A stretch of 34,279 nucleotides of DNA from positions 1-34,279 of the forward strand of contig JAUMYU010000021.1 of the NCBI GenBank assembly GCA_030528485.1, read 5' to 3'. The stretch is from Comamonadaceae bacterium (lineage in GTDB: Bacteria; Pseudomonadota; Gammaproteobacteria; Burkholderiales; Burkholderiaceae_C). A model generated the notes under the pieces. It saw only the letters and a list, made by a program, of their open reading frames with translations. It ran no database searches and had not been told where the DNA came from. Below, one piece after another: positions 1 to 34,279 of this stretch. The stretch's first letter is position 1. Each line of letters begins with the position of its first letter. Made by a program: the position numbers and the translations under genes.

Positions 1-223
1 ACGAGCTGATGCCGTCCAGCCAACGCTGGCCCGCCTCGCCATACAGCCACACGCCTTGCCCGCGCACGACGGGCAACAGCGGCAGGGCGTTGGGGCCTGC
101 GGCCAGGTGGTGCTGCATTTGCGTGCAGGGGTGCCACACCGCGGCTAGGCTGCGCTGCAACAAATCGGGCGCGCGGGCAGGCGCAGGCGGGGGGAGAGCG
201 GGCGGCAAGGGGGATGAAGTCAT
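1..223 (-). CDS. bioA: adenosylmethionine-8-amino-7-oxononanoate aminotransferase, N-terminal part
   Basis: This is the first 74 codons of a minus-strand gene that runs off the left edge of the window. Its start is the ATG at 223-221. After a proline-rich lead of about 18 residues the protein reads LLQRSLAAVWHPCTQMQHH and later GQGVWLYGEAGQRWLDGISS, which is the characteristic N-terminus of BioA, a class III PLP-dependent aminotransferase that makes 7,8-diaminononanoate in cytosolic biotin synthesis. The PLP lysine lies outside the window. The gene diverges from the DMT transporter across a 438-bp gap that holds two AT-rich repeats. The assignment rests on the N-terminal signature only, so another class III aminotransferase is possible but less likely. 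Confidence 0.85.
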   Translation of the reverse strand, partial: MTSSPLPPALPPPAPARAPDLLQRSLAAVWHPCTQMQHHLAAGPNALPLLPVVRGQGVWLYGEAGQRWLDGISS

Positions 224-407
224 GGCGGGCAAAAGCGGACAAACCCTGCCCTGGCGCGCTGGACTCAATGGGCGAAATGGATGAGAGGGGGCGCGGCAGA
301 ACGGGCGAGCGATTCTAGGGATGCTCGGCCCGGCTCTGGCGAAAATTGGGCACGGTGGGGCGCGCTGGCAGGGCGGACGTGGGGGTGACGCGCCCAAAAT
401 ACTGGCT

Positions 408-470
408 TTACAAATCAATGAGAAAAGAAAGGCAATTTTTGCAACAATCTCCATTTTCTTTGAATTGCAA
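408..470 (+). repeat. AT-rich intergenic element, shortened copy (63 bp)
   Basis: The left end is TTACAAATCAATGAGAAAA and the right end is TTTGAATTGCAA. It is about 12 bp shorter than the other copies and its core is barely recognisable. Its right end forms a perfect 12-bp inverted repeat with the left end of the next copy (459-470 against 487-498), so the two elements could fold together. The rest of the bioA/transporter gap (224-407 and 562-661) shows no gene. Confidence 0.6.
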
Positions 471-486
471 TCCCATATTCCATGAA

Positions 487-561
487 TTGCAATTCAAAGG
501 CAAAAAAACCACCCTGTTTCGGCTTGATGGCAATCAAGTTGCTTTTCCGATGGTTTGGCAA
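487..561 (+). repeat. AT-rich 75-bp intergenic element
   Basis: This 75-bp copy starts TTGCAATTCAAAGGCAAA and ends GGTTTGGCAA. The core is TTTCGGCTTGATGGCAATC, and its CTTGAT-GGCA-ATCAAG part can form a small inner hairpin. It is one of the most diverged copies at the ends. With its neighbour at 408-470 it is the only case of the element lying between divergent genes. Confidence 0.65.
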
Positions 562-629
562 TGATTGACAGGCCCGCCGCGCTTGCCGCTTTTGACCACT
601 GCCGCCCGCCCGCCCGCTGCAAAGCCCCC

Positions 630-635
630 TACACT
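630..635 (+). promoter_or_regulatory. possible -10 box upstream of the DMT transporter gene
   Basis: The sequence CTACACTCGCCC contains a TACACT hexamer 27 bp before the ATG. A very similar CTACACT followed by CTCGCCC precedes trpE at 19902. No convincing -35 box is visible. A ribosome binding site, GGGAAG, lies at 652-657. Confidence 0.3.
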
Positions 636-661
636 CGCCCCCTTTTGCTCCGGGAAGCACC

Positions 662-1564
662 ATGCACGCGCTTTGGATGGTTCTGGCCACCTTTTTATTC
701 GCCACGATGGGGGTGTGCGTGAAGTTTGCCTCGGCCCATTTCACGGCGGCGGAGATGGTGTTTTACCGCGGGCTGATCGGCATGGCGTTTCTGGGCCTGC
801 TGGCGTGGCGTCAGGGCGTGTCGCTGGCTACGCGCTACCCCGGCATGCACGCCTGGCGCAGCATTGTGGGCGTAGGCGCGCTGGGGGCGTGGTTTTATGC
901 GCTGGGCAAGCTGCCGCTGGCCACGGCGATGACGCTCAATTACATGAGCAGCGTGTGGATTGGCGTGTTCGTCGTCGCCAGCGCGCTGCTGAGCTGGCGG
1001 CCGCGCCCCGGCCAGGCGCGCCCGCCGCTGCACGGCGGGCTGCTGCTGGCGATCATGCTGGGCTTTGTGGGCGTGGCGCTGATGCTGCGCCCCAGCTTTG
1101 CCAGCCAGCAAAGTTTTGCGGCGCTGGTGGGCCTGATCTCCGGCATGCTCGCCGCCCTGGCCTATATGCAGGTGGTGGTGCTGGCGCGCATGGGCGAGCC
1201 GGAAACGCGCGTGGTGTTTTACTTTGCCGCGGGCAGCGCGGGCGCGGGCGCGCTGGTGATGCTGGCCTCTGACGTGCACACGCTGCTCACGCCCGCCGCC
1301 TGGTGGCTGCTGCCCATCGGGCTGCTGGCCGCCCTGGGGCAAATGTGCATGACGCATGCCTACTCCACCGCCGCCAGCGCGCGCAATACGCTGGTCGTGG
1401 CCAGCTTGCAATACTCGGGCATCTTGTTCGCCTCGCTCTACAGCGTGCTGCTGTTTGGGCAAGAGCGCATCGGCCTGTGGGGCTGGGTGGGCGTGGCGCT
1501 GATCGTGCTGGGCGGCCTGCTGGCGACGGTGCTGCGGGCGCGCTCGGCCAAGCCGGCCGGATGA
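662..1564 (+). CDS. DMT superfamily (EamA) transporter
   Basis: The 300-residue protein is almost entirely hydrophobic, with about ten predicted membrane helices arranged as two EamA repeats (roughly residues 3-130 and 145-290), the usual size and architecture of drug/metabolite exporters in the inner membrane. Conserved-looking features are the N-terminal TMGVCVKFAS helix and FYRGLIGMAFLGLL in repeat one, and SARNTLVVASLQYSGILFA in repeat two. The ATG follows GGGAAG by 4 nt. The stop overlaps a possible ATG of the following hydrolase gene (ATGA at 1561-1564), which suggests co-transcription. The substrate cannot be told from sequence; members of this family export amino acids, purines or other metabolites. 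Confidence 0.85.
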   Translation: MHALWMVLATFLFATMGVCVKFASAHFTAAEMVFYRGLIGMAFLGLLAWRQGVSLATRYPGMHAWRSIVGVGALGAWFYALGKLPLATAMTLNYMSSVWIGVFVVASALLSWRPRPGQARPPLHGGLLLAIMLGFVGVALMLRPSFASQQSFAALVGLISGMLAALAYMQVVVLARMGEPETRVVFYFAAGSAGAGALVMLASDVHTLLTPAAWWLLPIGLLAALGQMCMTHAYSTAASARNTLVVASLQYSGILFASLYSVLLFGQERIGLWGWVGVALIVLGGLLATVLRARSAKPAG

Positions 1565-1611
1565 TCCCGCCTCGCGCCCCTGTTGATTTCCCCCCACTTC
1601 CCCGCCCCCCC

Positions 1612-2607
1612 ATGCACCAAGACCCCACCCAACAACCCTGGTGGCCTGAGCTGACGCCGGCCATGCGCGGCGTCGTGCTGGGCATGGCGCGCGCGGCCTT
1701 GCCGCCCATGCACACGCAAACGCCGCAACAAGCGCGCCAAAGCTACAGCCAGGCCGCCCAGGTGCTGGAAGAAAACATGCCGCCGGGCGTGCATTGGCGC
1801 GATGGCTGCCTGCCCGCGCGCGATGGCCATCCCCTGCCCTATCGCCTGTATCTGCCCAGCCCGCCCGGTGCCGCCTGCCCGCCTGCCGCATCGCCGCTGC
1901 CCGCAACGCTGCCGGGCGTGCTTTACCTGCACGGCGGCGGCTTCACCATCGGCGGCATTGGCACGCACGATGTGCTGTGCGCCCGCATAGCCGCAGGCGC
2001 GCAGGCGGCCGTGCTCTCGCTGGAATACCGGCTGGCGCCCGAATACCGTTTTCCCACTGCGGTGGAGGACAGTTGGGACGCCCTGCAATGGCTGGCCCGG
2101 CATGGCCGCGACTGGGGCCTGAACCCGGCGCGCCTGGCCGTGGCGGGCGACAGCGCAGGCGGCACCCTGGCCGCTGTGCTGGCGCTGATGGCGCGCGATG
2201 CGGGCCTGCCGCTGCAAGCGCAATGCCTGATTTACCCCGGCACGACTGCGCACCAGGACACCGCCTCGCACCAGCGTTTTGCCACCGGCCCCGTGCTGAC
2301 CGAGGCGCTTCTCACCTGGTTTTTCCAGCACTACATCGACCGCGCCCAGCGCGAGGATTGGCGCTTTGCCCCGCTGCTGGCGCCCGAGCTGGAGGGCGCT
2401 GCCCCCGCCCTGCTGGTGCTGGCCGAGTGCGATGCGCTGGTGGACGAAGGCATCGCCTACGCCGACCGCCTGCGCATGGAGGGCGTGCCCGTGCAGTTGG
2501 AGCTGTACCGGGGCGTGACGCATGAATTCATCAAAATGGGCCGCGCCCTGCCCGAAGCCGCCCAGGCGCATGCAGCCATCGCCGCCTTTTTGCGCGAGCG
2601 GCTGTGA
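1612..2607 (+). CDS. alpha/beta hydrolase, hormone-sensitive-lipase (family IV) esterase
   Basis: This is a 331-residue cytosolic esterase or lipase. It carries the oxyanion-hole motif HGGGF (residues 107-111), the nucleophile motif GDSAGG with Ser181, and a likely catalytic Asp274 (AECDALVDEG) and His304 (THEF). Together these define the family IV (HSL-like) hydrolases that act on short acyl esters. I chose the ATG at 1612 because MHQDPTQQPWWPELTPAMR looks like a genuine family N-terminus. An in-frame ATG at 1561, overlapping the stop of the transporter gene, would add 17 proline-rich residues and allow translational coupling. Neither start has a clear Shine-Dalgarno. The physiological substrate is unknown. 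Confidence 0.85.
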   Translation: MHQDPTQQPWWPELTPAMRGVVLGMARAALPPMHTQTPQQARQSYSQAAQVLEENMPPGVHWRDGCLPARDGHPLPYRLYLPSPPGAACPPAASPLPATLPGVLYLHGGGFTIGGIGTHDVLCARIAAGAQAAVLSLEYRLAPEYRFPTAVEDSWDALQWLARHGRDWGLNPARLAVAGDSAGGTLAAVLALMARDAGLPLQAQCLIYPGTTAHQDTASHQRFATGPVLTEALLTWFFQHYIDRAQREDWRFAPLLAPELEGAAPALLVLAECDALVDEGIAYADRLRMEGVPVQLELYRGVTHEFIKMGRALPEAAQAHAAIAAFLRERL

Positions 2608-2630
2608 ACGGGGCGCGAGCGTCCAAAAAA

Positions 2631-2705
2631 TTACAAATCAAAAGAAATGAAATACCCTTGTTTCGGCAATATTTAAGGGAATTCAATTTTCCTTTGATAA
2701 AGAAA
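2631..2705 (+). repeat. AT-rich 75-bp intergenic element
   Basis: The left end TTACAAATCAAAAGAAA and the core TTTCGGCAATAT match the family well. The right end, TTTTCCTTTGATAAAGAAA, is diverged. It lies in the convergent gap 24 bp after the hydrolase stop. Its right end forms the U-tract of the terminator of the opposing gene. An inner CCCTT/AAGGG pair flanks the core. Confidence 0.8.
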
Positions 2706-2730
2706 ACCCGCAGCCCTTGCAGACTGCGGG
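2700..2730 (-). terminator. intrinsic terminator of the exported-protein gene
   Basis: Read on the minus strand, CCCGCAG and CTGCGGG form a 7-bp stem with a 10-nt loop, followed directly by TTTTCTTTATC. The T-run is contributed by the adjacent AT-rich element. Confidence 0.75.
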
Positions 2731-2769
2731 CATCCGGGGCCTGTGGCAAGGCCCAAGCCTGCGCGGCGT

Positions 2770-3297
2770 TCAGCGCAAGCGGTTGATTTCGCGCTGAATC
2801 CCCTCGATATCGGCCTGGGTGCGCTCGATATTGGCCTTCAGCTCCGCCGTGCGCTCGATATAGCCTTGCGGGTTGCGCAGCTCCAGCGCCGTGCGCACCG
2901 GCGCGCCGCCGTTGTACTCCTCTTGCAGGGCGCGCAGGCGCTCCTGCGATTTGCGCAGCTCGGCCTGCAAGATGGCGCGCGCATCGGCATCGCGGTCGCG
3001 CTGGGCGTTGTTGGCCACCCGGGGCGCGGATGACGGGGCCGCGCCGTTTGCACGGGGCGCAGACGATGCGGACGCGCCCGCACCGGAGCCGCTGGAAGCG
3101 CTGGCGCGGCGCGGCGCGGAGCTTTGGATGATGGTGACGTTGGTGTCCTCCACCAGGCGGCAATCCTTGCGCTTGGCGGCGCTGGCGGCATTGGTGTACT
3201 CGTTGCCGCAGCGGTACACGCGCTGCTGCGCCAACGCAGCCGTGCCGTACAGCGCCAGCAAAGCCGCACCGAGGTACTTGAGCGATGATGTTTTCAT
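2770..3297 (-). CDS. exported coiled-coil protein of unknown function
   Basis: The 175-residue product begins MKTSSLKYLGAALLALYG and has a signal peptide likely cleaved after ALA at residue 23. The mature part starts QQRVYRCGNEYTN, with two cysteines (C30, C46) that could form a disulfide in the periplasm. It continues through a low-complexity Ser/Ala-rich linker (about 57-95) into a charged helical segment (about 105-175) likely to form a coiled coil. The ATG at 3297 is preceded by AGGA at a suitable distance; longer readings upstream look non-coding. The first third resembles the DUF4124-like exported proteins common in Burkholderiales, but I cannot give it a function. It ends at its own terminator. 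Confidence 0.8.
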   Translation of the reverse strand: MKTSSLKYLGAALLALYGTAALAQQRVYRCGNEYTNAASAAKRKDCRLVEDTNVTIIQSSAPRRASASSGSGAGASASSAPRANGAAPSSAPRVANNAQRDRDADARAILQAELRKSQERLRALQEEYNGGAPVRTALELRNPQGYIERTAELKANIERTQADIEGIQREINRLR

Positions 3298-3485
3298 GGG
3301 AACGTCCTGGATCAATGCGCAAACCCCGCGCCGATGCCATGCACCAACGGGATGCGCCAACGGGCTACGCCAATGCGGGCGGGCAGCGCGGGCGAACCCG
3401 CGCAAAGCAAGGGCCGCTGCCCCCTCCCCCTTCCGTGTTCAATGCGGAAAAATTCTAAACCAGCGCACTTGCGCGGCTGCGCGCT

Positions 3486-3818
3486 TCAGACGGGGGAAAA
3501 ATCCAGCGCCTGGCCGCTTTGCTCCGAGGCAAAACGGTTGAGCAGGGCGAAAAACTCCCCCATGCCTTTGGTGTCTTGCCAGCGGCCTTGCTCGTGTTTG
3601 AAATGAAAGCCCCCTGCGCGCGCGGCCAGCCACACTTCGTGCAGCGGCTTTTGCTGGTTGACCACGATTTGCGAACGGTTGGGGAAAACAATCGTCACCA
3701 TGCCGCCTACGCGCTGGGCGTCCAGGTCGATCTCGGTGGTTTCGGTGATGCGGTCGCAAGCCTGCTCGATCTGCAAAAGCAGGGCATCGGCCAAATCGGC
3801 GTATTCCAGGTCTGTCAT
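3486..3818 (-). CDS. cyaY: iron donor protein CyaY (bacterial frataxin)
   Basis: This 110-residue protein has the full frataxin fold: an acidic first helix ([19 protein letters not shown]), [19 protein letters not shown] on the sheet, and the signature [17 protein letters not shown]. Length and composition match CyaY, a cytosolic protein that binds iron through its acidic ridge and modulates IscS-dependent Fe-S cluster assembly. It diverges from lptM with only 37 bp between the start codons, the same arrangement as cyaY and yifL/lptM in Escherichia coli. No clear Shine-Dalgarno precedes the ATG. The 187-bp gap between this gene and the exported-protein gene downstream holds nothing recognisable. 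Confidence 0.95.
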
Positions 3819-3843
3819 GTCGCTTTCGTTGGGGGCGTCTATT

Positions 3844-3849
3844 TACAAT
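3844..3849 (+). promoter_or_regulatory. possible -10 box for lptM
   Basis: TACAAT lies 6 bp before the lptM ATG, which would place the transcription start on or next to the start codon. No good -35 box is visible, and the 37-bp gap must also serve cyaY in the other direction. Confidence 0.3.
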
Positions 3850-3855
3850 GGCGCG

Positions 3856-4065
3856 ATGCCTTTCTTCGCAGAAATTGTAATTCGCGCCGCTGCGCCACTG
3901 GCCCTGGCAGCCGCTGCGGCCACCGCCCTGGGCGGCTGTGGCCAGACCGGGCCGCTGTACCTGCCCGATGCCACGCCACCCGCGTCCCCCGCATCTGTTG
4001 GCGAACCCGCACCCGCCACCGCGCCCTCGCATGCGCCTTCGCCTGCGGGCGCTGCGGGTTCTTAG
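3856..4065 (+). CDS. lptM: LPS translocon maturation chaperone-type lipoprotein LptM (YifL)
   Basis: The 69-residue lipoprotein has a short alanine-rich signal peptide, the lipobox LGGC with lipidated Cys28, and directly after it the family signature GQTGPLYLP. The remainder is a proline/alanine-rich tail. In E. coli LptM assists disulfide maturation of the LptD-LptE outer-membrane translocon; that role is transferred here by family only. The gene sits between cyaY and lysA, its usual neighbourhood. The chosen ATG has no ribosome binding site, and a possible -10 box lies only 6 bp upstream, so the message may be leaderless. Confidence 0.85.
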   Translation: MPFFAEIVIRAAAPLALAAAAATALGGCGQTGPLYLPDATPPASPASVGEPAPATAPSHAPSPAGAAGS

Positions 4066-4155
4066 CTTTCAAGAGCCTGTTCAAAAAGCCGCCTCAACAA
4101 CTCTGCGGCCACGCCTTGCTGCGTGGCTTTTGTCGTGTTTGCTCCTTCCCCTGCC

Positions 4156-5440
<1,285 letters not shown>

Positions 5441-5454
<14 letters not shown>

Positions 5455-5515
5455 GAAAATAAATGCCTATATTTAGGCAATATGGTATTCAAATTAAATT
5501 TACATTGATTTGTAA
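5441..5515 (+). repeat. AT-rich 75-bp intergenic element overlapping the lysA stop codon
   Basis: This is a complete copy with near-perfect 12-bp ends, TTACAAATCAAT at the left and ATTGATTTGTAA at the right. Hand count gives 15 G or C in 75 bp. The core is ATTTAGGCAATATGGTATT, and GCCTA/TAGGC (5465-5478) makes an inner hairpin. No GC-rich terminator exists between lysA and the convergent flavin reductase gene, so this element is the only structure there. Confidence 0.85.
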
Positions 5516-5535
5516 ACAATCCGACGTCCCCTGCT

Positions 5536-6087
5536 TCACGCCGGCCCTTGCTTGTGCACCCACTGCACAAACGCATGCAGCCATTTGTGCAAGCGCGGGC
5601 GCAGGGTCTCGTCCAAATCGCCCTCGGGGGTGAAGCTGGCCTCGTCGCACTGCACGCAGCGATCAGGCCCCGTCATCAGCACCACGCCTTGTGAGGAAAG
5701 AATGGCGCGCAAATGCTGCTGGGCCACGGCCGCGCCTGCGGGCGCGGGGGAGGCGCCGATGATGGCGCCGGGCTTGTCGAACCACACGCTTTGCCCCGAG
5801 GGGCGCGAGCCGTGGTCGATGGCGTTTTTCAGCGCGGCGGGGATGGAGCGGTTGTGCTCCGGCGTCACAAACAGCAGCCCGTCGGCCTGCGCCACCTGGG
5901 CCTTGATGCGCGCCACCGCCGCGCAAGGCTGGCGCTCCGCATCGCGGTTGAACAGCGGCAAATCGCCCAGCTCCATCCACTCGAACCGCACGCCCGGCGG
6001 CGCCAGGCGCACCAGCGCCTGCGCCAGACGGCGGTTGAGGGATTGGGCGCTCAAGCTGCCCACGATGACGACGATGGTGCGATCCAC
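5536..6087 (-). CDS. NADPH-dependent FMN reductase family protein (ChrR/azoreductase-like)
   Basis: This is a 183-residue flavodoxin-fold protein. It starts with the strand-loop IVVIVGSLSAQSLNRRLA, which binds the FMN phosphate, and contains FVTPEHNRSIPAALKNAIDH, the standard signature of the FMN_red family that includes chromate, quinone and azo reductases. The start is the GTG at 6087, because AAAGGAG lies 8 nt upstream and the protein then begins at the first beta strand. The soluble enzyme probably reduces quinones or electrophiles with NAD(P)H. It diverges from metC and converges on lysA. The exact substrate cannot be inferred. Confidence 0.85.
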   Translation of the reverse strand: MDRTIVVIVGSLSAQSLNRRLAQALVRLAPPGVRFEWMELGDLPLFNRDAERQPCAAVARIKAQVAQADGLLFVTPEHNRSIPAALKNAIDHGSRPSGQSVWFDKPGAIIGASPAPAGAAVAQQHLRAILSSQGVVLMTGPDRCVQCDEASFTPEGDLDETLRPRLHKWLHAFVQWVHKQGPA

Positions 6088-6234
6088 GATGAAAACTCCT
6101 TTCTGTGCAAGCGGGGGGAACGGCGCGCGAAATAACGGCAGAATCGCGGCCCCATGCACTGCCATGCGCCTGCTGCCGCAACAGGCCGTGCATTGCCGTT
6201 ATTCCATGCAAACCCCGAGATTGTCCCCCCTGTC

Positions 6235-7485
6235 ATGACCGCGCCACGCCCCACGCCCCGCCTTGCTACTTCGCTCATCCACCACCCCTACCAGCCGCCA
6301 GCCGGTTTTGCGGGCACGGCAGTGGCGGTGCACAAAGCCTCCACCATCCTGTTTCCCAGCATGGACGCAGTGCGCCAGCGCGACTGGGCCTTCAAGACCA
6401 GCTACACCTACGGCCTGCACGGCACGCCCACCAGCTTCGTGCTGGAGGAGCGCCTGGCCCATCTGGAAGGGGCCAGGCATTGCCTGCTCGCGCCCAGCGG
6501 GCTGGCCGCCGTCACACTGGTGAACCTGGCGCTGCTGCGCCCGGGCGACGAGGTGCTGCTGCCGCTGAATTTGTACGGCCCCAATCAGGAGTTCATTGCC
6601 GATTGCCTGGGCGATTTCGGCGTCACCCACACGTTTTACGACCCGCTGGACGCCGCCGGCCTGGCCGCGCGCATCCAGCCCAACACGCGCCTGGTCTGGC
6701 TGGAAGCGGCTGGCTCCATCAGCATGGAATTCCCCGATCTGGCTGGCCTGCTGGCCGTGTGCAACGCGCGCGGCGTGCTGACGGCGCTGGACAACACCTG
6801 GGGCGCGGGGCTGGCCTTCGCCCCCTTCGACCTGGCCGGCCCCGATGGCCAGCCCCTGCGGCTGGACGTGAGCGTGCACGCCCTGACCAAATACCCCAGC
6901 GGCGGCGGCGATGTGCTGATGGGCAGCATTTGCACGCGCGATGACGAAATGCTCAAAACCCTCAAGCGCCGCCACATGCAGCTCGGCCTGGGCGTGGGCA
7001 TGAACGATGTGGAAGCCGTGCTGCGCGGCTTGCCCAGCATCGCCGTGCGCTACCAGGCGCAAGACCGCGCGGCGCGCCAACTGGCCCGCTTTCTGGCCGG
7101 GCACGAGGCCGTGGCCCAGGTGCTGCACCCGGCCCTGCCCGGCGCCCCCGGCCATGCCTATTGGCAACAAATCTGCGGCCAGGCGGCCAACGACTGGGGC
7201 GGCCAGGGCGCGGCGGCGGGCATCTTCTCCTTTGCGCCGCATGCTTCGTGGACGGGCGCGCACATCGACCGTTTCTGCGAAGCCTTGCAGCTCTTTGGCA
7301 TTGGCTATAGCTGGGGCGGGCCGCAAAGCCTGGTGATGGCTTACGACCTGCAAGGCCGCGCCCGGCGCCCCGGCGCGCACCACGTGCAAGGCGCGCGCGT
7401 GATCCGCCTGTGCATCGGGCTGGAACACCCCGACGATTTGCAGGCCGACCTGGCGCAGGCGCTGGCGCAGGTGCACCCGCGCTGA
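6235..7485 (+). CDS. metC: cystathionine beta-lyase (Cys/Met metabolism PLP enzyme)
   Basis: This 416-residue fold-type I PLP enzyme belongs to the Cys/Met metabolism family. Key elements are TSYTYGLHGTPTSFVLEE near residues 55-72, LAPSGLAAVTLVNLALLRPGD (the PLP-phosphate region), DNTWGAG with Asp186 stacking on the cofactor nitrogen, and HALTKYPSGGGDVLMG with the Schiff-base Lys219. It also has the GYSWGG segment near the C-terminus, typical of MetC, which converts cystathionine to homocysteine. Other members of the family act on cystathionine gamma or on O-acylhomoserine, but the GYSWGG region favours beta-lyase. The ATG at 6235 starts 148 bp from the divergent flavin reductase gene, leaving room for a promoter. 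A bidirectional terminator follows. Confidence 0.88.
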   Translation: MTAPRPTPRLATSLIHHPYQPPAGFAGTAVAVHKASTILFPSMDAVRQRDWAFKTSYTYGLHGTPTSFVLEERLAHLEGARHCLLAPSGLAAVTLVNLALLRPGDEVLLPLNLYGPNQEFIADCLGDFGVTHTFYDPLDAAGLAARIQPNTRLVWLEAAGSISMEFPDLAGLLAVCNARGVLTALDNTWGAGLAFAPFDLAGPDGQPLRLDVSVHALTKYPSGGGDVLMGSICTRDDEMLKTLKRRHMQLGLGVGMNDVEAVLRGLPSIAVRYQAQDRAARQLARFLAGHEAVAQVLHPALPGAPGHAYWQQICGQAANDWGGQGAAAGIFSFAPHASWTGAHIDRFCEALQLFGIGYSWGGPQSLVMAYDLQGRARRPGAHHVQGARVIRLCIGLEHPDDLQADLAQALAQVHPR

Positions 7486-7533
7486 GTACCTGTTGCCACA
7501 ACCGGGCAACCGGCCATGCCAATCAATCGGTCA

Positions 7534-7580
7534 TGAAAAAACAGCCCGTGGCTTGTCCATCAAGCCGCGGGCTGTTTTGG
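7534..7580. terminator. bidirectional intrinsic terminator between metC and the Mrr-like gene
   Basis: Arms at 7540-7555 (AACAGCCCGTGGCTTG) and 7561-7576 pair over 16 positions with one G-T wobble and a 5-nt loop. T-runs follow on both strands (TTTTGGTTATTT on plus, TTTTTTCATG on minus). Confidence 0.85.
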
Positions 7581-7582
7581 TT

Positions 7583-7600
7583 ATTTCCTTTGATTGGCAA
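7583..7600 (+). repeat. half copy of the AT-rich element (right end only)
   Basis: ATTTCCTTTGATTGGCAA matches the right end of the 75-bp family directly beside the terminator hairpin. No left end or core is present, so this is a remnant or solo end. Confidence 0.5.
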
Positions 7601-7610
7601 AAGAAGTCGA

Positions 7611-8192
7611 TCACTCCGGCTGCTTGCCCAGCAGCAACAGCGAAAGCTCATCACCCAGCCAAATCTGGATGTTGTGCTCACGCGCAAAGCGCTTCGCCGA
7701 GGGGCTGACCTCACCGCCTGCGGCCAGGTACAGCCCTTGGCCAATGCCGCTGTCGTGCATCGCGGCGGCCAACTGGCGCACCGGCTCCAGCCCGTGCACC
7801 GAGGCTTTCCAGCGCCGGGCATACACCAGCGTGTACTGCCCCTCGCGGGCGATGCGCCAATCGGCGCCGCGGTGCTCCGACGCGCTGGCATGCACGCCCA
7901 GCACGCGCCAGGCATGGGTGAGGCGCTGGGCAAAATCGTCCCACCCCATGTGCCGCACCTGCTCCAGCGCCGCCGCGCGCTTTTCATCGCTGGGCGTGCG
8001 CCATTGCTGCCAAAACGCCAGCAGGCCGATCACCAGCAAGGGAAAGGTGCCCGCCAGTGCAAAAAGTGCGTATTCGCGCGGGATAAACACCCCCAGAACA
8101 GCCGCCAGGGCCAGCGCCAGCATAATGCTGACCCACCAAGGCGAACGCAGCAGCAAACCGAAAAGCGTGTGGCGCGGGATAGTGATTTTCAC
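7611..8192 (-). CDS. membrane-anchored Mrr-like (restriction endonuclease-fold) protein
   Basis: The 193-residue protein has two membrane segments (about residues 20-37 and 43-61) followed by a cytosolic domain with the order of an Mrr_cat endonuclease-like fold: GWDDFAQRLTHAWRVLGV, then ADWRIAREGQYTLVYARRWK, then a helix and ASVHGLEPVRQL. In active members the second strand reads D-x(n)-(E/Q)-x-K. Here Asp111 is kept but the Q-x-K triplet is Y-A-R (124-126), so nuclease activity is doubtful. Such proteins are recurrent housekeeping neighbours in Comamonadaceae and are not part of a restriction system here, as no methylase is nearby. The start is the GTG at 8192; upstream translation looks non-coding. 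Confidence 0.7.
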   Translation of the reverse strand: MKITIPRHTLFGLLLRSPWWVSIMLALALAAVLGVFIPREYALFALAGTFPLLVIGLLAFWQQWRTPSDEKRAAALEQVRHMGWDDFAQRLTHAWRVLGVHASASEHRGADWRIAREGQYTLVYARRWKASVHGLEPVRQLAAAMHDSGIGQGLYLAAGGEVSPSAKRFAREHNIQIWLGDELSLLLLGKQPE

Positions 8193-8422
8193 GATGGGAT
8201 GAAGCTGAAACAAAGGGGCGCTGAAAGCCCGAGACGGTGGCCCGAATCGGGGGGCGAGAGTGTGCCAGAAAGCCCGTTTTTTGTCCCGCCAGGCCAGCGC
8301 GCCCGCGGCCCCTTCTGCCGCCCCCGTGCTGCGCCCCTGCCTTGCGCGGCCCCTGCGGGCCTTTTGCGCGCACGGCCGCCCATCAGGCCAGCGCCCTCCC
8401 CCACAACTTCTCATAAAAAAAC

Positions 8423-9505
8423 ATGGTGCAGCAACAAACCCTGCTCGCAGCACTTGCGGGCGTGAAAGATTTTCAAGGCGAGGATTTCGTCTCCAGCAAA
8501 CGCATTGCCGATATGCGCATCGAGGGCGATGCCGTGCATTTGACGGTGCAGATGCCGTATCCGGCGCAGTCGCTGCACGAGGGCCTGCGCGCGCAGTTCG
8601 AGGCCGCCGCGCGCAGCGCGGGCGCGCAATCGGTGCAGGTGGACTTTGCTCTCAAAGTCGCCGCGCACGCCGTGCAGCCGGGCATCAAGGTGCTGGAGCA
8701 GGTGCGCAACATCGTGGTGGTGGCCTCGGGCAAGGGCGGCGTGGGCAAAAGCACTACCGCCGCCAATCTGGCGCTGGCGCTGGCGCAGGAAGGCGCGCGC
8801 GTGGGCTTGCTCGATGCCGATATTTACGGCCCCAGCATGCCCACCATGCTGGGCGTGCACGAGCGGCCCCGCAGCGTGGACGGCAAGACCATGGATCCGC
8901 TGCACGCGCACGGCGTGCAGGCCATGTCGATCGGCTTTCTGATCGAGCCCGACGACGCCATGGTCTGGCGCGGGCCGATGGTGGTGCAGGCGCTGGAGCA
9001 AATGCTGCGCCAGACGAACTGGAGCGATTTGGATTACCTGCTCATCGACATGCCGCCGGGCACGGGCGATGTGCAGCTCACCATCGCCCAGCGCGTGCCC
9101 GTCACCGGCGCGGTGATTGTCAGCACGCCGCAGGACATCGCCCTGATCGACGCGCGCAAAGGCATTCGCATGTTCGAGAAAGTCGGCGTGCCCATCCTTG
9201 GGCTGGTGGAGAACATGGCCGTGCACGTGTGCAGCCAGTGCGGCCACGCCGAGCACATCTTTGGCGCCGATGGCGGCCAGCGCCTGGCTGCCGACATCGG
9301 CATCGACTACCTGGGCGCGCTGCCGCTGGATATCCGCATCCGCGAGCAAGCCGATGGCGGCGCGCCCAGCGTGGTGGCCGATGCGCAAGGGGCCATCGCC
9401 GCCCGGTACCGCGCCATCGCCCACCGCGTGGGGGCCAAAATCGCCCGGCGCGGCAAGGACTACACGCACAAATTCCCCACCATCACCGTCAGCAAAGACA
9501 CGTGA
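8423..9505 (+). CDS. apbC: Mrp/NBP35-type iron-sulfur cluster carrier ATPase ApbC
   Basis: The 360-residue cytosolic P-loop protein holds and transfers [4Fe-4S] clusters. It has an N-terminal MIP18-like domain (about 5-80), the deviant Walker A GKGGVGKST (103-111), DADIYGPSMPTMLG, the switch region IDMPPGTGD, and the cluster-binding CSQC (270-273). Length and motif order match Mrp/ApbC in full. No strong Shine-Dalgarno is present, but the ATG follows an A-rich stretch. The 230-bp gap to the divergent Mrr-like gene contains only a small GC hairpin (8348-8361). Together with CyaY it serves Fe-S metabolism, though the two are not in one operon. Confidence 0.93.
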   Translation: MVQQQTLLAALAGVKDFQGEDFVSSKRIADMRIEGDAVHLTVQMPYPAQSLHEGLRAQFEAAARSAGAQSVQVDFALKVAAHAVQPGIKVLEQVRNIVVVASGKGGVGKSTTAANLALALAQEGARVGLLDADIYGPSMPTMLGVHERPRSVDGKTMDPLHAHGVQAMSIGFLIEPDDAMVWRGPMVVQALEQMLRQTNWSDLDYLLIDMPPGTGDVQLTIAQRVPVTGAVIVSTPQDIALIDARKGIRMFEKVGVPILGLVENMAVHVCSQCGHAEHIFGADGGQRLAADIGIDYLGALPLDIRIREQADGGAPSVVADAQGAIAARYRAIAHRVGAKIARRGKDYTHKFPTITVSKDT

Positions 9506-9634
9506 GCCGCCCATCAGCGGGACATGCGCCGCCCGCGCGCCACGCCCCAAATGCGCCGGGCATGCGCCAAAAGCCCGGCACAATCGCGCGTTTCCCTCCT
9601 CTCCCCTCTCAACACACACACAAGGAGATCACCC

Positions 9635-10396
9635 ATGAAAACTCTCAAAACCCTGCTGGCCGCTGCCAGCCTGTGCGCCCTGGCGCCGCTGAGCGCGCAG
9701 GCGCAAGACACCATCCGCATCGGCATCGAAGGGGCCTACCCTCCGTTCAACGCCGTGGATGCTTCGGGCAAGCTGCACGGCTTTGACGTGGACATCGCCA
9801 ACGCCCTGTGCGCCAAGATGCAGGCCAAGTGCGAGCTGGTGGCGCAGGATTGGGACGGCATCATCCCCGCACTGATGGCCAAGAAGTTCGACGCCATCGT
9901 CTCCTCCATGGTCGAGACCGAGGAGCGCAGCCGCCAGGTGGACTTCTCCAAGCCCTACTACCGCGCCTCGCTGGCCGTGGCCGTGCCCAAGGACTCCAAA
10001 ATCGCCGACGTGGCCGCCGCCTCCATGAAAGGCAAGGCCGTGGGCGCGCAATCGTCGAGCACGCAAGGCGCGTATGCCGAGGACGTCTATGGCAAGGCCG
10101 GCGCCGACGTCAAGCTCTACCCCACGCCCGATGAAGCGGGCACCGACCTCATCAACGGCCGCCTGGACGCCATCGTCCACGACAAGCTGCCGCTGCTGGA
10201 GTGGCTCAACAAGAGCGGCAAGGATTGCTGCAAGCTGCTGGGCGACATCCCCGGCACCGAAGGCAAGGCCAGCGTGGCCGTGCGCAAAGGCGAAACCGCC
10301 CTGCGCGACCGCTTCAGCAAAGCCATTGAAGAAATCCGCGCCGATGGCAGCTACCAGAAGATTTCCGAACGCTACTTTGGCGTGGACATCTACTGA
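9635..10396 (+). CDS. polar/basic amino acid ABC transporter substrate-binding protein
   Basis: The 253-residue periplasmic protein begins with a signal peptide, MKTLKTLLAAASLCALAPLS, cleaved after AQA near residue 23. The mature form shows the family 3 solute-binding signature GAYPPFNAVDASGKLHGFDVD with DIANALCAKM, then WDGIIPALMAKKFDAIVSSM and ERSRQVDFSKPYY. These mark lysine/arginine/ornithine/histidine-type binding proteins. AAGGAG lies 7 nt before the ATG. No permease or ATPase gene adjoins it, so it must feed a transporter encoded elsewhere. A terminator separates it from creD. The precise ligand is not evident. Confidence 0.88.
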   Translation: MKTLKTLLAAASLCALAPLSAQAQDTIRIGIEGAYPPFNAVDASGKLHGFDVDIANALCAKMQAKCELVAQDWDGIIPALMAKKFDAIVSSMVETEERSRQVDFSKPYYRASLAVAVPKDSKIADVAAASMKGKAVGAQSSSTQGAYAEDVYGKAGADVKLYPTPDEAGTDLINGRLDAIVHDKLPLLEWLNKSGKDCCKLLGDIPGTEGKASVAVRKGETALRDRFSKAIEEIRADGSYQKISERYFGVDIY

Positions 10397-10422
10397 GCAG
10401 CCCTCCCGGCCCTCCACCAGAA

Positions 10423-10497
10423 TTACAAATCAAACTGAATTCAATTTCAATACCATCATGCCAAAATAAGGTGATTTGTTTTCTTTTTGATTTGAAA
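10423..10497 (-). repeat. AT-rich 75-bp intergenic element, inverted orientation
   Basis: Read on the minus strand this copy aligns closely with the one behind lysA: the same length, ends TTTCAAATCAAAAAGAAAA and TTTGATTTGTAA, and core TTTTGGCATGATGGTATT. It lies between two co-directional genes, and its A-rich end runs into the terminator of the binding-protein gene. Confidence 0.85.
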
Positions 10498-10522
10498 AAA
10501 GCGGGCTTTTGCCCGCTTTTTT
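10497..10522 (+). terminator. intrinsic terminator after the binding-protein gene
   Basis: GCGGGC (10501-10506), a TTTT loop and GCCCGC (10511-10516) are followed by TTTTTT. An A-run on the left side comes from the AT-rich element, which makes the structure symmetrical. Confidence 0.9.
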
Positions 10523-10649
10523 CACGCCCGCGCTGCACACTTCACACCGGCTTCGCACGGCTTCTTGCTGCGTTCGCGGTTTTTTCTCCCGGGCCCGCCA
10601 CACTGCGGCGCATCGCGCGCCCTGCCGCGCATACCTTCCGGGAGCAACC

Positions 10650-12104
10650 ATGCCTTTTCGACTGGCCACCAAAATCGTCACCATCGGCGCGATCGTGATC
10701 GTGCTGCAAATTGCGCTGTCCATGATCTGGTCGCAAATCCGCGAACGGCAACACGCGCAGGAATCGGTAGCGGACAACATCGCCGCCTCCGCCGCGGGCG
10801 AGCAAACCCTCATCGGCCCCTTGCTGCTGATCGAATACCGCGAAGAAGTGCGCGAGGTGCAAACCGACGCGCTCACCGGGCACCATAAAGAGCACGCCCG
10901 CATCGTCGAGGGCTCGCGCGTGATCGCCCCGCAAACCGTGCAGCTCACCGGCCAGGCGCAGGTGGAAAAGCGCCAGCGCGGCATCTACCACGCCAATTTG
11001 TACCGCTCGCAATGGCAGGTGCAAGGGCGCATCGGCGTGCCCGAGCTGGCCCAGGCGCTGGCGGCGCAACACCCCCAGCCCAGCCGCCTGCTGGGCGCGC
11101 GGGCCTTTTTGGTGCTGGGCGTGAGCGACCAGCGCGGCATCGGCAACAACCCCCAGGTGCACATCGGCGAGCGCAGCGCCGCCTTCCAGGCTGGCAGCCG
11201 CGACGTGCTGCCATCGCCCGCCATCCACGCCGATCTGGGCGACATCGATCTGGGCCAGGCGCACGATTGGCCCTTCAAGCTGGAGCTGGATTTGATGGGT
11301 TCGCAGCGCCTGGCCATTGCGCCCACGGCGCAGTTCACGCAAGTGCAGATGCGCTCGAACTGGCCCCACCCCAGCTTCCAGGGCCGTTTTCTGCCCGACA
11401 CGCGCGAGGTCAGCGCCGAGGGCTACAGCGCCAACTGGAGCGTTTCGCACCTGGCGCGCAACTACCAGCGCGCCCTGCACGCGGCCAGCGGAGCGCATGC
11501 CGAGCGCGAATCGCTGCAAATCACGTTTTTTGATCCCGTCAACATCTACGCCCAAGCCGTGCGCGCGGTCAAATACGGGCTGCTGTTCATCGCACTGACG
11601 TTTGCCGCCTTTTTCCTCATCGAAACCACGCGCCGCCTGCCCATCCACCCCATGCAATACCTGCTGGCGGGCGCGGCGCTGGCGATTTTCTTTCTGCTGC
11701 TGATCTCGCTGTCCGAGCATTTGCCGTTCTGGCTGTCCTACCTCGCTGCCGCGCTGGCCTGCGTGACGCTGCTGAGCCTGTACCTGGGCGCGGCGCTGCG
11801 CAACCGCTGGCACGGCGCAGCCTTTGGCGCGGGGATTGCGGCGCTGTACGGCATCCTCTACGCCATCTTGCTCTCGGAGGACAACGCCTTGCTCATGGGC
11901 AGCCTGTTGCTGTTCGCCGCCCTGGCCGCGCTGATGCTGGGCACGCGCCACATTGATTGGTATGCGCTGGTTGGCCCCATGCAACCCCTGCGGCGCGGCG
12001 CGCCCCCCACCCATGCCCAGGGCGAAGCCGATACCGCGCTGCATGCGGCGGAGGCGAATGCAAGCCCTGCCACTGAAGCGGGCGCTGAAAAACCCCAGGC
12101 GTAA
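10650..12104 (+). CDS. creD: inner-membrane protein CreD (cell envelope integrity)
   Basis: The 484-residue CreD family protein starts at the ATG 10650, 5 nt after GGGAG. It has one N-terminal membrane helix (about 8-28), a large periplasmic domain (about 30-300), and five or so helices between about 308 and 430. Conserved blocks include QTLIGPLLLIEY, FLVLGVSDQRGI, and FFDPVNIYAQAVRAVKYGLL at the junction to the helices. The last 40 residues are a hydrophilic Ala/Glu-rich tail not typical of the family. CreD is the effector of the CreBC regulon in enterobacteria and affects envelope stability and beta-lactam or colicin responses; no creB or creC is adjacent here. Confidence 0.9.
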   Translation: MPFRLATKIVTIGAIVIVLQIALSMIWSQIRERQHAQESVADNIAASAAGEQTLIGPLLLIEYREEVREVQTDALTGHHKEHARIVEGSRVIAPQTVQLTGQAQVEKRQRGIYHANLYRSQWQVQGRIGVPELAQALAAQHPQPSRLLGARAFLVLGVSDQRGIGNNPQVHIGERSAAFQAGSRDVLPSPAIHADLGDIDLGQAHDWPFKLELDLMGSQRLAIAPTAQFTQVQMRSNWPHPSFQGRFLPDTREVSAEGYSANWSVSHLARNYQRALHAASGAHAERESLQITFFDPVNIYAQAVRAVKYGLLFIALTFAAFFLIETTRRLPIHPMQYLLAGAALAIFFLLLISLSEHLPFWLSYLAAALACVTLLSLYLGAALRNRWHGAAFGAGIAALYGILYAILLSEDNALLMGSLLLFAALAALMLGTRHIDWYALVGPMQPLRRGAPPTHAQGEADTALHAAEANASPATEAGAEKPQA

Positions 12105-12129
12105 AAAACCCGCTTCACGCCACTGCCCC

Positions 12130-12178
12130 AAAAAACAACGCGCCGCGCCAGAAAACTGGCGTAGCGCGTTGGTTTTTC
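12130..12178. terminator. bidirectional terminator between creD and serB
   Basis: CAACGCGC/GCGCGTTG (12136-12143 with 12164-12171) and an inner CGCCAG/CTGGCG pair form a long stem around an AAAA loop. GTTTTTC follows on the plus strand and GTTTTTTGGGG on the minus strand. Confidence 0.85.
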
Positions 12179-12227
12179 TGAAGGGCGATGGGAGCAGGCC
12201 CGAAAACACGCCTGCATTACAGTATTT

Positions 12228-12302
12228 TTACATTTCAAAAGAAAAAAATTCGCCCAATTTCGGCAATACAGACATGAAACTATATTTACCTTGATATGAA
12301 AT
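12228..12302 (+). repeat. AT-rich 75-bp intergenic element
   Basis: The left end is TTACATTTCAAAAGAAA, the core ATTTCGGCAATACAGACAT and the right end TTACCTTGATATGAAAT. It sits in the convergent creD/serB gap, 50 bp beyond the GC-rich terminator. The remaining bases of that gap show nothing else. Confidence 0.75.
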
Positions 12303-12354
12303 ACAAGTTTTGATCCGCTTCATTGCCCGCCGCGCAGGGATTTTGAACAGGCCC

Positions 12355-13068
12355 TCAAGGCTGCACCACTTCCAGCAAGCGATCCAGCCCGCCCTGGTTG
12401 ATGCTGACCTTGGCCACCGAGCGCACGCGCGGTTTGGCGTGGAAGGCCACCGACAGGCCCACGGCCTGCATCATGGGAATGTCGTTGGCGCCATCGCCTA
12501 CGGCGATGACCTGCCCGGGCGCAATGCCCATGAGCGAGGCCAAATCCAGCACCGCGCGACGCTTTTCTTCGCCATCGCAGATATCGCCCCAGGATTGGTC
12601 GCGCATGCGGCCGGTGAGCACGCCGCCCTCAACCTCCAGCCAATTGGAGCGAGAAAAATCCAGCCCCAGGCGCGCTTTGACGCGATCGGTGAAAAAGGTG
12701 AAGCCGCCCGAGACCAGCAAGGTTTTCAGCCCGGCCTGCTGGCACGCCTGCACCAACTCCTGCGCGCCCGGCGTGAGCGCGACGCGCTGGGCGTAAACCT
12801 GCTCGAGCTGCTCCAGCGTCACGCCCTTGAGCAAAGCCACGCGCTGGCGCAGGCTTTCCTTGTAATCGGCAATCACGCCTTGCATGGCCGCTTCGGTGAT
12901 GGCGGCCACTTCGGCTTTTTTGCCCACCACGTCGGCAATCTCGTCCACGCACTCGGAAGTGACCAGCGTGGAGTCCATATCAAAAGCGATGAGGCGAAAG
13001 TCCTTGAGCGACAGCGGCGGCGTGATGCCATTGATTTCCAGGCCAGCGGCCCATTCCTGTTTGTTCAT
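12355..13068 (-). CDS. serB: phosphoserine phosphatase
   Basis: SerB is a HAD-superfamily phosphatase that converts phosphoserine to serine in the cytosol. The 237-residue protein has motif I DMDST (Asp30 nucleophile, Asp32 acid/base), motif II in LLVSGGF (Ser120), a lysine in motif III near residue 212-220, and motif IV GDGANDIPMM (191-200). It lacks the N-terminal ACT domains of some SerB proteins, so it is the short form. The ATG at 13068 was chosen because the reading upstream crosses the pntB terminator. It is co-oriented with the pnt operon but separated from it by that terminator. Confidence 0.93.
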   Translation of the reverse strand: MNKQEWAAGLEINGITPPLSLKDFRLIAFDMDSTLVTSECVDEIADVVGKKAEVAAITEAAMQGVIADYKESLRQRVALLKGVTLEQLEQVYAQRVALTPGAQELVQACQQAGLKTLLVSGGFTFFTDRVKARLGLDFSRSNWLEVEGGVLTGRMRDQSWGDICDGEEKRRAVLDLASLMGIAPGQVIAVGDGANDIPMMQAVGLSVAFHAKPRVRSVAKVSINQGGLDRLLEVVQP

Positions 13069-13087
13069 GGTTTTTTTCTTCGCTACA

Positions 13088-13122
13088 GAAAACACAAAGG
13101 CCGCAGCGCCCAGGCTGCGGCC
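13088..13122 (-). terminator. intrinsic terminator of the pnt operon
   Basis: On the minus strand GGCCGCAG and CTGCGGCC (13115-13122 and 13099-13106) form an 8-bp stem with an 8-nt loop, followed by TTTGTGTTTTC. Confidence 0.8.
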
Positions 13123-13138
13123 CCGTGGAGAGTTGGGT

Positions 13139-14560
13139 TTACTCAATGGCCTTGGTGATGTCCTCCACCACCTTCTTGGCATCGCCAAAGACCATCATGG
13201 TCTTGTCCATGTAGAACAGCTCGTTGTCCAGCCCGGCGTAGCCTGCGGCCATGGAGCGTTTGTTGACGATGACAGTCTTGGCCTTGTAGGCCTCCAGAAT
13301 GGGCATGCCGTAGATCGGGCTGCCCTTTTGCAGCGCCACGGGGTTGACCACGTCATTGGCGCCCAGCACGATGACCACGTCCACCTGGCCGAACTCGCCG
13401 TTGATGTCTTCCATCTCGAAGACCTGGTCGTAAGGCACCTCGGCCTCGGCCAGCAGCACGTTCATGTGGCCGGGCATGCGGCCTGCCACGGGGTGGATGG
13501 CGTATTTCACGTCAATACCCTTTTCCGTCAGCTTGGCCGCCAGCTCCTTGACGGCATGCTGCGCGCGCGCCACGGCCAGGCCGTAGCCGGGCACGATGAC
13601 CACGCTGTCGGCATTGCCCAGCACGAAGGCCGCATCGTCGGCGCTGCCGCTCTTGACGCTGCGCTGCTCCTGCTCGCCGCCCGCCGCTGCGGCGGCATCG
13701 CCGCCAAAGCCGCCCAGGATGACGTTGAAGAACGAGCGGTTCATGGCCTTGCACATGATGTAGCTGAGGATGGCGCCCGAGCTGCCCACCAGCGAGCCGG
13801 CGATGATGAGCATGCTGTTGTTGAGCGAGAAGCCAATGCCCGCCGCCGCCCAGCCCGAGTAGCTGTTGAGCATGGACACCACCACAGGCATGTCCGCCCC
13901 GCCGATGGGGATGATGAGCAGCACGCCCAGCGCAAAGCCCAGCGCGATCACCATGGTCATGGAGAAGGCGCCCTGGCTGCGCCAGAAGGCCAGCACGAAG
14001 ATCAGCGACAACACGCCCAGCGCCAGGTTCAGCCAGTGCTGGCCCGCAAACACCACGGGCTTGCCCTGGAACAGGCGGAACTTGTACTTGCCCGAGAGCT
14101 TGCCAAACGCAATGACCGAACCGGTGAAGGTAATGGCCCCGATAAACGCGCCCAGCGCCAGCTCGATGCGGTTGCCGCCGGGGATGGGCTGACCTTTGGC
14201 GCTGATGCCGAAAGCCCACGGTTCGGCCACAGCGGCCACGGCGATGAACACAGCCGCCAGGCCGATCATGCTGTGCATGAAGGCCACCAACTCGGGCATC
14301 TTGGTCATCTCCACGCGCTTGGCCATGATGGTGCCCGCGGTGCCGCCCATCAACAGGCCCAGGATCACCCAGCCCAGGCCCAAAGCGCCGCCAGCGAGCT
14401 TGATGATGAGCGCGGCGGTGGTCAGCGTGGCAATCACCATGCCGACCATGCCGAAGCGATTGCCGCGAATGGAGGTAGTGGGGTGCGAAAGGCCCTTGAG
14501 CGCCTGGATGAAGCAAACGCTGGCGATCAGGTACAGGATGGTGACGAAGTTCATGCTCAT
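13139..14560 (-). CDS. pntB: NAD(P) transhydrogenase subunit beta
   Basis: The 473-residue subunit has about nine membrane helices in its first 265 residues (domain II part), including TSIRGNRFGMVGM and LAFWRSQGAFSMT. It is followed by an Ala/Gly linker with a charged spacer and the NADP(H)-binding domain III (about 300-473), with VIVPGYGLAVARAQHAV and HPVAGRMPGHMNVLLAEA. With the alpha subunits it couples proton flow across the inner membrane to hydride transfer from NADH to NADP+. Its ATG overlaps the stop of pntAB by 4 nt (ATGA), which implies translational coupling. Confidence 0.96.
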   Translation of the reverse strand: MSMNFVTILYLIASVCFIQALKGLSHPTTSIRGNRFGMVGMVIATLTTAALIIKLAGGALGLGWVILGLLMGGTAGTIMAKRVEMTKMPELVAFMHSMIGLAAVFIAVAAVAEPWAFGISAKGQPIPGGNRIELALGAFIGAITFTGSVIAFGKLSGKYKFRLFQGKPVVFAGQHWLNLALGVLSLIFVLAFWRSQGAFSMTMVIALGFALGVLLIIPIGGADMPVVVSMLNSYSGWAAAGIGFSLNNSMLIIAGSLVGSSGAILSYIMCKAMNRSFFNVILGGFGGDAAAAAGGEQEQRSVKSGSADDAAFVLGNADSVVIVPGYGLAVARAQHAVKELAAKLTEKGIDVKYAIHPVAGRMPGHMNVLLAEAEVPYDQVFEMEDINGEFGQVDVVIVLGANDVVNPVALQKGSPIYGMPILEAYKAKTVIVNKRSMAAGYAGLDNELFYMDKTMMVFGDAKKVVEDITKAIE

Positions 14561-14886
14561 GCTGCACCGCCTTTCTTGGCCTCAGCGGCGGGCTTGCGCT
14601 CTTTTTTCTTGAACATCTCCAGCATGCGGCGCGTGACCAGAAAACCGCCAAAGACGTTGACCGCTGCCAACGCCACGGCCAGCACGCCCATGAGCTTGGC
14701 AAAGCCGCCTTCGGTCAGCGCGGCGGCCAGCATAGCGCCAACGATGACGATGGCGGAAATGGCATTGGTCACCGCCATCAGCGGCGTGTGCAGCGCGGGG
14801 GTGACGTTCCAGACCACGTGGTAACCCACGTAAATGGCCAGCACGAAAATGATGAGATTGGTAACTATGGGCGAGACGAAATCCAT
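14557..14886 (-). CDS. pntAB: NAD(P) transhydrogenase subunit alpha 2 (membrane part)
   Basis: The 109-residue membrane subunit corresponds to the C-terminal domain of fused PntA proteins. It has three or so helices: FVSPIVTNLIIFVLAIYVGY, then SAIVIVGAMLAAAL, then MGVLAVALAAVNVFGGFLVT. The family-typical HTPLMAVTNAIS segment lies between the first two, and a lysine-rich cytosolic tail follows. AGGAG precedes the ATG by 7 nt. The split into separate alpha 1 and alpha 2 genes is the arrangement known from Rhodospirillum and many alpha- and betaproteobacteria. An 80-bp gap separates it from pntAA upstream. Confidence 0.95.
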   Translation of the reverse strand: MDFVSPIVTNLIIFVLAIYVGYHVVWNVTPALHTPLMAVTNAISAIVIVGAMLAAALTEGGFAKLMGVLAVALAAVNVFGGFLVTRRMLEMFKKKERKPAAEAKKGGAA

Positions 14887-14965
14887 GGTGCGGCTCCTGC
14901 GATGGATGGTTTCTGACTTCAATAGATGAGGGAGGCGGTGGACGGCAAAGCGCGCCGGGCCGCAA

Positions 14966-16096
14966 TCAGCGCCCGCGCAGCACTTGCCCGTCACGGGCAA
15001 CCAGGCAGGCGGCAACGATGTCGTCTTCCAGATCGATCTTCAGACCCTCATCCTTGGGCAGGATGAGCTTGAGGAAGTCCAGCACGTTGCGCGCATACAG
15101 CGCGGAGGCATCGGCGGCCATTTGCGCGGGCAGGTTGGTGGGCCCCAGCAGGGTGACGCCACCGTGCTGCACGCTTTGATCGGCCACCGTCAGCGGGCAG
15201 TTGCCGCCGCCATTGGGGCCACGGCCAGCGGCCAGATCGACGATGACGGAGCCGGGGCGCATGGCGCGCACCATCTCCTCGGTAATCAGCGTCGGCGCCG
15301 GGCGGCCGGGGATCAGCGCCGTGCTGATTACCACATCGGCCGCAGCCACGCGCCTGGCCACCTCCTGCTTTTGGCGCTCCAGCCAGCTTGCAGGCATCGG
15401 GCGGGCGTAACCGCCCACGCCTTCGGCGGCTTCGCGCTCCTCATCGGTTTCGTAGGGCACGTCGATGAACTTCGCGCCCAGCGATTCGACTTGCTCTTTC
15501 ACGCTCGGGCGCACGTCGCTGGCTTCGATGGTCGCCCCCAGGCGCTTGGCCGTTGCAATGGCCTGCAAGCCCGCCACCCCCACACCCAGCACCACCACGC
15601 GCGCAGCCTTGATGGTGCCCGCCGCCGTCATCAGCATGGGGAAAAAACGCTGGTACACGCTGGCAGCCAGCACCACCGCCTTGTAACCGGCGATGTTGGC
15701 CTGGGAGGAGAGCACATCCATGCTTTGCGCCCGCGTGGTACGCGGCGCGGCCTCCAGCGCAAAAGCCGTCAGCCCGGCATCGGCCAGGCGTTGCAGGCCG
15801 TCCGCATCGAAGGGGTCGAGCATACCCACCAGCGTGGCGCCGCGCTTGCAATGCGCCAGCTCATCGGGCGAGGGCGCGCGCACCTTCAACACCATGTCCG
15901 CGCCCAATGCGGCTGAGGCATCCACGATTTGCGCGCCTGCCGCCACATAAGCATCGTCGGTCACAGAGGCAGCCACCCCCGCGCCAGACTGCACGCCCAG
16001 GGTGTGGCCCTGGGCCACGAGTTTTTTCGCCGTCTCCGGCGTCAACGCCACGCGCGTCTCGCCTGCAAACGTTTCCAAAGGTACGCCTATGTGCAT
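14966..16096 (-). CDS. pntAA: NAD(P) transhydrogenase subunit alpha 1 (NAD-binding part)
   Basis: The 376-residue soluble domain I binds NAD(H). It begins MHIGVPLETFAGETRVAL, and the nucleotide-binding core reads VVLGVGVAGLQAIATAKRLG followed by ATIEASDVRPSVKEQVESLG. The mobile-loop region is near VEGVGGYARPM-type sequence at about residues 225-235. Start ATG 16096 was preferred over the one at 16105 because AAAGGA lies at correct distance before it. It is the first gene of the pntAA-pntAB-pntB operon. Alanine dehydrogenases share this fold, but the downstream membrane subunits settle the identity. Confidence 0.95.
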   Translation of the reverse strand: MHIGVPLETFAGETRVALTPETAKKLVAQGHTLGVQSGAGVAASVTDDAYVAAGAQIVDASAALGADMVLKVRAPSPDELAHCKRGATLVGMLDPFDADGLQRLADAGLTAFALEAAPRTTRAQSMDVLSSQANIAGYKAVVLAASVYQRFFPMLMTAAGTIKAARVVVLGVGVAGLQAIATAKRLGATIEASDVRPSVKEQVESLGAKFIDVPYETDEEREAAEGVGGYARPMPASWLERQKQEVARRVAAADVVISTALIPGRPAPTLITEEMVRAMRPGSVIVDLAAGRGPNGGGNCPLTVADQSVQHGGVTLLGPTNLPAQMAADASALYARNVLDFLKLILPKDEGLKIDLEDDIVAACLVARDGQVLRGR

Positions 16097-16239
16097 CCGA
16101 AGCATCCTTTCATGCTGCTAGGCGGCGCAAAGACGGAGGCCACGCCCCAAATAGCCGAGCTGCACGCTCGCTGCATCCGCTTGCCGCCGTATGGGTTATT
16201 CCGTTTGACTGGTTGGGCTGCTTTCTCCAGTGCCCAGGC

Positions 16240-16266
16240 AATATAGCCCAGTCACTGGGCCGACAA
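16240..16266 (-). promoter_or_regulatory. candidate pnt promoter with palindromic operator
   Basis: On the minus strand TTGTCG (16266-16261) and TATATT (16245-16240) resemble -35 and -10 boxes. The 15 bp between them are exactly the palindrome GCCCAGTGACTGGGC (7+1+7). A repressor bound there would block the promoter. The 15-bp spacer is shorter than the optimum. The rest of the 324-bp gap 16097-16420 shows no gene; an extra GCCCAG half-site lies at 16232-16237. Confidence 0.4.
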
Positions 16267-16420
16267 CTCCGCACAGCCCTCATGGAAATCCATCAAAGCG
16301 GCCATTTTAGGGATCATCCATGCCCAGAGCAGGCGGGTTTGCGGCATTTTTCAAAGCAAAGAGATAGCGGCCAGCGGAAGTCTCTCATGCACAGCATCTC
16401 CCCAAACAGCGCAGAGCGCG

Positions 16421-16954
16421 TCACACGCCCTGGCTTCGCAGGTAGTGGGGGTTGGGCCGCCTGTGGCGCTCGAGAAACGCCATCTCCTCCCGCCCTAGCT
16501 CCAAGTCTTGGCCCGCCAATTGGGCAAACCGCGCCCAGTCTTCGGCTTTGCGAGCTGCTTCCATTTGCTCGTGCAGGGCGCTGCGAAGCTGCCAAAGCCT
16601 TTGGTGTTCCTCACAGGGGAGGTGGTAGGCCTTGTAGGCAAACCATATGCTCCAGGCCTGGCGGGTATCGACCCAGGCGGGCGGCTCCTCATAGAACATG
16701 CCTTCCCGGGTCAATCGCTCGACCAACTGGTGATGCTCCTGCGCATCGATTTGGAAAGGCTGCCACTGCACGGCGCCGCTCATGCCCGCGTCGGCCTGCC
16801 CCTGCCGCAATACGTCATTGACCACCGCCAGCGGCGGGATGAGCCGCCCCGTCATGAAGTAGGGGATGGCGCGCAACAACCGGGGGAGCGCGCCGGTTTG
16901 CTCTTGCCAGCGGCCGCTGCACCCCGGACTGATGGCGTATGTCAGCTCGCGCAC
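16421..16954 (-). CDS. hypothetical protein overlapping the carboxynorspermidine synthase gene
   Basis: I do not recognise this 177-residue protein. It is probably soluble and rich in Trp, Arg, Glu and Gln, with no signal peptide or membrane segment. The C-terminal half looks like two or three charged helices (HQRLWQLRSALHEQMEAARK, then DLELGREEMAFLERHRR). The GTG at 16954 lies inside the preceding gene, which ends at 16942, so the two overlap by 13 nt and are probably translationally coupled. An internal ATG at residue 34 (MTGRLIPPLAVV) is an alternative start. Third-position G/C bias resembles that of neighbouring genes, which supports real coding. A role with the polyamine pathway is guilt by association only. 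Confidence 0.6.
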   Translation of the reverse strand: MRELTYAISPGCSGRWQEQTGALPRLLRAIPYFMTGRLIPPLAVVNDVLRQGQADAGMSGAVQWQPFQIDAQEHHQLVERLTREGMFYEEPPAWVDTRQAWSIWFAYKAYHLPCEEHQRLWQLRSALHEQMEAARKAEDWARFAQLAGQDLELGREEMAFLERHRRPNPHYLRSQGV

Positions 16955-18231
16955 GTCGCCACAAGTTCGGCCGCAGCAGGAGCCTTCTCAAACTGCACCA
17001 GCTTGTCGGCCTGGCCCGCTTCACGAATGTGCGTGGGCAGCCCCATGCCGTTCATCAAATTGATGAAAGGTTGGTAAGGCAGCTCTTCCACGTTGACCAT
17101 GCGCTGCACATCCCAATCGCCCTGGGCAATGAGGATGGCCGCCGCCGCCGCGGGCACGCCAGCCGTGTAGGAAATGCCCTGGCTGCCCACTTCGGCAAAG
17201 GCTTCAACGTGGTCGGCCACGTTGTAGATGAAAACTTCGCGCGCCTGACCGCCTTGGCGGCCTTTGACCAGGTTGCCGATGCAGGTTTTGCCCACATAGC
17301 CGGGGGCCAGCGAAGCGGGGTCGGGCAGCACGGCTTTGATGAGTTGCAGGGGCACGACTTCCTGGCCGTTGTCCAGCCGCACGGGCTTTTCCGACAGCAG
17401 CCCGAGGTTGCGCAGCACGGTAAAGACGTTGATGTAGTGCTCGCCAAAACCCATCCAGAAGCGGATGTTGGGCACGTTCAGATTTTGCGAGAGCGAGTGC
17501 AGCTCGTCATGGCCGGTGAGGTAGGAGGTTTGCACGCCCACGACAGGCAAATCGTCGCTGCGCTGCACTTCGAACATCTTGTTCGATTGCCAGCGCCCGC
17601 CCTGCCACGACCAGACCTGGCCGGTGAATTCCCGGAAGTTGATCTCGGGGTTGAAGTTGGTGGCGAAATAACGCCCGTGGCTGCCGGCGTTGATGTCGAT
17701 GATGTCGATGCTGTCCACTTCGTCGAAGTATTCGCGCACGGCCAGCGCGGCGTAGGCGTTAACCACGCCGGGGTCGAAGCCGCAGCCAAGGATGGCGGTC
17801 ACGCCTTTTTCCGCGCACAGGGCTTTGCGCTTCCATTCATGGTTGGCGTACCAGGGCGGGGTTTCGCAGACCTTGGCCGGGTCTTCGTGGATGGCGGTAT
17901 CCAGATAGGCCGCGCCGGTTTCGATGCAGGCTTGCAGCACGGACATGTTGACAAACGCATGGCCGAGGTTGAGCACGATTTGCGCCCCGGTTTGCTCAAT
18001 CAGCGCACGCACGGCGGCGCTGTCCATGGCGTCCACCTGGTGCGCCTTGAGCACGCCCCTGGGATTTTGCAAAGCGCCCTTTTCATGGATGCCATCGATG
18101 ATGGCCAGGCACTTTTTGATGTTGCGCGAGGCGATATGGATATCGCCCAAAAGCTGGTTGTGGCGGGCGCACTTATGCGCCACTACCTGCCCAACTCCAC
18201 CAGCGCCGATGATCAAAACGTTCTTTTTCAT
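16942..18231 (-). CDS. carboxynorspermidine/carboxyspermidine synthase (saccharopine dehydrogenase family)
   Basis: The 429-residue protein opens with the Rossmann motif VLIIGAGGVGQVVAHKCA. Further family blocks are LDTAIHEDP, GVTAILGCGFDPGVVNAYA, and IDINAGSHGRYFATNFNPEINFRE (in two overlapping parts). This is the LYS9-like carboxynorspermidine dehydrogenase type, which reductively condenses a diamine with aspartate semialdehyde using NADPH. Its partner decarboxylase nspC lies immediately upstream with a 105-bp gap, which makes this assignment much stronger than generic saccharopine dehydrogenase. The ATG 18231 was chosen over an upstream TTG at 18240. The product could be spermidine (from putrescine) or norspermidine (from diaminopropane); the sequence does not tell which. 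Confidence 0.88.
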   Translation of the reverse strand: MKKNVLIIGAGGVGQVVAHKCARHNQLLGDIHIASRNIKKCLAIIDGIHEKGALQNPRGVLKAHQVDAMDSAAVRALIEQTGAQIVLNLGHAFVNMSVLQACIETGAAYLDTAIHEDPAKVCETPPWYANHEWKRKALCAEKGVTAILGCGFDPGVVNAYAALAVREYFDEVDSIDIIDINAGSHGRYFATNFNPEINFREFTGQVWSWQGGRWQSNKMFEVQRSDDLPVVGVQTSYLTGHDELHSLSQNLNVPNIRFWMGFGEHYINVFTVLRNLGLLSEKPVRLDNGQEVVPLQLIKAVLPDPASLAPGYVGKTCIGNLVKGRQGGQAREVFIYNVADHVEAFAEVGSQGISYTAGVPAAAAAILIAQGDWDVQRMVNVEELPYQPFINLMNGMGLPTHIREAGQADKLVQFEKAPAAAELVATCAS

Positions 18232-18336
18232 TTCGCACAAAGCCCCCTGTAAAAAGCGCCGCGCCCCGCGCGGCTGGAAAAGGCGGTGGATTGCCGCCCG
18301 GTGAATAGCCGCCTGCCCACGCCAAGCCTGCTGGCG

Positions 18337-19458
18337 TCAGGAAAGGCTGGCGGCGTAATCCTCGTAACCGAACTGGCGCACCAGCTCCACGCGCCCATCC
18401 AGCCGCTTGACGGCGATGGCGGGCATGGCAATGCCGTTAAACCAGTTTTTCTTGACCATCGTGTAGCCCGCTGCGTCCTGAATGCTCAGGCGGTCGCCCA
18501 CTTGCAAAGGCTGCTCGAAGCGGAAGCTGCCAAAGATATCGCCCGCCAGGCAGGTTTTGCCGCACACCAGGTATTCGTGCGCGCCGGTATTGGGCTCGAT
18601 GCGCGCATCCAGGTTGTAAATCAGCAAATCCAGCATGTGGGCCTCGGTGGAGCTGTCCACAATGGCCAGTTGCTTGCCGTTGCAGCCCACATCCAGCACG
18701 CTGACTTCCAGCGTGGCCGCGCCGCTGATGGCCGCCTCGCCCGGCTCCAGGTACACCTGCACGCCGTGGCGCTGGGCAAAGTCTTTCAGGCGCTGGGCCA
18801 GGCGCTCCAGCGGATAGTCCGGGGCGCTGAAATGGATGCCGCCGCCCAGGCTGACCCACTGCACGCGCTCCAGCAGCGCGCCATAACGCGCCTCGATCTG
18901 GCCCAGCATCTGGTCAAAGCTGTCGAAACTGCGGTTTTCGCAATTGTTGTGAAACATCAAGCCGCTGAGCTGGTCGATCACGGCCGCGATCTTGTCCGCA
19001 TCGCCTTCGCCCAAACGGCTGTGCGGACGCGCCGGATCGGCCAGCAAATAGGGCGAATTGCTGGTGCCGGGATTGACCCGCAACCCGATAGGCTTGCCCG
19101 CCGCGCGGGCCTTGTCACCAAAACGCTGAAGCTGGCCCAGCGAGTTGAAGATGATCTTGTCGCCATGCGCCAGCACCGCATCGATCTCATGATCGGCGTA
19201 AGCCACGCTGTAGGCATGGGTTTCGCCGCCGAATTTCTCCTGCCCCAACCGCACTTCGTACAGGGAGGAGGAGGTCGTGCCATCCATGTACTGGCGCATG
19301 AGCGGAAACACGGCCCAACTGGCAAAGCATTTGAGCGCCAGCAGCGCGCGTGCGCCGGAGAGTTCGCGCAGGCGGGCGATACGCTGCATGTTCACGAGAA
19401 GGGCCTGCTCGTCAATGCAATAGAACGGGGTAGGCAGGCTGGCGAGGGTGGTTGTCAA
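18337..19458 (-). CDS. nspC: carboxynorspermidine/carboxyspermidine decarboxylase
   Basis: This fold-type III PLP decarboxylase of about 373 residues is related to LysA but clearly of the NspC type. It begins LASLPTPFYCIDEQALL and has the PLP lysine K43 in ALLALKCFASWAVFPLM. Later come FHNNCENRSFDSF, SLGGGIHFSAPDYPLERL and CGKTCLAGDIFGSF, all NspC-specific. It removes the carboxyl group from carboxy(nor)spermidine to give the triamine. No ATG is available upstream of the conserved LPTPFY; TTG 19458 preceded by GGAG at 9 nt is the best start, and a TTG at 19473 is the alternative. It is the first gene of the polyamine operon. Confidence 0.9.
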   Translation of the reverse strand: MTTTLASLPTPFYCIDEQALLVNMQRIARLRELSGARALLALKCFASWAVFPLMRQYMDGTTSSSLYEVRLGQEKFGGETHAYSVAYADHEIDAVLAHGDKIIFNSLGQLQRFGDKARAAGKPIGLRVNPGTSNSPYLLADPARPHSRLGEGDADKIAAVIDQLSGLMFHNNCENRSFDSFDQMLGQIEARYGALLERVQWVSLGGGIHFSAPDYPLERLAQRLKDFAQRHGVQVYLEPGEAAISGAATLEVSVLDVGCNGKQLAIVDSSTEAHMLDLLIYNLDARIEPNTGAHEYLVCGKTCLAGDIFGSFRFEQPLQVGDRLSIQDAAGYTMVKKNWFNGIAMPAIAVKRLDGRVELVRQFGYEDYAASLS

Positions 19459-19638
19459 TTCAGGAAACTCCAATACAGGCGGTGGCGTTCACAGCAGTCA
19501 CACGGTGCGCGCCGGCTCAGAAATCAGCCCAAGCAAACGGCTGCCCAGCAGGGTCGCCAAGCCATATTTCGCACAGGGCAGAGGGAAAAGAGGGGGGAAG
19601 AAGGAGAACAGGCCAAGGGCCAGCGACCGCTGGCGCCC

Positions 19639-19743
19639 TTACCACACGATCAGGGCGCGATCCATGCGGTAGCGGCGCTGGGGCCGAATCGATGGCGCTT
19701 CAGGGTGCGCACAACCCGGATGGGCAATCAAGGCAAAAGTCAT
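19639..19743 (-). CDS. possible 34-residue leader peptide upstream of nspC
   Basis: In the 535-bp gap between nspC and trpE a minus-strand reading of 34 codons starts MTFALIAHPGCAHPEAP and ends MDRALIVW before TAA. GAGG lies 10 nt before the ATG. Directly after the stop, an imperfect GC-rich hairpin (19617-19638) is followed by a long pyrimidine-rich tract, and then nspC. This order resembles a leader-peptide attenuator, but the peptide has no obvious regulatory residue run and may be chance. The remainder of the gap contains no other convincing gene. Confidence 0.3.
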   Translation of the reverse strand: MTFALIAHPGCAHPEAPSIRPQRRYRMDRALIVW

Positions 19744-19902
19744 GGCGATACAACCTCAAGATGAATGAAGGGGGTTGTGACCAACCAGGCTGCACTCGGG
19801 GACGCCAAATCCCACGGTGCGACTGCAAGGGCGCTGCGAAACGATGGCGCAGGCCCGAAAGGGGGCCGATTCTACAGTCCCTGCACTGCATTGGGCCTTT
19901 GC

Positions 19903-19908
19903 TACACT
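19903..19908 (+). promoter_or_regulatory. possible extended -10 box for trpE
   Basis: TTTGCTACACTGCC contains TGC directly before TACACT, an extended -10 form, 85 bp upstream of the trpE start. No clear -35 box or trp leader peptide with tandem Trp codons was found between it and the gene. Confidence 0.3.
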
Positions 19909-19993
19909 GCCTCGCCCTTTGTCTTTGGCTTGCACCGCCAGACATAGGCTGGCCACCGCCCTCAACGACCGCCCCAAGCGGGCACCATGCGAC

Positions 19994-21535
19994 GTGATCA
20001 CCGATCTTGAATTCCAAAGCCTCGCACGCGAAGGCTACAACCGCATTCCGCTCATGGCTGAAGCCTTTGCGGATCTCGAAACCCCGCTCTCGCTCTACCT
20101 CAAGCTCGCCCACAGCCAGGGCGGCGGAGCCAACAGCTTTTTGCTCGAATCCGTGGTCGGCGGCGAACGCTTCGGTCGCTACAGCTTCATCGGCCTGCCC
20201 GCCCGCACCCTGCTGCGCGCCAGCGGCTTTGGCGAGCAAGCCCGCACGGAAGTCGTTACCGACGGGCAAGTGATCGAAACGCACCAGGGCAACCCGCTGG
20301 ACTTCATCGCCAGCTACCAAAACCGTTTCAAAGTCGCCCTGCGCCCGGGGCTGCCGCGCTTTGCTGGCGGGCTGGCCGGGTATTTCGGCTATGACACGGT
20401 GCGCCACATTGAGCGCAAACTGCAAGCCAGTTGCCCGCCCGATGATTTGCACCTGCCCGACATCGTGCTGCTGCACACGGAGGAAGTCGCCGTCATCGAC
20501 AACCTCTCGGGCAAGCTGTACCTGCTGGTGTGGGCCGACCCGACGCAAAGCGAAGCCTACAGCCGCGCCAAACGCCGCCTGCGCGAGCTGCGCGAGCGCC
20601 TGCACACCAGCGTACAGGCCCCGCCCGTCACCCCCACCAGCGCAAGCCCCGCGCCGCTGCGCCGTTTCGACAAGGCCGATTACCTCAAGGCGGTGGAGCG
20701 CGCCAAGGACATGATTGCCGCAGGCGAATTCATGCAAGTGCAAATCGGCCAGCGCATCGAACGCCCCTACACGCAAAGCCCGCTTTCGCTCTACCGCGCC
20801 CTGCGCTCGCTCAACCCCAGCCCCTACATGTACTACTACCACTTCAGCCACGCAGTGGCAGGCCCGGGTGCGACAGAAGGGGACGACCTGCACGTGGTGG
20901 GTGCCAGCCCCGAAATCCTGGTGCGCCAGGAGCGCGGCGAGGACGGCCACACCATCACCATCCGCCCGCTGGCCGGCACGCGCCCGCGCGGCGCCACGCC
21001 CGAGCAGGACAAAGCCGCCGAGCAGGAACTGGTGGCCGACCCGAAGGAGCGCGCCGAGCACGTCATGCTCATCGACCTGGCGCGCAACGACATTGGCCGC
21101 ATTGCCGAAACCGGCAGCGTCAAAGTTACAGAAGCCTTTGTGGTGGAGCGTTACAGCCACGTCATGCACATCGTCAGCAACGTCGAAGGCAAATTGCTGC
21201 CCGGCATGGGGCCGATGGACGTGCTGCGCGCCAGCTTCCCCGCCGGCACGCTCACCGGCGCGCCCAAAGTGCATGCCATGGAGCTGATCGACGAACTTGA
21301 ACCCGTCAAGCGCGGCATTTACGGCGGCGCATGCGGCTACATCAGCTACGCAGGCGACATGGACGTGGCCATCGCCATCCGCACCGGCGTCATCCGGGGC
21401 CAGACGCTGTACGTGCAAGCCGCCGCGGGCGTCGTCGCCGACTCCATCCCCGAAATGGAGTGGCGCGAAACCGAGCACAAAGCCCGCGCCTTGCTGCGCG
21501 CCGCCGAACTGGTGGACGAAGGCTTTGACGCCTGA
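19994..21535 (+). CDS. trpE: anthranilate synthase component I
   Basis: TrpE makes anthranilate from chorismate, the first committed step to tryptophan, with the TrpG glutaminase. The 513-residue protein has the N-terminal Trp-binding region (LETPLSLYLKLA, then SFLLESVVGGERFGRYSF) and the chorismate-binding domain with QVQIGQRIERPY, IRPLAGTRPRGATPEQD, ELVADPKERAEHVMLIDLAR, FPAGTLTGAPKVHAMELIDE and GIYGGACGYISYAGDMDVAI. The start is GTG 19994, giving VITDLEFQSLAREGYNRIPL; there is no in-frame ATG at a suitable place. Unlike the usual trpEGDC arrangement, no trpG, trpD or trpC follows. Confidence 0.95.
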   Translation: MITDLEFQSLAREGYNRIPLMAEAFADLETPLSLYLKLAHSQGGGANSFLLESVVGGERFGRYSFIGLPARTLLRASGFGEQARTEVVTDGQVIETHQGNPLDFIASYQNRFKVALRPGLPRFAGGLAGYFGYDTVRHIERKLQASCPPDDLHLPDIVLLHTEEVAVIDNLSGKLYLLVWADPTQSEAYSRAKRRLRELRERLHTSVQAPPVTPTSASPAPLRRFDKADYLKAVERAKDMIAAGEFMQVQIGQRIERPYTQSPLSLYRALRSLNPSPYMYYYHFSHAVAGPGATEGDDLHVVGASPEILVRQERGEDGHTITIRPLAGTRPRGATPEQDKAAEQELVADPKERAEHVMLIDLARNDIGRIAETGSVKVTEAFVVERYSHVMHIVSNVEGKLLPGMGPMDVLRASFPAGTLTGAPKVHAMELIDELEPVKRGIYGGACGYISYAGDMDVAIAIRTGVIRGQTLYVQAAAGVVADSIPEMEWRETEHKARALLRAAELVDEGFDA

Positions 21536-21617
21536 AAAGCCCGCTTCGCACAGTACGCCGGGAACCATCGCCCAGCCAGCGCAATCGCAGCCGCCTTGCA
21601 TTGAAGGAGCCAACGCC

Positions 21618-22718
21618 ATGAACAACGACGAAATCCGCGCCATCCTCATCATCAGCCTGCTGGCCGCCTACGCCGACAGCGAAAAACACGCCCGCGAGCG
21701 CGAGGAAATCCGCCGCATTGCCGAGGGGCTGGTGCAAACGCCCGAAATCAACCTGCCCGGCCTGTACCAGGACGTGCTGCTCAAGCGCATCACCCTGGAC
21801 GACGCCGTGCAGGCCCTGCCTTCGGAAGAAGGCCGCCATCTGGCCTACGAAATGGCCGTGTGCGTCTGCGATGCCGACGACATCACCAGCGCCAGGGAAC
21901 AAGCGTTTCTGGACACGCTGCGCGAAAAGCTCGGCCTCGACCAACGCTTTGCCCACGATGCCTTCGAGCAAACGCAAGCCCTGGCCCAGGCGCCGCTGCA
22001 AACGCCTGAGGCTGCGCCCGCAACAACACCCGTTGCCGCGCCAACCGCCAACCCCGCCCTGGCCAACGCCATCGTGATGGGCGCGGGCATGACCGCTGGC
22101 GCAGCCGCCAGCGCCATCACCGGCGCGCTGACGCCCGCCCCCGCCCCGCACCCGCAACTGCCGCCTGTCCCCGCCGCCTCGCGGCGCAACAGCACCCTCG
22201 GCACCGCCGAGATGGACAGCAAAATCCTGCGCGCCGCCATCCTCAACGGCGCCATCGAACTGCTGCCCGAATCGCTCTCCACCATGGCCATCATTCCGCT
22301 GCAAATGCGCCTGGTGTACCAAATCGGCCAGAGCTACGGCTACGAGCTGGACAAAGGCCACATCCGCGACTTTCTCGCCACCATCGGCGTGGGCATGACC
22401 TCGCAATACCTGGAGCAAGCCGGGCGCAAGCTGCTCAAAGGCTTGCTGGGCAAAGCCGGCAAAGGCTTGTTGGGCGGCCTGGGCAAACAAGCCGTCAGCT
22501 CGGGCATGAGCTTTGCCTCCACCTACGCGCTGGGGCATGTGGCCAATCAGTACTACGCAGGCGGGCGGGCGCTTTCGGCGCAAATGCTCAAGGATGCGTA
22601 CCGCCACGTCCTTGGCGATGGCCGCACGCTTTACAACCAATACCTGCCCCACATGCAAGAGCAGGCTCGGGGATTGGATGCCAGCAAAATCCTGGCGCTG
22701 GTACGCGGCCAGGGCTGA
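21618..22718 (+). CDS. TerB-like/DUF697-like domain protein
   Basis: The 366-residue protein has an acidic helical N-terminal domain (about 1-115; IIISLLAAYADSEKHAREREEI is its key helix region) resembling the TerB fold. A Pro/Ala-rich linker (about 118-195) contains a small hydrophobic patch. The C-terminal domain (about 200-340) reads AAILNGAIELLPESLSTMAI, then MRLVYQIGQSYGYELDKGHI, then glycine-rich GKGLLGGLGKQAV, as in DUF697/YcjF-type membrane-associated domains. AAGGAG precedes the ATG by 8 nt. It starts 83 bp after trpE and may be co-transcribed with it, though a functional link is not obvious. The biochemical role is unknown; envelope or tellurite-type stress is only a family-level suggestion. 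Confidence 0.75.
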   Translation: MNNDEIRAILIISLLAAYADSEKHAREREEIRRIAEGLVQTPEINLPGLYQDVLLKRITLDDAVQALPSEEGRHLAYEMAVCVCDADDITSAREQAFLDTLREKLGLDQRFAHDAFEQTQALAQAPLQTPEAAPATTPVAAPTANPALANAIVMGAGMTAGAAASAITGALTPAPAPHPQLPPVPAASRRNSTLGTAEMDSKILRAAILNGAIELLPESLSTMAIIPLQMRLVYQIGQSYGYELDKGHIRDFLATIGVGMTSQYLEQAGRKLLKGLLGKAGKGLLGGLGKQAVSSGMSFASTYALGHVANQYYAGGRALSAQMLKDAYRHVLGDGRTLYNQYLPHMQEQARGLDASKILALVRGQG

Positions 22719-22737
22719 CACGCCGCCGCCCCAAAAA

Positions 22738-22778
22738 GCAAAGGCCGCCCGGCATACCGCCAGCGGCCTCTTTCATTT
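22738..22778 (+). terminator. intrinsic terminator after the TerB-like gene
   Basis: GGCCGC (22743-22748) pairs with GCGGCC (22763-22768), with an inner CGG-CATA-CCG hairpin in the loop. The T-rich tail TCTTTCATTTC is the start of the adjoining AT-rich element. Confidence 0.7.
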
Positions 22779-22848
22779 CAATCAAAATAAAAACTATTCT
22801 ATACCCACATTGACAAAACAGTATGGTTTTATTTCCTTTGAAATGTAA
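22774..22848 (-). repeat. AT-rich 75-bp intergenic element, inverted orientation
   Basis: Read on the minus strand it starts TTACATTTCAAAGGAAATA and ends ATTTTGATTGAAATG. The core TTTTGTCAATGTGGGTAT is more diverged than in other copies. It lies between the TerB-like gene and the convergent tRNA gene. Confidence 0.75.
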
Positions 22849-22912
22849 AATTTAGAAATATTGAGTCGTCAGCCGTCCAAGCGCAACGGCTGGATCCGCC
22901 CAAATCTTCCCT

Positions 22913-22950
22913 GAAAAAACGGCCTGCCAGGAAAAAGGCCTGGCAGGCCG
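22913..22950 (-). terminator. intrinsic terminator of tRNA-Arg
   Basis: On the minus strand a perfect 12-bp stem (CGGCCTGCCAGG with CCTGGCAGGCCG, 7-nt loop) is followed by TTTTTTCAGGG, 15 nt after the tRNA 3' end. Confidence 0.92.
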
Positions 22951-22964
22951 TTGCTTGCATCTGT

Positions 22965-23040
22965 TGGCGCGGCTGGCGGGGATCGAACCCACGACCCTTG
23001 GCTTCGGAGGCCAATACTCTATCCACTGAGCTACAGCCGC
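22965..23040 (-). tRNA. tRNA-Arg (anticodon CCG)
   Basis: The 76-nt sequence folds as a standard cloverleaf. The acceptor stem is GCGGCTG/CAGCCGC, the D arm GCTCAGTGGATAGAGT, the anticodon stem TTGGC/GCCAA with loop CTCCGAA, and the T arm GTGGG-TTCGATC-CCCGC; the CCA end is encoded. The anticodon CCG reads the arginine codon CGG. A GATAAT -10 box lies upstream and a strong terminator downstream, so it is a single-gene transcript. Confidence 0.97.
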
Positions 23041-23074
23041 TGGAACTCGCTTTGGGGTTGCAGCGAAACGGCGG

Positions 23075-23080
23075 ATTATC
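23075..23080 (-). promoter_or_regulatory. -10 box of tRNA-Arg
   Basis: On the minus strand TGCGATAATCC contains GATAAT preceded by TGC (extended -10), 34 bp before the tRNA 5' end. TTTGGG, 16 bp further upstream, is a weak -35 candidate. Confidence 0.45.
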
Positions 23081-23112
23081 GCACGCCCTCGCCCCACCCA
23101 AACGCCAATCGC

Positions 23113-23118
23113 TATAAT
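23113..23118 (+). promoter_or_regulatory. -10 box of the ZIP transporter gene
   Basis: A perfect TATAAT lies 53 bp before the ATG. No good -35 box precedes it. The leader contains a short dyad, GTGAC-GGAGC-GTCAC (23137-23151), that could be an operator or hairpin; it does not match a known Zur site. Confidence 0.4.
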
Positions 23119-23171
23119 GAGTGCCTGTTATTAATTGTGACGGAGCGTCACGGGCCGTCTGCACAACTGCT

Positions 23172-24119
23172 ATGACTTTGGGATTGATTGTGCTGGCCAC
23201 ACTGGTTGCGGGCGTTGGCAGCGTCTGGATAGCGGCGGCGCTGATCCGCCTGGGCATTGGGCGCGAGGGCACGCGCGTGCAAGAGCACCACTTGCTCAGC
23301 TTTGCCGCAGGGGCTTTGCTGGCCACCGCCTTCATCCACCTGCTGCCTGAAGCGCTGGAGGCGCACGCCCACGACACGCGCACCCTGTTTGCCATCCTGC
23401 TGGCCGGCCTGCTGGCGTTTTTTCTGCTGGATAAAGCGGAAATCTGGCACCACGGGCACGAACACGCCCATCACCCGCATCACTCCCACGAGGACGCCCA
23501 TGCACACGACGACCACACCCGTCGCCATCCCCCTTCTGGCGGCTGGGCCATTCTGGCCGGCGACAGCATCCACTGCTTTGGCGATGGCGTTCTCATCGCC
23601 TCGGCGTTCTTGGTGGACGCACGCCTGGGCATCCTCAGCGCCCTGTCCGTGCTGGCGCACGAAATCCCGCATCACATCAGCGATTTGATCGTGCTGGCCC
23701 GCGCGCAGCCGCACGCTGCGGGGCCACAGCGGCGACGCAAGCTGGCGTTGGTCAAAGTCTCCATCGCAGGCGCCGTCACCTTGCTTGGCGGCATCGCAGG
23801 ATACGCCGTGCTGGCCTGGCTGGGCGCGCGCTGGCAGTCGTATTTCCTGATCCTGGCCGCCAGCAGCTTTATCTACGTCGCCCTGGCCGACCTGATTCCG
23901 CAACTGCAACTCAAGCTCAGCGCGCCGGGCATCGCCGCCCAGGTGGCCTGGCTGCTGGGCGGCATGCTGCTGGTGGGCGCTGTCAGCAGCGCATTGCACC
24001 ACGGGCACGACCATGGGCATGCGCACAGCCACTCCCATCAGCCAGCCCACCAGGAGCTCAACAGTTTTCGTCAGCATCCGCTGCATATCGACCGGCTAAT
24101 TCCCCGAAAACAGCCCTGA
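23172..24119 (+). CDS. ZIP family divalent metal transporter
   Basis: The 315-residue inner-membrane protein has about eight helices with the ZIP hallmark helices IV and V: GDSIHCFGDGVLIASAFLVD and LAHEIPHHISDLIVLARA, whose His, Asp and Glu residues form the binuclear metal site. Helix II carries SFAAGALLATAFIHLLPEAL. The loop between helices III and IV is a dense histidine tract (HHGHEHAHHPHHSHEDAHAH), and a second one lies near the C-terminus (HHGHDHGHAHSHSHQ); both are typical metal-sensing or donating loops. Likely cargo is zinc, possibly also iron or manganese. The ATG 23172 starts just before the first helix. It belongs to the HupE-less, ZIP-type importers, not the CDF exporters. Confidence 0.9.
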   Translation: MTLGLIVLATLVAGVGSVWIAAALIRLGIGREGTRVQEHHLLSFAAGALLATAFIHLLPEALEAHAHDTRTLFAILLAGLLAFFLLDKAEIWHHGHEHAHHPHHSHEDAHAHDDHTRRHPPSGGWAILAGDSIHCFGDGVLIASAFLVDARLGILSALSVLAHEIPHHISDLIVLARAQPHAAGPQRRRKLALVKVSIAGAVTLLGGIAGYAVLAWLGARWQSYFLILAASSFIYVALADLIPQLQLKLSAPGIAAQVAWLLGGMLLVGAVSSALHHGHDHGHAHSHSHQPAHQELNSFRQHPLHIDRLIPRKQP

Positions 24120-24197
24120 AAAAGGGTTTTGGCATAATCGCCGCCCCCGCCCAAAGGCCCGCAGGAGGCCCGGCGACAAACCCGGTCCGATCACCCC

Positions 24198-24833
24198 ATG
24201 GCCTACAAGCTCATCATCTCCAAAGACAACCAGATACTGCGCGAGCACCTCTTGCGCGCAGAAACCAGAATAGGCCGACGCCATCACAACGATCTGGTAC
24301 TGGAAGACGCCACCGTCAGCGGCAAACACGCCGTCCTCCGCATGCCTGCGCAAAAGGTCGAAATCGAAGACCTCGGCAGCACCAACGGCACTTACATCAA
24401 TGGCGACTTGCTGGAGCCGCACACCTTGCGCCCACTGCAATTGGGCGATGCCATCGTCATCGGTCCTTACCGCATCAGTCTCCAAGCGCAAGTGGCCAGC
24501 TCGCCGCAAGACACGGGCGCCGAGCCCAGCCTCTTTGCCAACACAATCCCTTGCACACTGGATTGCCGCAACGCTTTCATTGAATTCACGGCAGGCACCG
24601 GCGCCAACGTCGGGCGCAAACTGCCCCTGACCAAAGTAGTCACCACGATTGGCACCCCGGGCATGGGCGTCATCTCCTTGACCCGCAAACTCAACCTCTA
24701 CGTTCTCAAGCAACTGGAGGGCGCGAACCCTGCCACCATCAACGGCAATCCCGTCACCGAAACGGGCGTCAAGCTCAACCACGGCGACCGGGTTCGCCTG
24801 GCCGAGATTGAGTTTCTCTTTCATATCGACTAA
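24198..24833 (+). CDS. FHA domain protein with a second, degenerate FHA module
   Basis: The 211-residue soluble protein has a canonical FHA domain at about 20-100: [13 protein letters not shown], the SGKHAVL histidine-serine pair and the STNGTYING loop, all used to bind phosphothreonine. A second FHA-like module (about 130-210) begins [14 protein letters not shown] and ends with INGNPV and [16 protein letters not shown], but its phosphopeptide-contacting Arg and Ser-x-x-His positions are not conserved, so it is probably structural. A possible extended -10 (TGGCATAAT) lies at 24130-24138. It is flanked by the ZIP transporter and ppsA, neither an obvious phospho-signalling partner; no kinase or phosphatase is in view. 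Confidence 0.82.
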
Positions 24834-25056
24834 CCCTTTCCTGGCCTGCCTCCGCAGCTTGGCCAGTTCTGCCCTGCCCTCCACCACCGCTTCTTGCCAT
24901 GCCTGCGCCCAGAACAGAACCCATGAAGCGCACTCTGCCGTACAGAGCACGACCGGCATGGAAAGAGCAGCGTGGCGCCAGCCCCTGCAACCACGATGGC
25001 CCCTGCGGGGCGCAAGGCAGGCGCTTCACCGTTTTTTTCACTTCCGGAGTCTTTTC

Positions 25057-27447
25057 ATGGCACAACGATTCGATGCGGCCGCCCTGGTCGTCCCGTTTGA
25101 GAACCTGAGAATGAGCGACGTCGAAGTCGTAGGCGGCAAAAACGCCTCGCTCGGCGAAATGATTTCCCAACTGCCCCAGGGCGTGCGCGTGCCCACGGGC
25201 TTTGCCACCACGGCGCATGCTTTCCGCGAATTCCTCAAGCACGGCGGCCTGGCCGAAAAAATCAGCCAGCGCCTGGCCGCGCTGAATGTGGACGACGTGC
25301 GCGCCCTGGCCGAAGCGGGCGCCGAGATCCGCCACATGGTCGAGTCCCAGCCCTTTGCGCCCGAGCTGGAAAAAGCCATCCGCGATGCCTTTGCCGCACT
25401 CAGCGCAGGCAACGATCAGGCTTCATTCGCCGTGCGCTCCTCGGCCACGGCCGAAGACCTGCCCGACGCTTCGTTCGCTGGCCAGCAGGAGACTTTCCTG
25501 AACGTCGTCGGTATTGAAGACGTGCTGGCCAAGACCCGGGAAGTCTTTGCCTCCCTCTACAACGACCGCGCCATCAGCTACCGCGTGCACAAAGGCTTTG
25601 CGCACGATGTCGTCGCCCTCTCGGTCGGCGTGCAGCGCATGGTGCGCTCGGACAAAGGCGCCGCTGGCGTGATGTTCACCATCGACACCGAAAGCGGCTT
25701 TGACCAGGTCGTCTTCATCACCGCCAGCTATGGCCTGGGCGAAACCGTGGTGCAAGGCGCCGTCAACCCCGACGAGTTTTACGTGCACAAGCCCGGCCTC
25801 AAAGCCGGTCGCCAGGCGCTGATCCGCCGCAACCTTGGCTCCAAGCTGATCCAGATGGTGTTCTCCTCGCCCGAGGAAAAAGCCGCTACCGGCAAGCTGG
25901 TGCAAACCGTGGACGTGCCCGCCGAAATGCGCAACCGCTACGCCCTCACCGACGCGGAAGTGCATGAGCTGGCCCGCTACGCCCTCATCATCGAAGAACA
26001 CTACGGCCGCCCCATGGACATCGAATGGGGCAAGGACGGCGCCGACGGCCAGCTCTACATCCTGCAAGCGCGCCCCGAAACCGTCAAAAGCCAGCAGAAA
26101 GACAAAGCCGAGCAACGCTACAAGCTGCTGGGCACCGGCCCCGTGCTCAGCGAAGGCCGCGCCATCGGCCAGAAAATCGGCACCGGCCCGGTGCGCCTGG
26201 TCAACGACATCGCCGAAATGGAGCGCGTACAGCCCGGCGACGTGCTGGTGACCGACATGACCGACCCCAACTGGGAACCCGTGATGAAACGCGCCAGCGC
26301 CATCGTCACCAACCGTGGCGGGCGCACCTGCCACGCCGCCATCATTGCGCGCGAGCTGGGCATTCCCGCCGTCGTCGGCTGCGGCGACGCCACGGCCAAG
26401 CTCAAGGACGGCACGCTGGTCACCGTCAGTTGCGCCGAGGGCGACACCGGCCGCATTTACGACGGCCTGCTGGAAACCGAAGTCACCGAAGTGCAGCGCG
26501 GCGAAATGCCCGCCATCGACACCAAGATCATGATGAACGTGGGCAACCCGCAACTGGCCTTCGACTTCGCCCAACTGCCGGGCGATGGCGTGGGCTTGGC
26601 GCGGCTGGAGTTCATCATCAACAACAACATCGGCGTGCACCCCAAGGCCATCCTGGACTATCCCAACGTCGATGCCGACCTCAAGCAAGCCGTGGAAAGC
26701 GTGGCGCGCGGCCACGCCAGCCCCCGCGCCTTTTACGTCGATAAAGTCGCCGAAGGCGTGGCCACCATCGCTGCCGCCTTCTGGCCCAAGCCCGTCATCG
26801 TGCGCCTGTCGGACTTCAAGAGCAACGAATACCGCAAGCTCATCGGCGGCAGCCGCTACGAGCCGGAAGAAGAAAACCCCATGCTGGGCTTTCGCGGCGC
26901 GGCGCGCTACATCAGCGAGGACTTCGGCCCCGCCTTTGCGATGGAGTGCGAAGCCCTCAAGCGCGTGCGCGACGACATGGGCCTGACCAACGTGCAAGTC
27001 ATGGTGCCCTTCGTGCGCACGCTGGGCCAGGCCGAGCGCGTGACCCGGCTGCTGGCCCAGCACGGCCTGGAGCGCGGCGTCAACGACCTGAAGGTGGTGA
27101 TGATGTGCGAGGTGCCCAGCAACGCCATCCTGGCCGACCAATTCCTGCAATTCTTCGACGGCTTCTCCATCGGCTCCAACGACCTGACCCAGCTTAGCCT
27201 GGGGCTGGACCGCGACAGCGGCATGGAGCTGCTGGCTGCCGATTTCGACGAGCGCGACCCCGCCGTGCAAGCCCTGCTGCAACGCGCCATCGGCGCTTGC
27301 AAGGCCCAGGGCAAATACGTCGGCATCTGCGGCCAAGGCCCCAGCGATCACCCCGACTTCGCCCAATGGCTGGCCCAGCAAGGCATTTCCTCCATCTCAC
27401 TCAACCCCGATAGCGTGGTAGAGACCTGGAAAAAGCTGGCCGAGTGA
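25057..27447 (+). CDS. ppsA: phosphoenolpyruvate synthase
   Basis: PpsA makes PEP from pyruvate and ATP (giving AMP and Pi), the entry to gluconeogenesis. The 796-residue protein has the N-terminal ATP-grasp domain ([35 protein letters not shown]), the swivelling phosphohistidine domain ([19 protein letters not shown] with His426) and the C-terminal PEP/pyruvate barrel ([37 protein letters not shown] with Cys758). GGAG lies 7 nt before the ATG. The 223-bp gap upstream holds no gene, and the ppsR regulatory kinase/phosphatase gene that often diverges from ppsA in this group is absent here. A strong hairpin follows. Confidence 0.96.
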
Positions 27448-27470
27448 GGCAAGCCAGCCCATCGGCATAG

Positions 27471-27507
27471 GCAACACAAAGCGGGCCTTGCGCCCGCTTT
27501 GTGTTGC
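27471..27507 (+). terminator. terminator hairpin after ppsA
   Basis: Arms of 16 bp pair perfectly (GCAACACAAAGCGGGC at 27471-27486 with 27492-27507) around a CTTGC loop. The core GCGGGC/GCCCGC is followed by TTTGTGTT, and the AT-rich element begins at the next base. Confidence 0.8.
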
Positions 27508-27582
27508 AAAATCAATCAAAAGAAAACACCAATCAATACCAAATTGCCGAAATATCGATATTATTTTTCTTTTGATTTGTAA
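27508..27582 (-). repeat. AT-rich 75-bp intergenic element overlapping the 3' end of a minus-strand gene
   Basis: On the minus strand the left end TTACAAATCAAAAGAAAAA, the core ATTTCGGCAATTTGGTATT and the right end TTTTCTTTTGATTGATTT match the family closely. It follows the ppsA hairpin directly and supplies the last codons and stop of the convergent gene. Confidence 0.85.
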
Positions 27583-28124
27583 TTTTGAGTGCCAGGCTTG
27601 GCCGCGGGCTTTTCCTTGGCACGCTCAAAATGAAAGGGCGCGGAAACCGCGCATGGCTGCCATAGCTGCATGTGCACCAAGCCTTGGCCTGACATGCGCG
27701 AGGGGCTGAGCACGCGCAGCTCGTATTGCACATCCAGGGGCAGCGCCAGGCCCTGCACCTGCACACCCCGGGCGCTGGCGATGAAGTGGTTGGGGCCGCG
27801 CTGTTGCCATTGCACGCCTGGGTGCCCAAGCAGTTGCGCAGGGTGAAAGGGTTTTTGAAAGCCGATGTGCTCCCCTCTTTGCTGCGGCAACAGGCGCTGC
27901 AAAGCCTCCACCAGGCCAGGCATGCAGGTGGCGCTGGCCTGGGCGCTGCCCATGTCCCAGCGCCAGTAACCGTCTTGCGGCTGGATGCGGCGCTCCGCTT
28001 TGGCGGAAGCGGGGGATGGGCTTGGCTGCGCAGGCTGGCTGCGCGCGCCGCTGGCCTGGGCCGATCCCCAGGCGCTACACATCAAAGCAAGAGCGATCAA
28101 ACCCAAGCGCAGCAGCGTCTTCAC
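27561..28124 (-). CDS. exported protein of unknown function
   Basis: I do not recognise this family. The 187-residue protein has a signal peptide (LLRLGLIALALMCSAWGSAQ, cleavage after AQA near residue 24), a short Pro/Ser/Ala linker, and a folded part of about 130 residues. That part includes DGYWRWDMG, CMPGLVEALQRLLPQ and VQYELRVLSPSRMSGQGLVH, with a pair of cysteines that could form a periplasmic disulfide. Start GTG 28124 has AAGGAG 9 nt upstream. The last residues, NYKSKEK, and the TAA are encoded by the AT-rich element, so the original C-terminus was probably replaced. It lies 95 bp downstream of lspA, likely in one transcript. Confidence 0.7.
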   Translation of the reverse strand: MKTLLRLGLIALALMCSAWGSAQASGARSQPAQPSPSPASAKAERRIQPQDGYWRWDMGSAQASATCMPGLVEALQRLLPQQRGEHIGFQKPFHPAQLLGHPGVQWQQRGPNHFIASARGVQVQGLALPLDVQYELRVLSPSRMSGQGLVHMQLWQPCAVSAPFHFERAKEKPAAKPGTQNYKSKEK

Positions 28125-28219
28125 GGCGGATTTCTCCTTCAAAAAACGGCACAAAAAGCGGCACCTAAAACAGCACCCCAAGCGGCAAAGAGGTCGGGGG
28201 CCTGCCCCAGGCGCTGCGC

Positions 28220-28792
28220 TCAGCTCTCAGGCTGCTGCCCCGCGCCATGCGCTGACAAGGCTTGCTGCCGACGCTCCTCGCGCCAGCGTTGCCACTCCAC
28301 CAGCAGCATACCGATCACGCCTGCGGTGATCGCCATGTCGGCCAGGTTGAAGGCGGGAAAGTGCCGGCCCGCCCAGTGGAAATCCAGGTAATCCACCACA
28401 TAGCCGTAGGCCAGCCGGTCGATCGCATTGCCAATGGCCCCGCCCAGTATCAGCGTCAAGGCCAGGGCGAACAGTTTGTGCTGCCCGTGGCTGCGCAGTT
28501 GCCAGATGAGAAAGGCGCTGGCGATGGCGGCGATGCCGACGAAAAACCAGCGCTGCCAGCCACCGTGCCCGGCCAGAAAGGAGAAAGCCGCGCCGGTGTT
28601 GTGCACGCGCACGAAGTTGAAAAAACTGGTGATGGCAGAGGAATGGCCCCAAGCGTAGTTCTGCACGATCCAGAGCTTGAGGCCCTGATCGAGCACGACC
28701 AGCACCAGGGCCAACAGCAACCAGCGCCACAAGGGCGCGCGGTGGGGCTGAGGGCTGGGAGCGGAAGGGGGGAAGGCGGCTGGCGGCGTCAC
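28220..28792 (-). CDS. lspA: lipoprotein signal peptidase (signal peptidase II)
   Basis: LspA is the inner-membrane aspartyl protease that removes the signal peptide of diacylglyceryl-modified prolipoproteins. The 190-residue protein has four membrane helices and the family motifs [34 protein letters not shown] with Asp125, and [11 protein letters not shown] with Asp152, the two catalytic aspartates. The start is GTG 28792; the first 20 residues are a proline-rich extension. It would process the lipoproteins LptM and BamE-like encoded in this window. The usual neighbour ileS is not upstream; instead a gap of 487 bp follows scpA. Confidence 0.95.
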
Positions 28793-28890
28793 GGGCGCAT
28801 CTCGGCAAAAAAACGGCGCACCTTAGCACATCTTCCCCATCGCCCCGGCCTGTGCGCCCTGGCAGGCCGAGGGCTTTTCCAATCCATTGT

Positions 28891-28965
28891 TTACAAATCA
28901 ATAGGAAACAAAATTAACTTATTTAGGCATATCAGAAATGAAATCATTTTTCCATGTATGGAAAA
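28891..28965 (+). repeat. AT-rich 75-bp intergenic element upstream of lspA
   Basis: The left end TTACAAATCAATAGGAAAC and the core ATTTAGGCATATCAGAAAT are clear. The right end, TTTTTCCATGTATGGAAAA, is diverged and now makes its own short hairpin (TTTTCCATGTATGGAAAA). It lies between scpA and lspA, both on the minus strand. Confidence 0.7.
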
Positions 28966-29113
28966 TAAGCTACCCGTCCACAGGGGGCATTCATCGTGCC
29001 CTCACACAGATTTCGACAGCACTTCATGAAGCAGCGCCATGCTTGGGCGCTTCAAGCTCCACGGCCAGGCCCTGCCGCGTGCAGCCGTGGAACCCACATG
29101 CTTTCGGATTGCC

Positions 29114-29290
29114 ATGCCCCATACCTTGTCTTCGCCGCCCGCCTGGCCCTTGCCCTCTCCCTCCGCTTGCACCGCGCCAAGTGCAAGGCCAAACACTACG
29201 CCCAGCGGCGCGCGGCTGTGGCAGCAGTCGCTGCACGCACTGCTGGCCCGCCACCGGGCGCGGCAACAACGCCAACGCTTTACGCGCTGA
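29114..29290 (+). CDS. possible small ORF converging on scpA
   Basis: In the 487-bp gap between lspA and scpA a 58-codon plus-strand reading ends with an arginine/glutamine-rich helix (LWQQSLHALLARHRARQQ) whose third positions are strongly G/C. It overlaps the end of scpA by 11 nt. No good ribosome binding site precedes it, and the first half looks non-coding, so it may be chance or a decayed gene. Nothing else was seen in the remainder of the gap. Confidence 0.2.
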   Translation: MPHTLSSPPAWPLPSPSACTAPSARPNTTPSGARLWQQSLHALLARHRARQQRQRFTR

Positions 29291-30260
29291 ATGCGTCCGC
29301 AGCAGGCTCTGGCGACGCTGCGCCTTCTTGCTCCAGGCGCGCCTGCTCGGCAAGCTCGGCAGGATCGGCCTGATGGCGCACGACGACGTAAATCGGCGCA
29401 AACGCCTCGGCCTGGGTGATTTCAATCAGCGTTTCCTTGGCCAGCTCCAGCATGGCGATGAAGGTGACGACCAGCACCGGCAGCCCTTGGCGGGGGTCGA
29501 ACAAATCCTCAAACGGCACGTAGGGCTTGCCGCGCAAGTCGCGCAGCACCTGGCTCATGAACTCGCGCACGCTGAGTTTTTCGCGCGTGATGGTGTGGTG
29601 CGCCACCAGCTTGCTGCGCCGCACAATGGCCAGCCAGGCGCGGCGCAAGTCCTCCGGCTCCACATGCGGCAGCACGGGCGCCAGCCCCAGATCGAAATGC
29701 GCATGCGGCAGCCAGAAATCGCGCCCTTGCTGCGGCAGCGCATGCAGGGCCTGGGCGGCGAGCTTGGTTTTTTCGTACTCCAGCAGGCGGCGCACGAGCT
29801 GGGCGCGCGGGTCTTCGGCCTCCTCCTGCTGCACGGCTGGCGGGCGCGGCAGCAGCATGCGGGATTTGATTTCGATGAGCATGGCCGCCATCAGCAGGTA
29901 TTCGGCCGCCAGCTCCAGATTGCGCTCGCGGATTTCCTGCACATAACCCATGTACTGCTGCGTTAGCGGCACCATGGGGATGTCGAGGATGTTGAAGTTT
30001 TGCTTGCGGATGAGGTAGAGCAGCAAATCCAGCGGGCCTTCAAACGCCTCCAGAAACACCTCCAGCGCATCGGGCGGGATGTACAAATCGGCGGGCAGCT
30101 CGAACAGCGGCTCGCCATACAGGCGCGCCAAGGCCGCAGCCTGGGCCACATCGGCGGCATCTTCTCCCTCTGGCGCTGGTACTGGCGCTGGCTCAGGTTC
30201 CGGCCCGGACTCTGGCGCCTGCATGGCCACAGCCTCCAGCGCGGTTTGCTCTTGTTGCAC
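29280..30260 (-). CDS. scpA: segregation and condensation protein A
   Basis: ScpA is the kleisin subunit of the bacterial SMC-ScpAB condensin. The 326-residue protein has an acidic Pro/Glu-rich N-terminal tail, then the SMC-binding start FEGPLDLLLYLIRKQNFNIL, DIPMVPLTQQYMGYV, and the helical EYLLMAAMLIEIKSRMLLP, all hallmark blocks. The C-terminal winged-helix region includes PYVPFEDLFDP and VVTFIAMLELAKETLIEI. The start is GTG 30260; the first 50 residues are poorly conserved in the family, so a start further in cannot be excluded. It follows the DUF3460 gene by 37 bp in the same direction. scpB is not in view. Confidence 0.94.
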   Translation of the reverse strand: MQQEQTALEAVAMQAPESGPEPEPAPVPAPEGEDAADVAQAAALARLYGEPLFELPADLYIPPDALEVFLEAFEGPLDLLLYLIRKQNFNILDIPMVPLTQQYMGYVQEIRERNLELAAEYLLMAAMLIEIKSRMLLPRPPAVQQEEAEDPRAQLVRRLLEYEKTKLAAQALHALPQQGRDFWLPHAHFDLGLAPVLPHVEPEDLRRAWLAIVRRSKLVAHHTITREKLSVREFMSQVLRDLRGKPYVPFEDLFDPRQGLPVLVVTFIAMLELAKETLIEITQAEAFAPIYVVVRHQADPAELAEQARLEQEGAASPEPAADAFSA

Positions 30261-30297
30261 AGGCGCTTGCGCTGCTCAATGGCCTGCCGCCTGCGGC

Positions 30298-30510
30298 TTA
30301 TTCGGCATCCGGGTTGGTTTGGTACACATACGGCTTTTGCGCCACGCGGCCCGCCTGATACTCCTGCCACAGCTTGCGATCAACCAACTTGTCCCACAGC
30401 AAATTGCGGCCTGCTTGCTGCTGCGCATCCAGGTGCGGGCGCTCGGCTTTGAGGTTGTCGATGAACTGGGTCGCTTCGGAGGTGTAGTGGGGGCGTTGGA
30501 AGAATGACAT
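30298..30510 (-). CDS. DUF3460 family small protein
   Basis: The 70-residue soluble protein, beginning MSFFQRPHYTSEATQFIDNL and ending AQKPYVYQTNPDAE, has the features of DUF3460, a small conserved family of betaproteobacteria usually found immediately upstream of scpA. It is charged, largely helical (LKAERPHLDAQQQAGRNLLW), with no signal peptide. Function is unknown. The ATG at 30510 was chosen because an alternative start further upstream would add a low-complexity lead without similarity. It diverges from the BamE-like gene across 119 bp. Confidence 0.85.
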   Translation of the reverse strand: MSFFQRPHYTSEATQFIDNLKAERPHLDAQQQAGRNLLWDKLVDRKLWQEYQAGRVAQKPYVYQTNPDAE

Positions 30511-30629
30511 AGACTCTTGCTGTAAGTGAGACGGGGCGGCTGGCAAACGCGCCAGATACGCCCTTTTTTGCAGCCTTCGCGCTGCTTTTTGGCGGTCTTT
30601 GGCAGTTTTTTGGCAGCCCTTGGCAGCCG

Positions 30630-31178
30630 ATGAAAACGGGGATTTTAGCGGTGGACACACACACAAACTCAGGCTGGGCGCTGGCCCTGGCCATCCTCTT
30701 TGTCGCCGTGATTGTGGCGCTGGCAGGCTGCGATCCGCTCGCGCTGGAAAAGCTCAAACCCGGCCAATCCACCGAGGCCGACGTGCGCGACGCCATGGGC
30801 ACGCCGGAGATGATTTGGGACGAGGGCCAAGGCGTGCGCACCTTCGAATACAACCGCCAGCCCGCCGGGCGCGTCAACTACATGCTGACGCTGGGCGCCG
30901 ACGGCAAACTGCAAGCCATCCGCCAAGTGCTCACCGAGGCCGAATTCGCCAAAGTGCAACCGGGCATGCATTACGACCAGGTGCGCCGCATGCTGGGCAA
31001 ACCGGCCAAGGATGTGTGGTACCCGCTCAAACGCGAACATCATGTGGATTGGCGCTACCTGAAAACGCCCACCGATTCGGCCATGTTCACCGTCGTGCTC
31101 GACGCCAACCGCATCGTGCTGCGCTCAGCCACGGGAGTGGATATGGATGAGGAATACCGCTCGGGCGGACGCCGGTGA
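30630..31178 (+). CDS. BamE/SmpA-like outer membrane lipoprotein
   Basis: The 182-residue lipoprotein has a hydrophobic signal (ALALAILFVAVIVALAGC) with the lipobox LAGC and lipidated Cys34. The mature part holds two copies of the BamE-like fold: KLKPGQSTEADVRDAMGTPE (about 41-60) with FEYNRQP, and a second one, KVQPGMHYDQVRRMLGKPA (about 107-125), followed by DWRYLK. Such domains bind other outer-membrane proteins; one-copy BamE is part of the BAM complex. The two-copy form is a separate lipoprotein family, so I do not call it bamE. The ATG 30630 lacks a good ribosome binding site; a GTG 7 codons later is possible. An AT-rich element begins 2 bp after the stop. Confidence 0.82.
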   Translation: MKTGILAVDTHTNSGWALALAILFVAVIVALAGCDPLALEKLKPGQSTEADVRDAMGTPEMIWDEGQGVRTFEYNRQPAGRVNYMLTLGADGKLQAIRQVLTEAEFAKVQPGMHYDQVRRMLGKPAKDVWYPLKREHHVDWRYLKTPTDSAMFTVVLDANRIVLRSATGVDMDEEYRSGGRR

Positions 31179-31180
31179 TT

Positions 31181-31255
31181 TTACAAATCAAAGGAAACAA
31201 AATACCCTTTAATTGGCTTGATGGTCAAAGTATCCAATTTCCTTTGATTTGATTA
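31181..31255 (+). repeat. AT-rich 75-bp intergenic element
   Basis: This is one of the best copies: a perfect 14-bp inverted repeat, CAAATCAAAGGAAA (31184-31197) with TTTCCTTTGATTTG (31238-31251), around AATTGGCTTGATGGTCAAAG. It starts 2 bp after the BamE-like stop and ends 12 bp before the convergent AraC gene. No GC-rich terminator is present in this junction. Confidence 0.85.
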
Positions 31256-31267
31256 TCCGCTACCAGC

Positions 31268-32290
31268 TCATGGCTGGCGCCCCACGCGCTTGGGCGGCAT
31301 GCCGTAGTGGCGCTCAAAGGCGGCGCTGAAGCTGGAGGGGTGCTGGTAGCCCACGCGGTAGGCGACGGTGGAGACGTACAGCCCCTGCTCCAACAGCTCC
31401 CGGGCTTTTTCCATGCGGATGGCAGTCAGCATACGGTAGGCGCTGGTGCCAAACAACGCCCGAAAGCCCCGCTTGAGCTGGCATTCGCTCAAACCCACGG
31501 CCGTGCACAGGTAGCCGATGCTCAGCGGCTGAGCGTACTGCTGCATCAGCAGCTCGCGGGCGCGCAGCAGGCGGTCTTGCTCACTGCCGCGCAAGCGGCG
31601 CGCAGGGGCCGTGGCATCGGCAGGGGCTGCTGCGCCGCCTGGCAGATGCCGCAGCAGCTCGGCCAGCAGGCTGAGGCTGGCGATATGCCACTGCAAGGGG
31701 CTGGGCGCGGGCATGGCCGAATTCACCCCCAGGGATGCGCGGCTTTGCGCGCGCAGGTGCAGCAGGCGCTGCGCCAGATGCTGCGCCGCGCCATCGCTGC
31801 GGCCAAAGAACAGCAGCCGCGCCTGTTCGGCCTGCGCCATATCGGCCAGCGCGGCTTGCAGGCCGTACTGGTGCAAGGCGCGCTCCTGCACCAGCAGGCG
31901 CAACTGGCGGGTGGTCTGCCCGGCCGGGAAGTGCCTTTGCCCCTGCACGCGGGCAAAGGCGCTGATGGTGCTGTGCCCGCTGGCGAAGTCAAAGCGCCGG
32001 CCTGCGCCATCGAGGGTGAAGGAATGCCCTTGCAGGCCCAGCGTCAAGATCAGCACGCGCCCGGCGTGGGATTGCTCGCTGCGCTGCACCAGATCGCGGC
32101 GGGGCGCGTAGTGCGAATAGGCCAGCGTCAGCCCATCGGCCACGGGCAGGAACTCGCTGTAGCACTCGCCCGCCTGTGGCGGCAGCGCCTGGCGCTGCCA
32201 GCCGCGCGCCCTGGCCGCGCCGTCGGCGCTGGTGATGGCGGTGTCCTCGATGGGCCTTGCGGCGCTGGCGGCTGCGGCGGGTTCTGGCAT
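31268..32290 (-). CDS. AraC family transcriptional regulator (PchR/YbtA-like)
   Basis: The 340-residue regulator has a C-terminal double helix-turn-helix (about 235-335): QPLSIGYLCTAVGLSECQLK and then the second-HTH signature VAYRVGYQHPSSFSAAFERH. The N-terminal domain (about 30-210) resembles the siderophore-sensing regulators of the PchR/YbtA/AlcR type, with ERALHQYGLQAALADM and RLLFFGRSDGAAQHLAQRLL. Start ATG 32290 has AAGGA 7 nt upstream; an earlier GTG adds 15 residues. It diverges from a TonB-dependent receptor. Two direct repeats plus a Fur-like box in the 166-bp gap fit a ferric-siderophore-responsive activator that turns on the receptor gene. The cognate siderophore is unknown. Confidence 0.88.
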   Translation of the reverse strand: MPEPAAAASAARPIEDTAITSADGAARARGWQRQALPPQAGECYSEFLPVADGLTLAYSHYAPRRDLVQRSEQSHAGRVLILTLGLQGHSFTLDGAGRRFDFASGHSTISAFARVQGQRHFPAGQTTRQLRLLVQERALHQYGLQAALADMAQAEQARLLFFGRSDGAAQHLAQRLLHLRAQSRASLGVNSAMPAPSPLQWHIASLSLLAELLRHLPGGAAAPADATAPARRLRGSEQDRLLRARELLMQQYAQPLSIGYLCTAVGLSECQLKRGFRALFGTSAYRMLTAIRMEKARELLEQGLYVSTVAYRVGYQHPSSFSAAFERHYGMPPKRVGRQP

Positions 32291-32350
32291 GGCGTCGTCC
32301 TTGGCTTGTGGCTTTGGGCCCCTGCCCCTTGGCACGCGGGAGCCTGACAG

Positions 32351-32391
32351 TCCGGATTGCCTATGTCTTGCTCCGGAATGCCTATGTTTTG
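32351..32391 (+). promoter_or_regulatory. tandem direct repeats, candidate AraC-family operator
   Basis: TCCGGATTGCCTATGTCTTG (32351-32370) and TCCGGAATGCCTATGTTTTG (32372-32391) agree at 18 of 20 positions with a 21-bp period, two turns of the helix. This spacing is the classic form for AraC-type activator sites, next to the likely promoter of the receptor gene. Confidence 0.7.
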
Positions 32392-32410
32392 AATGAGAGC
32401 AATTCTCACA
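32392..32410 (+). promoter_or_regulatory. Fur-like box upstream of the TonB receptor gene
   Basis: AATGAGAGCAATTCTCACA holds the dyad TGAGA-gcaat-TCTCA and resembles the Fur sites of betaproteobacteria (TGAGAATNATTCTCA). It lies directly after the second direct repeat and 46 bp before the receptor start. TTGAAT at 32389-32394 is a possible -35 box overlapping it. Confidence 0.65.
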
Positions 32411-32456
32411 AAAAATTTACAGTGCCCAGGCACAAAAACGCCTTTCGGAGCACGAC

Positions 32457-34279
32457 ATGAGAACCCGTTTTTCCCGCTGGCCCAGCGCCTTGCCGCTGGC
32501 GCTGGCCTTGCCTGCCGCAGCCTGGGCACAGGGCCTGGCCGCCCCGGCGCAGTTGCCCGCCATCATCGTCACCGCCGACAAAACGCCGCAGGCGCTGGAG
32601 CAAACGCCCGCCAGCGTGGCCGTGCTCGATGCGCTGGACGTGCAGGCCGAGAACCTGCACAGCCTGGCCCAGCTCGAAGGGCGCGCGCCGGGCCTGTCCT
32701 TCCAGCCCTTTGGCCAGGCGGGCCTGAATGCGCCAGTGCTGCGCGGGCTGACGGCCAACTTCAACAGCTTTGCGACCTCGGCGCTGCTTCTGGTCGATGG
32801 CGTGCCCACGCCCACGGCGCAGGGCTTTGAGGACGCGCTGCTGGATGTGGCCCGCATCGAAGTGCTGCGCGGCCCGCAATCGACGCTGTACGGGGCCAAT
32901 GCCCAGGCCGGGGTGATCGCCATCCACAGCCAGCCCATTGATGGCGCGCCGCGCACCCGCGTGGCCGCCGAGCTGGGCAGCCGCAGCCTGCGGCGCGCGC
33001 AGTTCGCGCTCAGCCGGCCTGTGGTCGAGGGCCAGCTTTACGCCAGCATTGCCGCCAGCGCCATGCGCCAGCAGGGCTTCATCCGCAACCGCCACACGGG
33101 CGGGCGGGACGACGCACGCCAAAACAGCCAGGTGAAGCTGGGCCTGCGCTGGACGCCCACGGCCCACACCGAGGCCGTGCTGCGCTACGCGCGGCAGGAC
33201 TACGACGACGGCGCCAACCGCTGGGGCAGCCCGCGCCAGCCGCGCGCGCAGGTGGCCTCGGGCACGCCCGGCTGGAACCGCAGCAAAGGGCAATCGCTGT
33301 CGCTGCACGCCACGCACGATGGGGGCGCGGGCCTGCGCTGGCACGCCATCACGGCCTGGAGCCGCCTGGCCGACCACACGCAGCAGGACACGGACTTCAG
33401 CCCGGCCAATGCGCTGCACGTCGGCCGCGACAACCGGCTGCGCACGCTGTCGCAGGAATTGCGGCTGGAGGGCCAACTGGGCCAGGCCCAGTGGCTGGGC
33501 GGCCTGTACCTTGCGCAAGACCGCCACCGCCTGCACTACCGCAGCCAGCGCATGGGCCAGCTCGACCAGCCGCGCTCGCTGATGGACAAGCGCACGGCGG
33601 CCTGGTTCACGCACTGGAGCCTGCCTTTGAGCGAGCGTTGGAGCCTGGCCGCCGGCGCACGCATCGAGCAGCAGCGCGCCCGCATCACGCCGCAAGGCCA
33701 GGCGGCGCGGCGGCAATCCTGGCGCCACCTCTCGCCCAAGCTGGCGCTGCAATACCAACTGCGGCCCCAGCAGCAGTGGTATGCCAGCGTCAGCCGGGGC
33801 GTGCGCAGCGGCGGCTTCAATGCCTTGTCGGTGGCCACCGACCACGCGCCCTTCGCGCCGGAGACGAGCTGGTCCTACGAAACCGGCCTCAAGGGCTGGG
33901 CGCTGGACAAGCGCCTGCGCTACACGCTGGCGCTCTACCACATGCGCATCGGCGACATGCAGGTGATGCAAATGCCCAGGCCGGGCTTCATGTACCTGAC
34001 CAATGCCGCCAGCGCGCGCTCCCAGGGGCTGGAGTGGGATCTGGACTATTTGCTCGGCGGGGGCTGGCAGCTCAAGGCCGGGATGGCCGCCAACCGCACG
34101 CGCTTTGCGCGCTTCGTCGATGGCGCGGCCGACTACAGCGGCCGGCGCAATCCCTTTGCGCCGCGCCTGAGCGGCCATGCCAGCCTGCGCTACGACGCGC
34201 CGCAGGGCTGGTACGCCCAGGCCGGCCTGACGGGCAGCAGCAAGGTCTATCTGGATGCCGCCAACCGCCACCAGCGCCG
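32457..34279 (+). CDS. TonB-dependent siderophore receptor (FyuA/pesticin-type), 3' end beyond window
   Basis: The first 607 codons of an outer-membrane receptor run off the right edge. GGAG precedes the ATG by 6 nt. A signal peptide ends near WAQG (residue 26), and a TonB-box-like LPAIIVTADK follows. The plug domain comes next, with NAPVLRGLTANF, LLVDGVPTPT and VARIEVLRGPQSTLYGANAQ. The barrel includes YASVSRGVRSGGFNALS, TSWSYETGLKGWALDKRLRY and LYHMRIGDMQVMQ, which resemble the FyuA group. The last barrel strands and C-terminal Phe are not in view. Transport of a ferric siderophore is inferred from this family, the AraC regulator next door and the Fur-like box; the ligand is unknown. Confidence 0.92.
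   Translation, partial: MRTRFSRWPSALPLALALPAAAWAQGLAAPAQLPAIIVTADKTPQALEQTPASVAVLDALDVQAENLHSLAQLEGRAPGLSFQPFGQAGLNAPVLRGLTANFNSFATSALLLVDGVPTPTAQGFEDALLDVARIEVLRGPQSTLYGANAQAGVIAIHSQPIDGAPRTRVAAELGSRSLRRAQFALSRPVVEGQLYASIAASAMRQQGFIRNRHTGGRDDARQNSQVKLGLRWTPTAHTEAVLRYARQDYDDGANRWGSPRQPRAQVASGTPGWNRSKGQSLSLHATHDGGAGLRWHAITAWSRLADHTQQDTDFSPANALHVGRDNRLRTLSQELRLEGQLGQAQWLGGLYLAQDRHRLHYRSQRMGQLDQPRSLMDKRTAAWFTHWSLPLSERWSLAAGARIEQQRARITPQGQAARRQSWRHLSPKLALQYQLRPQQQWYASVSRGVRSGGFNALSVATDHAPFAPETSWSYETGLKGWALDKRLRYTLALYHMRIGDMQVMQMPRPGFMYLTNAASARSQGLEWDLDYLLGGGWQLKAGMAANRTRFARFVDGAADYSGRRNPFAPRLSGHASLRYDAPQGWYAQAGLTGSSKVYLDAANRHQR

What the first reader, a model, noticed from the sequence alone, without database searches (positions are those of the whole stretch)
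408..31255. Family of AT-rich, 75-bp intergenic elements with inverted ends and an asymmetric core
Nine intergenic sequences can be laid over one another at 75 bp each (487-561, 2631-2705, 5441-5515, 10423-10497, 12228-12302, 22774-22848, 27508-27582, 28891-28965, 31181-31255), with single-base indels. A shorter copy lies at 408-470 and a half copy at 7583-7600. All share a left end near TTACAAATCAAAAGAAA, a core near TTTCGGCAATATGGTATT and a right end near TTTCCTTTGATTTGTAA. Two hand-counted copies are 20% and 29% G+C inside a clearly GC-rich chromosome. The conserved length in both orientations implies a defined unit, such as a non-autonomous MITE or a REP-like element. I do not know a named family with this consensus. 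At roughly one copy per 3 kb there could be over a thousand in a genome.
Basis: seen in the sequence. Interest (0 to 1): 0.8.

Follow-up and report, generated by a model that had tools for sequence, protein, structure and literature searches.

The report
Selected 75-bp intergenic DNA elements
Two closely related bacteria carry about 600 copies of a 75-base DNA unit, mostly just after genes, whose key letters have been kept by selection at the same places; it looks like a protein-docking site rather than a dead mobile element, but the protein is unknown.

Summary
The family fills the host genome: 551 end-motif hits against 7 for a reversed control, and 161 elements in 670 kb, about 570 per genome by extrapolation. 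G009, identified as Allofranklinella schreckenbergeri NML 97-0147, is equally dense. Eight other genus members have 0-3 matches.

The MITE reading is not supported. Of 55 sites with a homologous flank in hand, 52 are occupied in both genomes, none is empty, 3 are unresolved. No target duplication, recent copy or convincing larger partner was found. Between the two genomes the four best-kept motif blocks changed by 2.8% (21/743), flanks by 13.2%, spacers by 20-26%. Both ends show one degenerate half-site logo and hardly covary; strand relative to genes is random (105/101). This points to double-stranded DNA read by a protein.

Best reading: a lineage-specific, roughly 600-site docking element, mostly behind genes. 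Protein and role are unknown. An uptake signal under molecular drive, an RNA hairpin, or a very old MITE remain possible.

The parts
408..470 (+). short element (12-nt internal deletion), beside the next copy
   Evidence: 36.1 bits; orthologue G009 C28:29840-29911 has the 12 nt
487..561 (+). element, 75 bp
   Evidence: 57.8 bits; shared with G009, 2 differences
2631..2705 (+). element, 75 bp, 23 nt after the end of ORF 1612-2607
   Evidence: 58.9 bits; shared with G009
5441..5515 (+). element, 75 bp; the ORF 4156-5454 runs 14 nt into it
   Evidence: 58.6 bits; shared with G009
7583..7600 (-). lone half-site beside an intrinsic-terminator-like hairpin
   Evidence: 31.7 bits; G009 C28:37047, with similar flanks, is also a lone half-site (33.1 bits)
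10423..10497 (-). element, 75 bp, directly before a terminator-like hairpin (about 10498-10522)
   Evidence: 60.6 bits; shared with G009
12228..12302 (+). element, 75 bp, between convergent ORFs
   Evidence: 56.7 bits; shared with G009
22774..22848 (-). element, 75 bp, between ORF 21618-22718 (+) and tRNA 22968-23040 (-)
   Evidence: (53.8 bits); shared with G009
27508..27582 (-). element, 75 bp, between convergent ORFs (the called ORF 27561-28142 (-) runs 22 nt into it), directly after a terminator-like hairpin
   Evidence: (57.6 bits); shared with G009
28891..28965 (+). element, 75 bp
   Evidence: 53.2 bits; shared with G009
31181..31255 (+). element, 75 bp, between convergent ORFs, 2 nt after ORF 30630-31178
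   Evidence: 59.3 bits; shared with G009

Best explanation
Each unit is a composite DNA-binding site. It has two inverted copies of one degenerate half-site (WWWW TTnYMWWTCAAa-RGGAAA) with their TCAA/TTGA ends about 60 bp apart, and an asymmetric core TTTnGGCA between them. SHOWN: the anatomy; an extrapolated 570-630 copies per genome in two related genomes and no comparable density in the other genomes searched; conserved position at orthologous loci; constraint on half-sites and core but not on spacers; indifference to strand and gene context; enrichment just behind stop codons and between convergent genes. INFERRED: the sites are read in double-stranded DNA by a sequence-specific protein that engages both half-sites together. 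They were spread by a copying burst in the stem of this lineage, are no longer mobile, and are kept because the bound complex matters. The most likely role is chromosome structure or topology at the ends of transcription units, as gyrase- or GapR-type factors act where positive supercoils gather. The protein is not identified.
For:: in 52 orthologous pairs T1T2 changed 0/86, TCAA 6/204, TTTT 5/208, TTGAT 10/245; within TTTnGGCA half of the changes (16 of 32, of 416) fall on the free n; spacers changed 136/672 and 245/936; the first four blocks, picked as the best kept, together 21/743 against 483/3654 in noncoding flanks, p 5e-20; motif G/C positions 11/306 against spacer G/C 65/260, p 4e-14; left and right half-sites give nearly the same logo; arm columns hardly covary, and RNAalifold predicts no pair; strand relative to genes 105/101; 3 of 367 inside called genes; density per noncoding kb 3.57 convergent, 1.46 co-directional, 0.50 divergent; motif score does not depend on context (p 0.63, 0.35, 0.14); more gaps hold an element than random placement gives (z 3.8-5.9 in convergent and co-directional gaps, none in divergent); 703 of 734 element-strand combinations hold a half-site of 13 bits or more, while hits outside elements number 96 (reversed sequence, elements included: 270).
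Against: No binding protein was found. HU/IHF copy number is ordinary. The single H-NS-like protein differs in its DNA-binding domain (KVPPRF, where the other eight genomes have KVxxKY or HVxxKY) but nothing links it to the sites. Other motif parts are less well kept: positions 3-7 38/245, 13-18 23/306, 70-75 31/259. Pairing between arms of one element is slightly above chance (z 3.3), with G-T mismatches somewhat commoner than A-C (104 against 77), which a pure protein site does not need. Location behind genes is also where parasitic repeats are tolerated (PMC3049150, passages). A/T tracts are not phased with the helix, which speaks against a simple curved-DNA role. The topological role rests on position alone.
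Confidence: 0.5

Rival explanations
1. DNA uptake signal kept by molecular drive: the sites are what the transformation machinery prefers, so intact copies are re-imported by recombination.
For: Neisserial DUS behave alike in one respect: 97% conserved within about 85% identical DNA, and placed in permissive parts of the core genome (PMC2397512, abstract and passages). Here the best motif blocks are 97% and flanks 87% identical. Element-free intervals over 10 kb have lower coding scores (0.328, n 23, against 0.420, n 297; p 3e-5) and lower mean G+C (0.610 against 0.650). Segments carrying elements probably moved into G005. It would explain conservation without 600 separate functions.
Against: DUS are 10-12 nt, a single one suffices, and they also lie in genes (PMC2397512, passages); here paired half-sites and a core at fixed spacing are nearly always present and 3 of 367 lie in called genes. 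At least one element-free interval may be a long operon rather than an island (inference).
Confidence: 0.15
2. RNA-level element: a transcribed 3' hairpin that stabilises or processes messages, or a bidirectional terminator.
For: Elements lie a median of 21 nt behind the upstream stop codon in co-directional gaps. Arms of one element pair slightly better than swapped arms (11.10 against 10.66, z 3.3; outer 11 bp z 2.2; mean energy -14.2 against -12.5 kcal/mol for one swap; G-T mismatches 104, A-C 77). Three variant loci hold a GC-rich terminator hairpin between the half-sites.
Against: Base identity rather than pairing is conserved (C at position 9 has frequency 1.00 as printed in 347 left half-sites; 2 of 51 pairs differ there). 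Arm changes are nearly independent. No consensus structure, although that alignment is gap-rich. Terminators are about as frequent with as without an element: G009 convergent 0.45/0.37, co-directional 0.19/0.19; G000 0.49/0.48 and 0.13/0.27. Score is the same in divergent gaps.
Confidence: 0.15
3. Very old MITE family, now inert; conservation is incidental.
For: Inverted ends, small AT-rich non-coding unit, convergent-gap enrichment as for pneumococcal repeats (PMC3049150, passages). A burst explains how a 75-bp unit got to about 600 places.
Against: Position-specific constraint since the split of G000 and G009. No duplication, empty site, recent copy or convincing partner. An old duplication could have eroded.
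Confidence: 0.15

Closest known systems
REP/BIME elements
   Same: high-copy, palindromic, mostly between convergent or co-directional genes and close to 3' ends (PMC3733652, passages)
   Different: REPs are 20-40 bp hairpins with a GTAG or CGTC tag, the GTAG kind with RAYT transposases (PMC3733652); here 75 bp, two spaced half-sites plus core, neither tag in the consensus, no Y1 transposase found in G000/G009
MITEs and other small repeats such as RUP, BOX, SPRITE (Correia/NEMIS and ERIC recalled)
   Same: small interspersed units; RUP and SPRITE are also AT-rich and enriched between convergent genes (PMC3049150, passages)
   Different: no target duplication, polymorphism or partner seen; constraint on motif positions after insertion. 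For SPRITE too no duplication or empty site could be established (PMC3049150, passages)
DUS/USS uptake sequences
   Same: lineage-specific, high-copy, motif far better conserved than flanks (PMC2397512, abstract and passages)
   Different: 10-12-nt motifs of which one suffices, also in genes; here a 75-bp three-part unit outside genes
GapR targeting of convergent gene ends
   Same: same places along the genome: 3' ends and convergent gaps (PMC8360656, passages)
   Different: GapR reads overtwisted DNA rather than a 75-bp motif; no binding shown here. A link with gyrase is taken from a listed abstract (PMC8510090) and recall

Membership tests
MITE | terminal inverted repeats, short, non-coding | tested here: met
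MITE | target-site duplication | tested here: inconclusive
   336 elements, offsets 0-25: mean z per offset 0.2-1.3, single positions up to z 5.0 scattered without a run; a duplication could have eroded
MITE | presence/absence differences between close genomes | tested here: not met
   157 G000 elements: 102 without homologue in hand; of the other 55, 52 shared, 0 empty, 3 unresolved. Reverse, 195 G009 elements: 139 without, 48 shared, 0 empty, 8 unresolved
MITE | larger autonomous relative with the same ends | tested here: inconclusive
   no pair of two strong half-sites 100-5000 bp apart in 1.59 Mb; four weak pairs listed. The rest of the genomes was not scanned for this
REP | 20-40 bp with GTAG or CGTC tag | tested here: not met
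   74-76 bp in 325 of 336; consensus has neither tag
REP | RAYT (Y1) transposase in the genome (GTAG kind) | tested here: not met
   PF01797: 0 matches in G000 and G009, matches in 5 of the other 8; G000 is 80.5% complete
REP | location at 3' ends and between convergent genes | tested here: met
DNA uptake signal | motif much better conserved than flanks | tested here: met
DNA uptake signal | single short motif, also without a partner | tested here: not met
   half-sites are nearly always paired: 296 of 427 inward pairs at 59-61 bp, few strong lone ones
DNA uptake signal | raises DNA uptake | not testable with these tools
   needs an assay
RNA hairpin element | compensatory pair changes | tested here: not met
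   no RNAalifold pair in 10 sequences or in a gap-rich alignment of 94 (7 of them opposite-strand duplicates); a few column pairs above shuffles and a small same-element excess
intrinsic terminator | takes the place of other terminators | tested here: not met
   similar terminator frequency with and without element in three of four comparisons; G000 co-directional 0.13 with, 0.27 without

The most novel reading that the evidence does not exclude
One bacterial lineage has recently gained a genome-wide set of about 600 three-part, 75-bp sites for an unknown DNA-binding system (a new chromosome-organising or DNA-import machinery). Selection or drive now keeps the sites in place, which would make this a case of an architectural code arising within a single genus.
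Probability: 0.3. Interest if true: 0.85.

Novelty: new variant of a known kind. Interest (0 to 1): 0.62.

Why it matters
High-copy bacterial repeats are usually read as selfish or inert. Here the letters that matter can be told from those that do not, by comparing the same 52 places in two genomes, and the answer is clear constraint on a fixed three-part design. The family is dense in two of the ten genus genomes held, so its origin, its reader and its cost can be studied by comparison with near relatives that lack it.

Tried and rejected
RNA hairpin: the impression of compensating arms from a few copies did not survive the count over 195 G009 elements; a small same-element excess remains.

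Terminator replacement: rejected as the main role.

Insertion-sequence targeting: I read four roughly 1-kb differences near elements in G009 as gene or repeat insertions or deletions, not insertions into elements (read from the sequence, not annotated).

Curved DNA: A/T tracts are less phased at 10-11.5 bp than block-shuffled sequence (z -4.3 to -6.5; -1.3 at 9.5).

Replication polarity: 172 with, 183 against the G-rich strand (p 0.60).

HU/IHF expansion: 3 copies in G000, G009 and six others, 2 in G003, 0 in the incomplete G008.

Helical-turn spacing classes: only a hint (21 of 427 inward pairs at 68-72 bp; a further 41 at 42-44 bp, which I put down to an internal TTGA), not claimed.

Phages: 7 weak partial matches, best E 0.05. 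Viral contigs: 0 with an exact strict pattern. Plasmids: none for 161 bp around one element.

Genes were called by my own codon-usage script, not a published caller; starts and small genes are rough. Orthologous gaps and elements of G000 and G009 are counted in both genomes.
Full report
What was given.

Check. All coordinates hold. A sequence-only model of ten copies scores them at 36-61 bits, by construction. Rfam has nothing for them. In the host genome (G000, 2.36 Mb, 132 contigs, 80.5% complete) the end motif with up to two mismatches has 551 hits against 7 for the reversed control. An iterated profile gives 161 elements in 670 kb of G000 and 206 in 920 kb of G009. That is one per 4.2-4.5 kb and, by extrapolation, about 570 and 630 per genome. 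The stretches were chosen from large contigs.

Where it occurs. In 60 genomes (G000 and 59 relatives) only G009, of the same genus, also has the motif in mass (229+228 hits, control 1+3). The next highest is an order-level relative with 26 hits and 12 in its control. Among the ten genus genomes held, the eight others have 1-6 hits of a stricter form. With the model at E 0.01, G001, G002, G003, G004 and G006 have no match, G005 has 3, G007 1 partial and G008 1 (at most 150 first-look candidates per genome were scored, so counts are lower bounds and G000 and G009 reach the cap). The two G005 loci lie in DNA that is 94% identical to G009 and 91% to G000 (L046 region) or 98% to G000 and 89% to G009 (L037 region), above the 70-87% of most other aligned G005 segments, so they were probably transferred. 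The listed flank matches of the G008 copy show no such closeness, and that copy is unexplained.

Age and mobility. The window is syntenic with G009 C28:29426-63780 at 94-95% identity. Of 157 G000 elements above 20 bits, 102 have no homologous flank in hand; of the other 55, 52 are occupied in G009, none is empty and 3 are unresolved. In the other direction (195 G009 elements, 56 with a flank), 48 are shared, none is empty and 8 are unresolved. No locus with both flanks had decayed beyond recognition in the forward test, so the pairs are not a selected remnant; one or two pairs at tandem elements may be mispaired. The nearest paralogue in hand is 76% identical at the median and 89% at most. No consistent left/right identity that would mark a target duplication was seen for 336 elements (mean z per offset 0.2-1.3, scattered single positions up to 5.0). 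After this much divergence a duplication could have eroded. No pair of two strong half-sites 100-5000 bp apart was found in 1.59 Mb; four weak pairs were listed.

Selection. In the 52 orthologous pairs the position-wise changes are very uneven: T1T2 0/86, TCAA 6/204, TTTT 5/208, TTGAT 10/245, positions 13-18 23/306, TTTnGGCA 32/416 (16 of them at the n), positions 3-7 38/245, 62-64 24/156, 70-75 31/259, but spacers 136/672 and 245/936. Noncoding flanks, aligned with gaps, changed at 483/3654 (13.2%; without gaps the nearest flank bases differ far more often), and four-fold sites of 74 genes at 1201/13447 (8.9%). The four best-kept blocks, picked after seeing the counts, changed at 21/743 (p 5e-20 against flanks). 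G/C letters in the motif changed at 11/306 against 65/260 for G/C letters in spacers. Indels are rarer inside elements (11 of 52) than in 59-nt noncoding flank windows (18 of 42; p 0.03). The base next to the left end keeps its A/T-or-G/C class in 50 of 51 pairs. These are the marks of continuing purifying selection, or of a drive that mimics it, on a DNA motif.

Anatomy. Left and right ends give nearly one half-site logo, WWWW TTnYMWWTCAAaRGGAAA, with the same preferred letters: C or T at position 4, A or C at 5, A or T at 7. The left end is stricter. 703 of 734 element-strand combinations hold a hit of 13 bits or more. Hits outside elements number 96, against 270 in the reversed sequence (elements included), although 12 of the 96 exceed 25 bits. 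Inward pairs stand 59-61 bp apart in 296 of 427 cases at 12 bits. Six inverted pairs have another interior, about 10 bp longer, three of them a GC-rich terminator hairpin. The paired half-sites therefore seem to be the invariant part, and the core TTTnGGCA the rule.

DNA or RNA. RNAalifold finds no pair in 10 sequences or in a gap-rich alignment of 94 matches. Column pairs across the arms are mostly independent, with a few exceptions such as 5-71 and 14-63. Arms of one element match slightly better than swapped arms (11.10 against 10.66, z 3.3, 186 elements), and G-T mismatches (104) exceed A-C (77). This small excess speaks a little for pairing and is told as such. The strand of the element is random to genes (105/101) and to the G-rich strand (172/183).

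Context. 361 of 367 elements were assigned to a gap, 3 lie inside called genes and 3 were not assigned. Gaps of 85 bp or more, element included, hold an element in 99 of 151 convergent, 193 of 513 co-directional and 30 of 183 divergent cases. In co-directional gaps 148 of 206 are nearer to the upstream stop (median 21 nt against 90 nt). More gaps are occupied than random placement gives (for example G009 convergent 59 against 42.3, sd 2.8), but not among divergent gaps. Motif score does not depend on context. Terminators are about as frequent with as without an element in three of four comparisons. Where gene order is kept in element-poor G007 (43 gaps, 6 with element), one locus seen in both G000 and G009 keeps the terminator that G007 has, behind the element. 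Genes followed by an element have higher coding scores (0.431, n 329, against 0.347, n 423). Element-free intervals over 10 kb have lower coding scores and mean G+C, although at least one may be a long operon (inference).

Interpretation. The simplest account of same-place conservation, matching degenerate half-sites, fixed spacing and strand indifference is a double-stranded DNA site read by a protein that holds both half-sites. The role in chromosome structure or topology is inferred from position: positive supercoils gather at 3' ends and between convergent genes (PMC8360656, passages). The position has a duller reading too: repeats are tolerated there (PMC3049150, passages), and REPs sit there (PMC3733652, passages). 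The strongest rival is an uptake signal under molecular drive, since neisserial DUS show the same contrast of a conserved motif in permissive core DNA (PMC2397512, abstract and passages). Its single short motif does not fit the paired design. The reader protein is open: HU/IHF number is normal, and the lone H-NS-like protein of G000 and G009 has an altered DNA-binding domain, which is a lead only.

Novelty. No paper on repeats in this genus was found under the searches, which cover only the open library. I file it as a new variant of the known kind 'small interspersed bacterial repeat', set apart by demonstrable constraint after spread.

Noticed in passing
window 31277-34279: 96-97% identical to G007 C1:750204-753206 and G005 C1:552473-555487 while other G005/G007 segments aligned to the window are about 70-87%: recent transfer or recombination
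   Followed up: no
window 12313-12357: part of another dispersed family (GGGATTTTGAACAGGCC) with several copies in G005, G007 and G008; GCCTGTTCAAAA-type words are enriched in G007 intergenic DNA
   Followed up: partly
G009 C1:287936-289056 (in L033): a repeat of about 853 bp with three further copies at about 94% identity, IS-like, next to a 238-bp repeat with ten further copies at 93-97% in the DNA held
   Followed up: no
L186, L199: the only H-NS-like protein of G000/G009 has KVPPRFMN in its DNA-binding domain where the other eight genus genomes have KVxxKY (HVAPKY in a second G004 copy)
   Followed up: partly
L155 1705-1765 (G008 C261): one canonical element in a genome that otherwise lacks the family, in DNA whose listed matches do not point to transfer from the element-rich lineage
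   Followed up: partly
L155 1-55: a roughly 55-bp repeat at 83-100% identity with dozens of copies across G000, G005, G007, G008 and G009
   Followed up: no
G000 C33:64790, C75:23786, C80:18985: half-site pairs that frame a GC-rich terminator hairpin instead of the usual core, about 10 bp longer
   Followed up: partly
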